The translations under genes and the position numbers were made by a program. From positions 1,116,001 through 1,180,000 of the forward strand of contig NZ_JAPEPC010000001.1 of assembly GCF_026340465.1 (NCBI RefSeq): DNA of 64,000 bases. The letters are read 5' to 3'. How positions within the stretch are numbered: the first letter of the stretch is position 1; each line of letters begins with the position of its first letter. This document shows positions 1 through 64,000 of the stretch, in pieces. The notes beneath the pieces are model-generated. The model saw only the letters and a list, made by a program, of their open reading frames with translations, had not been told where the DNA came from and made no database searches. The DNA is from Streptomyces sp. NBC_01306. GTDB taxonomy: Bacteria > Actinomycetota > Actinomycetes > Streptomycetales > Streptomycetaceae.

Positions 1-1694
1 TCGGCTTCGGCCGGCTCCTCCAGAATGACGTGGGCGTTGGTGCCGCTCACACCGAACGAGGACACTCCGGCCCGGCGCGGGTGGCCGGACTCGTCCCAGC
101 TCACCTGCTCGGTGAGCAGGCGTACGTCGCCCGCGGTCCAGTCGACGGCAGGGGACGGCGCGTCGACATGGAGGGTGCGCGGCAGGATCCCGTGGTGCAT
201 GGCCTGCACCATCTTGATCACACCGGCGACACCGGCCGCGGCCTGGGTGTGGCCGATGTTCGACTTGACGGAGCCGAGCCACAGCGGGTTTCCGGCGGCG
301 CGGTCCCTGCCGTACGTGGCGATGAGCGCCTGTGCCTCGATGGGGTCGCCGAGCGTCGTACCTGTGCCATGGGCCTCGACGGCGTCGACCTCGGCGGCGG
401 TCAGTCCCGCGTTGGCCAGTGTCTGGCGGATCACCCGCTGCTGGGCAGGACCGCTGGGGGCCGTGAGCCCGTTGGAGGCTCCGTCCTGGTTGACGGCGGA
501 GCCGCGTACGACGGCCAGGACCCGGTGCCCGTTGCGGCGCGCGTCGGAGAGCCGCTCAAGGACGAGGACGCCGACGCCCTCGGAAAACCCGGTGCCGTCG
601 GCGGCGGCAGCGAACGGCTTCGCCACCCCGTCCGCTGCCAGCCCGCGCTGACGGCTGAAGGAGGTGAAGACGCCGGGGCTGCCCATGACGGCCACACCGC
701 CGGTCAGCGCGAGCGTGCACTCGCCACGCCGCAGTGACTGCGCCGCCAGGTGCAGCGCCACCAGCGAGCCGGAGCAGGCGGTGTCGACGGTCAGCGCCGG
801 GCCTTCCAGCCCGAGCGTGTAGGAGACGCGGCCCGAGACGACACTCGGGGCGTTGCCGGCGAGGAGGTAACCGTCGAGGCCGTCGGGGGCCTCGTGCAGC
901 CGCATCCCGTACTCCTGGGGCTCCGCCCCGATGAAGACCCCCGTCGAGGTGCCGTGCAGCGAGTCCGGAGCGATGCCGGACCGCTCAAGGGCTTCCCAGA
1001 CCGTTTCGAGGACGAGCCGCTGCTGCGGGTCCATCGCGGAGGCCTCCCGCGGGCCGATCCCGAAGAATTCCGCATCGAAATCGGCCGCGTCGGGAAGGAA
1101 TCCGCCCTGCCGCACATAAGTGGTGTGCGGAGTGGCCGGGTCGGGGTCGAAGAGCTCTTCCAGATCCCATCCGCGGTCGTCCGGGAAATCGGTGATGACA
1201 TGCCGGCCATCGGAAACCAGATGCCACAGTTTCTCCGCGGAATCCACTCCGCCCGGATAGCGGCAGCCAATTCCGACAATGACGACGGGCTCGTCGTCGG
1301 CGGCGCCGGCCGGCAGCGGCTCCTCGTCGGCCTCGGCGGTGATGCCGAGCAGCGCGGTCCGCAGGCGGTCGGCCAGGTGCCGTGGGGTCGGGTGGTCGAA
1401 GGTGAGGGTCACCGGCAGGTCGAGGCCGGTGGCGGCAACGATCCTGGCGTGCAGGTCGACCCCGGCCAGCGAGTCGAAGCCCAGCTCGCGGAAGGAGAGC
1501 CCCGCGTCCACCCCGTCGGCGTGGTCCCGCCCGTACCGGCTCAGGACCGCCTGCGTCTCGGCGCGGACAAGGTCGGTGAGAATACGGGTCTGTTCAGCGG
1601 CCGGCATGCTTTCCAGCCCGCCGGACAATGCCTGCGCCCATCCCTCCCCGGCCGTTTCCGCACGGTCAGAAAAGAAGCTACCGGACTCGCTCAT
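1..1694 (-). CDS. Modular type I PKS, N-terminal part: loading ACP then KS (runs off left edge)
   Basis: An open frame starts at ATG 1694 (MSESGSFF) and continues without a stop to the window edge, about 564 residues. An ACP comes first, with phosphopantetheine site LGFDSLAG near residue 75. A ketosynthase follows: entry motif [12 protein letters not shown], active-site Cys in DTACSGSL near residue 306 (DTACSSS is usual), catalytic His motifs EAHGTGT near 443 and [10 protein letters not shown] near 478. A PKS that opens with an ACP and no loading AT is the arrangement of vicenistatin VinP1, where a discrete acyltransferase loads the dipeptidyl starter on this ACP. The matching ligase, ACP and acyltransferase genes are in this window, so this is inferred to be the first PKS of the line. 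A site with GGAG/GTGAG precedes the ATG. AT and reductive domains are not visible. Confidence 0.93.
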
Positions 1695-1793
1695 CTCACC
1701 ACTCCACGCTATCCCTGTAATACGCAGACCAACCTCAGCCACGTCCGGCCACGGCACACCCGGCACCGTATGCCGGTACCGCACACCGACCCC

Positions 1794-1810
1794 ACCCCTA
1801 GCTGCCCCTA
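1794..1810 (-). promoter_or_regulatory. Direct-repeat operator candidate upstream of the loading PKS
   Basis: Read on the minus strand this is TAGGGGCAGCTAGGGGT: two TAGGGG hexamers repeating every 10 bp, about 100 bp upstream of the PKS start at 1694. The same arrangement and orientation recurs at 12438-12454 and 15613-15629, with a one-mismatch copy at 14052-14069 on the plus strand. A cluster-specific activator site is inferred; the binding protein is unknown. Confidence 0.6.
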
Positions 1811-1817
1811 AAAGGGA

Positions 1818-2486
1818 TCAGAGGGATTTCTTGCGGACGAGCGTGATGCCGTCCGCCATGACGAGGAGGGACATCTCCACCCGGTCGTCCCCGTGCAGGA
1901 ACGCGTTGAGTTCGCGTACCGCGAGGGTGTCCGCGTCCTGGGCCGCGGGGTCGATGACCCGGCCGAAGAAGAGGGTGTTGTCCACCACGATGAGCCCGCC
2001 CGGCTTGAGGAGCGCGAGCGACGCCTCGTAGTACGCCGGGTAGTTCGCCTTGTCCGCGTCGATGAACACGAAGTCGACGCTCTCCGGGCCGCGTTCGGCG
2101 GTGAGGTCCGCGAGGGTGTCCACCGCGTTGCCGACGCGCAGGTCGATCCGGTCCTGGACTCCGGCCTGCTTCCAGTAACCGGCGCCGATCTCGGGCCACT
2201 TGTCGAGGATGTCGCAGGTGATGACCTGCCCGCCGGCCGGGAGGGCACGGGCCATGCACAGGGTGCTGTAGCCGGTGAACGTGCCGATCTCCAGTACGGT
2301 GCGGGCTCCGGTCAGACCGACCAGGAGGGCCAGCAGCTGGCCCTCCTCGGCCATGACCTGCATGGCTTGCCCTGCGGGCAGCTCGGCCGTCTCCGCGCGG
2401 AGGGCGGCCAGGATGTCGTCGTCGCGCAGGGAGACCCCCCGGACGTAGTCGAGCAGCTCCGGGCCGGACAGTATCTGTTGCGCCAT
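1818..2486 (-). CDS. SAM-dependent O-methyltransferase (FkbG-like), methoxymalonyl-ACP formation
   Basis: A 222-residue class I methyltransferase of the catechol/caffeoyl-CoA O-methyltransferase family. It shows the SAM-binding stretch [12 protein letters not shown], the metal/substrate-side [13 protein letters not shown] and a Rossmann tail VVDNTLFFG. It lies directly downstream of the FkbH/I/J/K-like genes, so its likely job is O-methylation of the hydroxymalonyl-ACP intermediate to methoxymalonyl-ACP. The ATG at 2486 (MAQQILSG) is chosen because family members begin shortly before this helix, but no good Shine-Dalgarno precedes it. A GTG at 2537 would add 17 Arg/Pro-rich residues. A 219-bp gap separates it from the FkbH-like gene, unlike the tight packing upstream. 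Confidence 0.9.
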
Positions 2487-2598
2487 GGCTGGTGAGGGGG
2501 CGCCGCCGCGTCGCGGCCGCGCCCCCGTCCTCCTCACGAAGAATGACCGGGCCGGCCGGGGCCGGACCGGAAGGAAAGGGCGAGTTGGGGGTTCCCCG

Positions 2599-2648
2599 CC
2601 CCCTACACGGCCACCGCCGGTACCCCGTAGGGGGTGCCGACGGCGGTG
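2599..2648. terminator. Inverted repeat in the FkbH-FkbG gap
   Basis: CACCGCCG at 2612-2619 pairs with CGGCGGTG at 2641-2648 around a loop that is itself partly self-complementary (TACCCC / GGGGGTG). Isolated TAGGGG half-sites occur at 2599-2605 (minus) and 2628-2634 (plus). It could attenuate the operon or be a degenerate regulator site. No U-tract is present. Confidence 0.3.
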
Positions 2649-2705
2649 TCGGAGGAGCGGGGCAGGTACGGGGCGGCCGGGTCAGGGCGGGTACGGATCC
2701 CCCGG

Positions 2706-3815
2706 TCAGACCGCGGAGGGCACGCCTCCGGCGAGGTGGGGGGCGATGAGGGTCAGGGTCGACGGGGCTTCGTGCCGGGCCGGGACGAGGTGCAGCCGCT
2801 GGATGTCGTCACCGCCGTCCCCGCCGCCGTCCCCGTCCGTTCCGGCGAGGCACGCACAGTCCTCGCCGTCCCCGAAGCCCGCGAAGCGGTAGGCGACTTC
2901 CATCATCCGGTTGCGGTCGGTACGCCGGAAGTCGGCAAGGAGGTGGACGCCTGCCCTGGCCGCCTGGTCGGCAAGCCAGTTCAGGATGGCGGTGCCCACT
3001 CCGAAGGACACCACCCGGCACGAGGTGGCCAGCAGCTTCAGGTTCCAGGCGGCCTCGCCGCTGGTGTCGAGCAGCATCACGCCGATGGCGCCATGCGTGC
3101 CGAACCGGTCGGTCAGTGTTGCCACCAGGACCTCGTGGTCCGGATCGGCCAGCAGCCCGCGCAGCGTCTCGTCCGAGTAGTGCACACCCGTCGCGTTCAT
3201 CTGGCTGGTGCGCAGGGTCAGTTCCTCGACCCGGGACAGCTCCTCGCCACCGGCCCGGCCGATGCGCAGCTCCAGCTGGAGCGAGCGCAGGAACTCCTCG
3301 TCGGGGCCGTTGAACTTCTCCTGCTCGGCCGACCTGCGGAAGCCTGCCTGGTACATCTCACGGCGCCGGCGGGAGTCCACGGTCACCGACGCGGGGCTGA
3401 ACTCCGGCAGGTCAGGCAGCGACAGTGCCTGGGTGGCGTCGTAGCAGCGGACCTCGGGCGCGTGGAAGGCCACCTCGGCCCGCTCGGCGGGCTGGTCATC
3501 CATGAAGGCGATGGTGTTCTGTGCGAACTTGAGCTGCTCGGCGATGTCGAGCACCGCGTCCGACTTGCGGCCCCAGCCGATGTGCGGGAGCACGAAGTAC
3601 TGGGCGACGCCCAGCTCTTCGAGCCGCGCCCACGCCCGGTCGTGGTCGTTCTTGCTGGAGACGGAGTGCAGGATGCCACGGGAGTCCAGCTCGACGATGA
3701 CGTCACGCACCGCATCGTCCATGCTGACCTCACCGTCCTCCAGCAGGGTTCCCGACCACAGGGTGTTGTCGAGATCCCAGACCAGGCACTTCACCACGTT
3801 CGGTTTGCCGGACAC
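2706..3815 (-). CDS. FkbH-like HAD-family glyceryl transferase/phosphatase
   Basis: The 369-residue product has an N-terminal HAD domain with DLDNTLW (residues about 14-20), a downstream SSKND and MDDQPAE motif, then the C-terminal region of FkbH proteins. Known FkbH homologues take 1,3-bisphosphoglycerate, dephosphorylate it and load the glyceryl unit on the discrete ACP, the first step to methoxymalonyl-ACP. The start is GTG 3815 with GAGGGG upstream; the preceding acyl-CoA dehydrogenase gene ends 24 bp before it. The last roughly 50 residues are unusual: a Gly/Asp low-complexity run (GTDGDGGGDGGDD) followed by an Ala/Pro-rich tail, encoded by a repetitive stretch near 2795-2845. Whether the tail matters for activity is unknown. 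Confidence 0.93.
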   Translation of the reverse strand: MSGKPNVVKCLVWDLDNTLWSGTLLEDGEVSMDDAVRDVIVELDSRGILHSVSSKNDHDRAWARLEELGVAQYFVLPHIGWGRKSDAVLDIAEQLKFAQNTIAFMDDQPAERAEVAFHAPEVRCYDATQALSLPDLPEFSPASVTVDSRRRREMYQAGFRRSAEQEKFNGPDEEFLRSLQLELRIGRAGGEELSRVEELTLRTSQMNATGVHYSDETLRGLLADPDHEVLVATLTDRFGTHGAIGVMLLDTSGEAAWNLKLLATSCRVVSFGVGTAILNWLADQAARAGVHLLADFRRTDRNRMMEVAYRFAGFGDGEDCACLAGTDGDGGGDGGDDIQRLHLVPARHEAPSTLTLIAPHLAGGVPSAV

Positions 3816-3839
3816 GTCGTGTTCTTCCCCTCGTTCGAG

Positions 3840-4967
3840 TCACTCGGCATGGCTGAGGGCGTGCTGAGACAGGATCAGCTGGCAGATCTCGTTGCTGCCC
3901 TCGATGATTTCCATGAGCTTGGCGTCGCGGTAGGCCCGCGCCACCACATGGCCGTCCTGGGCCCCGGCGGATGCCAGCACCTGCACCGCGGCCGCGGCCC
4001 CTCGTGCAGCATGGCCTGCGCCGATGTGCTTGGCCGTGACGGCCGCCACGACCATGTCCGGGGACTTCGCGTCCCAGCGGCCGCTGGCGTGCTCGCAGGC
4101 GCGCGACGCGATCTGCTCGGACACATACAGTTCGGCGATGTGCCGGGCGACCAGCTGGTGTTCGGCGATCGGTTTGCCGAACTGCTGCCGGCCCTTGGCG
4201 TGGGTGGCGGCGGCGTCCAGGCAGGCCCGCAGGATGCCCACACAGCCCCAGGCCACCGACATCCGGCCGTAGCCGAGCGCCGCGGTGACGACGAGCGGCA
4301 GCGGGAGCCCCGTTCCGCCCAGCACGTTCTCCGCCGGTACGCGTACGGAGTCGAAGCGCAGGTCGGCGTGGCCGGCCGCCCGGCAGCCCATCGGCTCGGC
4401 GACGCGTTCCACGTGCACGCCCGGTGTGTCGGCCGGGATGACCACCGCCGCCGCGCCGTCGTCGTACTGGCCGACGATCACCAGCAGGTCCGCGTAGTGC
4501 GACGCGGTGATCCAGCGCTTGGCGCCGTCCACCACGACCGAGTCGCCGTCGCGGCGGATCCGGGTGCCGATCGCGGACAGGTCACTGCCCGCGTCGGTCT
4601 CGCTGAAGCCGACCGCGGCCAGCTGTCCGCTGCTCAGACCCGGCAGGAACGCGCGGTGCTGCTCCCGGGTGCCCAGCCGCTCGATGGTCCAGGCGGCCAT
4701 GCCCTGGGAGGTCATGACGCTCCGCAGCGAGCTGCACAGGCTGCCCACGTAGGCGGTGAACTCGCCGTTCGTGCGGCTGTCCGCGCCCCGGCCGCCGTGG
4801 GCGGCGGGGATCTGCGCGCTCAGCAGACCGAGGCCGCCGAGCTTGCGCAGCAGCTCCAGGGGCAGCAGTCCCGCACGGTCCCATACGCCGGCCTGGTCGC
4901 CGACGAGTGCGCGGACCGTTTCGCGCTCACCGTCGAGCAGGTCAGCCACGGTCGACCACGGCCTCAC
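3840..4967 (-). CDS. Acyl-CoA dehydrogenase (FkbI-like), methoxymalonyl-ACP pathway
   Basis: A 375-residue flavin-dependent acyl-CoA dehydrogenase. Visible signatures are FSETDAGSD (substrate/FAD loop), KRWITAS and a C-terminal EIIEGSNEICQ carrying the usual active-site region. In FK506/ansamitocin-type cassettes the FkbI homologue oxidises the hydroxyacyl-ACP to the hydroxymalonyl level together with the 3-hydroxyacyl dehydrogenase. Its reading frame overlaps the end of the ACP gene upstream by 26 bp if GTG 4967 is the start; a second in-frame GTG at 4949 would shorten the overlap to 8 bp. Neither has a strong ribosome binding site, which suggests translational coupling. Confidence 0.92.
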   Translation of the reverse strand: MRPWSTVADLLDGERETVRALVGDQAGVWDRAGLLPLELLRKLGGLGLLSAQIPAAHGGRGADSRTNGEFTAYVGSLCSSLRSVMTSQGMAAWTIERLGTREQHRAFLPGLSSGQLAAVGFSETDAGSDLSAIGTRIRRDGDSVVVDGAKRWITASHYADLLVIVGQYDDGAAAVVIPADTPGVHVERVAEPMGCRAAGHADLRFDSVRVPAENVLGGTGLPLPLVVTAALGYGRMSVAWGCVGILRACLDAAATHAKGRQQFGKPIAEHQLVARHIAELYVSEQIASRACEHASGRWDAKSPDMVVAAVTAKHIGAGHAARGAAAAVQVLASAGAQDGHVVARAYRDAKLMEIIEGSNEICQLILSQHALSHAE

Positions 4968-5232
4968 GGAGCCTGAGCACCAGGGAGCCCATCGACTGGA
5001 CCGTGCGGAAGTTCTCCAGCTTCAGATCGGGGCCGGAGATGACGATGTCGTACTCGCCTTCGAGGTGGACGACGAGTTCCATGGCGAACATGGAGGTGAC
5101 CAGGCCCGATCCGAACAGGTCGTGGTCGGGGGTGAGCTTCGTCTTCGTCCGGCCCTCCAGGTGAGCGAGCAGCTCGGCCTCGATGGTCTCGGCGGTGATC
5201 TCGGCAGTCCGGGTGGTGTCATTCGTGGTCAC
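4942..5232 (-). CDS. Discrete acyl carrier protein (FkbJ-like) carrying the methoxymalonyl unit
   Basis: A 96-residue single-domain ACP. The phosphopantetheine serine is in GSGLVTSMFAMEL, a form typical of FkbJ-type carriers rather than the DSL of PKS ACPs. Glyceryl, hydroxymalonyl and finally methoxymalonyl groups are expected to be built on it before delivery to a PKS AT. It starts with GTG 5232, overlapping the TGA of the 3-hydroxyacyl dehydrogenase gene by four bases, and is followed at once by the acyl-CoA dehydrogenase gene. Confidence 0.92.
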   Translation of the reverse strand: MTTNDTTRTAEITAETIEAELLAHLEGRTKTKLTPDHDLFGSGLVTSMFAMELVVHLEGEYDIVISGPDLKLENFRTVQSMGSLVLRLREAVVDRG

Positions 5233-6095
5233 GACAGTGCCTTTCCGTAGTCATAGAAACCGCGGCCCGACTTGCGGCCGTTGTGGCCGAGCCGGACCTT
5301 TTCGAGCAGCAGGTCACAGGGGCGGCAGCCCTCGTCGCCGGTCCGCGTGTACAGCGCGGCGAGCGAGTCGACGAGGTTGTCGATCCCGATCAGGTCGGCT
5401 GTGCGCAGCGGCCCGGTGGGGTGCCCGAGGCACCCTTCCATCAGGGCGTCGACCGCTTCGGCGTCGGCGGTGCCGGCCTCGACCAGCCGCGCCGCGTCGT
5501 TGATCATGGGGTGGAGCAGCCGGCTGGTGACGAAGCCGGGTGCGTCCTGGACGACGACCGAGCGCCGCCGCATTGCCGTGAGCAGCCCCACGACCCCGGC
5601 CATCGTCTCCTCGCTGGTGCGCGGCCCCTTGATCACCTCCACCATCGCGATCAGATAGGTGGGGTTCATGAAGTGGGTGCCGACCAGTTCGTCCGGCCGG
5701 GCCACGGCTTCGGCGAGTTCGTCGATGGGGATGCCGGAGGTGTTGGAGATCAGCGGGGTGCCGGGCCGGATCACTCCGGAGACCTCGGCCAGCACCTTGG
5801 CCTTGAGAGCGGCGTCCTCGGTGATCGCCTCGATCACCGCGGTGGCGTCCGCGCCGTCCACGGGGGACAGTGCGGTGGTGAGCTCTCCGGCGGGGGTGTC
5901 CGCCGGGAGCGCCCCCATCAGCTGTGCGTGGCGCAGCAGTTGGGAGATCTGGGTGCGGGCGCGGTCGAGCGTGCTCTGCTCGACGTCGACCAGGACGACG
6001 GGGATCCCGTGGCCCAGGGCCGTCGTCGCGATGTTCACGCCCATCACGCCCGCGCCGAGAATCGTCAGGCGCTGGTTCTGTCCATCGGTTGTCAT
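5229..6095 (-). CDS. 3-Hydroxyacyl-CoA dehydrogenase (FkbK-like)
   Basis: A 288-residue NAD(P)-dependent dehydrogenase. The Rossmann fingerprint GAGVMG is at residues 15-20; a His-containing VGTHFMNP follows at mid-protein, and the C-terminal dimerisation domain (GRKSGRGFYDYG) is complete. In methoxymalonyl-ACP cassettes this enzyme oxidises the ACP-bound glyceryl hydroxyl. It starts at ATG 6095 with a four-base overlap (ATGA) with the glutamate mutase E gene, so the starter and extender cassettes share one transcript here. No active-site residue appears to be missing. Confidence 0.92.
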   Translation of the reverse strand: MTTDGQNQRLTILGAGVMGVNIATTALGHGIPVVLVDVEQSTLDRARTQISQLLRHAQLMGALPADTPAGELTTALSPVDGADATAVIEAITEDAALKAKVLAEVSGVIRPGTPLISNTSGIPIDELAEAVARPDELVGTHFMNPTYLIAMVEVIKGPRTSEETMAGVVGLLTAMRRRSVVVQDAPGFVTSRLLHPMINDAARLVEAGTADAEAVDALMEGCLGHPTGPLRTADLIGIDNLVDSLAALYTRTGDEGCRPCDLLLEKVRLGHNGRKSGRGFYDYGKALS

Positions 6096-7504
6096 CGGCT
6101 CTGTGCACCGTCCTTCGCTGGCGGTTGTACGGACGCTCGGGTGGCCCCCTGAAGGGGCGTACGGGGTGCGCCGGCGGCCCCGTCACGCGGGCCGGGCAGC
6201 GGCGCGGGTCCAGGTGGCGCCTCGTCGAATCGGCGGCGCATGTAGGAGAGGTCGGTGAGCAGCCCGGCCGAGGTGACCCGGCGGCTGTGCCCGCCCTCGG
6301 CCAGCCCGCCCAGGGGGAGCGAGCCGGTGTCGGCCCAGCGCAGCCGGCCGTCCCCGTCGATGTAGCTGCGGCAGCTGCCGCGGTTGTCCGGGTGGAGGCA
6401 GTACGGGATGTCGAGGAACCCCCGCCGGAAGGCGAGGAGCAGTGCCCGCGAGATGTCGCGGTCGAGGTCCAGGGTGGCCTCGATGAGGGCGCGGGCCTCC
6501 CGGTAGGTCTGCGAGTCGGTGGCATCCGCGTCACCGATCACCGGCCCGCTGCCCGCGGCGGTGTCCCCGGCGAATTCCAGCGCGTCGACGTTCTCCTCGA
6601 CGGTGGGGATGCGGCGGGACTCCGCGACGGTCTTGACGATGAGCCGCTCCGACCCGGTGCCGACCGCGAGTTCGGCAGCCCGGCCCAGCAGGGCCTGTGC
6701 GCCGTGGTCGGTCATCGGGTAGACGCCCATGTAGGCGTAGATGACCACGTGCCAGTTCTCGGTCGGCAGGAGTTCGGCGCAGAGCCGGCGCAGGGCGAGC
6801 ACCGCTTCCCTGTCCTGGGCGGCGCTGGTCTGCTGGGCGTAGCTGACGGAGACGCTGCGGATTCCGTACCGGCAGAAGAACAGTGCTTCCAGGACGCTGA
6901 GCGCCACCAGCATGCTGGGCGGGCAGAGTTGTCCCAGCATGCAGCCGCCGAAGGTCTCCAGATGGGGTTCGACCCCGGCCTCCAGCAGGGTGGCGTAGCG
7001 CCGTGTGCACTGCTGCCAGTTCTCGATGGAATCGGCGAGAGCGGTGCGCCCGTACGGCAGGCAGTAGGAGACGGGGCCGCCCTCGGTCGCGTTGAGGCGC
7101 AGCTCGATGAGCCGTTCGAAGATGTCCTGCGGTACGGCGGAGCCGTGCCGGACCTGTACCGGGAAGCGGTGGTCCCGGATGCCGTCGAGTACCGCTTCGG
7201 TGACCTCCGTCCCGTAGGTGACGATCGGATAGCCGTTGAGGCCCACTCCGTGGCGCAGGGCTTCCTCGACCGACTCCAGCTCACCGACGCGGGTGAAGCT
7301 GTCGAGGGTGATGGTGCCGACCGTGGTGGCCCTGGCCGCCCTGGTCGCGGCGAGGCCCGTCCGCATCGGGCCGGGGCCGCCGAACCCCATGCGCGGCTGG
7401 ACGACGAGCCCGCCCGAGCCGCCCGCACGGCGTACGAACGCACCGAAGTCGACGGGCCGGCTGTGGGCGAGGGCCCGGCGCACCGAGCGGACGATGGAGG
7501 TCAT
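6092..7504 (-). CDS. Glutamate mutase large (E/epsilon-like) subunit
   Basis: A 470-residue homologue of methylaspartate mutase E subunit, including RMGFGGPGPMRTG and the VNGYPIVTYG-like stretch (here LNGYPIVTYG) seen in this TIM-barrel family. With the small B12 subunit encoded just upstream it should rearrange L-glutamate to 3-methylaspartate by an adenosylcobalamin radical. Vicenistatin uses the same step (VinH/VinI) to make its 3-aminoisobutyrate starter. It overlaps both neighbours by four bases. The C-terminus ends in a Pro/Ala-rich tail of about 40 residues that looks dispensable. A role in primary glutamate fermentation is unlikely given the context. Confidence 0.9.
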   Translation of the reverse strand: MTSIVRSVRRALAHSRPVDFGAFVRRAGGSGGLVVQPRMGFGGPGPMRTGLAATRAARATTVGTITLDSFTRVGELESVEEALRHGVGLNGYPIVTYGTEVTEAVLDGIRDHRFPVQVRHGSAVPQDIFERLIELRLNATEGGPVSYCLPYGRTALADSIENWQQCTRRYATLLEAGVEPHLETFGGCMLGQLCPPSMLVALSVLEALFFCRYGIRSVSVSYAQQTSAAQDREAVLALRRLCAELLPTENWHVVIYAYMGVYPMTDHGAQALLGRAAELAVGTGSERLIVKTVAESRRIPTVEENVDALEFAGDTAAGSGPVIGDADATDSQTYREARALIEATLDLDRDISRALLLAFRRGFLDIPYCLHPDNRGSCRSYIDGDGRLRWADTGSLPLGGLAEGGHSRRVTSAGLLTDLSYMRRRFDEAPPGPAPLPGPRDGAAGAPRTPLQGATRASVQPPAKDGAQSR

Positions 7505-7992
7505 GACGCGACAGCGGCCATCTCCGCCGTGGCGCCGGCCTTCGCGGGCAGCGAGTGGACGAAGTCCTGGAAGCCCGCGGTGCTGCTGCCCTCGAACACG
7601 GCGTGGAAGCCGGCCGCCATCAGCTCGTCGACGTAGGTGGCGTTCTCATCGGAGATGCCGAGCATCCCGCCGATGACGACGGGGGTGTCGGCGAGCTCCG
7701 CGCAGGACCGCAGCCGGCCGATGACACGCATTCCGTCCTGATAGCCGTGTCCGTTGACACTGCTGATGACGACCATGTGGGGGGAGAGCGCGCGGCATTC
7801 GTCGACGAGGAGTTCGTCGGGCACGCACGGGCCGAGGTTGACGACGTCGTATCCCAGCTCTTCCACCAGGAGCTGGAGGAAGACCAGGTTCCAGGTGTGG
7901 GAGTCGGAAGCCATCCCGGTGACGACGACGGTGCCGCGGGCAGCGGGCGCCTCCGGACTCGGGGGGAGGACTGCGGACGGTGCGCTGTTCAC
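7501..7992 (-). CDS. Glutamate mutase small (S/sigma) subunit, cobalamin-binding
   Basis: A 163-residue B12-binding protein. The cobalamin signature is DSHTWN (canonical DxHxxG, so the last Gly is Asn), followed by SSVNGHGYQDG and GGMLG, the other two conserved strands of the fold. The axial His is kept. It pairs with the adjacent large subunit. The start is GTG 7992, overlapping the decarboxylase stop by four bases, with GGAG upstream. About 20 N-terminal residues before GTVVVTGM are low-complexity. The Gly-to-Asn change may be usual for secondary-metabolism members of the family; I cannot check this here. Confidence 0.88.
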   Translation of the reverse strand: MNSAPSAVLPPSPEAPAARGTVVVTGMASDSHTWNLVFLQLLVEELGYDVVNLGPCVPDELLVDECRALSPHMVVISSVNGHGYQDGMRVIGRLRSCAELADTPVVIGGMLGISDENATYVDELMAAGFHAVFEGSSTAGFQDFVHSLPAKAGATAEMAAVAS

Positions 7993-9230
7993 TCTCGTGC
8001 TCCGGTTCCGGTCGGCAGGTACGCGCGGTGGTGTTCGATACGCGAGGCGGAGATGCTCCCGTCCGCGCGGACGGTCACCTCGGTGGGCGCCGGCCTGCCG
8101 AGGAACATGAGGAGGCTCGCGGTGGGGCCGTACGCTCCGACGTTGGGGACGCTGACGAGGTCGTCGGCCCGGAGCACCGGCAGTTTGATCTCCCGGCCCA
8201 GTACGTCACCGGGCGTGCACAGGGGGCCGACCAGGCTCGCGGACTCCACATCGGCACCCGCCCGGGGCTGCACCGCCACAGGCAGCAGCCGTCCCAGGCC
8301 CGACATGCCGCCGAAGGTGTTGATGCCGGCGTCCGTGATCACGAACTTGCGGCCGCGGCTGACCTTGACGTTGCTGACGGAGGCCAGCAGCGTGCCGCTC
8401 GCGCCGATGAGGAAGCGGCCCGATTCGCAGGCCAGCCTGGGGCTGCCGGACCGCCACTCGGGGAAGTGCGTGTCGAGGGCGGCTTCGAGTTCGGCGCGGA
8501 GCTTGGGGTAGCTGCCGCGCTCGCCCGGGACTCCGTACGGGACGGTGAAGCCGCCGCCGATGTCCAGGTAGTCCAGCGGGATGTCCAGCTCCTGGTGGAG
8601 CTGCGCGGCGACGGCGATGGTGTGCTGGAACTCGCCGATCAGCGATTCCTCGTCCTTGGCGTTGCTCAGCGGGAAGAAGTGCATGCCCGTGAGCCGGGTG
8701 CCGGGGACGTCCCGCAGTTCGGGCAGCACTTCGGCGAGCGTCTCGCTGTCGAAGCCGAACTGCGAGGGGGTGCCTGTCATCCGGATGCTGCTGGTGGCGC
8801 TGGCCGACGCGCTGTTGATACGGAGCAGACAGTCGGCCACGACGCCGTGTTCCAGCGCGGCCGCGCCGACCCTGCGCACATCGGTGACGGAGTCCGTCGA
8901 GAACATCCGCACGCCCAGGCCGATGGCCTCGCTCAGCTCCCCGAGGGTCTTGCCGGGGCCCGTGTAGAGGCAGTCCGCGCCGGAGAATCCCGCTTCGAGA
9001 GCGGCAGCGAGTTCGCCCGTCGAGCTGATCTCGGGGCGGCAGGTCCGGCCTTCGCCCTCGCGCAGCGCCCGGACCAGGTCGGGGTGGGGGTTGGCCTTGA
9101 GCGCGTAGTAGAGGTGGAAGCTCTCGGGCAGCGCGTCGAACAGCTCGCGGCGGGCCGCGGTGACCTCGGCGAGGTCGTAGACGTAGAGGGGTGTGCCGTA
9201 GCGCACCGCCAGCTCTTCGTGACGGGTCAC
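7989..9230 (-). CDS. PLP-dependent ornithine/DAP decarboxylase-fold enzyme (3-methylaspartyl-ACP decarboxylase, VinO-like)
   Basis: A 413-residue fold-type III PLP enzyme. The PLP lysine is in YALKAN (residues about 47-52), the phosphate-binding glycines in DIGGGFTVPYG, and the active-site Cys in GPLCTPGD. In vicenistatin the homologue decarboxylates 3-methylaspartyl-ACP to 3-aminoisobutyryl-ACP, and the gene set here supports that role. The start is GTG 9230, four bases overlapping the ligase stop and preceded by GGGAGG. A longer open frame extends upstream, but it runs antiparallel to nothing useful and is only the shifted frame of the ligase. Classical DAP decarboxylase (lysA) is less likely because of the operon context. 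Confidence 0.9.
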   Translation of the reverse strand: MTRHEELAVRYGTPLYVYDLAEVTAARRELFDALPESFHLYYALKANPHPDLVRALREGEGRTCRPEISSTGELAAALEAGFSGADCLYTGPGKTLGELSEAIGLGVRMFSTDSVTDVRRVGAAALEHGVVADCLLRINSASASATSSIRMTGTPSQFGFDSETLAEVLPELRDVPGTRLTGMHFFPLSNAKDEESLIGEFQHTIAVAAQLHQELDIPLDYLDIGGGFTVPYGVPGERGSYPKLRAELEAALDTHFPEWRSGSPRLACESGRFLIGASGTLLASVSNVKVSRGRKFVITDAGINTFGGMSGLGRLLPVAVQPRAGADVESASLVGPLCTPGDVLGREIKLPVLRADDLVSVPNVGAYGPTASLLMFLGRPAPTEVTVRADGSISASRIEHHRAYLPTGTGARE

Positions 9231-10774
9231 CGTCCCTCCCCTTCGAGCATGTCGATCAGCGCCTGGCGCGCGTTCTTCCCGTGGAGCGTCAGCGGCAGTT
9301 CCGGGATGACCTTGCACAGGGCGGGCACCTTGGCGGGTTCCAGCCGCTTCGCCAGCTCCTTGAGCACGACGGTCGGCGCCAGATCGGCTTCGACGAAGAC
9401 CGTCAGGTCCCGCCCGTCGTGCGGCGGGAGCACCGCGGCGACCCGGACACCGGGGACGTCCATGGCGGCCGCCTCGATCTCGACGGTGCTCATGCGGATG
9501 CCCTTGCGTTTGAACATGTCGTCCCTGCGGCCCTCGAAGTAGAGGTAGCCGTCGGCGTCGAGACTTCCGTAGTCGCCGGTGTGCAGGCGCGGTTCGCCGG
9601 TGACCGGGTCCGGCCGGAAGTTGCCGGCCGACAGCTCGGGGGACCGCCAGTAGCCGGGCATCACATGCGGCCCCGCGGCCACGATCTCGCCGGTCTCGCC
9701 GACCGGCAGTTCGGTGCCGTCCGCGTCGAGGATCAGCACCCGGGTGCCGGGCAGCGGGCGGCCGACCGACTGGAGGCGTTCGCCGTCCTCGTGGGGCGGC
9801 ATGATGGAGATCCGCTTGCACTCGGTCTGCCCGAACTGGCGCACCACCCGTACGCCGGGGAACGCCTCCCGCAGCGCCGAGATGGTGGTCGCCGGAAGGG
9901 CGGCGCCGGTGTTGGTGAACATCCGTACCGGCGGCGGCTGTCCGGTGTCCCGGGCAGCGAGGGTGGCGATCATCGCGGCGAGCGAGGGCACGATCGGTAC
10001 GACGGTGGCGCCGGTCTCCCGCATACGTGTGAGCAGGACGAGGTCGGACTCCTCGCCGGCGAGGACCAGTTCGGAACGGCCCAGGCAGGAGAGCAGGACC
10101 TTGTACAGGCCGTAGTCCCAGGAGAGCGGGAAGCGGCAGAAGACCACGTCGTCCGCGCGGTATCCCAGCTCCGCGTTGATCGCCGACGATGCGAAGGTGA
10201 CCTGCCGGTGCGGGCACACCACGGCCTTGGGGGCCGCGGTGCTGCCCGAGGTGTAGACGAGGGCGGCGACGTCCTCGACGCCGACCTCGACGGCCACCGG
10301 CTCCGGCGTCCTGTCGGCCACGGCGAGGATGTGGGTCCAGGCGACGGAGATGTCGTGGACCGGTACGGCGGTGTTCTCGCGCAGACCGGGAGCCGAGGCG
10401 GCGTCGCCGATGACCAGCGCCGGCTCCGCGTTCTCCAGCACCGACGAGAGGTGGAACCGCTTCATGGCCGGGTTGAGCGGCACGAAGATCGCGCCGCACC
10501 GTACGACTCCGTAGAACAGGGCGACCAGTTCGACCCGGCTGGGCAGTTGCACGACCACCCGATCACCGGGGGCGACGCCCTGTCCCCGCAGCCAGTGGGC
10601 GACGGCGTGGCTCAGCTCGTGCAGCCTGCGGTAGCTCAGGGCGGTGACGGAGTCGCGTACGGCGCGGGCATCGGGCACCTCTGCCGTGGCGTCGTCCAGC
10701 AGGCTGTGGACGAGTGTCCCCTGCGGGTACGCGAGTCCCGTTTCACGATCGGTCAGTTGATTTTGGGCATGCAA
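9227..10774 (-). CDS. AMP-forming ligase loading 3-methylaspartate on the discrete ACP (VinN-like)
   Basis: A 515-residue ANL-superfamily adenylating enzyme. The P-loop core is YTSGSTAAPKAV, followed by RQFGQTEC, the hinge region GRRDDMFKRKGIRMSTVEIE and a C-terminal catalytic Lys context LTLHGKNARQAL. Placement immediately before the decarboxylase matches vicenistatin VinN/VinO, where this ligase activates 3-methylaspartate and transfers it to the stand-alone ACP. The start appears to be TTG 10774 (MHAQNQLTD) with GGAG seven bases upstream; no in-frame ATG or GTG fits the family N-terminus. A strong hairpin terminator lies just upstream, so this gene probably has its own promoter or depends on readthrough. 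Confidence 0.88.
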   Translation of the reverse strand: MHAQNQLTDRETGLAYPQGTLVHSLLDDATAEVPDARAVRDSVTALSYRRLHELSHAVAHWLRGQGVAPGDRVVVQLPSRVELVALFYGVVRCGAIFVPLNPAMKRFHLSSVLENAEPALVIGDAASAPGLRENTAVPVHDISVAWTHILAVADRTPEPVAVEVGVEDVAALVYTSGSTAAPKAVVCPHRQVTFASSAINAELGYRADDVVFCRFPLSWDYGLYKVLLSCLGRSELVLAGEESDLVLLTRMRETGATVVPIVPSLAAMIATLAARDTGQPPPVRMFTNTGAALPATTISALREAFPGVRVVRQFGQTECKRISIMPPHEDGERLQSVGRPLPGTRVLILDADGTELPVGETGEIVAAGPHVMPGYWRSPELSAGNFRPDPVTGEPRLHTGDYGSLDADGYLYFEGRRDDMFKRKGIRMSTVEIEAAAMDVPGVRVAAVLPPHDGRDLTVFVEADLAPTVVLKELAKRLEPAKVPALCKVIPELPLTLHGKNARQALIDMLEGEGR

Positions 10775-10817
10775 AGCCGTTCTCCGATTTCTGGAAAAGG
10801 CGGGCCGGGTCGCATTC

Positions 10818-10852
10818 CGGTACGTGGGGAGTCAGAAACTCCCCACGTACCG
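10818..10852. terminator. Perfect 15-bp stem hairpin after the ferredoxin gene
   Basis: Arms at 10818-10832 (starting CGGTACGTGGGG) and 10838-10852 are exact reverse complements around a CAGAA loop. It begins six bases after the ferredoxin stop, as a factor-independent terminator would, although no U-run follows. It should separate the P450/ferredoxin message from the ligase gene downstream. Confidence 0.75.
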
Positions 10853-10857
10853 CGCAA

Positions 10858-11055
10858 TTACTCGTCGATCAGCTTGAGCGCGTCCGCCGGGCAGACGTCA
10901 ATGGCTTCGAGCACGGCATCGCGCAGCTCGGAACCGGGATTGTCGATGAGCAGAAAGACCCGGCCGTCCTCATCGTTCTGCTCGAACAGGTCCGGCGCCG
11001 CGAGCACACAGCAGCCTGCACCCACGCACCGATCGTCATCAACCAGCACACGCAT
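10858..11055 (-). CDS. 3Fe-4S ferredoxin, electron donor to the adjacent P450
   Basis: A 65-residue ferredoxin (MRVLVDDDRCVG...). Cluster cysteines are in CVGAGCC near residues 10-16 and in the C-terminal CPADAL, the pattern of small Streptomyces 3Fe-4S ferredoxins encoded beside P450s; the extra Cys in the first motif is where Gln is more usual. The start is ATG 11055, with GGAGG 10 bases upstream. It lies 16 bp after the P450 stop on the same strand, so the two are cotranscribed. It should relay electrons from a ferredoxin reductase encoded elsewhere. Confidence 0.93.
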   Translation of the reverse strand: MRVLVDDDRCVGAGCCVLAAPDLFEQNDEDGRVFLLIDNPGSELRDAVLEAIDVCPADALKLIDE

Positions 11056-11071
11056 AAGGGGATTTCCTCCG

Positions 11072-12307
11072 TTACCAGGTGACCGGGAGTTCGTGAATCC
11101 CGTGGATGAGCGCGTCCTCGCGCACACGCAGTTCCACGGCGGGAACATCGAGCCGCAGCTCGGGAATGCGCGTGAACAGGGTGGTGAGGGCTATCTGGAG
11201 TTCCAGGCGTGCCAGGTTCTGCGCGACACACCCGTGCGGGCCGTATCCGAATGCGAGGTGGCTGCTCGCGCCCCGGTGGATGTCGAAGGTGCCCGGGTCC
11301 TCGAAGGCCTCGTCGTCGTAGTTGGCCGCGACGCGTGAGGTGATGATTCCGTCACCCGCGCGAATCAGCACTCCGCCGATCTCGATGTCCTCGGTCGCGA
11401 CCCGGGAGGTACCCCAGTCGTTGGTGCTGGCGTAACGCAGCACCTCTTCGACGACCTTGGGCGCGAGCGAGGGGTCGGCCTTGAACTCGGCGAGCTGGTC
11501 CGGGTGCTGGAGCAGCGCGAGGACCCCGAGGGTGAGGTTGTTGGCCGTGGTCTCGTGGGCGGCGCCGTTCAGGACGTTCGTCATCCAGGCGATGTCCTCG
11601 TGAGTGAGGCCGTGGCCCTCACGCTCGTTCTTCTCCAGGACACGGCTGGGCAGGTCGTCACCGGGGTTGGCGGCCTTCTCGGCGATCTGCTTGCCGAGGT
11701 ACTCCTCCATCTGCCCGATGATCCGGATCTGCTCCTCGGGCAGGGTGGCGCTGTTCATCAGCGTGCCCGACCACTTCTGGAAGACTTCCCGGTCCTGGAA
11801 GGGAATGCCCAGGATCTCGCAGACGACCTGCGACGGCATGGGGATGGAGAGGGCCGCCACCAGGTCGACAGGGCCACCCTGCTCGATCATCCGGTCGATG
11901 TATCCGTCGACGATCGACTGAATGCGCGGGCGCAGCTTCTCCAGCGTCTTGACGCTGAACTCGGGGCCGAGAAGGCGTCGCTGCACGGCGTGGTCGTGAC
12001 CGTCCAGGTTGAAGAGCCCCCGGCGGACCGTCTGGACGTACGCGTCGTCCACATTGATCGGGATCGGATATCCCGGCAGCTTGATGTTCGCACTCAGCCG
12101 GGGGTCGGAGAGGATCTGCCGGATGAGGTCGTATTTGGTGAAGAGCCAGGCGGGCCGGCCGTTCACGGCTACGGTCACCTTGGACACCGGTTCGGTCTTA
12201 CGCAGCTCCGCGTACTCGGCCGGTGCACCGAACGGACAACGAGCGGCAAGCGGAAACGGGCGCCTTACCTCTGCCTCAGTGTTTTCCGCTTCAGCTATTT
12301 CGGTCAT
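11072..12307 (-). CDS. Cytochrome P450 monooxygenase (CYP105/107-like), macrolactam tailoring
   Basis: A 411-residue soluble bacterial P450. The haem-thiolate loop is FGYGPHGC near the C-terminus, the oxygen-activation helix is GAAHETTANN, and EEVLR supplies the K-helix ExxR. All essential residues are present and the length is normal. With its ferredoxin it most likely hydroxylates the polyketide after release; action on the starter is less likely but possible because the pair sits among starter genes. The start is ATG 12307 with AGGGG five bases upstream. A TAGGGG direct-repeat site is 131 bp upstream, overlapping the stop of the preceding ligase gene. Confidence 0.95.
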   Translation of the reverse strand: MTEIAEAENTEAEVRRPFPLAARCPFGAPAEYAELRKTEPVSKVTVAVNGRPAWLFTKYDLIRQILSDPRLSANIKLPGYPIPINVDDAYVQTVRRGLFNLDGHDHAVQRRLLGPEFSVKTLEKLRPRIQSIVDGYIDRMIEQGGPVDLVAALSIPMPSQVVCEILGIPFQDREVFQKWSGTLMNSATLPEEQIRIIGQMEEYLGKQIAEKAANPGDDLPSRVLEKNEREGHGLTHEDIAWMTNVLNGAAHETTANNLTLGVLALLQHPDQLAEFKADPSLAPKVVEEVLRYASTNDWGTSRVATEDIEIGGVLIRAGDGIITSRVAANYDDEAFEDPGTFDIHRGASSHLAFGYGPHGCVAQNLARLELQIALTTLFTRIPELRLDVPAVELRVREDALIHGIHELPVTW

Positions 12308-12437
12308 GATTCCCCTCTTGGGACGGGCCTTGCCGGCAGGTGATCCACCTCGCGGTCAATGGCTGCGGCCACGGTCCCGCACACGGCACGAGCGAGTTTC
12401 TTGAGCCAAACGCTATTCAGCGCGGGACGCCTCCAGC

Positions 12438-12454
12438 ACCCCTAACGACCCCTA
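12438..12454 (-). promoter_or_regulatory. Direct-repeat operator candidate upstream of the P450
   Basis: Minus-strand sequence TAGGGGTCGTTAGGGGT has two TAGGGG units with a 10-bp period, oriented toward the P450. It includes the TAG stop of the upstream ligase gene. It is one of three perfect-pair sites with the same spacing in the cluster. Confidence 0.6.
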
Positions 12455-14020
12455 AACCACTGCTGTTTCAGCCATGGGGGTCCCGGTGGCGCACGCGGCC
12501 GCGAGTTTGCCCCGGTCGATCTTCCGGTTCGAGTTCAGGGGCAATTCGTCCAGGTGCCGGTACTCGCGCGGCAGCATCCCCTGCGGCAGCGTCTGGCGCA
12601 GCTCCCTGGCCAGCACGGACGGCGCGGTCGGGGATCCGGTGTAGTAGACGACGAGTTCGAGTCCGTTGCCCGAGGCGCGGGTGACGGCGACCGCTTCCGT
12701 GACACCTTCGGCTGCGCGCAGGGCGTGCTCCACCTCGGAGAGCTCGACGCGCCAGCCCTGGATCTGCACCTGGTTGTCGAGCCGGCCCAGGTAGATCAGC
12801 TCTCCGTTGTCCAGCGTGCGCACCCTGTCCCCCGTGCGGTACCACGTACGGCCGTCGTAGGGGTGGAAGCGGCCCTGCTCGTCGGCGGGATCCAGATAGC
12901 CGGGGACCATCTGAGGCCCGGTGACGCACAGTTCGCCCTCGCCCCGCACCGGGTCACCGTTGCCGTCGAGCAGCAGGTGGTCGTGGCCTTCGTTGACGGC
13001 GCCGATGGGGACCAGGCCGTTGACGCACCGGGCGGGCGAGTCCTGCGGGGACCAGCGGTGCCCGGTGATGGTGACGGTCAGCTCGGTGGGCCCGTAGATG
13101 TTCTCCAGCGTCGAACCGGGGGCCGCCGACTGCCAGTCCACGGCGTCGGCAGCCTTCAGTGCCTCACCCGCGAACAGGGACCAGCGCAGTGTGGGCAGGG
13201 ATCCCGGCCCGAGGCCGCTCATCCTGCGGATCAGGGGGATGGCACTCGGCGTGGAGAACCAGACGCTGATGTCGTGTCCGGCGAAGAAGGACGGCATGTC
13301 GCTGTAGGCCTGCGCGGGCACCGCCTGCACGGTGGCTCCCGCGCCCCAGGCGTTGAAGACGTCGAACATGGCGCAGTCGAAGTTCAGGTCGAAGGTCTGG
13401 GAGAAGACGTCGTCCTGGTGGAAGTCGTAGCGCCGGTCCAGGAGTTGGAAGTAGTGGTGCAGGTTGCCGTGGGTGATCCGTACGCCCTTGGGCCGGCCGG
13501 TGGAACCGGAGGTGAAGAGCATGTACGCGGTGTCGTCGCTCCCGGCGGGCCGCGGGGCGTCGAGGGTGCCGCGTGGCCCGGTTCCGATGGCCCGGTGCCC
13601 GTGGGGCACGGATGCGCCGCCGAGCGGCAGGACGGGAAGGTCCGTGCCGGGCGCGGCCCCGTCCGCCAGCGCGGCCAGCCCCTGTTCGTCCGCCAGGACC
13701 GCCGACACCGCGGAGGTCTGGAGCATGTACCGGGTGCGGGCGGCGGGGAAGCCGGGGTTCAGCGGGACGGCGGCGGCACCGGCGTAGAGCGCGGCCAGCA
13801 GTCCCACGTAGGCGTCGACGCTCTTGGCGGCCAGTACGCCGACCGCGCGCGGCGCGCTCTCCCCGCTCGAACCTGCCAGCAGGGCGCCGGCCCAGCGCAG
13901 CGCACGCTCGTGGGCCTCCTCGTAGGTGACGGACTCCCGGCCGGCCCGTACCGCGGCCTTCCCGGGCGAAAGTTCGAGACCACGCAAGAAGCGCGCGTGG
14001 AGAGCCTTGTCGGCGGACAT
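12452..14020 (-). CDS. AMP-forming amino-acid ligase capping the starter (VinM-like)
   Basis: A 522-residue adenylation enzyme resembling a free-standing NRPS A domain: P-loop LFTSGSTGRPKGV, NIYGPTELTV, GRLDNQVQIQGWRVEL and C-terminal NRKIDRGKL. In vicenistatin the homologue adds L-alanine to the amino group of 3-aminoisobutyryl-ACP, making a protected dipeptidyl starter; the same capping role is inferred, though the amino acid cannot be read by eye. The start is ATG 14020 (MSADKALH), chosen over an ATG 19 codons upstream because GAGGAGG lies eight bases before it. It is divergent from the discrete ACP gene across a repeat-rich 200-bp region. Confidence 0.9.
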   Translation of the reverse strand: MSADKALHARFLRGLELSPGKAAVRAGRESVTYEEAHERALRWAGALLAGSSGESAPRAVGVLAAKSVDAYVGLLAALYAGAAAVPLNPGFPAARTRYMLQTSAVSAVLADEQGLAALADGAAPGTDLPVLPLGGASVPHGHRAIGTGPRGTLDAPRPAGSDDTAYMLFTSGSTGRPKGVRITHGNLHHYFQLLDRRYDFHQDDVFSQTFDLNFDCAMFDVFNAWGAGATVQAVPAQAYSDMPSFFAGHDISVWFSTPSAIPLIRRMSGLGPGSLPTLRWSLFAGEALKAADAVDWQSAAPGSTLENIYGPTELTVTITGHRWSPQDSPARCVNGLVPIGAVNEGHDHLLLDGNGDPVRGEGELCVTGPQMVPGYLDPADEQGRFHPYDGRTWYRTGDRVRTLDNGELIYLGRLDNQVQIQGWRVELSEVEHALRAAEGVTEAVAVTRASGNGLELVVYYTGSPTAPSVLARELRQTLPQGMLPREYRHLDELPLNSNRKIDRGKLAAACATGTPMAETAVV

Positions 14021-14051
14021 GTTTCCAGCCTCCTCAAGAGGTACCGAAAAG

Positions 14052-14069
14052 AAGGGGGAGATAGGGGGT
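14052..14069 (+). promoter_or_regulatory. Direct-repeat operator candidate upstream of the discrete ACP
   Basis: Plus-strand AAGGGGGAGATAGGGGGT repeats A/TAGGGG with the same 10-bp period as the minus-strand sites, with one mismatch. It points toward the plus-strand ACP gene at 14221, about 150 bp downstream. Confidence 0.5.
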
Positions 14070-14112
14070 GCCTTCATCGCACACGCCGAATACAGTCACA
14101 TTGAAAATTATT

Positions 14113-14197
14113 GCGGCACATAGCCCGACACATAGCCAGACGCCTAGTCCAGCACACAAGTCCGGCACACAAGTCCGGCGCATAGTCCGGCACCTAG
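14113..14197 (+). repeat. Seven imperfect 12-bp tandem repeats in a divergent promoter region
   Basis: Seven consecutive units of 11-13 bp close to TCCGGCACATAG fill this stretch: 14113-14123, 14124-14135, 14136-14147, 14148-14160, 14161-14173, 14174-14185 and 14186-14197. It ends 23 bp before the ACP start codon, so it would lie in the ACP leader or promoter. It is not translated in any plausible frame (the units carry TAG). Function unknown. Confidence 0.85.
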
Positions 14198-14220
14198 CAA
14201 TTACAAGATGCGGAGTCACC

Positions 14221-14463
14221 ATGTGGGACGAGCAATTCGAAGAGCTGCTGCGCAAGTATCTGCCGTTCCTGGGTCCGCATGAGACCCTGACCGCCGATTC
14301 AGGTCTGCGTGACCTCGGACTGGACTCGCTCGGTACCGTGGAAATGCTGGCGTCACTGGAGACGATGTACGACGTTCGCTTCGTCGACGACATGCTGACC
14401 ACGGAGACGTTCGCGACTCCGGGGGTGCTCTGGGCGGCGGTCTCCCGGAGTCTCGCCCGCTGA
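14221..14463 (+). CDS. Discrete acyl carrier protein for the beta-amino-acid starter (VinL-like)
   Basis: An 80-residue stand-alone ACP ([14 protein letters not shown]...), with the phosphopantetheine serine in [11 protein letters not shown] near residue 41. It is the only plus-strand gene in the first 49 kb. By analogy with vicenistatin it carries 3-methylaspartate, 3-aminoisobutyrate and then the capped dipeptide, and hands the last to the PKS loading ACP through the acyltransferase encoded convergently next door. The start is ATG 14221 with GGAG five bases upstream; a longer open frame from 14068 runs through the repeats and is rejected. Confidence 0.93.
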
Positions 14464-14502
14464 CCCGGTTCCTCCTGCGGCCCCGGACAACAGCGGGTCC
14501 GG

Positions 14503-14554
14503 ACACAGAAATTGCCCTTCGCGATCTCCTCGATTACGGAGGGCACTTCTGTGT
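14503..14554. terminator. Bidirectional terminator between convergent ACP and acyltransferase genes
   Basis: ACACAGAAATTGCCCT (14503-14518) pairs with AGGGCACTTCTGTGT (14540-14554), with a single bulge, around a 21-base loop. A smaller stem, CCGGAC at 14483-14488 with GTCCGG at 14497-14502, precedes it. It sits between the two convergent stop codons. Confidence 0.6.
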
Positions 14555-14567
14555 GCGCGTTCCCTCG

Positions 14568-15521
14568 TTATGCGGCGCCCCGGCGGCGCGGTTGCAGCGC
14601 GAGCCTCGGATTGACCGGAACGACCTCGAAGTTGCGGGTCGTGACGCCGACCCGGCCGAAGAGGCTGTCCGGACCGGAGACGAACACCTTCCGCACGCCC
14701 GCGTCCTTCAGCGCCGCCACCACGTCCGGCCACTGGACCGCCTGGACGAAACCGTCCAGCAGCATGGCGCGCACCTCCGCACCCGTGGTGAGGACGCGGC
14801 CGTCCTGATCGGCGACCACCGGCCGCACCGGGTCGGTGAAGTGCAGGTCGGCGAAGATGTCCTGCTCCACGCTGTCGCGCAGCGGACGGAACGCGCCGGA
14901 GTGCATCGGCGGGCGCATCGTGTAGAGCGGCAGACCGCCGAGGGACCGGACACGGGACTTCAGCCACTCCAGCCGGCTCTCGTGGAGCGAGAGCATGTGG
15001 AAGTCGTGGTCGACGCGGCAGGAGATGTCGTACCACTCGCCCTGCTCGTCGAACTCGGCCAGGATCTTGGCCAGCGCGTCCTCATCGGTGCGGGCGAAGG
15101 AGTGCGTCACCACGTCCCGGTGCGCGACGGCGAAGTACTCCTCCAGGGCCCGCGCCCAGCGCGCCGTCATGCCGACGGCCTCCTCGAAGGGCAGGGCGCC
15201 CGAATACACGGCCACTGCTTTTCCGCCGAAACTCGGCCCCACACAGAGATCCGGCCGCAGCCCGATTGATTCCTCCGCCCATTCGGCCAGCGCCAGGCAG
15301 TTGACGAGGAAAGCGACCTGGGCGTATTCGCTGTAATCCCCTTCGGTCTCCCGGAACCGGTCCACGAGTGAATATCCAAGTACTTCGTCCGCAGTGGCCA
15401 CGAGTTTCCTCGCTGCGGGATTCACCAGCATGAACTTCGCCACGTCACTGAATGGGCAGGGACCCATTCCGGGAAAAATGACCGCGCTGGCCGCGCTGCC
15501 GGACGGCGGAACACTCTCCAT
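14568..15521 (-). CDS. Discrete acyltransferase moving the dipeptidyl starter to the loading ACP (VinK-like)
   Basis: A 317-residue malonyl-transacylase-fold protein. The nucleophile motif is GPSFGG (residues about 93-98), where fatty-acid MCATs have GHSxG. N-terminal VIFPGMGP, a central HDFHML and a C-terminal VFVSGPDSLFG also fit the AT fold. Several substrate-contact positions evidently differ from malonyl-specific ATs. In vicenistatin VinK carries an aminoacyl-3-aminoisobutyryl group from VinL to the ACP at the start of VinP1; that ACP exists here at the head of the leftmost PKS. The start is ATG 15521 preceded by AGGGGACAGGA. A perfect TAGGGG pair lies 92 bp upstream. Confidence 0.88.
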   Translation of the reverse strand: MESVPPSGSAASAVIFPGMGPCPFSDVAKFMLVNPAARKLVATADEVLGYSLVDRFRETEGDYSEYAQVAFLVNCLALAEWAEESIGLRPDLCVGPSFGGKAVAVYSGALPFEEAVGMTARWARALEEYFAVAHRDVVTHSFARTDEDALAKILAEFDEQGEWYDISCRVDHDFHMLSLHESRLEWLKSRVRSLGGLPLYTMRPPMHSGAFRPLRDSVEQDIFADLHFTDPVRPVVADQDGRVLTTGAEVRAMLLDGFVQAVQWPDVVAALKDAGVRKVFVSGPDSLFGRVGVTTRNFEVVPVNPRLALQPRRRGAA

Positions 15522-15612
15522 GGTCCTGTCCCCTACGCAATTCTCATATCGGCGGTGCGACGGCAGGTTCCGGCCGTCCCGGCCAGTTTGTTCCGGTGGG
15601 GCCGCCGCCAGT

Positions 15613-15629
15613 ACCCCTAGCGGCCCCTA
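15613..15629 (-). promoter_or_regulatory. Direct-repeat operator candidate upstream of the acyltransferase
   Basis: Minus-strand TAGGGGCCGCTAGGGGT, the same 10-bp-period TAGGGG pair as at 1794 and 12438. It lies in the 140-bp gap between the amidohydrolase stop and the acyltransferase start. Confidence 0.6.
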
Positions 15630-15661
15630 CCGGTTCCCGGACTCCCCTGCCGCTGCCCGGA

Positions 15662-16579
15662 CTACACGTTTCTCTGCCCGGACCGCAGACTCGTCAGATA
15701 CTCCGTCATGATCTTGTTGAACAGTTCCGGCTCCTCCAGGTGCGGCAGGTGACTGGAGTTCTCCAGGATCTCCCACCTCACGTCCGGTATGAGGTCCTGG
15801 AACGGCTGGACGGTGGCAGGGGTGGCCTCGTCGTGCCGTCCCGAGATCAGCAGCGTCGGCACCTCGATGTCCGGGCAGCAGTCCTCGACGGACCAGTCGC
15901 GCAGTGTTCCGGTGACATGGAACTCGGTCGGGCCGTTCATGGTGTAGTACACCGTCGGGTCGTTGTAGACCTCGTAGAACGAGGCCAGGTAGTCCCGCGG
16001 CCAGGGCCTGAGCAGGCAGACATGCTTCTCGTAGAAGACCCGCATGGCCTGGTGGTACTCGTCGTTCTCGGTGGTGCCCGCGGCCTCGTGGCGGCGTAGC
16101 GTCTCATCGACGCCCGGGGGCAGTTCGGCCCGGAGCCGGTCCATCTCCTGGCGCCACAGCGGGTACGAGGCGGGCGAGTTGGCGATGACGAGGCCGCGCA
16201 GTCCGGCCGGCCGGGCAGCGGCGTGCCGGGCGACCAGCATGCCGCCCCAGGACTGCCCGTAGAGGATGTAGCCGCCGGCGATGCCGAGCCGCTGGATCAG
16301 GTTGTCCAGCTCGGCCTCGAACAGGTCGGTGGTCCAGAAGTCGGCGCCGCGTCCGGGCAGGTGGGTGGAGCCCCCGTTGCCGAGCTGGTCGTAGTGGACG
16401 ACGGGCCAGCCCTCTTCGGCGAGCGCGGTCAGGCTCAGCAGGTAGTCGTGCGTGCTGCCGGGCCCGCCGTGTACGACGACGACGGGCGGGCGTCCGGAGC
16501 TCAGGTCGCCGGTGATCCGGTACCAGGTCTCGTACTCACCGAACGGGACCGTTCCCTTGGCGGTGGGTGCCAGCGTCAT
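15662..16579 (-). CDS. Proline-iminopeptidase-family amidohydrolase removing the N-terminal cap (VinJ-like)
   Basis: A 305-residue alpha/beta-hydrolase. Motifs are HGGPGSTHD (oxyanion side), YGQSWGGM with the nucleophile Ser, GRHDEATP with the acid, and NSSHLPHLE with the catalytic His. All triad residues are present. In vicenistatin VinJ cleaves the alanyl cap from the mature PKS-bound chain so that the free amine can close the macrolactam. Here the gene overlaps the TE-bearing PKS gene by four bases (ATGA), so the uncapping enzyme is made together with the cyclising module. A housekeeping proline iminopeptidase is the main alternative, made unlikely by this linkage. Confidence 0.92.
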   Translation of the reverse strand: MTLAPTAKGTVPFGEYETWYRITGDLSSGRPPVVVVHGGPGSTHDYLLSLTALAEEGWPVVHYDQLGNGGSTHLPGRGADFWTTDLFEAELDNLIQRLGIAGGYILYGQSWGGMLVARHAAARPAGLRGLVIANSPASYPLWRQEMDRLRAELPPGVDETLRRHEAAGTTENDEYHQAMRVFYEKHVCLLRPWPRDYLASFYEVYNDPTVYYTMNGPTEFHVTGTLRDWSVEDCCPDIEVPTLLISGRHDEATPATVQPFQDLIPDVRWEILENSSHLPHLEEPELFNKIMTEYLTSLRSGQRNV

Positions 16580-19500
16580 GAAGTTCGCCCTCGATCCGTT
16601 GAGTTGAGCCAGTCGGAGATCAGCGCGGCGGTGTCCGTCGCCTGCTCCTCGATGACCGTGAAGTGGTTCGCCCGTATCGGGGCGACGTCATGTTCCGGGA
16701 ACCAGGGCTGGGCCCGCCAGGTGTCGGCGTCCTGCCCCTCGCTCTCCCCGGACGGTGCGAAGGACTCCGTGCACTGCACGAGCAGCACCGGAGCGGCCAC
16801 GGGAGCCGGCGCGAACTCGGAGAGGACCTTGCCCCAGCCCGCCATGCCCGAAAGCCGTGCGTCGTCGAAGCCGCCGAAGGCGGACTCCTTGGCGAGCAGC
16901 CCGTGCGCCAGGGCGTCCAGTGACACCCCGCCCGTCGCCGAGTCCATCCGGAAGCTGTCGAGCAGGACGACTCCGGCCGGGGTGATGCCCAGTTCGTTCT
17001 CCAGGTACGCGGCGGTCGCGTACGCGAGTGTGCCGCCGGCCGAGTAGCCGATCAGGACGAACGGTTCGCCCTCGGCGGCGTCGAGCACCGCGCCTGCCAC
17101 GACGTCGACCGCGGCGGATGTACTCGCGGGCAGCGGCTCCCCGGTCCGGAATCCCGGCAGCGGTACCGCGGAGACCTGGCGTTCCCCTCGGAACGCCGCG
17201 GCCAGCCGGGCGTGCTGGGCGACGCCTCCGGTTGCCATGGGGGTGCTGATGCAGATCAGCCGGGGTGCGCCCGGGCCTTCGGCCAGCCGTACCGGAGCCG
17301 CGAGCGGTCCGGCCTGTGCCGCCGCGTCGAACGTCGGCCGGAAGTCGGCCACCGTACGCAGCAGGTCGAATCCCTTGTCCATCCGCCCTGCCTCGGCCGC
17401 TGCCCGGAACAGTGTGCTCAGAGAGCCCGCTCCGGAGACCTCACCCGGGACGTCCCCCGCCTCCGCTTCGCTCGCCCCCGACGGCGCCTGCGCCGCCAGC
17501 AGGCCGTGCAGGAACCGGGCCAGCTCGGCCGGGGTCTTGTTGTCGAACACAGCGGTCGGCGAAAGCCGCAGCCCGGTTGCCCGGTTGAGGCCGTTCCGCA
17601 GTTCGAGGGAGGTCAGCGAGTCGAAGCCCGACTCCAGGAAGTCCCGCTCCGGGTCCACCGCGTCGGCACTGTCGTGCCCCAGGACCTTGGCCGAGCCGTC
17701 CCTGACGAGCTGGAGGAGCAGCGCCTCCTGTTCCTGCTCGTCCAGACCGGCCAGCTGTTCGCGTACGGATGCCTGAACTGGTGCACCGGCACCGGCCGGG
17801 CGGCGCCTGACCGTGGGCACCAGGCCGCGCAGCAGGGGCGGCAGTTCCTCGCCCGCCGCGGCGAGCACCGCCGGGTTGAAGCCGACCGGGAGCAGTACGG
17901 GAGCCTCCGCACGGATCGCCGCGTCGAAGAGCGCGAGCCCCTGGTCGGTGGTGAGTTCGTCGATGCCGCGCCCGCTCATCCGCTCCCGGTCGTGGTCGGT
18001 CAGCGTGCTCGCCATGCCCACGTCCCTGGACCAGGCGCCCCAGGCGAGCGAGGTTCCCGGGAGTCCGGCGGCCCTGCGGTGCGTGGCGAAGGCGTCCAGG
18101 AAGGCGTTGGCCGCCGAGTAGCCGGCCTGGCCGGCGTTGCCGAACACACCGGCCATGGAGGAGAACAGCACGAACGCGGTGAGGTCCAACTCCTTGGTGA
18201 GTTCGTGGAGATGGAGTACGGCATCGACCTTGCTGTGCAGAGTCGCATCGACCCGTCCGGGCGTCAGTGTGGCGATCACTCCGTCGTCCAGCAGCCCCGC
18301 CGCGTGCACCACACCGGTCAGCGGGTGTGCTGCCGGTATGCCGTCCAGTACGGCGGCCAGCTGGGCACGGTCACCCGCGTCGGCCGCCACGGCCCGGACC
18401 TCGGCCCCCATCGCCGTCAGTTCGTCCATCAGCTGCGGTATGCCGTCGGCGGCCGCACCGCGCCTGCTGGTCAGGAGCAGGTGCCTGACTCCATGGGCGG
18501 CCACGAGGTGACGCGCGATCAGCCGGCCGAGGGTGCCCGAGGCGCCGGTGACCAGCACCGTGCCGGCCTCGCCGAACCCGCCGGGGCGCACGGGGCCTGC
18601 CGGGACCCTGCTCAGCCTCGCCACATGGGCGGTACCGCCCCGCAGCACCGCCTGGGACTCCGCAGCGGCCGCGGCAGCGATCCGCGGCACTTCGACGTCG
18701 GCCACCGTGCCGGGACCATCGTCCGTGCCGAGGTCCTCGTCCGTGTCGGCGAGCAGGATGCGGCCGGGGTTCTCCTGCTGCGCCGCGCGCACCAGCCCCC
18801 ATACCGTCGCACCCGCCAGGTCGGTCACGTCCTCGCCGGACATCGCCACGGCGCCCCGGGTGAGGACGAGCAGCCTGGTTCCGGCGAGCCGGTCCTCGGC
18901 GAGATAGGCCTGGACGGCTTCCAGTGCCTGCCTCGTACGGTCGTGCACGGCCGCGGCGTCGTGGCCGGGCCTGCTCCGCAGGAGGAACAGGTCGGGCAGG
19001 GGGCTGTCCTGGACCGCTGCCCCGTGCTCGGCGCGACCCGCCCAGTCCGCCCAGTCCGCCCAGGTGAGTGGCGGTCCGTCGAGTGCCGGGGCAGGAAGCG
19101 GGGCCCAATCGACCTGGTAGAGGCTCTTGTGGTGCCCGCCCGCTCCGGCTGCCCCCAGCTGGTCGAGGGACACGGGCCTGGACAGCACGGATCCGGCTGC
19201 CAGCACGGGCCGTCCGGTCTGGTCGGCCACGGCCAGTGCGATGCCCTGTTCGGTGGGGGTGAGCCGGACGCGCAGACCGGAGGCGCCGGTGGCGTAGAGG
19301 GACACATCCATCCAGGCGAAGGGCAGCACGGCGCTGTCTCCGCCGGGTGCACCGTCATGGATCAGTGCGGCGTGGGTGGCCGCGTCCAGCAGTGCGGGGT
19401 GCAGGCCGAGCCGGCCCGCATCGTCGTGGGCCTCCTCGGGCAGCGTGATCTCCGCGAAGATCTCCTCCCCGGCGGTCCATGCGGCCGTCAGTCCCTGGAA

Positions 19501-22500
19501 CACCGGACCGTAGCCGTATCCCCGGCCCAGCAGCCGGGCGTACGCATCGGTCACATCCATCGGCTCCGCACCGGCGGGCGGCCACTGCGTCAGCTCGAAC
19601 GCCGCCGGACGCGCGCCCGGCGCGAGGAACCCCTCCACATGGCAGGTCCACGGGCCGCCGGATGCGTCCTCCGCTCGGGAGTAGACGCTCAGCGACCTGC
19701 GCCCTGACGCGTCGGGGCCGGCGACCACTGCCTGGATCTGCGTTCCCTGGTCCTCGGCGAGCACGAGGGGCGCCTGGAGGGTGAGTTCCTCCAGTACATC
19801 GCAGCCGACCTGATCGCCGGCGCGCAGTGCGAGCTCGACGAAGCCGGTGGCCGGGAAGAGGATGGTCTCACCGAGCCGGTGATCACCCAGCCAGGGCTGG
19901 AGGCCAGGCGAAAGCCGTCCGGTCAGTACGCGGCTGTCATCTCCCGGCAGTTCGACGACAGCACCGAGCAACGGGTGCTCGGGGTCGCCCAGGCCGAGCG
20001 ATGACGCGTCGCCGGAGCCGACGGGTGAGTGGGCCCAGTAGCGCTGGTGTTGGAAGGCGTACGTGGGGAGTTCGGTCAGCCGGGCACTGGATCCGGCGAA
20101 GAACGCCCGCCAGTCCACCGGAACGCCCCGCGCGAACAGCCCTCCCAGACCTGTCAGAAGCTCCGTGGCCTCATCACGACCACGACGCTGCAACCCAACA
20201 AACGCCACCCCATCAACATCATCGTCACCGACCACCTCCACACCCATCGGAACCAGAGCCGCATCCGGCCCCACCTCCACAAACGACCCCACACCACGGC
20301 CGACGAGTGTGGTCACCGCATCCGCGAAACGCACCGGCTCACGCACCTGCCGCACCCAATAACCAGGATCCGACCACTCACCCTCGACCCCACCACCGGT
20401 GACGGTCGAGACGGCCGACAACTGGGGTGCATTGAAGGTGAGTTTCTCTACTACAGCCGCGAAGTCGTCCAGCATCGGGTCCATCAACACCGAGTGGAAC
20501 GCGTGACTCACATCAAGCCGCTTCGTCTTACGACCGAGCGCAGCGATCCGCCCGGCCAGCTCCAGAACCTCCGCCTCAGCACCCGAAATCACCACCGAGG
20601 ACGGGCCATTGACGGCGGCGATACACACACCAGCCGACAACAGCCCGGCAACCTCAGCCTCCGGGGCCCCGACCGCGACCATCACACCACCCGAAGGCAG
20701 CGCCTGCATCAACCGCCCACGCGCGGCCACCAACACCACAGCATCCTCAAGCGACAACACCCTCGCCACATGAGCCGCAGCCACCTCACCAATCGAATGA
20801 CCAGCCACAAAGTCAGGCCGCACACCCCACGACTCAAGCAACCGGAACAACGCCACCTCAACCGCGAACAACCCCGCCTGCGCAAACACCGTCCGGTTCA
20901 GCGCACCAGCATCAGTGCCCCAGACCACCTCACGCACCGAAACGTCCGTACCGGCACCCGACAGCTCGGCATCCAGCAACCCCACCACCGCATCAAACGC
21001 CTCAGCAAACACCGGGAACGCCTCATACAGACCACGCCCCATCCCCACCCGCTGAGCACCTTGACCCGTAAACAAGAACCCAACACGCCCACGACGAACC
21101 GAATCCACCACACGACCCGCACCCGAAACCACCGAACGCAGACCCTCGACGAACCCCTCACGGTCCCCCGCCACCACCACAGCCCGATGTTTCAGTGCCG
21201 AGCGCGAGGTAGCCAGGGAGTAGGCCACATCCACCGGATGCAAGTCGGCGCCTTGCTCCACATGCGCCACCAGAGCCGCAGCCTGCGCACGCAACGCCTC
21301 AGCACTGCCCCCGGACACCACCCACGGCACCACACCACCAACAGGCACCTCAACCGGCACCGGCAGCGCCTCCGGTTCCTCCAGGATGACGTGCGCATTC
21401 GTCCCGCTCAGGCCGAACGACGACACACCAGCCCGCCGCGGACGACCCGCCTCAGCAGGCCACGCCCGCTCCTCCGTCAGCAACTCCACCGCACCCGCAG
21501 ACCAATCCACCTGCGACGACGGCTCATCCACATGCAACGTCCGCGGAAGAACACCCTCCCGCAACGCCATCACCATCTTGATCACACCCGCCACACCCGC
21601 AGCAGCCTGCGTATGACCAATATTCGACTTCACCGAGCCCAACCACAACGGCCGATCCTCCGCACGGTCCTGGCCGTATGTCGCCAGCAGCGCCTGCGCC
21701 TCGATCGGATCACCCAGCCGGGTCCCCGTACCGTGTGCCTCCACCACATCCACATCGGTCGGACGCAGGCCGGCGATGGACAGGGCGGCCTGGATGACGC
21801 GTTCCTGCGAGGGTCCGTGGGGGGCGGTCATGCCGTTGGACGCGCCGTCCTGGTTGACGGCTGATCCCTTCAGCAGCGCCAGCACCGGGTGACCGTTGCG
21901 CCGCGCATCCGACAGACGCTCCAGCACCAGGACGCCCACACCCTCCGAGAGCGCGGTGCCGTCGGCGCCGCTGGCGAAGGACTTGCACCGGCCGTCGGGG
22001 GCCAGGCCCCGCTGGCGGCTGAAGTCCACGAACATGTCGGGGGTGGACATGACGGTCACACCACCCGCCAACGCCAGCGAACTCTCACCCGACCGCAACG
22101 ACTGCGCCGCCAAATGCATCGCCACCAACGACGACGAACACGCCGTATCCACCGTCACCGCCGGACCCTCAAGACCCAACGTATAAGCCACCCGACCAGA
22201 AACCAGACTCCCCCCACTGGTCACCGCAGCCTCAGCACCCAAACCATAATCGTGATACATCAACCCCGCGAAAACACCCGTCGCACTCCCCTTCAACGAC
22301 AAAGGATCAACACCCGACCGCTCCAACGCCTCCCACGACGCCTCCAACAACAACCGCTGCTGCGGATCCATCGACAACGCCTCATTCGGACTCACCCCGA
22401 ACAAACCCGCATCAAACAAACCCGCACCCCCCAGAAAACCCCCCTCCCGCGCATACGACTTCCCCGCCCGACCCACCACCGGATCGAACAACCCACCAAC

Positions 22501-25500
22501 ATCCCAACCACGATCCCCCGGAAACACCCCCACAGCATCCACACCACCGGACACCACACCCCACAAACCCTCCGGCGACGACACCCCACCCGGATACCGA
22601 CACGCCATCCCCACCACCGCAACCGACTCCCCCGCCAACAACCCCTCCGCGGGGACTGTCCGGTTGGGCTGCTTCGGCTTCACACCGGCGAGTGCCGTGT
22701 CCAGGTAGGACGCGACAGCTTGTGCGGTGGGATGGTCGAAGATCAGGGTCGCGGGCAGCCTCAGTCCGGTGGCCGCGTTGAGGCGGTTGCGCAGTTCCAC
22801 CGCGGTGAGCGAGTCGAAGCCGAGGTCCTTGAACGCCTGGTCCGGGTCGAGCGCGTCCGGGTCCGCATGGCCGAGCACGCCCGCGACGTGGCTCCGTACC
22901 AGGTCCAGCAGTTTCCGTATCCGCTGCTCGGGGCCTGCACCGGCCAGCATCCGCTGGACGGCGGACGCGTCCGACGTCCCGTCCGCGGCCTTGCGCAGGC
23001 GACGGCCGGGCACCCTGGCCAGACCGCGCAGCAGCGCGGGGATCTCGTCCGCACGGGCACGCAGCGCCGCCTGATCGATCCGGAGGGGGGCCAGCACCGG
23101 GGCCCCGATCTCCAGGGAGGTGTCGAGCAGGGCGAGGCCCTCGTCCACCCGGAAACCGGGCAGACCCTGACGGGCCATCCGCTGAAGATCGACGTCCTGG
23201 AGGAGCCCGCTCATACCGGCCCCCAGCCACAGGCCCCATGCCAGTGACGTACCGGCCAGGCCGTGGTGGTGCCGGTGGACGGCGAGCGCGTCCAGGAACA
23301 CGTTGGCTGCCGCGTAGTTGGCCTGGCCCGAGGCCAGCACCATGCCGCCGGAGGAGGAGAACAGCAGGAACAGGCCGAGATCCATGTCGCGGGTCAGCTC
23401 GTGCAGATGCCAGGCGGCGTCCGCCTTGGCGCCGAGCACGGCGTCGAACCGTTCCGGTGTGAGCGTGCTGAGCAGCCCGTTGTCGGTGACACCGGCCGCG
23501 TGGACGACACCGGTGAGGGGGTGCCCGGCGGGGACGGTGCCCAGCAGCGCCGTCAGCGCCGCGCGGTCCGTGACGTCACAGGCGGCCACGGTGGTCTCGG
23601 CGCCCAAAGCGGCCAGTTCCGTGCGCAGTTCACCCACACCGGGGGTCTGCTCGCCCCGCCGGCTGGTCAGCAGCAGATGCCGTACGCCGTGGACCGTGGC
23701 CAGGTGGCGGGCGACTTCCGCGCCGATTCCGCCGGTTCCGCCGGTGATCAGGACGGTACCCGCCGGGTTCAGGACGGGAGGTGCGGCGTCCTCGGGGTGG
23801 TTGGCCGCCACGAGCCTGGGGGTCAGCACGGCGCCGTCGCGTACGGCAGTCTCCGTCTCCCCCGACCCGATGGCAGCGGCGAGGCCCTGGGGCCCGTCCG
23901 CGGTGCCGAGGTCGACCAGCAGGAAACGCCCCGGGTTCTCCGCCTGCGCCGCACGGACCATTCCCCACACGGGTGCCTGGCCCAGATCGATGTCCCCGTC
24001 CGGAGCACCGGTGCTGCCCTGGCCCGGCTCTGAGCCGGTGACAGCGACGGCGTGGCGGGTGACGACGGCCAGTCGTGAGTTCGCGAAGCGCTCGTCGGCC
24101 AGCCATTCCTGGAGGGCGGCCAGCGTGCGGTGCGCGATGTCCCGTACGCCGCCGAGGACGTCGTCGGCGACGGACGGCTCCACCCGGTGCACGACGGTGT
24201 CCGGTGCGGTCTCCCCCTCGTACCGTGCGTCCCATTCGGTGAACTCGGTGTTCTCGTCCGCCCCTTCGCCCGGGACCGGCTGCCAGCTGATGCGGTACGG
24301 AAGCTCGCGGCGGCCCTCCTCGGCAGCGCCCAGCTGCTCGGCGGTCACCGGCAGTGCGGCCAGCGAATCGACCGAGAGCACCGCACGCCCCGTCGCGTCG
24401 GCGACGGCGACGGACACCGAGTCGTGCTCTGCCTTGGTGATCCGCACCCGGAGTGCCTTGGCCCCGGCCGCGTGGAGGGTGACGCCGCTCCAGGCGAAGG
24501 GCAGGACGGTCGCGCCGTCCCTGCTGCCGCCGTCTTCGAGGAGGCCGGCGTGCATGGCCGCGTCGAAGAGCGCCGGGTGCAGCCCGAACCGTTCGGCGTC
24601 GGCATGGGCCTGCTCGGGCAGCACCGCCTCGGCGAAGACCTCGTCGCCCCGGGTCCAGAGCGCCTTCAGGCCCTGGAACACCGGCCCGTAGTAGTAGCCC
24701 TGCTCCAGCAGCCGGTCGTACGCACCGTCGAGGGAGACCTCAGTAGCGTCCACCGGCGGCCATTCGGTGAGTTCGAACGACGGGCGGGCCGCGCCGCACG
24801 CGAGGATCCCCTCGGCGTGCAGCGTCCACGGGTCGGTCGTCGCGTCCTGGAGACGCGAGTAGACCTGCACACCGCGCCGCAGCGCGTCGTCCGGCGCACC
24901 GACCACCACCTGCAGATGGATGCCGCCCTGCCGGGGCAGTACCAGCGGTGCACGCAGCGTCAGTTCCTCCAGCACGTCGCACTCGACCTGGTCGCCCGCC
25001 CGGATGGCCAGCTCCACAAGACCGGTGCCCGGCACCAGGACGGTGCCGAGCGCGTCGTGGTCACCGAGCCACGGGTGGGTCTGCAGGGAGAGCCTGCTGG
25101 TGAACACGTAGCCGTCGCTGTCCGCGAGGGCGACGGCCGCCCCGAGCAGGGGATGCTCCACGGGCAGCTGGCCGAGCGCGGTCACGTCCGACGCACCGGC
25201 GTCGGGAATGATCCAGTCGCGCCGCCGCTGGAAGGCGTAGGTGGGCAGCGCGACCCGTTCGCCCGCGGGGGCGCAGCGCGTCAGGTCCACGGAGGCACCA
25301 CGCACATGGGCCTCCGCGAGGGACAGGGTCATACGGGTGGAGCCCGCGTCCTCGCGGGCGAGTGAACCGACGGAGGCGGCGCGGGCGCCCGTGTCCTCGA
25401 AGATCTCCTCAAGTCCGGGCCTGAGCACCGGGTGGGGGCTGCACTCGACGAACAGGGTGTGCCCGTCGGCCAGCGCGGCCAGGGCCGCCTGGTGGAACTG

Positions 25501-27936
25501 CACGGGAGAGCGCAGATTGCGGTACCAGTACGCTGAATCCATGGCGTCCGTGGCAGGCAGGAGCGCCCCGGTGAGAGTGGAATAGACGGGCACCTCGGGG
25601 GCGCGCGGCGTCACTCCGGAGAGGGCATCGGCCAGTTCGCCGGCGATCTCCTCGACATGCGCCGAGTGAGCGGCGAAGTCCACACCCGGGATCGTCCAGC
25701 GCATGGCGCGGGCCTTGGCCAGGACGGTCTCGAACTCCCGCAGGGCCACCGCGTCGCCCGACACCACGACGGCGTTGGGACCGTTCTCCGCGGCCACCGA
25801 GATCCTGTCCCCGTACGGGCCGAGCCGCTCACGCACGAAGTCGACGGGCTTGACGATGGACATCATCGCGCCCTTGCCCGATATGGAGAGCAGAGCCTTG
25901 CTCCGCAGCGCCACGATGCGCGCGCCGTCCTCCAGCGAGAGAGCACCGGCCACGCACGCGGCCGCGATCTCGCCCTGGGAGTGCCCGATGACCGCGGAGG
26001 GCCGCACCCCGTGCGCACGCCACACCTCGGCCAGGGAGATCATGACGGCCCACAGCATCGGCTGCGCCACGTCGACGCGGTCCAGGGTCGGGGCGTCCGG
26101 CGCCTGGCGTGCCACCTCCAGCGGTGACCAGTCGATGTGCGGGGCCAGCGCACGGGCGCACTCGTGCATCCGTGCCGTGAACACCTCGGAGACATCCAGC
26201 AGCCCTGCGGCCATGCCCGGCCAGTGCGAGCCCTGCCCGGGGAAGACGAACACGGTCTTGCCGGGTTCCTCGGCCGTGCCCTGTACCAGGCCGGCGGACG
26301 GCAGGCCCTCACTCAGGGCGTGCAACCCGGTGAGCAGGGATTCCCGGTCACTGCCGACGACCACGGCGCGCTGGTCGAAGACCGTACGGCCGGTCAGCAG
26401 GGAATGGCCGACGTCGGCCGCCCGGAGACCGGGGTGCTCATCGAGGTGCGCGATCAGGCGGCCGGCCTGGGCGCGCAGCGCCGGCCCGGTCCGCGCGGAC
26501 AGGGCCCACGGAAGTACACCCGTGGCCTGCTGCGGGGGCTGCTCCGGCACCGGCGCCGAGCCGCGATCGGTGGCCTGCTCGGGGCTGAGTTCCGGGGCCT
26601 GCTCGACGATGACGTGCGCGTTGGTGCCGCTGAAGCCGAAGGAGGAGACTCCGGCCCGGCGCGGCCGCTCGTTCTCGGGCCAGGGCCGGGCCTCGGTCAG
26701 CAGCCGTACGTTGCCCGTGCTCCAGTCCACCTGGTCGGTGGGCTCGTCCACGTGCAGTGTCCTGGGCAGCAGGCCGTGCCGCATCGCCTGCACCATCTTG
26801 ATGACACCGGCGGCTCCGGCCGCGGTCTGGGTGTGGCCGATGTTGGACTTGAGCGAGCCGAGCCACAACGGCCGGTCAGCGGGCCGGTCCTGCCCGTACG
26901 TCGCCAGCAGCGCCTGCACCTCGATCGGGTCGCCGAGCGTGGTGCCCGTACCGTGCGCTTCGACCACGTCGACATCCGCCGGGGTCAGCCCGGAGTTCTC
27001 CAGCGCCTGCCGGATCACCCGGCGCTGGGAGGGGCCGTGCGGCGCAGAAAGGCCGTTGGACGCACCGTCCTGGTTGACCGCGGACCCCTTGATGACCGCG
27101 AGCACCTGGTGGCCGTTGCGCCGCGCGTCGGACAGACGCTCCAGGAGGAGCAGGCCCGAACCCTCGGCCCAGGCCGATCCGTCGGCCGCCGCGGCGAAGG
27201 ACTTGCAGCGGCCGTCCCTGGCGGATGCCTTCTGGCGGCTGAACTCGATGAACGTCTCAGGCGTGGACATCACGGCGACGCCGCCCGCCAGCGCGAGTGT
27301 GCACTCTCCGGAGCGCAGCGCCTGCGCGGCGAGGTGCAGCGACACGAGAGAGGAGGAGCACGCGGTGTCCAGGGTCACCGACGGGCCTTCGAAACCGAAG
27401 ACGTAGGAGATCCGCCCGGAGGCTATGGCGCCCGAATTATTGTTGTGCGTGTAGTCGTGGTACATCATCCCGGTGAAGACCCCGGTGGGGCTGCCCTTGA
27501 GGGGGCGGGGGTCGATACCCGCGTGCTCGAACGCCTCCCACGCCGTCTCCAGCAGCAGCCGCTGCTGGGGGTCCATGATCAGCGCCTCGTTCGGGCTGAT
27601 CCCGAAGAACTCGGCGTCGAAGTCGCCTGCCTCGTGCAGGAATCCGCCCTGGTCGACGTACGAGGTGTTCTCGCGGCGCGCCTCCGGGTCGTACAGCCGC
27701 TCCAGATCCCAGCCCCGGTTGTCCGGGAACGCGCTGATCGCGTCGGTCTCGTCGGCGACCAGCTGCCACAGGGCGTCCGCGGAATCCGCGCCCCCCGGGT
27801 ACCGGCAGGCCATGCCGACGATGGCGATCGGTTCACTGGAGGCCGCGGCCAGCTTGCGCTTCTGCGTGCGCAGCCGCTCGGCCTCCTTGACCGATGCCCG
27901 CAGCGCATCGACCAGCTTCTGCTCGGAGCCACCCAT
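16576..27936 (-). CDS. Type I PKS A, final two modules plus thioesterase
   Basis: A 3786-residue protein; ATG 27936 (MGGSEQKLVDALR) is preferred over an upstream start because GAGG is five bases before it and a coiled docking helix follows. Module 1: KS from residue 34 (Cys near 190), AT with GHSQGE near 650 and an atypical FAAH near 755, DH with HDALGTVLVP near 960 and DAAMH, KR with GGTGGIG near 1398 and the Asp of a B-type motif (VTDNG), ACP Ser near 1708. Module 2: KS from 1770, malonyl AT (GHSIGE near 2377, HAFH near 2479), DH with HRLGETILFP near 2684 (second Gly is Glu) and DAATH, B-type KR (LLDDG), ACP near 3437. TE: GYSAGG near 3629 and ANHFTV. No ER. It completes two double bonds and releases the chain, presumably as a macrolactam. 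Confidence 0.95.
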   Translation of the reverse strand: MGGSEQKLVDALRASVKEAERLRTQKRKLAAASSEPIAIVGMACRYPGGADSADALWQLVADETDAISAFPDNRGWDLERLYDPEARRENTSYVDQGGFLHEAGDFDAEFFGISPNEALIMDPQQRLLLETAWEAFEHAGIDPRPLKGSPTGVFTGMMYHDYTHNNNSGAIASGRISYVFGFEGPSVTLDTACSSSLVSLHLAAQALRSGECTLALAGGVAVMSTPETFIEFSRQKASARDGRCKSFAAAADGSAWAEGSGLLLLERLSDARRNGHQVLAVIKGSAVNQDGASNGLSAPHGPSQRRVIRQALENSGLTPADVDVVEAHGTGTTLGDPIEVQALLATYGQDRPADRPLWLGSLKSNIGHTQTAAGAAGVIKMVQAMRHGLLPRTLHVDEPTDQVDWSTGNVRLLTEARPWPENERPRRAGVSSFGFSGTNAHVIVEQAPELSPEQATDRGSAPVPEQPPQQATGVLPWALSARTGPALRAQAGRLIAHLDEHPGLRAADVGHSLLTGRTVFDQRAVVVGSDRESLLTGLHALSEGLPSAGLVQGTAEEPGKTVFVFPGQGSHWPGMAAGLLDVSEVFTARMHECARALAPHIDWSPLEVARQAPDAPTLDRVDVAQPMLWAVMISLAEVWRAHGVRPSAVIGHSQGEIAAACVAGALSLEDGARIVALRSKALLSISGKGAMMSIVKPVDFVRERLGPYGDRISVAAENGPNAVVVSGDAVALREFETVLAKARAMRWTIPGVDFAAHSAHVEEIAGELADALSGVTPRAPEVPVYSTLTGALLPATDAMDSAYWYRNLRSPVQFHQAALAALADGHTLFVECSPHPVLRPGLEEIFEDTGARAASVGSLAREDAGSTRMTLSLAEAHVRGASVDLTRCAPAGERVALPTYAFQRRRDWIIPDAGASDVTALGQLPVEHPLLGAAVALADSDGYVFTSRLSLQTHPWLGDHDALGTVLVPGTGLVELAIRAGDQVECDVLEELTLRAPLVLPRQGGIHLQVVVGAPDDALRRGVQVYSRLQDATTDPWTLHAEGILACGAARPSFELTEWPPVDATEVSLDGAYDRLLEQGYYYGPVFQGLKALWTRGDEVFAEAVLPEQAHADAERFGLHPALFDAAMHAGLLEDGGSRDGATVLPFAWSGVTLHAAGAKALRVRITKAEHDSVSVAVADATGRAVLSVDSLAALPVTAEQLGAAEEGRRELPYRISWQPVPGEGADENTEFTEWDARYEGETAPDTVVHRVEPSVADDVLGGVRDIAHRTLAALQEWLADERFANSRLAVVTRHAVAVTGSEPGQGSTGAPDGDIDLGQAPVWGMVRAAQAENPGRFLLVDLGTADGPQGLAAAIGSGETETAVRDGAVLTPRLVAANHPEDAAPPVLNPAGTVLITGGTGGIGAEVARHLATVHGVRHLLLTSRRGEQTPGVGELRTELAALGAETTVAACDVTDRAALTALLGTVPAGHPLTGVVHAAGVTDNGLLSTLTPERFDAVLGAKADAAWHLHELTRDMDLGLFLLFSSSGGMVLASGQANYAAANVFLDALAVHRHHHGLAGTSLAWGLWLGAGMSGLLQDVDLQRMARQGLPGFRVDEGLALLDTSLEIGAPVLAPLRIDQAALRARADEIPALLRGLARVPGRRLRKAADGTSDASAVQRMLAGAGPEQRIRKLLDLVRSHVAGVLGHADPDALDPDQAFKDLGFDSLTAVELRNRLNAATGLRLPATLIFDHPTAQAVASYLDTALAGVKPKQPNRTVPAEGLLAGESVAVVGMACRYPGGVSSPEGLWGVVSGGVDAVGVFPGDRGWDVGGLFDPVVGRAGKSYAREGGFLGGAGLFDAGLFGVSPNEALSMDPQQRLLLEASWEALERSGVDPLSLKGSATGVFAGLMYHDYGLGAEAAVTSGGSLVSGRVAYTLGLEGPAVTVDTACSSSLVAMHLAAQSLRSGESSLALAGGVTVMSTPDMFVDFSRQRGLAPDGRCKSFASGADGTALSEGVGVLVLERLSDARRNGHPVLALLKGSAVNQDGASNGMTAPHGPSQERVIQAALSIAGLRPTDVDVVEAHGTGTRLGDPIEAQALLATYGQDRAEDRPLWLGSVKSNIGHTQAAAGVAGVIKMVMALREGVLPRTLHVDEPSSQVDWSAGAVELLTEERAWPAEAGRPRRAGVSSFGLSGTNAHVILEEPEALPVPVEVPVGGVVPWVVSGGSAEALRAQAAALVAHVEQGADLHPVDVAYSLATSRSALKHRAVVVAGDREGFVEGLRSVVSGAGRVVDSVRRGRVGFLFTGQGAQRVGMGRGLYEAFPVFAEAFDAVVGLLDAELSGAGTDVSVREVVWGTDAGALNRTVFAQAGLFAVEVALFRLLESWGVRPDFVAGHSIGEVAAAHVARVLSLEDAVVLVAARGRLMQALPSGGVMVAVGAPEAEVAGLLSAGVCIAAVNGPSSVVISGAEAEVLELAGRIAALGRKTKRLDVSHAFHSVLMDPMLDDFAAVVEKLTFNAPQLSAVSTVTGGGVEGEWSDPGYWVRQVREPVRFADAVTTLVGRGVGSFVEVGPDAALVPMGVEVVGDDDVDGVAFVGLQRRGRDEATELLTGLGGLFARGVPVDWRAFFAGSSARLTELPTYAFQHQRYWAHSPVGSGDASSLGLGDPEHPLLGAVVELPGDDSRVLTGRLSPGLQPWLGDHRLGETILFPATGFVELALRAGDQVGCDVLEELTLQAPLVLAEDQGTQIQAVVAGPDASGRRSLSVYSRAEDASGGPWTCHVEGFLAPGARPAAFELTQWPPAGAEPMDVTDAYARLLGRGYGYGPVFQGLTAAWTAGEEIFAEITLPEEAHDDAGRLGLHPALLDAATHAALIHDGAPGGDSAVLPFAWMDVSLYATGASGLRVRLTPTEQGIALAVADQTGRPVLAAGSVLSRPVSLDQLGAAGAGGHHKSLYQVDWAPLPAPALDGPPLTWADWADWAGRAEHGAAVQDSPLPDLFLLRSRPGHDAAAVHDRTRQALEAVQAYLAEDRLAGTRLLVLTRGAVAMSGEDVTDLAGATVWGLVRAAQQENPGRILLADTDEDLGTDDGPGTVADVEVPRIAAAAAAESQAVLRGGTAHVARLSRVPAGPVRPGGFGEAGTVLVTGASGTLGRLIARHLVAAHGVRHLLLTSRRGAAADGIPQLMDELTAMGAEVRAVAADAGDRAQLAAVLDGIPAAHPLTGVVHAAGLLDDGVIATLTPGRVDATLHSKVDAVLHLHELTKELDLTAFVLFSSMAGVFGNAGQAGYSAANAFLDAFATHRRAAGLPGTSLAWGAWSRDVGMASTLTDHDRERMSGRGIDELTTDQGLALFDAAIRAEAPVLLPVGFNPAVLAAAGEELPPLLRGLVPTVRRRPAGAGAPVQASVREQLAGLDEQEQEALLLQLVRDGSAKVLGHDSADAVDPERDFLESGFDSLTSLELRNGLNRATGLRLSPTAVFDNKTPAELARFLHGLLAAQAPSGASEAEAGDVPGEVSGAGSLSTLFRAAAEAGRMDKGFDLLRTVADFRPTFDAAAQAGPLAAPVRLAEGPGAPRLICISTPMATGGVAQHARLAAAFRGERQVSAVPLPGFRTGEPLPASTSAAVDVVAGAVLDAAEGEPFVLIGYSAGGTLAYATAAYLENELGITPAGVVLLDSFRMDSATGGVSLDALAHGLLAKESAFGGFDDARLSGMAGWGKVLSEFAPAPVAAPVLLVQCTESFAPSGESEGQDADTWRAQPWFPEHDVAPIRANHFTVIEEQATDTAALISDWLNSTDRGRTS
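20041..21660. repeat. AT/KS-linker block, copy in PKS A module 2
   Basis: This stretch encodes the end of the KS, the linker and the malonyl AT. It is near-identical in DNA to 30699-32325, 40799-42235 and 46457-48090. Long runs show A/T-rich third positions on the coding strand, unlike the DH/KR DNA to either side. Confidence 0.8.
22050..22650. repeat. KS N-terminal block, copy 1 (PKS A module 2)
   Basis: It matches 48476-49076 in PKS D. The 470 bp from 22181 to 22650 line up with 48607-49076 with no difference seen by eye; only scattered mismatches occur in the remaining 130 bp. Confidence 0.85.
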
Positions 27937-27943
27937 CACAGCC

Positions 27944-30900
27944 TCACACTTCCCGGTTCGCGTCGTCGAGGCCGGAGCCTCCGAGTGCAATGTTGATCAG
28001 ACTCTCGGCGTCCATCTCATCGATCGAACCGAGCTCGCCCGCCGCGTCTCCGCCGGCGTGCTCCGGCCGGCTTCCGGCCAGTTCCAACAGGCTTTCCACC
28101 AGCCCCGCTTGACGCAGTCTGGCGATGGGCAGGGCACGCAGGATGCGGCGTACCTCCGCGTCCTCCGGGCTGTCCGCCGGGTTCCCGTCCGGGTACCCCT
28201 CCGGACCGGATCCGCCCTGCCCGGCGCCGAGTTCCGTCGACAGCTCCAGCGTCAGATAGTCGGCGAGGGCGCGGGAGTTCGGGGCGTCGAAGACGAGCGT
28301 GGCGGGCAGTCGCAGCCCGGTCACCTCGTTCATGACGTTGCGCAGCTCCACGGCCGCGAGGGAGTCGAAGCCCAGGTCGCCGAAGGCACGGTCGGGTGCC
28401 ACGGCCTCGGCACCCGGGTGCCCCAGGATCACCGCCACCCTGGACCTCACGAGATCCAGGAGCGCTTCGTGGCGCTCGACCGTCGACAGCCCCGCGAGGC
28501 GCTGCCGGAGTGTGGCACCGGCGTCCTGGCGGTCTTGCGCCGTACGCCGGGTACGCGTCCGGACCAGGGCACGGAACAGGTCGGGCACCGCGCCCGCCGG
28601 GTCTGTGGCCAGGGCCGACGGGTCGAAGCGCATGGGCAGGAGCACCGGGGCGTCCAGAGTGCCTGCCGTGTCGAACAGGGCGGCTCCTTCGGCGCCGGAC
28701 AGGGCCGTGATGCCCGTCCGGTCCATCCGCTGCCGGTCGGCGGCGGCCAGACCACCGGCCAGACCGCTCTCACCGGTCCAGGGGCCCCAGGCCAGCGACT
28801 GGCCCGGCAGCCCGTGGGCGCGGCGGTGCGTGGCCAGCGCGTCCAACAGGGCGTTGGCGGCGGCGTAGTTGCCCTGCCCCGGGTTGCCGAGCACACCTGC
28901 GGCCGAGGAGAAGAGGACGAACGCCGTCAGATCCAGGCCGCGGGTCAGCTTGTGGAGGTTCAGCGCGGCGTCGGCCTTCGCCGCCAGCACCGCGCCCAGC
29001 CGGTCCGGCGTGAGCGAACCGATCACCCCGTCGTCCAGTACGGCGGCCAGGTGGATGACCGCGGTGAGCGGGTGCTCGGCCGGAATCGCGTCCAGCACCC
29101 CGGCCAGCGCGTCCCGGTCGGCGGCGTCGCAGGCGACGACGTCGGCGTGGGCACCGAGTGCGGCGAGTTCCGCGACGAGTTCGCCGGCTCCTTCGGCCTT
29201 CGGGCCCGTACGGCTGGCCAGCAGCAGCCGGCGCGCTCCCCGCTCGGTCACGAGGTGGCGGGCGAAGAGCCGGCCCAGGCTGCCGGTGCCGCCGGTGAGC
29301 AGCACCGTGCCGTCGGCGTCGAAGCCTGCGGGAACCTCGGCCGTACCGCCGACCGCCCTGACGAGACGGGCGGCATGAACGACACCGTCGCGCACCGCCA
29401 CCTGCGATTCCGCCGTGGCGATCACCGCGGGAAGCAGGGCACGGGGCGCATCGGCCAGCAGGATCCGGCCGGGGTGCTCGGACTGGGCCGAGCGGGCCAG
29501 GCCCCAGACCGCCGCACCGGCCAGGTCCGTGACGTCCTCGCCGGGCAGTGCCACGGCGCCTTCGGTCCGGATCAGCAGCATGGAGTGCGCGAAGCGGTCC
29601 TCGGCCAGGGCCGCTTGCAGCCCGGCCAGGGCCCGGTGCGTCGCCGCGTGCACCGACGCAGCATCGGTGCCGCCCGTGCAGGACAGCACGACGACATCGG
29701 GGGCGGGGCCGTCGCCGAGGTCGTCCCACTCCCCGATGGACACCTCGGCGGGCTCGGCGACGGGCACCTCGTGCCACTCCGGGCGGAACAGCGAGTCGTG
29801 CACGGCGCGCCCGGGAACGGCTGGTCCACCGGCCGGGATCTCCCGCGATACAAGGGAGTTGACCACCAGGACGGGGTTGCCCGCGGGGTCGGTGGCGGTC
29901 AGCGACACCTCACCGCCGCCGGGGGCGGTGATACGTACCCTCAGCCGGGAGGCGCCCGAGGCGCTGAGGGACACTCCGGACCAGGCGAAGGGCAGGCGGG
30001 CGGCGCCCCCGTCCACCTCGGTCAGCGCGATGGCGTGCAGCGCCGCGTCGAGCAGTGCCGGGTGCAGCTCGTAACCCTGCCCCGCGTCCTCGTCGGACAG
30101 GGCGACCTCGGCGAGGATGTCCTCCCCGTGGCGCCAGGCGGCCTTCAGCCCCTGGAACGCGGGCCCGTACTCCAGACCTGCCTCGGCCATCGATGCGTAG
30201 AACCCGGTCAGGTCGGCCGGCTCCGCTCCCGGCGGTGGCCAGACGCCGTCGGTCACGGGCGGCTCCACCGCCCCGGGGGCGAGCACACCGGTGGCGTGCC
30301 TGGTCCAGTCGGGTTCGGTGGCGTCGGGGCGCGTGTACACCCCGAAGGTGCGCCGTCCGGAACCGTCGTCCGGACCGACCGCCACCTGGAGCGCCACACC
30401 ACCGTGTTCCGGCAGGGCGAGCGCAGACTCGATGGTGAGCTCCTCCAGCACGTCGCAGCCGAACTGGTCGCCGGCGCGGATGGCGAGCTCGACGAATCCG
30501 GTACCGGGGAACAGCGTGATACCGCCGACCGCGTGGTCCTGGAGCCAGGGGTGCGACTGCGCGGACAGCCGGCTGTTGAACAGCGCGCCGTCGCCGTCGG
30601 CGAGGGGAACCACCGCACCGAGCAGAGGGTGACCGGCGGCTTCAAGACCGATGGCGGCGGGGCTGGTCCCGGTGCCGGAGTGCTCCAGCCAGTAGTGCTG
30701 GCGTTGGAAGGCGTACGTGGGGAGTTCGGTCAACCGGGCACTGGATCCGGCGAAGAACGCACGCCAGTCCACCCCAACACCCCGCGCGAACAGCCCACCC
30801 ACACCGGTCAGAAGCTCCGTAGCCTCATCACGACCACGACGCTGCAACCCAACAAACGCCACCCCATCAGCGGCCCCATCATCGCCGACCACCTCCACAC

Positions 30901-33900
30901 CCATCGGAACCAGAGCCGCATCCGGCCCCACCTCCACAAACGAACCCACACCACGAGCCGTGAGAGCCGTCACCGCATCCGCGAAACGCACCGGCTCACG
31001 AACCTGCCGCAGCCAATAACCAGGATCCGACCACTCACCCTCAACCACACCACCAGTCACCGTCGAAACCGCCGACAACTGAGCCGTATTGAAGGTGAGT
31101 TTCTCTACTACAGCCGCGAAGTCGTCCAGCATCGGGTCCATCAGTACCGAGTGGAACGCGTGACTCACATCGAGCCGCTTCGTCTTACGACCGAGCGCAG
31201 CGATCTGCCCGGCCAGCTCCATGACCTCGGCCTCAGCACCCGAAATCACCACGGAGGAAGGGCCGTTGACGGCGGCGATACACACACCGGCCGACAACAG
31301 CGCGGCAACCTCACTCTCGGGAGCCCCGACCGCGACCATCGCGCCACCCGAAGGCAGGGCCTGCATCAACCGCCCACGCGCGGCCACCAACACCGCCGCG
31401 TCCTCAAGCGACAACACCCCCGCCACATGAGCGGCAGCCACCTCACCAATCGAATGACCAGCCACAAAGTCAGGCCGCACACCCCACGACTCAAGCAACC
31501 GGAACAAAGCCACCTCAACCGCGAACAACCCCGCCTGAGCAAACACCGTCCGATTCAGCACACCAGCATCAGTGCCCCAGACCACCTCACGCACCGACAC
31601 ACCCAACCCGGCATCCGACAGCTGGGCATCCAGCAACCCCACCACCACATCAAACACCTCAGCAAAGACCGGGAACGCCTCATACAGACCACGCCCCATC
31701 CCCACCCGCTGAGCACCCTGACCCGTGAACAAGAACCCAACACGCCCACGACGAACCGAATCCACCGCACGACCCGCACCCGAAACCACCGACTCCAGAC
31801 CACGCACCAACTCCACGCGATCCGAACCCACCACCACAGCCCGATGCTCCAGAGCCGCCCGCGACACCGCCAGCGAGAACGCCACATCCACCGGACGAAG
31901 GTCAGCGGCGCCTTGCTCCACAAACGCCACCAAAGCAGCAGCCTGCGCACGCAACGCCTCAGCACTACGCCCCGACACCACCCACGGCACCACACCACCA
32001 ACAGAAGCCTCAACCGGCACCGACAGCGCCTCCGCCTCCGGCTCCTCCAGAATCACATGCGCATTCGTCCCGCTCAGACCGAACGACGACACACCAGCCC
32101 GCCGCGGACGACCCGCCTCAGCAGGCCACGCCCGCTCCTCCGTCAGCAGCTCCACCGCACCCGCAGACCAATCCACCTGCGACGACGGCTCATCCACATG
32201 CAACGTCCGCGGAAGAACACCCTCCCGCAACGCCATCACCATCTTGATCACACCCGCCACACCCGCAGCAGCCTGCGTATGACCAATGTTCGACTTCACC
32301 GACCCCAACCACAACGGCCGGTCACCCGCACGGTCCTGGCCGTACGTCGCCAACAACGCCTGCGCCTCGATCGGATCACCCAACGTCGTGCCCGTACCGT
32401 GCGCCTCCACCACATCCACATCAGCAGCCGACAACTGCGCATCCGCCAACGCCTGCCGGATCAACCGCTGCTGCGCCAGACCGTTCGGAGCCGTCAGACC
32501 ATTCGACGCACCATCCTGATTGACCGCACTGCCCCGCAACACCGCAAGCACCTGATGCCCGTGACGCCGCGCATCCGACAGACGCTCCAGCACCAGCACA
32601 CCCACGCCCTCCGAGAACCCGGTGCCGTCGGTGGAGTCCGCGAACGACTTGCACCGGCCGTCGGCCGCCAGGCCGCGCTGCCGGCTGAACTCCACGAAGA
32701 GCTCCGGGGTGGACATGACGGTCACACCACCCGCCAGCGCCAGCGAACTCTCACCCGACCGCAACGACTGCGCCGCCAAATGCATCGCCACCAACGACGA
32801 CGAACACGCCGTATCCACCGTCACCGCCGGACCCTCAAGCCCCAGGCTGTAGGAGATCCGCCCCGAAGCCACGGCACCGGTACTGCTGTTGTACTTGTAG
32901 TCGTGGGCCATCATTCCGGCGAAGACACCGGTCGGGCTGCCCTTCAGCGACAGCGGATCGATCCCGGCCCGCTCCAGCGCCTCCCACGACGTCTCCAGCA
33001 ACAGCCGCTGCTGCGGATCCATCGACAGCGCTTCGTTCGGACTGATACCGAACAGGTCGGCGTCGAAATCGCCGGCCGTGTAGAGGAATCCGCCGTGCCG
33101 GACATAGCTGGTGTCGTCCCGGGAGGACGAGGGGTCGTAGATGTCCGGGAGGTTCCACCCTCGGTCCTTGGGGAACTCCCCTATCGCGTCCGTCCGCTGA
33201 GCGACGATCCGCCAGAGGTCCTCGGGGGACTCGGCGCCGCCGGGGTAGCGGCAGCTCATCGCGATGATGGCGATCGGGTCGTCCGTCGTACCAGCCGCCC
33301 GGCCGGCCTTCCGCGGCTGGGCCGAGCCTGCCACGGCACCGGCGCCCTCTCCCGTGCCGACGCTCTCGGCCAGCAGATGGCGGGCGAGCACCATCGGGCT
33401 CGGATAGTCGAAGACCAGGGTGGCGGGCAGCCGCAGACCGGTGGCATCGTTCACGCCGTTACGGAACTCCACCGCGCGCAGTGAGTCGAAGCCCAGGTCC
33501 TTGAAGGCCTTCTCCGGTTCGATCGCCGAGGCCGAGCTGAATCCGAGCACCTCGGCGACCTGGCGCAGCACCACGTCCAGGACGGCCGCCTCGTGCTCGT
33601 GCGCGGGCAGTGCGGCGAGCCGCTGAGCCAGGCCGCCGGCTTCAGCGCCTGATTCCGCCCGCCGACGCCGTACGCCCGGGACGAGCGTACGGAAGAGACC
33701 CAGCATCCCGGCGCCCTGGGACCTCAGAGTCGCGAGGTCGAGCCTGGCCGCGACCAGGGCGGGGTCGGCCAGTCGGAGGGCTGTGTCGAACAGGCCGGTC
33801 CCTTGCTCGTCGGAGAGGGCGACGACACCTGTGCGCCCGATGCGGCCCCGGTCGTCGGCCGTCAGGTCGCCCGTCATGCCGCTTCCCTGGGCCCACATGC

Positions 33901-36900
33901 CCCAGGCGAGGGACTGCGCGGGCAGGCCTTCGGCATGCCGTTGTGCGGCGAGGCCGTCCAGGAAGGCGTTGGCGGCGGCGTAGTTGCCCTGGCCTGGGTT
34001 GCCGAACACTCCGGCGACGGAGGAGAACAGCACGAACGCCGTCAGATCCAGGTCGCGGGTCAGCTCGTGCAGGTTCCATGCCGCCAGGGCCTTGGGCCGC
34101 AGCACCGTGTCGAGACGCTCCGGTGTCAGCGAGCCGATGATGCCGTCGTCGAGAACGCCCGCGGTGTGCACGATGCCGACGAGCGGCCGGTCGGCGGGGA
34201 TCGCGGCGAGCACGGCGGCCAGGGCCTCACGGTCGGCCACATCGCAGGCGGCCACCTCGGTCTCGGCGCCCAGGGCGGCGAGTTCGGCGACGAGTTCCGC
34301 CACACCGTCCGCTGCGGCGCCCGAGCGGCTGGTGAGCAGCAGTCGCCGTACACCGTGGGTGGTGACCAGGTGGCGTGCGAACAGCTTGCCGAGCATGCCG
34401 GTGCCGCCGGTGATCAGCACGGTGCCCGCCGGGTCGAAGGACCCGGAATCGCCCGGGTCCGAGGACACTGTCGCGGCCGCCCCGGGTGCGGGCACCCTGA
34501 CCAGCCGCGGCATCAGGGGTGCGCCCGCGCGCAGGGCGATCTGCGTCTCGTCCGTGCCGGTGAGCAGCGGCAGCGCGGCGTCGAGGTCCGTACCGGCCTC
34601 CAGGTCGGCGAGTACCACGCGTCCGGGATGCTCGGACTGGGCTGATCGCACCAGGCCCCAGACCGCGGCTGCGGTGAGGTCCACAGGCTCCCCGTCCCCG
34701 GTCGCCACCGCGCCACGGGTGACCACGAGGAGCCGGGACGCCTCGAAGCGCTCGTCCGTGAGGAAGGTCTGCAGTGCGGCCAGCACATGCTGCGTCCGTG
34801 CGCGGGCGGCGTCCGGGCCCCCGCGCCCCGCGCCGCCGGCACGGTCGGAGCCGCCCTCAGGGGCGTCGTCGGCGACGGACAGGACAACCAGCTCGGCCAC
34901 GTCCTCGCCGTCGGCCGTGTCCCAGTCCTGGGTCGCCACGGTGCGGGGTGACGTCACCGGCGCCGTGGTCCAGTCGATCCGGTACAGCGCGTCGTGGAGG
35001 GCGGAGGCGGAGGCGGGCCGCTGCTCCGCGAGCCTGCGCAGCGTCAGGGAGTCCACCGTCAGGACCGGGCGGCCGCTCGGGTCGGTCACCAGGACCGACA
35101 CCGCGTCCTCGCGTACCGGGGTGACGTGCACCCGTACGCTCGAAGCGCCTTCGGCGTGCAGGGCGACTCCGCTCCACGCGAAGGGGAGCACGGCCTCGTC
35201 GCCGGCGATCGGCGTCAGGCCGACCGTGTGGAGTGCGGCGTCGAGCAGGGCGGGGTGCAGACCGTAGCCGTCGACGGCGATGCCGGACGGCAGCTCCGCC
35301 TCCGCGAAGATCTCGTCGCCGGACCGCCAGACGGTCCGCAGGCCCTGGAATCCGCTGCCGTAGGCGAGGCCGGCACCGGCCAGGGCCTCGTAGTAGCCGT
35401 CGATGCCGACCGGTTCGGCGCCGGCGGGCGGCCACTGGGTGAGGTCGGCGTCCGGGGTGCCGGCCACGGGGGCGATTACACCGGAGGCATGCCGGGTCCA
35501 GGGCGAGCCGGCGTCCTCGGCGCGTGCGTACACGGCGACCGCTCGCCGTCCGGTGGCGTCCTGGGCATCCACCGCCACATGCACGGCGATCGCACCGCGC
35601 CCGGGAACGACCAGCGGTGCCTCGATGGTCAGTTCTTCGAGACCGGGGCAGCCGACCCGGTCACCGGCCCGGATCGCGATTTCGACGAAGCCGGTGCCGG
35701 GGAAGAGCATCGTGGAGTCCACGACGTGATCGGCCAGCCACGGGACGGACTTCACCGAGATCCGGCCGGTCAGGGCCGTTGTGTCGGTGTCCGGCGCGGC
35801 GACAGCGGCGCCCAGCAGGGGGTGGCCCACCGGTTCCAGGCCCGCGCCGGCCACGTCCCCGAGGTCGGTGGGCGGCTGGATCCAGAACGACTCACGTTGG
35901 AAGGCGTACGTGGGGAGGTCCACGGGGCCCCCGGGGTCCGCAGGACCGGCGTTGCCCGCGGAGTCACGCGCGGAGTCACCCGTGGGCTCGCCCGTGGGGT
36001 AGAAGTCGCTCCAGCGGACGGACGCACCGTGCACATAGGCCTCGGCGAGGGAGGTGGCGAAGCGCTGTGGGCCGCCCTCCTCGCGGCGCAGCGAGCCGAC
36101 GGTCACGGCGGTCGCCCCGGCGTCCTCGATGGTCTCCTTCATGCCGACCAGCAGGCCCGGGTGCGGGCTGCTCTCGATGAAGATCCCGTACCCGTCCGCC
36201 AGTAGCGCCCGGGTGGTCTCCTCGAAGCGGACCGTGTGACGCAGGTTCCGGTACCAGTACTCGGCATCCGTCGCGGCGGTGTCCAGCCTGGCTCCGGTCA
36301 CGGTGGAGTAGAACGGCACCGTGGGTACGAGGGGCTGTACGTCCGCCAGTTCGGCCAGCAGCCGGTCGCGGATCTCCTCGACGAACATCGAGTGCGAGGC
36401 GTAGTCCACCGGGATGCGGCGGGCCTGGACCCCCTCGGCCTCCAGCTGCACCTTCAGCTCGTCGAGCGCGTCGGTGTGGCCGCACACCACCACCGAGCCC
36501 GGACCGTTGACGACGGCGAGCTGGAGGCGCCCGTCCCACTCGTGCAGCCGGTCCGCGGCCCGGTCGGCGGGCAGGGCCACGGACATCATGCCGCCCCGGC
36601 CTGCCAGTTCATGACGGATGATCTTGCTGCGCAGGGCGACGACGCGGGCACCGTCCGCCAGCGACAGGGCGCCCGCCACGCACGCCGCGGCGATCTCGCC
36701 CTGCGAGTGACCCACGACGGCGCCGGGCTCCACACCGCGGGCGCGCCACAGTTCGGCCAGCGAGACCATCACGGCCCAGAGCACCGGCTGCACCACGTCC
36801 ACCTCGACGAGGGACGGCGCGCCGGGCTCACCCCGCAGCACGGACAGCAGGTCCCAGTCGACGAAGGGGGCCAGCGCCCGCGCACACTCGTCGAGCCGGG

Positions 36901-38713
36901 CCGCGAACTCCGGTGCGGAGGCGATGAGTTCCACGGCCATGCCCTGCCACTGCGAGCCCTGGCCGGGGAAGACGAAGGCGACCTTGGCGTCGCCGATGAC
37001 CGTCCCGCGGACCACTCCGGCGCTCTTGCCGCCGTCGGCGAGGACGTCCAGTCCGGCGAGCAGCTCGTCACGCTCCGTCCCGAGGACCACCGCCCGGTGC
37101 TCCATCCGGGCGCGCGTGGTGACGAGGGCGCGGCCGATGCCTGCGACGGAGAGTCCGTCGTGTTCCCGTACGAAGGAGGCCAGCCGGGCGGCCTGCGCCT
37201 TCAGTGCCTCTCCGCCCCGGGCCGAGACCAGGAACGGCGCCACGGGGGCGTCGGCGGCGGTCACAGTGACAGCGGGCCCGGTGGTGGCGGCCGGCGCCTC
37301 ATCGGCCGGTTCCGGCACATTCTCCGCGGGAGGCGTCTCCTCGATGATCACATGCACATTGGTGCCGCTCAGACCGAAGGCGGAGACGGCGGCCCGCCGC
37401 GGGTGGGGGTTCTCGGGCCAGTCGCGCGCCTCGGTGAGCAGTTCGACTGCACCCTCGTCCCATGCGACGTGCCGGGACGGTTCGGTGACGTGAAGCGTCT
37501 GCGGAAGCCTGCCGTTGCGGATCGCCATCACCATCTTGATGACACCGCCGACACCCGCCGCGGCCTGAGCATGACCGATGTTGGACTTGAGCGAGCCGAG
37601 CCACAGCGGCTGGTCGCCGGTCCGGTCCTGGCCGTACGTAGCGAGCAGGGCCTGCGCCTCGATCGGGTCACCCAGTGTCGTACCGGTGCCGTGCGCCTCC
37701 ACCGCGTCCACCTGGGAGGCGGGAATGCGCGCGTCGGCCAGGGCCTGCCGGATCACGCGCTGCTGGGCGGGGCCGTTGGGAGCGGTGAGCCCGTTGGACG
37801 CCCCGTCCTGGTTGACCGCGGACCCCTTGATGACCGCGAGCACCTGGTGGCCGTTGCGCCGGGCGTCCGACAGACGCTCCAGGAGCACCACCGCGGCGCC
37901 CTCCGACCAGCCCGTGCCGTCGGCGGAGTCGGAGAAGGCCTTGCACCGGCCGTCGGCGGACAGCCCGCGCTGGCGGCTGAAGGCGACGAACGGGGCAGCG
38001 GTGGACATGACCATCACGCCACCGGCAAGCGCCATCGCGCAGTCGCCGCGCTGCAGGGCTCCGGCCGCCAGGTGCATGGCCACGAGGGAGGAGGAGCAGG
38101 CGGTGTCGACAGTGATCGCCGGACCTGCCAGGCCCAGCGTGTACGCGACCCGGCCGGAGATGACGGAGGCCGCACTGGCGGTGGCCATGTAGGCCTCGAC
38201 CAGGTCGGAGCTGCCGGCCACGTCGCCGTAGTCCTGCGCACCGGAACCGACGTACACGCCGACCGACTCACCGCGGAGCGCGTCCGGGTCGATCCCGGCC
38301 CGTTCGAAGGCCTCCCAGCAGACCTCCAGGACGAGGCGCTGCTGCGGGTCGGTGGCAAGGGCCTCGTTCGGGCTCATACCGAAGAAGCCCGGGTCGAAGG
38401 CCCCCGCCTCACGCAGGAAGCCGCCGCCGCGCACGTAGTTCGTGCCGCCGCCGTCCGGGCCGCCGCCCAGCAGTTCATCGAGGTCCCAGCCGCGGTCCTC
38501 GGGAAGGCCCGTGATGGCGTCCCGTCCTTCGGCGACCAACCGCCACAGATCTTCGGGGGAGTTGACGTCACCGGGGAAACGGCAGCTCATCGCCACGATG
38601 GCGATGGGTTCGTCCCCCTCGGTCTCCAGTTCGCGCAGCCGGTGCCGGGTCTGGTGCAGGTCAGCGGTGACCCGCTTGAGGTAGTCGAGCAGCTTCTTGT
38701 CGTCGTTCGGCAT
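27944..38713 (-). CDS. Type I PKS B, two modules (KS-AT-DH-KR-ACP twice)
   Basis: A 3589-residue protein starting with an N-terminal coiled docking segment ([14 protein letters not shown]). Module 1: KS from 34 (Cys near 205), AT with GHSQGE near 667 and YASH near 771 predicting methylmalonyl, DH with [10 protein letters not shown] near 996 (canonical Gly is Ser) and DAALH, B-type KR (GVLDDG; GGTGMLG near 1434), ACP near 1742. Module 2: KS from 1816, malonyl AT (GHSIGE near 2418, HAFH near 2518), intact DH ([10 protein letters not shown] near 2727), B-type KR (AVLDDG), ACP near 3448. Each module should leave a double bond; module 1 places a methyl branch. The C-terminal docking segment ([12 protein letters not shown]) differs from those of C and D, and should match PKS A, whose ATG is seven bases after this stop. 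Confidence 0.95.
30699..32325. repeat. AT/KS-linker block, copy in PKS B module 2
   Basis: Near-identical in sequence and codon style to the blocks at 20041, 40799 and 46457. It encodes the malonyl AT with its flanking linker and the C-terminal part of the KS. Confidence 0.8.
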
Positions 38714-38757
38714 GTCAGTCCCACGAATCCTTTGTCCGGCGGCAACGGTCCCTGCAC

Positions 38758-41700
38758 TCAGGCGAGGCCCAGTTCCTTGTCGATGAAGTCGAAGACGTCC
38801 TCTGCCGACGCCGAATCGAGCTGACCGCTCACATCACTGCCGTTCCCCTCGTCACCGGCCAGCCGCCCCAGCAGGGCCTGCAACCGACCGGTGATCCCCA
38901 TGCGCTCCACTTCCTCGGGGGCGAGCGCTGCCACCGTCGTCTCGAACCGGTCGAGCGCCGCGAGTACGGGCAGCTCCCCGGCGGCTTCCCCCTCGCACAA
39001 CTGCGTGCGCAGATAGGCCGCGAGAGCCCCGGGGCTCGCGAAGTCGAAGACCATCGTGGCCGGGAGCTTCCTGCCCACGGCCTTCACCAGCCTGGTGCGC
39101 AGATCGACCGCGGCGACGGAGTCGAAGCCCAGGTCGTCGAAGGACCGGGCCGCGTCGACCTCGCCCGGTGTGTCGTAGCCGAGCAGGCCGGCCACGTGCG
39201 TACGGACCAGGTTGAGCAGCACCCGGTCCTGCTCGGGCTGCGACAGCCCGGCCAGTTCCCCGGCCAGCCGGGCCCCCGGGGTGTCCGATGCTGCGACGTC
39301 GTCGTCCTCCAGGGCCGCCACGGCCTCGGGCAGCGAGTCAAGCAGAGGACGAGGACGGGCGAGCGTGTACGTGGGGGCGAAGCGCGACCAGTCGAAGTCG
39401 GCGACCACCACATGGCTCCCGCCGCTCGCGAGCACCTCACGCAGTGCCGCGACAGCCCGGCGAGGGCTCATGGGAGGTGCGCCGATGCGCCGGCTCATCG
39501 CGCTGACCTCGGCGTCGACCATCCCGGCCTCCCAGGAACCCCAGGCGATCGAGGTCGCGGCGAGCCCTCGTGCCCGGCGCTGGTGGGCCAGGCCGTCCAG
39601 GTAGGCGTTGGCACTGCCGTAAGCGGCCTGTCCGGCGCTGCCCCAGACAGCAGCGCCGGAGGAGAACAGCACGAACGCGTCGAGCGGTCGGTCACCGAGG
39701 ATCTCGTCCAGATGGGCCGCGCCGAGCACCTTCGCGCGGGCCGTCGAGGCCAGTTCTTCGACCGTGGTCTCCGCCGCGGTGGAGGGCCGCTGCATGGCTC
39801 CGGCGGCGTGCACGACCGTCGTGAGCGGCAGCTCCGGCCCGATGGCCTCGATGAGCTCGGTGAGCGCCTCACGGTCGGCCACGTCACAGGCCGCGATGGT
39901 CACCCGGGATCCCAGTGCCACGAGCTCGGCCTCCAGCTCGGCGGCCCCTTCGGCGGCGCTGCCCCGGCGACTGGTGAGCAGCAGATGAGGTGCGCCGTCG
40001 GCCGCCATCATGCGGGCCACGTGGGCGCCGAGGCCGCCGGTTCCGCCGGTGATCAGTACGGTTCCGGGCCCCTCTGTGGCGGCCTGGGCGGGCCGCTTGG
40101 CGGACGGGGCGCCGGTGAGCGGAGCCCGCACGAGGCGACGGCCGTACGCACCGTCGGAGCGGAGCGCGACCTGGTCCTCACCACCCGGTCCCCCGGCCAG
40201 TACCTGGGAGAGCCGCTGGGCGACCGACTCGTCCACACTGACCGGAAGGTCCAGGATGCCTCCCCAGGTGTCGGGCTGGTCGAGGGACAGTCCGATACCC
40301 AGGCCCCACAGGGCGGTCTGCCCCGGGCTGGCGGCCTCGGCGGGATCGCGTACAGCCACGGCCCCGGTGGTGACACACCAGAGCGGCGCCGTGCAGCCCG
40401 CGTCGCCGAGCGCCTGGACGAGCAGCAGGGTGGCGGCGGTTCCGTGAGCCAGCTCGGGATACTGATCGTGAGCACGGTCCTCCAGAGCCAGCAGTGACAG
40501 CACCCCGGCCGGTGTCTCGCCGGCGGCGGCAGACCTCAACTGCTCGGCGAGAGCCCGCCGGTCCGCGCCGTCGCTCTCGATCAGAGCTACGGCGGCACCG
40601 CCGCGGACGAGGCCGTCTGTAACCGCGGACACGGACTGGTCCTTGCTGCGGCCTTCCGGTACGACGACGAGCCAGAGTCCGTCGACGGAGGGACCTTCGG
40701 CGGGCGGAAGCCGGAGCCACTCCACCTCGTATCCGAGCGCGTCCACGTTGCTCTGCTGGGGGCGGGAGGGGGTCTCAGCAGCGAAGTCGTACCAGTAGTG
40801 CTGGCGTTGGAAGGCGTACGTGGGGAGATCCGTCAGCCGGGCAGTAGATCCGGCGAAGAATGCCCGCCAGTCCACCGGAACGCCCCGCGCGAACAGCGCG
40901 CCCAAACCTGTCAGAAGCTCCGTGGCCTCATCACGACCACGACGCTGCAACCCAACAAACGCCACCCCGTCATCGTCGCCGACCACCTCCACACCCATCG
41001 GAACCAGAGCCGCATCCGGCCCCACCTCCACAAACGACCCCACACCACGGCCGACGAGTGTGGTCACAGCGTCCGCGAAACGGACCGGCTCACGCACCTG
41101 CCGCACCCAATAGCCAGGATCCGACCACTCACCCTCAACCACACCACCGGTGACGGTCGAAACAGCCGACAACTGCGGAGCATTGAAGGTCAGCTTCTCC
41201 ACCACGGCTGCGAACTCATCCAGCATCGGGTCCATCAACACCGAGTGGAACGCGTGACTCACATCAAGCCGCTTCGTCTTACGACCCTCCGACGCCAACC
41301 GCCCGGCCAGCTCCATAACCTCGGCCTCAGCACCCGAAATCACCACAGAGGACGGACCATTGACCGCGGCAATACACACACCGGCCGACAACAGCCCGGC
41401 AACCTCAGCCTCCGGAGCCCCGACCGCGACCATCACACCACCCGAAGGCAGCGCCTGCATCAACCGCCCACGCGCGGCCACCAACACCGCCGCGTCCTCA
41501 AGCGACAACACCCCCGCCACATGAGCCGCAGCCACCTCACCAATCGAATGACCAGCCACAAAGTCAGGCCGCACACCCCACGACTCAAACAACCGGAACA
41601 ACGCCACCTCAACCGCGAACAACCCCGCCTGAGCAAACACCGTCCGATTCAGCACACCAGCATCAGTGCCCCAGACCACCTCACGCACCGACACGTCCGT

Positions 41701-43473
41701 ACCGGCACCCGACAGCTCGGCATCCAGCAACCCCACCACCACATCAAACACCTCAGCAAACACCGGGAACGCCTCATACAGACCACGCCCCATCCCCACC
41801 CGCTGAGCACCCTGACCCGTGAACAAGAACCCAACACGCCCACGACGAACCGAATCCACCACACGACCCGCACCCGAAACCACCGAACGCAGACCACGCA
41901 CCAACTCCACGCGATCCGAACCCACCACCACAGCCCGATGCTCCAAAGCCGCCCGCGACACCGCCAGCGAGAACCCCACATCCACCGGACGAAGGTCAAC
42001 CCCCGACTCCACATGCGCCACCAAAGCAGCAGCCTGCGCACGCAACGCCTCAGCACTACGCCCCGACACCACCCACGGCACCACACCACCAACAGAAGCC
42101 TCAACCGGCACCGACAGCGCCTCCGGCTCCTCCAGAATCACATGCGCATTCGTCCCGCTCAGACCGAACGACGACACACCAGCCCGCCGCAGACGACCCA
42201 CCTCAACCGGCCACGCCCGCTCCTCCGTCAGCAGCGAGATGTTGCCTTCCGACCAGTTCACCTGGGGTGTGGGCTCGTCGATGTTGAGGGTGCGCGGGAT
42301 CAGTTCATGGCGCATGGCCTGCACCATCTTGATCACGCCGCCGACACCCGCAGCGGCTTGCGCGTGGCCGATGTTGGACTTGAGCGAGCCGAGCCACAAC
42401 GGTCGGTCAGCGGGACGGTCCTGGCCGTACGTCGCCAGCAACGCCTGCGCCTCGATCGGGTCGCCCAGCGTCGTGCCTGTGCCGTGCGCCTCCACCACAT
42501 CCACATCAGCAGCCGACAACTGCGCGTCCGCCAACGCCTGCCGGATCAACCGCTGCTGTGCCAGACCGTTCGGCGCCGTCAGACCATTCGACGCACCATC
42601 CTGATTGACCGCACTGCCCCGCAACACCGCAAGCACCTGATGCCCATGACGCCGCGCATCCGACAGACGCTCCAGCACCAACATGCCGATACCCTCGCCC
42701 CAGCCGGTCCCGTCGGCAGCCGCGGCGAACGACTTGCACCGGCCGTCCGGCGCGAGGCCCCGGTCCTGGCTGAAGCCGACGAAGGCCCGGGGCGTCGCCA
42801 TGACCGTCACACCTCCGGCCAGTGCCAGCGAACTCTCACCCGACCGCAGCGACTGCGCCGCCAGATGCATCGCGACCAAGGACGACGAACACGCCGTATC
42901 CACCGTCACCGCCGGACCCTCAAGACCCAGGCTGTAGGCGACGCGCCCCGAGGCCACACTGGCCAGGCCGCCGATGCCGCCGTCTCCGACGTAGTCGTGG
43001 TAGGCGATCCCGGCGAAGACACCGGTCGGGCTGCCCTTCAGCGACAGCGGATCGATCCCGGCCCGCTCCAGCGCCTCCCACGACGTCTCCAGCAACAGCC
43101 GCTGCTGCGGATCCATCGCCTTGGCGTCCCGCGGGCTGATCTTGAAGAAGTCGGCGTCGAACTCGTCGGCCTCGTGCAGGAATCCGCCGTCGCGGGAGTA
43201 CGTCTTGCCGGGGGTCGCCGGCTCCGGGTCGTACAGCCCCTCGACGTCCCAGCCACGGTTCTCGGGAAGGGTGGTGATGGCGTCCCGGCCCTCCGCCACC
43301 AGCTGCCAGAGGGCGTCGGGCGAATCCACCCCGCCCGGGTACCGGCAGCTCATCGCGACAATGGCGATCGGCTCGTGCTGGCGTGCATCCGCCTCGCGCA
43401 GCCGCCGCTTGGTCTGCTGCAGTTCAGCAGTGGCACGCTTGAGGTACTCGCGGAGCTTCTCGTTGTCGCTCAT
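38758..43473 (-). CDS. Type I PKS C, one module (KS-AT-KR-ACP)
   Basis: A 1571-residue single module. ATG 43473 ([13 protein letters not shown]) is preferred to GTG 43479 because AAGG is suitably spaced from it. Order: docking coil, KS from about 34 (Cys near 196, EAHGTGT), malonyl AT (GHSIGE near 643, HAFH near 741), KR, ACP (Ser near 1449, GFDSVAA). There is no DH. The KR has GGTGGLG near 1144 and an active Tyr near 1284, lacks the LDD motif ([10 protein letters not shown]) and has Trp in SGAAVWG, which predicts an A-type (L-) hydroxyl. It therefore leaves a secondary alcohol. The C-terminus ([13 protein letters not shown]) closely resembles that of PKS D. Confidence 0.95.
40799..42235. repeat. 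AT/KS-linker block, copy in PKS C
   Basis: Shares long near-identical DNA with the blocks in PKS A module 2, B module 2 and D. Homology breaks near 42235, where the KS becomes PKS C-specific, then resumes with PKS B around 42480-42680. Confidence 0.8.
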
Positions 43474-43604
43474 CTCCACCTTGACCGATCTCGTGTTGCA
43501 GGGAAGCGGAATGTTGCGGGGGATGTCACCGGCGACGCGGCGGCCGTGGCCGGCCGTCGAGGCTGTCGAAGTCGCCGCAGCCTCTGTAGTGATGGGCGGC
43601 CCGG

Positions 43605-46600
43605 CTACGAAATGCCGAGTTCCTGATCGAGGACGTCGAACAGCTCGTCGTCCGTAGCCGCGTCGGCGATCGCCTTGATCTCAGGCTCCCCCGCACCTGC
43701 GCCATGGGTGTCGCGCCACTTGCGCAGCAGTGCTTCCAGTCGTGAGGTGACCCTTGTACGGCTGTCTGTCCGGCCGTCGTCCGTGTGGCCGTCGTCGAGC
43801 GCGGTCTCGCCGAGCAGGGACTCCAGCCGGTCGATCTCCCCGATCAGCCGACGCGCGATGTCCTCATCGGCCGGGGCGATCAGGGTCGCGATGTAGGCCG
43901 CAGCGGCAAGGGAGTTGGGGTAGTCGAAGACCAGGGTGGCGGTGAGCTGAAGCCCGGTCGCCTCGCTGAGCCGCCTGCGCAGTTCGACGCCCGCGAGCGA
44001 GTCGAACCCCAGCTCCTGGAAAGCCCGGCCGGGCTCGACGTCGTCCACCGAGGGGTGTCCGAGGACCGCTGCGGCGTGCGTCCGTACGACGTCCAGCAGC
44101 TCGTCCTCACGTTCTTGAGGCGGCAGTCCGGCGAGCCGTCGCCGCAGGTCGCCCGTACGCCGGCCCGGTGCCTGCTGCCGGCGTCGCCCGTTCGCGGGCA
44201 CCACACCGTGCAGAACCGGCGGCACATCGTCGCCCATCGAGCGCAGTACGGGGCGGTCGAGGCAGAGGGCGAACAGCGCCGACTCACCCGACTCTCCTGA
44301 CTCACCCGACTCGACCGACTCGACGGCAAGGTCGAGGAAGGCCAGGTCGAAGAGGGCCAGCCCTTCTTCCTCGGTCAGCGCGGGGAGCCCCAGCGCTCCC
44401 ATGCGCCGGTGGTACTCGTCTGCCGACCCGTCGTCCGCGTCCGCGGCCCACGGACCATAGGCCAGCGCGACCGCCGGGAGCCCCGCGGCCCGCCGGGTCG
44501 CGGCGAGTGCCTCGGCGAAGGTGGCCGCGGCAGCGGTGCCGGGCCGGCCGGCTCCGTGCAGGAGTCCGCCCGATGTCCCGATCAGGACGAAGGCGTCCAG
44601 GGCGAGGTCTCGCGTCGCCTCGTGCAGGTTCCAGGCCGCGGTGGCCCGTGTACCCAGGACCGCGGTCAGCTGTTCCGGGCTCAGCGTGCCGATCAGCGCA
44701 TTGTGCTCAGTGGAATCGGCGTGCACCACGGCGGTCAGCGGGTAGGCCTCGTCGATACGTGACAGCAGCACGGCAACTGCTCCGGGGTCGGCCATGTCAC
44801 CCGGTTCGACGGTGACGTGGGCACCGAGTTCCGCCAGCGCGGACACCAGAGCTGCGGCTTCGGCGCCGGAACTGCCGGTCAGGACCAGCCGCCGTGCTCC
44901 GTGAGCGGAGACCAGGTGGCGCGCCAGGACGGCGCCCACGCCCCGGGTGCCACCGGTGATGAGGACGGTGCCCTCCGCCGGGGCCACCGGGTGGTCTTCG
45001 GGGGTGGGAGCGGGGGCCGGAGCCAGCCCGGGACGGAGCAGTACCCCGTCGCGTACGGCGGTCTCGGGCTCGCGAGCGCCGAATGCCGCTCCAAGGGCCC
45101 ACGCACACTCCTCCGTACCGGCCGCCGGATCCAGGTCAATGAGCAGGAACGTGTCGGGGTGCTCGGCCTGGGCCGCGCGTATCAGACCCCATACCCCCGC
45201 CTGGGCAGGATCGGCCGCGCCCCCGTGTACAGGAACGGCGCCCTGCGTCACCACGGCGAGGCGGGAAGTGTCCAGCCCGTCCTCAGCCAGCCATTCCTGA
45301 ACGGTCCGGAGAGTACGTCGTGCCAGGTCTCCTGCGGCATGGGCAACATCACCATCGGTACGAGGCAGCGCCAGGACCGCCGTACGAGGACCGGAGCCGT
45401 CCACGGCCAGCTCGGCGGAGAGTTCGGCCGGCGTCGCATAGACAGGTACGGGACCGAGCGGCGCGTACTCCGCACTGCCCAGCAGCACGACGTCCTGCGC
45501 ATCAGGGTCGCCGGGCCGAGTCCGTTCCCTCGGGGCCCAGTTGAGCCGGTACAGCGCGCCACGGCCTGTCGGCGCCACGGCACGGGCTTGGATCCGTCGC
45601 GACCGGAGGGAGCCGACGGTGAGGACGGGAGCGCCCGCCGGATCGGTCAGGCTGACACCCACCCGGCCTGCCTCGCCGGGCACGATACGGACACGCAGCT
45701 GGGACGCTCCCGCCGTGTGCAGGGTGACGTCGCTCCATTCGGCGGGCACGATGGGGGTTCCATCGTGCTCTGCACCGGCGTGATGCGTCTGCAACGCCGC
45801 GTCCAGCAGCGCCGGATGGACTCCGAACTCCGCGCCCTCGCCGGCCTCTCCGGGCAGAGCGACCTCGGCGAGCAGGTGTTCCCCGTCCTTCCACGCGGCC
45901 GTGATCCCCTGGAACGCCGGCCCATAGTCGTGGCCGCGCGCGAACAGTTGCTCGTACACCTCGTCGACATCGAGCGGGACAGCTCCGACCGGCGGCCAGA
46001 CACCGGGCGGGTCATAGGCTTCCGGCGCCCCCTCACCAACCGCCAGCACGGCCTTGGCATGCAGGGTCCACGGCGTATCGATGCCTTCTGCACGGGAGTG
46101 CACGCTCAGCGGCCGCTCCCCTGTCTCGTCAGAGGCCCCTACCCAGACGCGCAGGGCGGTGGGCGGCCCGTCATGCGCCAGGAGGAGGGGTTCCTCAACG
46201 GTGAGGCTCCGTACGACGTCGCACCCGATCTGCTGACCGGCGGCCAGAGCAAGCTCGATGAGCCCGGTCGCGGGGAACTCCTTGACGCCGTTCAGGCTGT
46301 GATCTGCGAGCCATCGCTGGTCGCCGAGGCCGAGGCGTCCGGCCAGAACCAGGCCGTCGCCCTCGGGCAGCTCGACAACAGCACGCAGGAGGGGATGTTC
46401 GGCCGCCGTAAGTCCGACGCTCGCCACATTGTCGAGCGGCTGGGCGTTCAGCCAGTAGTGCTGGTGCTGGAAGGCGTACGTGGGGAGTTCGGTCAGCCGG
46501 GCAGTGGATCCGGCGAAGAATGCCCGCCAGTCCACCGGAACGCCCCGCGCGAACAGCGCGCCCAGACCTGTCAGAAGCTCCGTGGCCTCATCACGACCAC

Positions 46601-49157
46601 GACGCTGCAACCCAACAAACGCCACCCCATCAGCGGCCCCATCATCGCCGACCACCTCCACACCCATCGGAACCAGAGCCGCATCCGGCCCCACCTCCAC
46701 AAACGACCCCACACCACGAGCCGTGAGAGCCGTCACCGCATCAGCGAAACGCACCGGCTCACGAACCTGCCGCACCCAATAACCAGGATCCGACCACTCA
46801 CCCTCAACCACACCACCAGTCACCGTCGAAACCGCCGACAACTGAGGTGCATTGAAGGTCAGCTTCTCCACCACGGCTGCGAACTCATCCAGCATCGGAT
46901 CCATCAACACCGAGTGGAACGCGTGACTCACATCAAGCCGCTTCGTCTTACAACCAAGCGCAGCGATCCGCCCGGCCAGCTCCAGAACCCCGGCCTCAGC
47001 ACCCGAAATCACCACGGAAGAGGGGCCGTTGACGGCGGCGATACACACACCGCCCGACAACAGCGCGGCAACCTCACTCTCCGGGGCCCCGACCGCGACC
47101 ATCGCACCACCCGAAGGCAGCGCCTGCATCAACCGCCCACGCGCGGCCACCAACACCGCCGCGTCCTCAAGCGACAACACCCCCGCCACATGGGCAGCGG
47201 CCACCTCACCGATCGAATGGCCGGTCACGACGTCAGGCCGTACACCCCACGACTCAAGGAGCCGGAACAAGGCCACCTCAACCGCGAACAAACCGGCCTG
47301 CGCAAACACGGTCCGGTTCAGCGCACCAGCATCAGTGCCCCAGACCACCTCACGCACCGACACACCCAACCCGGCATCCGACAGCTGGACATCCAGCAAC
47401 CCCACCACCGCATCAAACGCCTCAGCAAAGACCGGGAACGCCTCATACAGACCACGCCCCATCCCCACCCGCTGAGCACCCTGACCCGTAAAGAGAAACG
47501 CCGTACCCTCACCGGCACGCGCCACATCCCGGACCACACCCGCCCCGGACTCACCCGCCGCAAGCGCCGACAACCCAGCGACAAACCCCTCACGGTCCCC
47601 CGCCACCACCACAGCCCGATGCTCCAGAGCCGCCCGCGATGTCGCCAGCGAGAACGCCGTATCCACGACACTCACACCCGACTCCACATGCGCCACCAGA
47701 GCAGCAGCCTGCGCACGCAACGCCTCAGCACTACGCCCCGACACCACCCACGGCACCACACCACCAACAGGCACCTCAACCGGCACCGGCAGCGCCTCCG
47801 GCTCCTCCAGGATGACGTGCGCATTCGTCCCGCTCAGACCGAACGACGACACACCAGCCCGCCGCGGACGACCCACCTCAGCCGGCCACGCCCGCTCCTC
47901 CCTCAACAACTCCACCGCACCCGCAGACCAATCCACCTGCGACGACGGCTCATCCACATGCAACGTCCGCGGAAGAACACCCTCCCGCAACGCCATCACC
48001 ATCTTGATCACACCCGCCACACCCGCAGCAGCCTGCGTATGACCAATATTCGACTTCACCGAGCCCAGCCACAACGGCCGATCCTCCGACCGCCCCTGGC
48101 CATACGTCGCCAACAACGCCTGCGCCTCGATCGGATCACCCAGCGTCGTCCCCGTACCGTGGCCCTCCACCACATCCACATCAGCAGCCGACAACTGCGC
48201 ATCCGCCAACGCCTGCTGGATGACGCGTCGCTGCGACGGTCCGTGGGGAGCCGTCAGACGGCTCGACGCGCCGTCCTGGTTGACGGCCGATCCCTTCAGC
48301 AGCGCCAACACCGGATGACCATTGCGCCGCGCGTCCGACAGACGCTCCAGCACCAGCACACCCACGCCCTCGCCCCAGCCGGTCCCGTCGGCGGCGCCGG
48401 CATAGGGCTTGCACCGGCCGTCCGGGGCCAGGCCGCGCTGCTGGCTGAAGTAGATGAAGACATCGGGGGTGGACATGACGGTCACGCCACCCGCCAACGC
48501 CAGCGAACTCTCACCCGACCGCAACGACTGCGCCGCCAAATGCATCGCCACCAACGACGACGAACACGCCGTATCCACCGTCACCGCCGGACCCTCAAGC
48601 CCCAACGTATAAGCCACCCGACCAGAAACCAGACTCCCCCCACTGGTCACCGCAGCCTCAGCACCCAAACCATAATCGTGATACATCAACCCCGCGAAAA
48701 CACCCGTCGCACTCCCCTTCAACGACAAAGGATCAACACCCGACCGCTCCAACGCCTCCCACGACGCCTCCAACAACAACCGCTGCTGCGGATCCATCGA
48801 CAACGCCTCATTCGGACTCACCCCGAACAAACCCGCATCAAACAAACCCGCACCCCCCAGAAAACCCCCCTCCCGCGCATACGACTTCCCCGCCCGACCC
48901 ACCACCGGATCGAACAACCCACCAACATCCCAACCACGATCCCCCGGAAACACCCCCACAGCATCCACACCACCGGACACCACACCCCACAAACCCTCCG
49001 GCGACGACACCCCACCCGGATACCGACACGCCATCCCCACCACCGCAACCGACTCCCCCGCCAACAACCCCTCCGCACGGGAGAGACGTTCGCGCGTCGT
49101 CTGCAAATCGGCGGTGGCACGCCTCAGGTATTCCAGAAGTCTTTCCTCGTTGCCCAC
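43605..49157 (-). CDS. Type I PKS D, one module with a degenerate KR (KS-AT-DH-KR0-ACP)
   Basis: An 1850-residue single module. The GTG 49157 start has GAGGGGGG upstream. KS from about 36 has Cys near 199, but its first His motif reads EGHGTGT. The AT is malonyl-type (GHSIGE near 646, HAFH near 747). The DH keeps [10 protein letters not shown] near 952 and DAALQ. The KR keeps the nucleotide loop GGTRGVG near 1399, but the catalytic residues are replaced: the Ser position is Thr, the Tyr position near 1541 is Thr ([10 protein letters not shown]), the Asn position is Ala, the Lys position is Arg, and LDD is EHN. The beta-ketone is therefore predicted to survive. ACP Ser is near 1716. [16 protein letters not shown] linker lies between KR and ACP. 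The C-terminal docking tail ([13 protein letters not shown]) suits PKS C. Confidence 0.94.
46457..48090. repeat. AT/KS-linker block, copy in PKS D
   Basis: Near-identical to the blocks in PKS A module 2, B module 2 and C. The segment around 47495-47690 is replaced by a different AT N-terminal stretch ([12 protein letters not shown]), so this copy is itself recombinant. Confidence 0.75.
48476..49076. repeat. KS N-terminal block, copy 2 (PKS D)
   Basis: Counterpart of 22050-22650 in PKS A module 2. The 470 bp 48607-49076 appear identical to 22181-22650, 26 kb away. Confidence 0.85.
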
Positions 49158-49509
49158 CGGAGGCCCCCCTCTGCGTCAGTCCGGATACCCATGGCCCACA
49201 CGGCACCGAAGCCGGGAGTTGAGTCGTTTTCAGTCATTCGTCTCGACGTTTCACAAGACGCCTGATCTTCGCTTCGGAGGCTACTGAGGCCCTTGTGGGT
49301 GGCCAACCCCTGACTGAGGCCAAGGGGGTACCCCTAGTCCGGGCCGGGCCTTGGGTTAGGGGGTGAAAGGGAGGTCCCCGGGCGTCTTCAGGGGGTGATT
49401 CGTCTGGTGGCCGCCGTATCGGTCCGGCTTGAATGTTGCTCAGGTTCGACTGCCCGTCGGCCAGGACGGCGCTCGCCTTGTGGGCGGAGCACAGAAGGGA
49501 ACCCTGCCA
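49158..49509. promoter_or_regulatory. Divergent promoter region between PKS D and the type II thioesterase
   Basis: A 352-bp gene-free region between divergent genes. It holds a GGGGTACCCC palindrome (49325-49334) running into CCCCTAG, so the minus strand reads CTAGGGG toward PKS D. On the plus strand, TTAGGGGG at 49356-49363 is followed 10 bp on by AAGGGA toward the thioesterase. These are the same hexamers as the direct-repeat sites upstream of the other units, here facing both ways. It is likely the main promoter region of the PKS operon. No ORF with coding character was seen. Confidence 0.55.
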
Positions 49510-50283
49510 GTGAATGAGGTCGCGGCACCGGAACGAACCAGTGCGTGGATCCGACGCTTCCAGCCGGCGCCGGAGGCAGCCACGCAGCTGGTCTGCTTCC
49601 CGCACGCGGGCGGTTCGGCAGCGTACTTCCTCCCGGTCGCCCGCGCGATGTCGCCCGCGGTGGACGTACTGGCGGTCCAGTATCCGGGTCGGCAGGACCG
49701 CCGCGCGGAGCCCTGCGTGGAGGACGTGCACCAGCTGGCGGATCTCGCGGCCGCCGAACTGCTCCAGTGGGCCGACCGCCCGCTCACCCTCTTCGGCCAC
49801 AGCCTCGGGGCCACGCTGGCATTCGAGGTCGCGGTACGGCTGGAGCGTGCGGGAATCGAATTGACCGGTCTGGTGGCCTCGGGACGCCGGGCCCCTTCCC
49901 GGTACCGCGCGGAACGCATCCACGAGATGGACGACAAGGGACTGATCGAAGACCTGAAGCGGTTGAGCGGAACGGATGACCGGATGCTCAACGACCCGGA
50001 AATCCTGGCAATGATCCTTCCGTACGTACGCGCCGACTACAAAGCCGCCGAGACATACCGCTACCGTCCCGGTGACGGATCCGGGATCAACTGCCGGATC
50101 GTCGCCATGACGGGGAATTCCGATCCGCATGTGTCGACCGACGAGGCCAGGGCCTGGTCCACGCACACATCGGGGGCCTTCGGGCTGCGGGTGTTCTCCG
50201 GCGGACACTTCTTCATCAACGACCACGCACCCGCGGTGATTCAGGCAATCAGCGAGTTCATCGACGGCCGTATACCGGCCTGA
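49510..50283 (+). CDS. Type II thioesterase
   Basis: A 257-residue alpha/beta-hydrolase of the RifR/TEII family: FPHAGGSAAYF near the N-terminus, nucleophile in GHSLGA, His in GGHFFI near the C-terminus. Such enzymes remove aberrant acyl groups from PKS carrier domains. The start GTG 49510 (MNEVAAPERT) is favoured, with AAGGG about 10 bases upstream; the open frame extends to 49429, but the extra residues are not family-like. It leads a plus-strand group with the phosphoesterase and phosphopantetheinyl transferase and is divergent from the PKS operon across the shared regulatory region. Confidence 0.93.
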   Translation: MNEVAAPERTSAWIRRFQPAPEAATQLVCFPHAGGSAAYFLPVARAMSPAVDVLAVQYPGRQDRRAEPCVEDVHQLADLAAAELLQWADRPLTLFGHSLGATLAFEVAVRLERAGIELTGLVASGRRAPSRYRAERIHEMDDKGLIEDLKRLSGTDDRMLNDPEILAMILPYVRADYKAAETYRYRPGDGSGINCRIVAMTGNSDPHVSTDEARAWSTHTSGAFGLRVFSGGHFFINDHAPAVIQAISEFIDGRIPA

Positions 50284-50321
50284 GCCGAACACCACGGGCA
50301 GTTCAGAAAATGGGGCTTTCG

Positions 50322-51191
50322 ATGTCGGGGCACGGAAAACTCCTGGCCATCAGCGACCTCCATGTCCGCTACGAGGACAACGAGGAGATCGTCCAAGGGA
50401 TCCGGCCGGATTCGGACGACGACTGGCTGCTGGTCGCGGGGGACGTCGGGGAAACCAGCACCGATATCCACCGGACACTGGAGCTGCTCGCCGACCGGTT
50501 CAGCAAGGTGATCTGGGTGCCGGGCAATCACGAACTGTGGACCACTCCGGACGATCCCCTGCGGCTCAACGGGGTGCGGAGATACGAGCATCTGGTCGCA
50601 ATGTGCCGCGAGTTGGGTGTGGTGACTCCCGAAGACCCCTTCCCTGTGTGGGAGAGCGCGGACGGACCCACGGCGATCGCCCCGCTGTTCGTCCTGTACG
50701 ACTACTCCTTCCTGCCCGCGGGCGCCGTGGACAAGCAGTCCGGACTCGCCATCGCGGAGCGGGCGGGGATCGTCTGCAGTGACGAGTTCATGCTGCATCC
50801 GGACCCGTATCCCTCCCGGGAAGCATGGTGCCGGGCCAGGCTGGAGAGCACCGAAGCACGGCTGGCCGCGCTGCCCGCCGACCTGCCCACCGTGCTGGTG
50901 AACCATTTTCCGCTGGTCCGCGAACCCACGTTCATCCTCACCCATCCGGAGTTCGCCATGTGGTGCGGGACCGTCGCCACCGCCGACTGGCCAATCCGTT
51001 TCCGTGCGTCGGCGGTGGTCTACGGGCATCTGCACATCCCCCGGCTCATCCACCACGACGGGGTGCCGCACCACGAAGTGTCCCTCGGGTATCCACGCGA
51101 GTGGCGGCGGTACGGCAGGGCCCCGGGCCGGCTCGTGGAAGTCCTCCCGGCCGCCGCCGGTCGGAACAACGGGAGGATGGTGCGCCCGTGA
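50322..51191 (+). CDS. Calcineurin-like metallophosphoesterase
   Basis: A roughly 289-residue metallophosphoesterase. The five metal-ligand motifs are visible: SDLHVRY, GDVGE, GNHELW, VNHFP and GHLHIPR. ATG 50322 has GGGG seven bases upstream; an in-frame ATG at 50310 would add four residues. It overlaps the phosphopantetheinyl transferase gene by four bases (GTGA). The substrate is unknown. Translational coupling to a PPTase suggests a role in carrier-protein or coenzyme A metabolism, for example acting on 3',5'-ADP released during phosphopantetheinylation, but this is inference only. Confidence 0.85.
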   Translation: MSGHGKLLAISDLHVRYEDNEEIVQGIRPDSDDDWLLVAGDVGETSTDIHRTLELLADRFSKVIWVPGNHELWTTPDDPLRLNGVRRYEHLVAMCRELGVVTPEDPFPVWESADGPTAIAPLFVLYDYSFLPAGAVDKQSGLAIAERAGIVCSDEFMLHPDPYPSREAWCRARLESTEARLAALPADLPTVLVNHFPLVREPTFILTHPEFAMWCGTVATADWPIRFRASAVVYGHLHIPRLIHHDGVPHHEVSLGYPREWRRYGRAPGRLVEVLPAAAGRNNGRMVRP

Positions 51192-51958
51192 TCGAAGATC
51201 TGCTGCCGTCGCCCACCGAGGTGGCCGAGTCGTTCGGTGACGCCCCCGTCGAGTCGCTCTTCCCCGCGGAAGCCGAGATCGTCGCACGTGCGGTGCCCGT
51301 GCGGCGCCACGAGTACGCGACCGTCCGGGTGTGTGCCCGGGAGGCGCTGGGCCGGCTCGGTATTCCTCCCGCGCCGCTGCTGCCCGGGGCGTCCGGTGAG
51401 CCCCTGTGGCCGGCCGGGATCGTGGGCAGTATGACCCACTGCCGTGGGTACCGGGCAGCTGCGGTCGCCCGGTCGACGGACGTCACCACCATCGGACTGG
51501 ACGCCGAGCCCAACCAACCGCTGCCCAGCACCGGGGTGCTGGACCACGTGGCGCGGCCCGAGGAGCAGCGCCTGCTCGCCCGGCTCGCCGAGAAGCGGCC
51601 CGACGTCTGCTGGGACCGGCTGCTCTTCAGTGCCAAGGAGAGCATCTACAAGGCCTGGTTTCCGCTGGCCGGCCGCTGGCTGGACTTCCTGGAGGCCACG
51701 GTCGTCATCAATCCCGATGAAGGCACGTTCTCCTCGCGGCTGCTGGTACCCGGGCCGCTCGTGGACGGCGTCCGGGTGCACGGTTTCCGTGGCGGCTGGC
51801 TGGTCAGGAACGGGCTGGTCCTCACCGCGATCACCCTGACCCGGGCCGATTCCGGGGCCGGGGCCGACGCCGCGACCGCCCGTACGGTGGCCGCCCCAGC
51901 AACTCCTCCGCACACCGGGCCGGGCCCCCTGGAACACCCGGCAGGCACGGCCCCCTGA
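51188..51958 (+). CDS. Sfp-type 4'-phosphopantetheinyl transferase
   Basis: A 256-residue PPTase of the Sfp/EntD type. Signature motifs are GSMTHCRGY (CoA-binding), GLDAEP (metal Asp/Glu) and [11 protein letters not shown]. It would convert the apo-ACPs of the PKS and the two discrete ACPs to holo form using CoA. The GTG start at 51188 overlaps the phosphoesterase stop, with GGGAGG 11 bases upstream. The C-terminus has about 35 Ala/Pro/Gly residues with no clear function. The next gene, metK, begins 107 bp downstream, so a separate promoter is possible. Confidence 0.94.
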
Positions 51959-52065
51959 ATCGCGGTCAGGGACGGCGGTCACGGCCCCCGCCCCTCTCGT
52001 CGCCGAATCGAATACTTCGAATACTTCACATACATCCACATCGAATACGTCCCGTACGGAGAGCC

Positions 52066-53283
52066 ATGTCCCGTCGTCTGTTCACCTCGGAATCTGTTAC
52101 CGAGGGCCACCCTGACAAGATCGCTGACCAGATCAGCGACACGATTCTCGACGCGCTTCTGCGTGAGGACCCCGCTTCCCGTGTGGCCGTGGAGACGCTG
52201 ATCACCACGGGCCAGGTGCATGTGGCCGGTGAGGTCACCACGAAGGCGTACGCGCCGATCGCGCAGCTCGTGCGGGAGAAGATCCTGGAGATCGGTTACG
52301 ACTCGTCGAAGAAGGGCTTCGACGGTGCTTCCTGTGGTGTGTCGGTGTCGATCGGGGCGCAGTCCCCGGACATCGCGCAGGGTGTTGACACCGCGTACGA
52401 GAAGCGGGTGGCCGCTTCGGGTACCGAGGACGATGATCTCGACAAGCAGGGCGCGGGCGACCAGGGCCTGATGTTCGGCTACGCGTGTGACGAGACGCCC
52501 GAGCTGATGCCGCTGCCGATCCATCTGGCGCACCGGCTGTCGCGTCGTCTGTCCGAGGTTCGTAAGAACGGGACGATCCCGTATCTGCGTCCGGACGGGA
52601 AGACTCAGGTCACCATTGAGTACGACGGTGACAAGGCGCTGCGGCTGGACACGGTCGTGGTCTCCTCGCAGCATGCGAGTGATATCGATCTGGACTCGCT
52701 GCTCGCGCCGGACATTCGTGAGTTCGTTGTCGAGCATGTGCTGAAGCAGCTGATCGATGACGGCATCAAGCTGGACACCGAGGGGTACCGGCTGCTGGTC
52801 AACCCGACCGGTCGTTTCGAGATCGGTGGCCCGATGGGTGACGCGGGTCTGACCGGTCGCAAGATCATCATCGACACGTACGGTGGGATGGCCCGCCACG
52901 GCGGCGGCGCGTTCTCGGGTAAGGACCCGTCGAAGGTGGACCGCTCGGCGGCGTACGCGATGCGCTGGGTTGCCAAGAACGTGGTGGCCGCAGGCCTCGC
53001 CACCCGCTGCGAGGTCCAGGTCGCCTACGCGATCGGCAAGGCCGAGCCGGTGGGCCTGTTCGTCGAGACGTTCGGCACCGCCACCACGGACACCGAGAAG
53101 ATCGAGCACGCCATCAACGACGTCTTCGACCTCCGTCCGGCCGCGATCATCCGCGACCTGGACCTGCTGCGCCCGATCTACGCCCAGACCGCCGCATACG
53201 GCCACTTCGGCCGCGAACTCCCCGACTTCACCTGGGAGCGCACCGATCGGGCAGCCGCACTGCGCAGGGCCGCGGAGGCCTGA
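52066..53283 (+). CDS. metK: S-adenosylmethionine synthetase
   Basis: A 405-residue full-length methionine adenosyltransferase: [13 protein letters not shown] at the N-terminus, the [12 protein letters not shown] methionine/ATP loop and the [19 protein letters not shown] phosphate loop. It makes SAM from methionine and ATP. Lying next to a cluster with an O-methyltransferase, it is probably a pathway-dedicated second copy, though a single housekeeping copy cannot be excluded from the window. The start is ATG 52066 with GGAGAG five bases upstream. The 107-bp leader contains three TCGAATAC(T/G) repeats (52008, 52017, 52041) and no recognisable SAM riboswitch. Confidence 0.96.
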
Positions 53284-53284
53284 T

Positions 53285-53410
53285 ATGCGCATCACCACCG
53301 GAGGCCCGGCCTCCACCGGTCACCTGGTGACCGCCCCTCATGAACCGCTGGTAGGCGGATGCCGCCCGGTCACCACCATCGCCAGGGCCGCCTTCGGCGG
53401 CGCCCCATGA
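53285..53410 (+). CDS. Possible 41-residue ORF coupling metK to metF
   Basis: An open frame starts one base after the metK stop and ends in an ATGA overlap with the metF start. The predicted peptide (MRITTGGPASTGHLVTAPHE...) is not recognised. It contains two DNA hairpins: GGAGGC/GCCTCC (53300-53314) and GGTCACC/GGTGACC (53318-53332). It may be a real small coupled ORF, or simply an intergenic attenuator that happens to be open. Confidence 0.35.
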   Translation: MRITTGGPASTGHLVTAPHEPLVGGCRPVTTIARAAFGGAP

Positions 53411-54330
53411 CGACCCTTCAGGCTCCGGCAGCCCGCCGGAGCATCACGGACACACTGGCGACCGGGCAGCGCTCGTACTCCTTCGAGTTCTTCCCGCCGA
53501 AGACGGAGCGCGGCGAGCGAACCCTGTGGCAGGCACTGCGCCGGGTGGAGGCGGTGAACCCGACGTTCGTCTCCGTGACGTACGGCGCCGGAGGCTCCTC
53601 CAGGGAGCGCACAGCCGCCATCACCGAACGGATCGCGGAGGAGACGACACTGCGGCCGGTCGCGCATCTGACCGCCGTCGGGCATTCGCTCGCTGAGCTG
53701 CGGCACATCATCGGACGCTACGCGGACGCGGGCATCCGTGACGTCCTCGCACTCCGGGGTGATCCGCCGGGCAACCCACGGGGGCCCTGGATGCCGCACC
53801 CCGACGGGCTTCAGCACGCCATCGATCTGGTGCAACTCGTAGGCCGCTGCGGTGACTTCGACATCGGAGTCGCGGCTTTCCCGGAGCGGCATCCGCGGTC
53901 TGCGGACTGGGAGAGCGAGATCCGGCATCTCACGGCGAAGTTCCGGGCGGGAGCCGGGTACGCCATCACCCAGATGTTCTTCAGCGCGGACCACTACTTC
54001 CGTCTGCGCGACAGACTTGCCGCGGCGGGGTGCCACGCACCGGTGATTCCCGAGATCATGCCGGCCGTACGGTTCGAGCAGATCACCCGGTTCGCCGAAC
54101 TCAGCGATGCCACATTCCCTGATCAGTTGGCCCGGCGGCTGGAGGCCGCACGGAACGACCCGCAGGCGGCACACCGCATCGGCGTCGACCATGCGACGGA
54201 GCTGGCGCAACAACTCCTTGACGCGGAGGCCCCCGGCCTGCACTACATCACGCTGAACCATTCGACAGCCGCCCTCGACATTCATCGCGCGCTACGGCTG
54301 CCCGCGCATCCGGCACAGCCCTTGTCATAG
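53407..54330 (+). CDS. metF: 5,10-Methylenetetrahydrofolate reductase
   Basis: A 307-residue TIM-barrel flavoprotein: YSFEFFPPKTERGE near residue 22, VSVTYGAGGSSR, LALRGDPPG, AAFPERHP and ITQMFFSAD, all MTHFR landmarks. It reduces methylene-THF to methyl-THF, the methyl donor for methionine. With metK it forms a methyl-supply pair consistent with SAM demand from methoxymalonyl synthesis and other tailoring. ATG 53407 is chosen from homology; only a weak GGCGG precedes it, and coupling to the preceding small ORF may drive translation. The 3' end overlaps the convergent GH92 gene by 49 bp, unusual for unrelated genes and marking the cluster edge. Confidence 0.94.
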   Translation: MTTLQAPAARRSITDTLATGQRSYSFEFFPPKTERGERTLWQALRRVEAVNPTFVSVTYGAGGSSRERTAAITERIAEETTLRPVAHLTAVGHSLAELRHIIGRYADAGIRDVLALRGDPPGNPRGPWMPHPDGLQHAIDLVQLVGRCGDFDIGVAAFPERHPRSADWESEIRHLTAKFRAGAGYAITQMFFSADHYFRLRDRLAAAGCHAPVIPEIMPAVRFEQITRFAELSDATFPDQLARRLEAARNDPQAAHRIGVDHATELAQQLLDAEAPGLHYITLNHSTAALDIHRALRLPAHPAQPLS

Positions 54331-56639
54331 GCCGGATCGGGGTTCGGCGGAGGCGGTGCGGTGGTGGCGGCCCATGCCTGCGGCGCGGAGTTCATGGTGA
54401 ACTTCAGGTGTCCCCCGCGCACCAGGTCGCTCTGGCTCAGGGAGGGCTCCGTGATGCTCCGGCCGTTGAGGGACAGCGACTGCACGTACGGCTTCGCTGC
54501 TGCTCCCGGTGCGCTGATCACCAGCGGACGGGAGGAGGCGGGAAGGCGGAGTACCGCCTTGTCGAAGAACGGGCTTCCGACCGCGTACTGGGCCGACGCG
54601 GGGTTGACCGGGTAGATACCGAGTGAGGACAGCACATACCAGGCGGACATCTGTCCGCAGTCCTCGTTGCCGCTGAGGCCGTCGGGACTGTTGGCGTAGT
54701 TCGTACGGGCGATGCGGCGCACCTGTTCCTGCGTCTTCCACGGCTGTCCGGCGTAGTCGTAGAGGTAGGCGGCCTGGTGGCTGGGCTCATTGGTGTGGTT
54801 GTTGTGGCCACCGGCGAAGTAACTGTCCAGCCAGGAAGCGAACTTCTCGTCGCCGCCCTTGAGGGCGATCAGTCCGGGGATGTCGTGCAGCACGTCGAGC
54901 GTGTACACCCACTGGTCGCCCTCGGTGAACCCTCCGTCGGCCCAGGAACCGTCGAGGTTACGGGACTGCATGAAGCCGGTGGAAGTGTTGAAGAGCTTCT
55001 TGTAGTTGTTGCTGCGCGCCAGGAACACATCGGCGTCGGCGGTCTTACCCACCTTCTTGGCGATCTGCGCGACCGCCCAGTCCTCGTAGGCGTAGTCCAG
55101 CGTGCGCGACCCGGCCTCAGAGGTGTGGTCGGCTGCGACCCAGCCGTTCTGCTTGTAGGTGGTCAGACCCGCTCTCGCCTCCACGGGTGTGCCCTGCTCG
55201 CGGTCGTGGAAGTCCAGTTCGGTGTCCCGGTCCGGTGGTGTCGTCGCGTCCTTGTACACCGCCCGGTAGGCCAGTTCGCGGTCGAATCCGGTGAAGCCCT
55301 TCGCCATGTCCTCGGCGATGATCGAGTCGGCGTTCGTGCCGACCATGATGTTGGTCTCCGTGATGTTCTTCCACATCGGCAACCAGCCGCCCTGCTGGTA
55401 GTCCTGGAGCATCGAGGTGACCATGCCGTTGACGCGTTCCGGGGCGAAGAGCGTCAAGAACGCGTTCTCCGCCCGGTAGGTGTCCCACGTCGAGTACCCG
55501 GTGTAGCTGACGCCGGAGTGGACCTTGTCGTCGTAGGCGCTGTAGTAGCGGCCATGCTCGGACATCTCCGACGGGTACTGCAGGGCGTGGTACATCGCGG
55601 TGTAGAAGACGGCCTTCTGGTCAGGCGTGGCACCCGTCAGATCGACCCGGTCGAGCTTGTCGCTCCACTGCGCCCGGGTCCTGGCCACGGTCTGCTCGAA
55701 GGTCTGGTCGTCGGGCACTTCGGCGGCGAGGTTGGCGCGTGCCTGGGCGACCGAGATGAACGAGGTCGCGATCCGGACCTGGACCTTCTGGGTACCGGAC
55801 GGGAAGCCCACGTACGCGGACACATTGCCGTCGGTGCGGTCGGCCCGGCCCTCGTACTGGGTGGCTCCCGTGGCGGTGCCGTAGCCGGCGAAGGGGGTGT
55901 CGAACCGCGCGACGAAGTACCCCTTGAAGTGGGGTGCCTTGAACGGGCCGAGGTCGCTGTCCTGCCGGTCGGGGTTGTAGCCGGTGATCTCCCGCGCTCG
56001 GGGATCGACGTGCACCTGGCCCGTGATGCCCGGCCGCGTGGCCTGCAGGACGAAATTGGACTCCGCGCCGTGCGGGTAGGTCATCCGCAGGAACCCGACC
56101 CGTGAGGTCGCTGTCATCTCCGTCCGGAGTGTCTGCCCTGCGCCCGTCTGCATGTTCACCGTGTAGCGCGCGGGCGAGGCGGTCTCGTCGGCATGGGTGA
56201 ACGCCAGCCCGCGGTCGGCCGCGGCCGTCTTCACGGCGCCGACCCCCGGCATTCCCACCACATAGCCGGAGTCGCCCATCCAGATCGCCGGCTGGTGCGT
56301 GCCGATGAAGCCGGTGATCTTCGGGTCGTTGAGGTGGTACGGAGTTCGGCTGACGTAGTTGTCCCGGGTCATCGGCGACCACCTGGTCATACCGAACGGC
56401 GGAGCCGTGCTGGGGATCATGCCGCCGTACTCGGTACTGCTGGCACCGGTCGTCCCGATGAACGGGTTGACCAGGCTCACATTCGACGATCTGCCGTCCG
56501 CCCGGCTGGTGGCGGCGAACGGCGGGAGGCACAGGGCCACGAGCGCGGTTACGATCGTGATCGTCCACGTCAGGGGCGCCGGCCCGGAGAATCGGCCGAG
56601 CCTGCGGATGCCCGAACCACGAGGTCTCTCCAGGTACAT
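54282..56639 (-). CDS. Secreted GH92 alpha-mannosidase
   Basis: A 785-residue glycoside hydrolase family 92 enzyme. An N-terminal signal sequence is visible (basic start, then TITIVTALVALCLPPFAA). The family begins at VNPFIGT; mid-protein has YSTWDTYRAENAFL, and the C-terminal active-site block reads GNEDCGQMSAWYVLSSLG, with catalytic Glu/Asp. Such exo-enzymes, usually calcium-dependent, cut alpha-1,2-linked mannose from fungal or glycoprotein mannans. The start is ATG 56639 with GGAGG six bases upstream; a 26-codon upstream extension is rejected. It lies 147 bp after the GH59 gene on the same strand, probably cotranscribed. Confidence 0.93.
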   Translation of the reverse strand: MYLERPRGSGIRRLGRFSGPAPLTWTITIVTALVALCLPPFAATSRADGRSSNVSLVNPFIGTTGASSTEYGGMIPSTAPPFGMTRWSPMTRDNYVSRTPYHLNDPKITGFIGTHQPAIWMGDSGYVVGMPGVGAVKTAAADRGLAFTHADETASPARYTVNMQTGAGQTLRTEMTATSRVGFLRMTYPHGAESNFVLQATRPGITGQVHVDPRAREITGYNPDRQDSDLGPFKAPHFKGYFVARFDTPFAGYGTATGATQYEGRADRTDGNVSAYVGFPSGTQKVQVRIATSFISVAQARANLAAEVPDDQTFEQTVARTRAQWSDKLDRVDLTGATPDQKAVFYTAMYHALQYPSEMSEHGRYYSAYDDKVHSGVSYTGYSTWDTYRAENAFLTLFAPERVNGMVTSMLQDYQQGGWLPMWKNITETNIMVGTNADSIIAEDMAKGFTGFDRELAYRAVYKDATTPPDRDTELDFHDREQGTPVEARAGLTTYKQNGWVAADHTSEAGSRTLDYAYEDWAVAQIAKKVGKTADADVFLARSNNYKKLFNTSTGFMQSRNLDGSWADGGFTEGDQWVYTLDVLHDIPGLIALKGGDEKFASWLDSYFAGGHNNHTNEPSHQAAYLYDYAGQPWKTQEQVRRIARTNYANSPDGLSGNEDCGQMSAWYVLSSLGIYPVNPASAQYAVGSPFFDKAVLRLPASSRPLVISAPGAAAKPYVQSLSLNGRSITEPSLSQSDLVRGGHLKFTMNSAPQAWAATTAPPPPNPDPAYDKGCAGCAGSRSAR

Positions 56640-56786
56640 GACACACCTCCGAGTGGCAGCGTTGTCGAAGCGATCGAGTCTCGCACGAGCGGGGACCGAG
56701 CGCGGCGGTGTCGCCACGCCGGTCCCCGATCGGGACAGCCGCGGGTCCGTGTTCCCACGGCCCCGACTGCCGGATGTTCAGCCGGT

Positions 56787-59585
56787 CTACGAGGCGAGCA
56801 CGTGGACCGGGGTGGTGGGCGCCGACATCAGGCCCGTCACCGGATCGACGCCGGCTGCGGTGAGTACCGCCCGCCCGCGCGGGACGTGCGCGCCGCAGCG
56901 CCAGTTCCCGTGCCGGTCGGCGGGTTGGCTCACGCAGGCGGCCTTGCCGGACACCGAGACGGTGATCAGTTCGCCCGGGGTGGCGGTGCCCTCGATTCGT
57001 ACCTGGCCCGCGTGGATCGAGGAATTGTCCGCCGGCTTCGCGAGCACCGGCGCGGAGACCACCTTGCCCGGCACGGTCACCAGGGCACCGGCCACGGAGG
57101 CGAAGGTGCCGCCGGATGCGGGGTTCTTCGTACCGGTGGCGGTCACCGTCATCGTGTGCTGCTTGGCGGGGTCGAGACCGGTGCGGGTGAACACCGGTGT
57201 CAGGCCGCCGCTGTTGCTGTAGAGGTCGGCAGCGGTGGGCGAGTCGCCGTCCACCGACACATTGACGATGCCGTTGCTGTCGTTGGCCATGGACTGGAGA
57301 GTGACGCCGTCCCCCCGGAAGGTGAGCGTCGCCTTGTCGCCGGCGGTGTCGTCCCACGTGTTTCCGCCGCCGGACTGCCATGAGCCGCTGTACTGCCACT
57401 GGTTCACCGCGCCGCCGATGGTGGCGTAGCTGACGTTCGTCACCGATTCCGGGGTGTGCGTGCCGGGCGGCAGCGTCACCGGGACGGCCGGATCGGTCAG
57501 CGTGCTCACCTTCAGGTTGTCGTACTGCTCTCCGGCCAGGTAGCCGCCGGCGACGAGACCGACCTTTCCGGCGGAGAAGGAGGTGTCCGTGACCGAGCCG
57601 ACCGTGGTGCCGTCGACCGAGGCGTAGATCAGCGATCCGGCGAACGTGAGTGCCAGGTTGTGCCAGGTCTTCAGCCCGGCCGCCGAGGACACGGTTCCGC
57701 CGGTCAGCGACGCCGCGGGCTTCCCGGAGCCGTCGGCGCGGTTGATCGACCAGGCGCCGGTGTCGCTGAGGGTGAGCGAGTAGTAGTGCACCCGGGACGG
57801 GTCTTCCTCCGTGCCGCCGAGATTGCTCTGGCGGCCCAGGATCCCGACCGAGCCCGGCTTGGCGTTACGCACGTCGGCGGACACCTGGTAGTTGCTCCAC
57901 GCTGCGCTGCCGCCCACCGTGTACGGGTAGGGGGTCTGGATGTTCGACTGCCACTCAAGCGGCTTGGCCGGAGTGTCCATCTGAACGCACTTACCGGCAC
58001 GGCCCGCACACGGCTCGACGGTGAACGCACCCTCCATGGTGGCCAGATAGCGGGCCTGCTGGCCCTGGGTCCCCGTGGTGAACGAGTCGGAGTAGGGCAG
58101 TGCGAGCGCCTTGCTCGCCGGTACCGCGGTGCTTCCCTTGTGCTGCCCGGTGGTGGTCGTGAACGAGTAGAGGTAGTTCGGCTGAAGGGTCATCGTCACC
58201 GTGCCGTGCGCGTCGGGCACGAGCGTCCGGCCCTGCGCGAACCACTGCGAACGGTCGCCGGAGACCAGGTTGGTACTCCAGACGTGCACGGGCCGGGTGG
58301 ACAGGCCGCCACTGACGGTGACCTTGACCGTCTGCGGGCCGGTGGCCCGGGTCGTCTCGACGACGGAACTCCAGTCCTTGCCGCCTGGCGACTTCAACGT
58401 CACGTAGCTGCCGACCTGGTCGGAGGTCTGGCCGCCCAGATAGCCGCTGGCGCCGTCCAGGTACTGCCAGCCCGGCTGCGCGAACTGCGTCGTGTGCGCG
58501 GTCACCCACGTCGACAGGCCGACGTCGTACGAGCCCGTCCACGGCTCGTTGGCCATGACCAGCCCTTGGTCGGCGAAGCCGACGTCCGGGTAGGCCGAGG
58601 CGACGACCGGCCAGTTGATGCTCGCGGTCATCCGGCCGTCGACGTAGTCGATGTTGTCGGCACGGGCCATCGGCAGACCGCCGGCGTTGTAGCTCATCGA
58701 GCCCTGTTCACTGGCCCACAGCGGCGTGTTCAGTGCCTGAGCGGCCTGCGAGGAGGGGCAGGACGTCTCCACGTTGGGGTAGTCCGAGATCGGCGTGGGG
58801 CCGTTCCACCCGCAGGGGTAGTGCTCACCGATGGCCGATACCGCCTTGGCGAAGTCCGCGTCCTGCGCCATGGCCCCGCTGACATCCGAGAACGAGCTGA
58901 CCTGATCCGCGGCCACCAACTTGACCCCGGAGAAGCCGTGCTGGTCCAGCGCGGCCCGAAGGTCCTTCCACCAGGCCGCGGTCCAGCCGCCCTTCTCGTT
59001 CCAGCCGCCCATGTAGGCGAAGGTGAGGCCGCGCTGCTTGGCGCAGCCCAGCCAGTCGGTGATGTACTGGATGCCGTTCTGCGTGTACATGCTGGAGCCG
59101 ACCCAGCCCGGTGCCGCCCAGGTCAGCCCGTAGAGCTTGATGTGGGGGTTGCGCTTCAGCGCCTGCTGGGCGAGCCAGAACTCGTACCCCGCCTGGCAGT
59201 TGATCGCTCCCCGGGTCTCTTCGATCGTCTGCTCGGCGCCGGAGGTGGTGTTCCCGTCCCCGCTGGTCTCGACCTTGAGGATCTGGAGGTTGGCGCCGTA
59301 TCCGGGCTTGAAGAGGTAGTCCAGGATCGCGTTGCGCTGTGCGGCCGGGTAGTCGGTGAGCAGCCGGGTGTTGCCACCGCCGCCGCTGATCGCGCCGAGC
59401 CCGTCGAAGGTACGGCCGGAGTCCTGGCCGTTGACCGCTATCGACGTGTCCGGCAACGCGGTTGCGCCGGCTCGGGCCGGGGCCAGCAGGACCGCCGCAG
59501 CGGCCATGATCAGGGCCAGGACGGCAGCGACGGCCACGAAGCGGTCCCCGCCACCCGCCTGCCGTTTGTCTCTGTGCGTGTACAT
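56787..59585 (-). CDS. Secreted GH59 galactocerebrosidase-like beta-galactosidase
   Basis: A 932-residue protein with a signal peptide (VAVAAVLALIMAAAAVLLAPARA). The GH59 barrel starts at GRTFDGLGAISGGGGNTRLL; the acid/base Glu is in GGWNEKG near residue 197 and the nucleophile Glu in ASEQGSMSY near 290. A concanavalin-like domain follows (roughly 500-680), then another beta-sandwich and a C-terminal Ig-like/FIVAR-type module (PVLAKPADNSSIHAG...). It probably releases beta-linked galactose from glycans or glycolipids outside the cell. ATG 59585 has AGGAG seven bases upstream. Confidence 0.9.
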   Translation of the reverse strand: MYTHRDKRQAGGGDRFVAVAAVLALIMAAAAVLLAPARAGATALPDTSIAVNGQDSGRTFDGLGAISGGGGNTRLLTDYPAAQRNAILDYLFKPGYGANLQILKVETSGDGNTTSGAEQTIEETRGAINCQAGYEFWLAQQALKRNPHIKLYGLTWAAPGWVGSSMYTQNGIQYITDWLGCAKQRGLTFAYMGGWNEKGGWTAAWWKDLRAALDQHGFSGVKLVAADQVSSFSDVSGAMAQDADFAKAVSAIGEHYPCGWNGPTPISDYPNVETSCPSSQAAQALNTPLWASEQGSMSYNAGGLPMARADNIDYVDGRMTASINWPVVASAYPDVGFADQGLVMANEPWTGSYDVGLSTWVTAHTTQFAQPGWQYLDGASGYLGGQTSDQVGSYVTLKSPGGKDWSSVVETTRATGPQTVKVTVSGGLSTRPVHVWSTNLVSGDRSQWFAQGRTLVPDAHGTVTMTLQPNYLYSFTTTTGQHKGSTAVPASKALALPYSDSFTTGTQGQQARYLATMEGAFTVEPCAGRAGKCVQMDTPAKPLEWQSNIQTPYPYTVGGSAAWSNYQVSADVRNAKPGSVGILGRQSNLGGTEEDPSRVHYYSLTLSDTGAWSINRADGSGKPAASLTGGTVSSAAGLKTWHNLALTFAGSLIYASVDGTTVGSVTDTSFSAGKVGLVAGGYLAGEQYDNLKVSTLTDPAVPVTLPPGTHTPESVTNVSYATIGGAVNQWQYSGSWQSGGGNTWDDTAGDKATLTFRGDGVTLQSMANDSNGIVNVSVDGDSPTAADLYSNSGGLTPVFTRTGLDPAKQHTMTVTATGTKNPASGGTFASVAGALVTVPGKVVSAPVLAKPADNSSIHAGQVRIEGTATPGELITVSVSGKAACVSQPADRHGNWRCGAHVPRGRAVLTAAGVDPVTGLMSAPTTPVHVLAS

Positions 59586-59647
59586 GGCTTGTCTCCTGGA
59601 GCGACGACGTCCTCATCGATGGATGACTGCTGGTCCGGCGGAATGAT

Positions 59648-59672
59648 GTGTGAAACCGATCGCTAAACACAC
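59648..59672. promoter_or_regulatory. Candidate operator upstream of the GH59 gene
   Basis: GTGTG (59648-59652) and CACAC (59668-59672) flank AAAC-CGATCG-CTAAA, an imperfect inverted repeat centred on CGATCG, 63 bp upstream of the GH59 start. It resembles LacI/ROK-type sugar-repressor sites in general form. Confidence 0.4.
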
Positions 59673-59800
59673 TTGAAACAACTAAACCAATCAGATTCGC
59701 TCAGACGCCTGAGGGTAAGCAGCCGCTCGCACGGCGTCAAGGTTTCGCACAAGTAACGTTCCGCGCAGGACTGATTGGAACGAGGCCGCATCGATCAACT

Positions 59801-60060
59801 TCACTCAGCCGTGGGCGTGTTCGGAGCATCGGTGGACCACCGAGGCCCCCGAGCGCCACGGATTCGCCGCCGGGACTTGAGGCCCTCAGTTCCGTCGGGA
59901 ACAGGCACAGATCGGCCAGGTGCCGGCGGACCGGCGGACCGGCTTGATGATGTTGTCGCCGGCTCGGGAGACGCCTCCGCCGCCGATGACCAGCGACGGG
60001 TCCACGGTCATCGACATGACGGTGAATCAGGTGTGCAGGTCGCGTACCAAGCGTGCGCGC
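59801..60060 (-). pseudogene. Decayed ROK-family sugar kinase/repressor, C-terminal fragment
   Basis: The minus strand carries DPSLVIGGGGVSRAGDNIIKPV, a ROK-family C-terminal signature, and then, in a shifted frame, RRHLADLCLFPTELRAS and VALGGL, ending near 59801 in a third frame (RWSTDAPNTPTAE then stop). At least two frameshifts are needed to join these, and no start region is recognisable. It is therefore a remnant, probably of a ROK repressor or glucokinase once linked to the glycosidase genes. Nothing else is evident between 59586 and 59800 except the GH59 promoter. Confidence 0.65.
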
Positions 60061-60089
60061 GATCGCCGCTACCCGCCGACCGGCGCTGA

Positions 60090-60340
60090 TCTCTCCCAGC
60101 CAGTACCGCCCACCGGAACAGCAAGGTCCAGGAGGCCGTCGAAGCGCGGGAGACCCTCGACGCCGCATTGTCCGCCGCCGGCATCCAGTTGTCCGCCACG
60201 GACATCCCCGTGGTCGGAGCCGATCCCCCGGTCCCGGGTGACGATGAGGACACACGGCAGGAGCGATACGCCTTGATCCACCTCCGCATCTGCTCGACCC
60301 CCTTCGTGCACCACGGCCCGCGCGCTCGCCCGCCCAGCCC
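60090..60340 (+). pseudogene. Short coding-like remnant of unknown family
   Basis: A frame open from a stop at 60087 encodes HRNSKVQEAVEARETLDAALSAAGIQL..., a helical, coding-looking segment, but it has no start codon or ribosome site at its head and dissolves into Pro/Arg-rich sequence after about 60310. It may be the body of a small Streptomyces hypothetical protein that lost its 5' end. The function is not recognised. The remainder up to 60383 shows nothing. Confidence 0.35.
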
Positions 60341-60383
60341 GTCCCAAACCCCTGCCGCTCGATCCCGCCCCCTGTCCTAGGAT

Positions 60384-62393
60384 GTGCGAGATCATCTGCG
60401 GCCCGACGGGCTTCCGTTCCGCGTCAGCGGACTGAAGAGGACATGCCCCCACCCGCACGAGCTACTTCGTGCTGCCTGGGGGCATTCCTTGCTATTCCGC
60501 GAGTCCACCGCGACCGTCGCTGCCCGCAGCCAGGAAGGGGCCCTGGCACTGCACCTGATGGAGAATTTCCAGCACGCGCTCGGCCACCGGCCCGGAGCGT
60601 CCGAGGTGCGGTCCTGGGAACGCAGCATCCCTGCCCTCACCGGTGCGCTGCTCGATGCCGGGCTCGGCGACGTCGAGATGCTGATCGAGTACACCCTCCC
60701 CCTGACCAGCAAGCGTGCCGACGTGATACTCGCCGGGGTGCACCCGTCGACCGGCGAGCCGTCGTACGTCGTGGTCGAGCTCAAGCAGTGGAGTCAGGCC
60801 TTCGCCGAGGAGGAGGACCCCCTTCTCTGCCGGATAGACGCATACCCGCGTCCCGTGCTCAACCCGATCGAGCAGGTCCGAGGGTACTGCTCCTACCTGG
60901 TCTCGTTCAACGGTGCGCTGGAGCGGACACCGGAGGCGGTGGCCGGGGTGGCGTTCCTGCACAACGCGACGGAGTTCGGCATCAGTTCCCTGCGTGAGGT
61001 CCCGGAGGACCTCCAGGGCCGTCTGTACACCGCGGAGCAGCGCGGGGCGTTTCTCGCCTTTCTGCGTTCGCGGCTCGCGCCCAAGTCCGGGGCAGGGGCC
61101 GCCGACCTGCTCGTCCAGGGCAGGACACGCCCGTCGAAGCAACTGATGGCCGTGGCGGCAGCCGAGGTCCGGGACCGCAAGCAGTTCGTCCTCCTCGACG
61201 AGCAGCGGATCGCCTATGAACTGGTCCTCTCTGCGGTGCGCAAAGCCAAGCGCTCGAACCACAAGCAGGTGGTCGTGGTGACCGGCGGCCCCGGTTCCGG
61301 CAAGAGCGTCATCGCGCTGTCGCTCCTCGGCGAGTTGTACCGGCGCGGGGTGACCGCTCTGCACGCGACCGGTTCGGCGTCGTTCACCAAGACGATGCGC
61401 AAGATCGCCGGCGCCCGGAAGCCCGAGGTGCAAAGGCTGTTCATGTACTTCAACAGCTTCATGGCGGCGGAGCCCAACGACCTGGATGTCCTCATCTGCG
61501 ACGAGGCCCACCGGCTCCGTAAGACGTCCGCCAACCGCTACACCAAGGCCGCTCTGCGCACCGACCGACCCCAGGTGGCGGAACTGATCGACGCGGCCCG
61601 GGTGCCGGTGTTCCTGCTCGACCAGCACCAGGTGGTGCGGCCCGGCGAGATGGGTACCAAGGAGCAGATCAAGGACGCCGCCGCCGCGCAGGGCCTCGAC
61701 TGCGTCGTGGTGGAGCTGGACAGCCAGTTCCGCTGCGGCGGCAGCGAAGCCTATGTGCAGTGGGTCGCGAACCTGCTCGGTCTTGAGAGCGACGAGCCGA
61801 CCGTCTGGGAGCCGGACGGCAAGGTGGAGCTGCTGCTCGCCGACAGCCCGCAGGAGTTGGAGGACTTCCTCGTCGCCCGCCGCGATGAAGGCCAGGGGAA
61901 GAAGTACAGCGCGCGCATGACGGCCGGGTACTGCTGGAAGTGGACCACGAGGATCACACCTGAGATGTCCGAGCTGCCCCGCGACGTCGTCATCGATGAC
62001 TGGTCACGGCCCTGGAACGTTCCCGGCGACCGGTCCCTGTTCGGCGCCCCGTCGGCACCGCTCTGGGCCAACGATCCGGCCGGTTTCGGCCAGGTGGGCT
62101 GTGTATACACCGCCCAGGGCTTCGAGTACGACTGGTCAGGCGTGATCATGGGCCCGGACCTGGTGTGGCGCACCGACCAGTGGGTGGTGAACCGTAATGC
62201 TTCAAAGGATCCGATCTTCACAAAGGCGACCCCGGGCGCCGAGGTCCACCGGCTCATCCGCAACACGTACAAGGTGCTGCTGACCCGCGGGATGGTCGGG
62301 ACGATGATCTACTCCACGGATCCTGAGACCCGCGAGAAGCTGCGCTCGCTCGTCCACCCGGAGACAGGAGCCAAGGTGGCTGTTCACGCGTGA
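60384..62393 (+). CDS. DUF2075 (Schlafen-like) helicase with N-terminal PD-(D/E)XK-like domain
   Basis: A protein of up to 669 residues. The N-terminal part has RADVILAG followed 14 residues later by VVVELKQW, the D...ExK layout of a PD-(D/E)XK nuclease. The central part has Walker A GGPGSGKS, Walker B ICDEAHRL and the conserved QFRCGGS. The C-terminal part has GFEYDWSGVIMGPDL and LLTRGMVGTMIYS, typical of DUF2075. The start is uncertain: GTG 60384 opens the frame, but homology begins around TTG 60489, which has GGGGG six bases upstream. Nucleic-acid processing, possibly anti-phage, is inferred; a decayed PglY/BrxC-like gene directly downstream supports a defence context. Confidence 0.85.
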   Translation: MRDHLRPDGLPFRVSGLKRTCPHPHELLRAAWGHSLLFRESTATVAARSQEGALALHLMENFQHALGHRPGASEVRSWERSIPALTGALLDAGLGDVEMLIEYTLPLTSKRADVILAGVHPSTGEPSYVVVELKQWSQAFAEEEDPLLCRIDAYPRPVLNPIEQVRGYCSYLVSFNGALERTPEAVAGVAFLHNATEFGISSLREVPEDLQGRLYTAEQRGAFLAFLRSRLAPKSGAGAADLLVQGRTRPSKQLMAVAAAEVRDRKQFVLLDEQRIAYELVLSAVRKAKRSNHKQVVVVTGGPGSGKSVIALSLLGELYRRGVTALHATGSASFTKTMRKIAGARKPEVQRLFMYFNSFMAAEPNDLDVLICDEAHRLRKTSANRYTKAALRTDRPQVAELIDAARVPVFLLDQHQVVRPGEMGTKEQIKDAAAAQGLDCVVVELDSQFRCGGSEAYVQWVANLLGLESDEPTVWEPDGKVELLLADSPQELEDFLVARRDEGQGKKYSARMTAGYCWKWTTRITPEMSELPRDVVIDDWSRPWNVPGDRSLFGAPSAPLWANDPAGFGQVGCVYTAQGFEYDWSGVIMGPDLVWRTDQWVVNRNASKDPIFTKATPGAEVHRLIRNTYKVLLTRGMVGTMIYSTDPETREKLRSLVHPETGAKVAVHA

Positions 62394-62396
62394 TCT

Positions 62397-62735
62397 GCGG
62401 GACTACGTGGTCAAGGGTGGCTACGGGACAACTTCGACGAGGCTCTGGGGCTGATCAAGGCCGCGCTGGACGTCACACTCCAAGACGGCCTATCTGTGCG
62501 GCTCGTTCGGTTCGAGTAAGTCGCACCCCATGGCGGTGCTGCACGCACTGCTGAGCGGCAGCACCGCCGCCGGGTCCCGCAACGGCCTCGACCCATGCTG
62601 ACCAAGCACGCCTGGCTCGGCTGCCAAGAACTTCCTGCTCGCGCCGTACCACATGGTCGGGGTCGAGGCCCTGGCGCAGCGGGTCCTGGGCAGCTAGGTC
62701 AGCCACGCCGCACGCTCCCACCCATGCCATGCCCA
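62397..62735 (+). pseudogene. Decayed PglY/BrxC-like phage-defence ATPase fragment
   Basis: Three frames together give LRDYVVKGGYG / DNFDEALGLIKAALD / KTAYLCGSFGSSKSH (Walker A), MAVLHALLSGSTAA, LTKHAWLG / AKNFLLAPYHMVGVEAL, then VSHAARSHP. This is the order of motifs near the N-terminus of PglY/BrxC ATPases of Pgl/BREX systems. At least three frameshifts and in-frame stops break it, and the rest of the usual >1000-residue protein is missing. Sequence from about 62736 to 62893 shows no recognisable gene. Confidence 0.7.
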
Positions 62736-62893
62736 GCACGAGGCTGTGTGGGGGCTGGGAAGTCGATCACGATGAGGCGACGCAACCCCGCGATCCACCA
62801 CATCGTCACGGACCTCGGCCGTTTACGGAACAGGAGAAGGCGTCAGCCGGCTGGCCGGCTCCGTGCGCACCACGGCCCTGTCCACCATGCGGG

Positions 62894-63553
62894 TCACGTT
62901 CCCGTGGTCGGCGCATCGTCCGAGACTGTCCGCTGCACCTGACCGCCATCGGCGGCCACCACTCCCAGAAGTACCTCGCTGAGCGTGGCCATGTCAGCGG
63001 CCATGTCGATGTCCGGGTCGAGGAGCCATTGCAGCTGGAGGCCGTCGACCGCCGCCAGCAGGATCCGCGCCGCCCAGTCCGCGTCAGGTGTACTGCGCTC
63101 GGCCCCGAGGTCCTGCCGGTGTTCGACGCCGTCGGTCAGCAGACCGCCCAGGCTCTCGCGAAGGCGGGGGTAGCGCTCGGTGAAGTAGGCATGGGCCGGG
63201 TGGTCAGGTTCGGCCGCCGCGGCGGCAACGTCCAGGAAGAGCTTGACCAGGCCGGGCGTCGTGGCGTTGTGGGCGAGGAGTTCGAATGCCGCCTTCGGAT
63301 CACTGCCGGCATCCCCGAACGCGGTCCGATCGGCCTTCTCCCGCGCCTGCAGGACGGCGGTGAACAGTTCCTCGCGGCTGCCGAAGTGGTGCATGACCCC
63401 GGCATCGGTCATGCCTACACGCTGGGCGATGTCCCGCACGGAAACGCCACGGCTCCCGGCCTCCGTATAGGCGGCCAGGGCGGCGTCGATGATCTGCTCC
63501 CGCCTGGCGACGGTCTTGCGGTAGGGGCCCCTGGGGCTGCGGCTGCTCACCAC
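62894..63553 (-). CDS. TetR-family transcriptional regulator
   Basis: A 219-residue repressor. The N-terminal helix-turn-helix runs from RREQIIDAALAAY to VRDIAQRVGMTDAGVMHHFGSREELF (residues about 18-62), followed by an all-helical ligand domain. It starts at GTG 63553 (or GTG 63550) and is divergent from the GH3 beta-glucosidase across 175 bp that contains a perfect 10-bp-arm palindrome. Autoregulation and repression of the glucosidase are inferred. The ligand is unknown. Confidence 0.93.
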   Translation of the reverse strand: MVSSRSPRGPYRKTVARREQIIDAALAAYTEAGSRGVSVRDIAQRVGMTDAGVMHHFGSREELFTAVLQAREKADRTAFGDAGSDPKAAFELLAHNATTPGLVKLFLDVAAAAAEPDHPAHAYFTERYPRLRESLGGLLTDGVEHRQDLGAERSTPDADWAARILLAAVDGLQLQWLLDPDIDMAADMATLSEVLLGVVAADGGQVQRTVSDDAPTTGT

Positions 63554-63587
63554 GCGAGTCTAGGCCGCCGAGCGAGCCTCCCTGTCG

Positions 63588-63610
63588 AAAACATTGACAC
63601 TCAATGTTTT
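63588..63610. promoter_or_regulatory. Perfect palindromic operator between TetR and GH3 genes
   Basis: AAAACATTGA (63588-63597) and TCAATGTTTT (63601-63610) are exact reverse complements separated by CAC, a typical TetR-family site. It overlaps a TTGACA (63594-63599) that could be the -35 of the GH3 promoter, so binding would block transcription. It lies 34 bp before the TetR start and 119 bp before the GH3 start. Confidence 0.75.
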
Positions 63611-63728
63611 TAATTCCATGCTGACCGGGTCAGATCCTCAGCTCCCCTGCGCAGCGATGTGCTGCTCGCCGCTCCGTCGCCGGGGCCTCCTCAGCCCTCC
63701 TCCTGCGGCTTCACAGAAACGGACCCCC

Positions 63729-64000
63729 ATGCATGACAGCAAGCACACGAAGCGACCGGAACACCTGACGCTGGGCCAGAAGGCGGCGCTGACCTCGGGC
63801 GGCGACTTCTGGCACACCCAGACGTTGCCGAAGGCCGGAATCGCACCGGTCATGCTCGCCGACGGCCCGCACGGCCTGCGCAAACAGCCCGAGGGAGGCG
63901 ATGCCCTGGGCATCGGGACGAGCGTGCCCGCCACATGTTTCCCGCCGTTGGTGGGCCTCGGCTCGTCCTGGAATCCCTCCCTGGTGGAACGGGTGGGCAG
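63729..64000 (+). CDS. GH3 beta-glucosidase, N-terminal fragment (runs off right edge)
   Basis: The first 90 residues of a glycoside hydrolase family 3 enzyme: LTLGQKAALTSGGDFWHT, then VMLADGPHGLRKQ and TCFPPLVGLGSSWNP, the conserved start of bacterial beta-glucosidases. No signal peptide is seen, so it is probably cytoplasmic and works on imported oligosaccharides. ATG 63729 follows a weak GGA. The catalytic Asp/Glu lie beyond the window. Control by the divergent TetR protein is likely. Confidence 0.93.
   Translation, partial: MHDSKHTKRPEHLTLGQKAALTSGGDFWHTQTLPKAGIAPVMLADGPHGLRKQPEGGDALGIGTSVPATCFPPLVGLGSSWNPSLVERVG

Follow-up and report, generated by a model that had tools for sequence, protein, structure and literature searches.

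The window, a stretch of 64,000 nucleotides from Streptomyces sp. NBC_01306, carries four PKS genes, P1 to P4, and the 5' part of an upstream PKS open frame, Q2 (Table 1). No orthologous cluster was found among the matches listed from 149 other sampled genomes of the same genus, nor in 77 named loci, a set that may omit the records closest to the own genome. With regard to AT diversification, the best match listed outside the own genome in the 149-genome set had 69% amino-acid identity.

Table 1. PKS genes and skewed blocks of the window
Feature	Position	Strand	Description	Basis
PKS gene P1	16576..27990	-	module 1 KS-AT-DH-KR-ACP, module 2 KS-AT-DH-KR-ACP-TE; predicted TTG start	ORF, Pfam
PKS gene P2	27944..38713	-	2 modules, each KS-AT-DH-KR-ACP	
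PKS gene P3	38758..43479	-	single module KS-AT-KR-ACP	
PKS gene P4	43605..49157	-	single module KS-AT-DH-KR-ACP	
Q2, upstream PKS open frame, 5' part	1..1817	-	whole frame C2:1101393-1117817, mainly beyond the window	
P1 module 2 skewed block, KS N-terminal half	22057..22650	-		
P1 module 2 skewed block, KS end/linker/AT	20146..21768	-	unskewed gap 20398-20505	
P2 module 2 skewed block, KS/linker/AT	30758..32845	-	gaps 32606-32722, 31091-31162	
P3 skewed block, KS/linker/AT	40903..42930	-	gaps 42685-42825, 42238-42486	
P4 skewed block, KS/linker/AT	46563..49079	-	gap 48219-48488	

Skew was followed along the coding strand in 300-nt sliding windows. Composition steps, completed over one to a few such windows, lie at the block borders in P1 module 2, P2 module 2, P3 and P4. 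Typical values inside the blocks are +0.3 to +0.6 for GC skew and +0.3 to +0.7 for TA skew, interrupted by weaker gaps. A preliminary description had assigned T-ending codons to the KS/AT blocks of these four modules. Blocks and skew are real; the codons, however, end in G or T (third positions mostly G 0.5-0.7, T 0.2-0.35 and C 0.03-0.25, with A nearly absent). DH, KR and ACP domains and the remaining KS-AT pairs use ordinary GC-ending codons, as had been described (G about 0.4, C about 0.5, low A and T). Part of P4 is outside this usual range, with third-position T up to 0.23.

Block limits were taken from a two-state model, in which each block is interrupted by gaps. The best block log-likelihood ratios of P1 to P4 were 303, 321, 241 and 372, compared to maxima of 25, 20, 36 and 81 in 500 synonymous shuffles of the respective genes. 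Mean GC skew was 0.22-0.45 and mean TA skew 0.28-0.51 in the seven window blocks, all above 0.15, and both skews exceeded 0.25 in six of the seven. The borders had been described as sharp and alike in four modules. The steps are indeed short, but of the two borders the modules share the 3' one alone (alignment columns 876, 890, 876 and 876, corresponding to the AT end), and the 5' border is at column -7/-8 in P1 module 2 and P4 and at column 159 in P2 module 2 and P3. The blocks also reach wider than the extent first given, 20041-48090 (20146-22650, 30758-32845, 40903-42930 and 46563-49079), and modules 2 and 3 of Q2 are skewed as well, giving six skewed modules in the cluster.

Comparison of blocks within the cluster revealed AT identities of 91.4-95.5% among five of the six skewed copies. 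The KS N-terminal domains of P1 module 2 and P4 are 95.9% identical at nucleotide level and the linkers of P2 module 2 and P3 92.0% identical. Identical runs of polymorphic sites extended up to 246 sites, whereas 500 permutations gave at most 42, and the closest partner of each copy changes along the module. The runs test and the partner switching thus support, on statistical grounds, gene conversion between modules, by which the block had been suggested to spread. A continuing growth of the skew was not seen in the singletons of the five near-identical copies, which are balanced or lean the opposite way (linker and AT: T>C 24 vs C>T 21, G>C 30 vs C>G 13; AT alone: 14 vs 13 and 7 vs 7, respectively); since conversion makes their polarity unreliable, these counts support no claim.

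These features match a known element. GRINS are described as segments of cis-AT PKS genes, about 1 kb or longer, that closely match a second segment of the same PKS, carry strong GC and TA skew and are associated with both AT diversification and conversion (PMC10394414, PMC9899208, PMC11907408). The window blocks are likewise skewed same-PKS copies with signs of conversion. The identities given above exceed the GRINS threshold (over 80% identity, along about 500 bp or longer, with a second region in the same PKS), and the blocks sit within assembly-line PKS coding sequence with KS, AT, KR and ACP and in part DH domains, as identified by Pfam. Judged by sequence, the blocks in P1 module 2, P2 module 2, P3 and P4 are GRINS.

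To relate skew to replication, 106 PKS stretches from 24 genomes were chosen by gene orientation and divided into 500-nt tiles. Of these stretches, 80 came from 18 genomes of the same genus and 26 from 6 genomes of other genera. A tile was counted as strongly skewed when its GC and TA skews both lay beyond 0.25; for AT and KS domains the threshold was 0.15. Over the 24 genomes together, strongly skewed tiles of leading-strand genes were G/T-rich on the coding strand (194 vs 1) and those of lagging-strand genes A/C-rich (86 vs 2). Within the genus, 142 of 1620 leading-strand tiles were positive and 1 negative, and 2 of 825 lagging-strand tiles were positive and 45 negative. The other genera gave 52 positive and 0 negative of 544 leading-strand tiles, and 0 positive and 41 negative of 400 lagging-strand tiles. 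AT domains of the genus behaved in the same way (leading: 68 positive, 0 negative of 167; lagging: 2 positive, 15 negative of 89). Because the coding-strand sign is opposite in the two gene classes, G/T richness falls on the leading strand for genes of either direction: across the actinomycete genomes surveyed, skew is tied to the replication strand and not to the gene. Counted blind to genes, 271 tiles follow this rule and 6 of the 3667 oppose it, and 38 of 40 clusters conform. The six wrong-sign tiles lie in four clusters; at looser thresholds the ratio of wrong to right sign was 20 vs 355 (0.20) and 58 vs 505 (0.15). Some wrong-sign tiles fall in the G065 cluster at 7.35-7.48 Mb, whose genes run in both directions. 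KS domains contribute little to the rule, which is based on AT domains and tiles (same genus: 8 of 157 leading-strand KS domains positive, 0 of 84 lagging-strand ones past the threshold in either sign). In the same-genus sets, the leading-sense skew of an AT correlates with identity to its nearest paralogue (rho 0.66 for leading, n = 166; 0.62 for lagging, n = 80).

An initial survey had pointed elsewhere. All 86 skewed domains found in it (66 of 285 AT, 20 of 281 KS) were G/T-rich on the coding strand, and we read this as a coding-strand process, such as transcription, R-loops or translational codon choice. Those loci were, however, the best protein matches to a G/T-type query, so that blocks of opposite sign were unlikely to be drawn. 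The stretches picked by orientation overturned this reading, as the sign flips in lagging-strand genes, and we consider it almost certainly wrong.

The flip also bears on the origin of the block, which had been attributed to import from a donor with different codon usage, followed by spread within the cluster. Indeed, the six skewed ATs are mutual nearest neighbours and do not group with the other four ATs of the cluster, whose own nearest neighbours lie elsewhere. The closest AT from a different locus was skewed for 28 of 66 skewed ATs and 44 of 217 unskewed ATs, an excess that could stem from shared ancestry or from altered amino-acid make-up. On the other hand, relatives elsewhere with the same odd composition were not found among this cluster's closest outside ATs (L093, L008), which are unskewed. 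A tree of 283 ATs implies at least 39 gains or losses of skew, as counted without a shuffle control. Since codons end in G/T in leading-strand genes and in C/A in lagging-strand genes of other genomes, a single donor codon style is excluded. Import is therefore highly improbable.

Events at the replication fork come into question next. Mutation alone could let the leading strand gain T and G by C>T and A>G, either through longer exposure of the lagging-strand template as a single strand or through asymmetric polymerase errors, with duplication spreading the result. The sign of the skew tracks replication as expected, and C>T is the largest shift at 4-fold sites (log-odds 2.1/2.5 in the leading/lagging sets, leading-strand sense). 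Strand-biased transitions are reported for a Streptomyces nucS mutant: in the right replichore, leading-strand counts were A>G 1150 vs T>C 412 and C>T 715 vs G>A 274, and the left replichore showed the reverse bias (PMC11109965). Wild-type lines of that study yielded too few mutations for a strand bias to be measured (PMC11109965). As C>T exceeds C>G, and T and A increase relative to G and C at 4-fold sites, mutation bias contributes to the skew. However, the skew comprises transversions as well as transitions, with strong shifts in C>G (1.1/1.8) and A>T (1.8/1.7) besides A>G (0.8/1.1). Moreover, the remaining tiles of the same stretches (either skew below 0.15) have medians, in leading-strand sense, of -0.005 for GC and 0.014 for TA, so that a factor local to the copied blocks is needed. 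Mutation as the sole cause is thus unlikely.

Such a local factor may be conversion filtered by NucS. Gene conversion between repeats would take place at the fork, on the lagging-strand template. NucS, an actinobacterial mismatch nuclease, attacks only G-T, G-G and T-T mismatches. Because it spares A-C, C-C and A-A, a strand that brings in G or T where the template has A or C, in leading-strand sense, would be accepted and the reverse change rejected. With repeated conversion, the leading strand of the repeat would be ratcheted toward G/T. Two further biases would act in the same direction, that of leading-strand replication errors toward C>T and A>G and that of RecA toward GT-rich single strands. 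Every repeat with enough conversion would be rewritten, protein sequence included, in a direction set by fork passage. AT proteins are indeed altered in mirror image, Val/Gly-rich in one orientation and Thr/His-rich in the other. All of 25 genomes had the NucS C-terminal domain and none of the 25 the MutS N-terminal domain; the control genomes of Bacillus subtilis and Synechococcus elongatus gave no NucS_C match. NucS repair is, however, reported to be independent of homologous recombination (PMC11551767), which counts against the NucS step. GRINS are also described, more rarely, in cyanobacteria and firmicutes (PMC10394414); together with the two controls this indicates that NucS is not the sole route. 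Both phyla, like the myxobacteria, depend on MutS. We lean, by a modest degree, toward the whole reading that the blocks are GRINS copied by conversion, with skew set by the replication strand and NucS-filtered conversion as the proposed cause. The general claim, that GRINS record a conversion ratchet driven by mismatch repair where NucS replaces MutS, its direction set by fork passage, is put forward tentatively and may well be wrong. Sorting of standing variation alone, reasoned by hand, was discarded as insufficient, since it predicts near-complete G/T at 4-fold sites with ten modules and 0.76 was found in leading-strand skewed ATs.

Short motifs bear on a further explanation, in which RecA loading drives the skew: a GT-rich, exposed lagging-strand template would recombine most and such repeats would be kept. 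RecA monomers are reported to dissociate slowest from TGG repeats (PMC3763553), and in leading-strand sense both GTG and GTGGTG are more frequent than in synonymous shuffles, in the leading and the lagging set alike. The excess is small (about 7-15% over 30 shuffles) and comes from related copies; Chi (GCTGGTGG) was not enriched against shuffles (17 vs 21 ± 4 and 8 vs 8 ± 2), and the same report describes nucleation as not faster on TG-rich or Chi sequence (PMC3763553). In addition, as the gapped molecule is normally the recipient, sequences preferred by RecA should be overwritten rather than spread. We hold RecA drive to be rather improbable. The GTG/GTGGTG enrichment and a depletion of GGGG, both beyond codon usage, are outside the predictions of a per-site filter.

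The discoverers of GRINS reportedly left their origin open. The replication-strand rule speaks for events at the fork as the cause, and against foreign origin, transcription or codon choice. If NucS does act as such a filter, a repair enzyme would be tied to the evolution of antibiotic assembly lines, swapped modules would drift in composition according to orientation, and orientation or nucS background would become a design choice in PKS engineering. Under the ratchet, inversion of a cluster would reverse its evolutionary course. Further blocks of this kind are predicted in other frequently converting repeats of organisms with NucS.

In the parts of the GRINS literature covered (PMC10394414, PMC9899208, PMC11907408), there is no mention of replication direction, of a lagging-strand form of opposite sign or of NucS; the original report (PNAS 2021 e2100751118) lies outside this scope. 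The vls cassettes of Lyme Borrelia are described as a conversion array with an average coding-strand GC skew of 0.52, linked to conversion by the authors (PMC11499132). They differ in showing G skew with AT skew near zero and clustered G runs (PMC11499132), whereas T is raised too in the PKS blocks and GGGG is depleted. Clustering of G runs (G4-like), the explanation offered for vls, was dropped here because both orientation sets have less GGGG than their shuffles. Whole-chromosome skew, described as a leading-strand excess of G and, less, of T (PMC3174206), has the same sign. It is chromosome-wide, whereas the skew of the PKS blocks is local and intense.

The PKS genes P1-P4 form, together with the upstream PKS genes Q1 and Q2, a cluster of ten KS-AT modules. 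Modules are laid out as KS-AT-DH-KR-ACP, P3 has no DH and P1 ends with a thioesterase (TE). The three-enzyme gene set beside P1 suggests a beta-amino-acid starter as in macrolactams, and the product may thus be a macrolactam.

Features of the window (C2:1116001-1180000), positions in nucleotides of the window
Feature	Position	Strand	Remark
Q2, 42-codon patch	1692-1817	minus	very start of open frame; GRINS-like third positions; may be chance or non-coding
AMP-binding enzyme, VinK-type acyltransferase, alpha/beta hydrolase	12452-16579	minus	adjoin TE-bearing P1
P1	16576-27990	minus	PKS gene
P2	27944-38713	minus	PKS gene
P3	38758-43479	minus	PKS gene
P4	43605-49157	minus	PKS gene
P4, 18-codon patch	45339-45392	minus	past AT; GRINS-like third positions; may be chance
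Glycosyl hydrolases, families 92 and 59	54282-59585	minus	probably outside PKS cluster

Coding-strand windows revealed composition steps in all four modules (P1m2, P2m2, P3m1, P4m1; m, module number) in which the preliminary description had placed KS/AT blocks with T-ending codons. Within the blocks third positions are mostly G (0.5-0.7), followed by T (0.2-0.35) and C (0.03-0.25), with A almost nil; outside, G is about 0.4 and C about 0.5. The log-likelihood ratios of the blocks (241-372) lie far beyond chance (maxima of 20-81 in 500 synonymous shuffles per gene). Of the common borders claimed, the 3' border stood, at the AT end in all four, but the 5' border differs, lying just upstream of the KS in P1m2 and P4m1 and mid-KS in P2m2 and P3m1. 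Beyond the window, modules 2 and 3 of Q2 are likewise skewed, Q2m3 more weakly. No opposite-sign block of the searched size was found across the 112 kb examined. An unskewed gap lies within the AT (alignment columns 753-790), starting at column 753 in four of the six skewed modules (P1m2, P2m2, Q2m2, Q2m3). The blocks are ordinary GRINS, elements described in PMC10394414, PMC9899208 and PMC11907408; for duplicated NRPS genes, common skew patterns are mentioned in PMC9205934.

The AT domains of P1m2, P2m2, P3m1, P4m1 and Q2m2 share 91.4-95.5% nucleotide identity, and Q2m3 is 82-85% identical to these five. All six are 61-68% identical to the unskewed ATs of Q1m1 and Q2m1, which are malonyl-type by motif. 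In the KS N-terminal domain P1m2 and P4m1 are 95.9% identical, and those two match the other four skewed copies at just 68-73%. Every skewed copy switches its nearest partner repeatedly along the module. The longest identical run spanned 246 of 906 polymorphic sites (maximum of 500 permutations, 42), and 15 of 15 pairs exceeded their own permutation maximum, showing copying between modules. A FastTree of 283 ATs placed this cluster's six skewed copies nearest to one another, followed by unskewed ATs of two other PKS loci, L093 (Streptomyces cirratus) and L008; thus, a single AT type spread through the cluster. For the AT, this supports the proposed spread of one block by gene conversion. The accompanying proposal, that the odd codons were imported with the block, found no sign in its favor, the nearest outside ATs being unskewed. 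Across all loci the nearest AT of another locus was skewed for 28/66 skewed and 44/217 unskewed ATs; skew and ancestry are therefore not independent.

Among 104 AT-containing loci, both skews exceeded +0.15 in 66/285 AT and 20/281 KS domains, and none of these domains, in loci recruited by an ordinary GRINS protein, had both below -0.15. Since a G/T-type query had picked these loci as its best protein matches, PKS stretches were re-picked by gene orientation relative to dnaA. Within the genus (80 stretches, 18 genomes, 500-nt tiles of PKS frames; replication assumed outward from dnaA), both skews passed 0.25 in leading-strand genes in 142 positive and 1 negative of 1620 tiles, and in lagging-strand genes in 2 positive and 45 negative of 825. 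For AT domains beyond 0.15 the counts were 68 positive and 0 negative of 167 (leading) and 2 and 15 of 89 (lagging). Among KS domains 8/157 leading ones were positive, and 0/84 lagging ones were skewed with either sign. Taking cluster plus strand as the unit, skewed ATs were positive in 18/18 leading and negative in 4/5 lagging cases. Other genera (26 stretches, six genomes, five genera, three families; assumed circular with the terminus opposite dnaA) gave 52 positive and 0 negative of 544 leading tiles and 0 and 41 of 400 lagging tiles, one lagging region (G302, 6 negative tiles) being close to the presumed terminus.

When every tile was read in leading-strand sense and genes were ignored (n = 3667), 271 were G/T-rich and 6 A/C-rich at 0.25 (355 and 20 at 0.20; 505 and 58 at 0.15); 38 of 40 clusters from 20 genomes follow the rule, and tiles with either skew below 0.15 had medians of -0.005 and 0.014. 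These results show that skew sign is tied to replication. Wrong-sign tiles at 0.25 occur in four genomes (G065, G094, G096, G101). In G065 (C1, 7.35-7.48 Mb; loci L153-L155, L170, L192) PKS genes run in both directions and some lagging tiles carry the leading-type sign, which would fit a recent inversion of part of the cluster. In the genome of the window (8.38 Mb, four contigs; probably Streptomyces from its chromosome layout and named relatives) dnaA lies at C2:3.516 Mb and the minus-strand cluster at 1.10-1.17 Mb, making it co-directional with the fork; its positive skew fits the rule. Opposite-sign GRINS with C/A-ending codons were observed in several lagging-strand stretches among L113-L132, L153-L168 and L193-L203. 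They and the replication rule should interest specialists. GRINS were reportedly first described in PNAS in 2021. Among the matches listed on GRINS or PKS skew and the leading strand, and on NucS, gene conversion and skew, no title or abstract opening states the replication rule; since these lists leave out most subscription journals, the rule may already be known.

Relative to flat ATs, 4-fold sites were shifted (log units, leading/lagging) for C>T (2.12/2.51), C>G (1.10/1.84), A>G (0.76/1.06) and A>T (1.78/1.73); T also gained on G, and A on C. A>G was slightly negative in one codon family per set, and the averages favor all four A/C-to-G/T changes. Transitions and transversions are both shifted, a pattern that transition bias alone would not produce, as C>G and A>T are favored in both sets. 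Leading-sense skew correlated with identity to the nearest paralogue (rho 0.66 for 166 leading, 0.62 for 80 lagging ATs): the copies most like their paralogue are the most skewed.

As a testable guess, conversion at the fork might be filtered by the actinobacterial mismatch nuclease NucS. With the template in leading-strand sense, changes from A/C to G/T would pass through A-C, C-C or A-A mismatches, which NucS ignores, and the reverse through G-T, G-G or T-T mismatches, which it attacks. Against the NucS step count the reported independence of NucS repair from homologous recombination, the less frequent GRINS outside actinobacteria (PMC10394414) and skew growth not being seen in singletons among near-identical copies. 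The NucS C-terminal domain was found in 25/25 genomes searched (18 + 6 and the window's own) and the MutS N-terminal domain in 0/25. According to PMC11109965, replication transitions in a Streptomyces ambofaciens nucS mutant are biased in the same direction, though mutations in wild-type lines were too scarce for a judgement. TGG repeats hold RecA most stably, with nucleation no faster (PMC3763553).

The protein make-up of the ATs follows the direction of skew, as seen in 350 ATs of the oriented stretches (75 intermediate or other ones excluded). Val, Gly, Thr and His amount to 0.150, 0.114, 0.035 and 0.019 in leading-strand skewed ATs (n = 80), 0.104, 0.092, 0.051 and 0.026 in flat ATs (n = 169) and 0.056, 0.068, 0.135 and 0.066 in lagging-strand skewed ATs (n = 26). 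The contrast persists inside malonyl- and methylmalonyl-type ATs taken separately, types assigned by motif. In lagging-strand skewed ATs GAA rose from 0.16 to 0.62 and CAA from 0.07 to 0.52.
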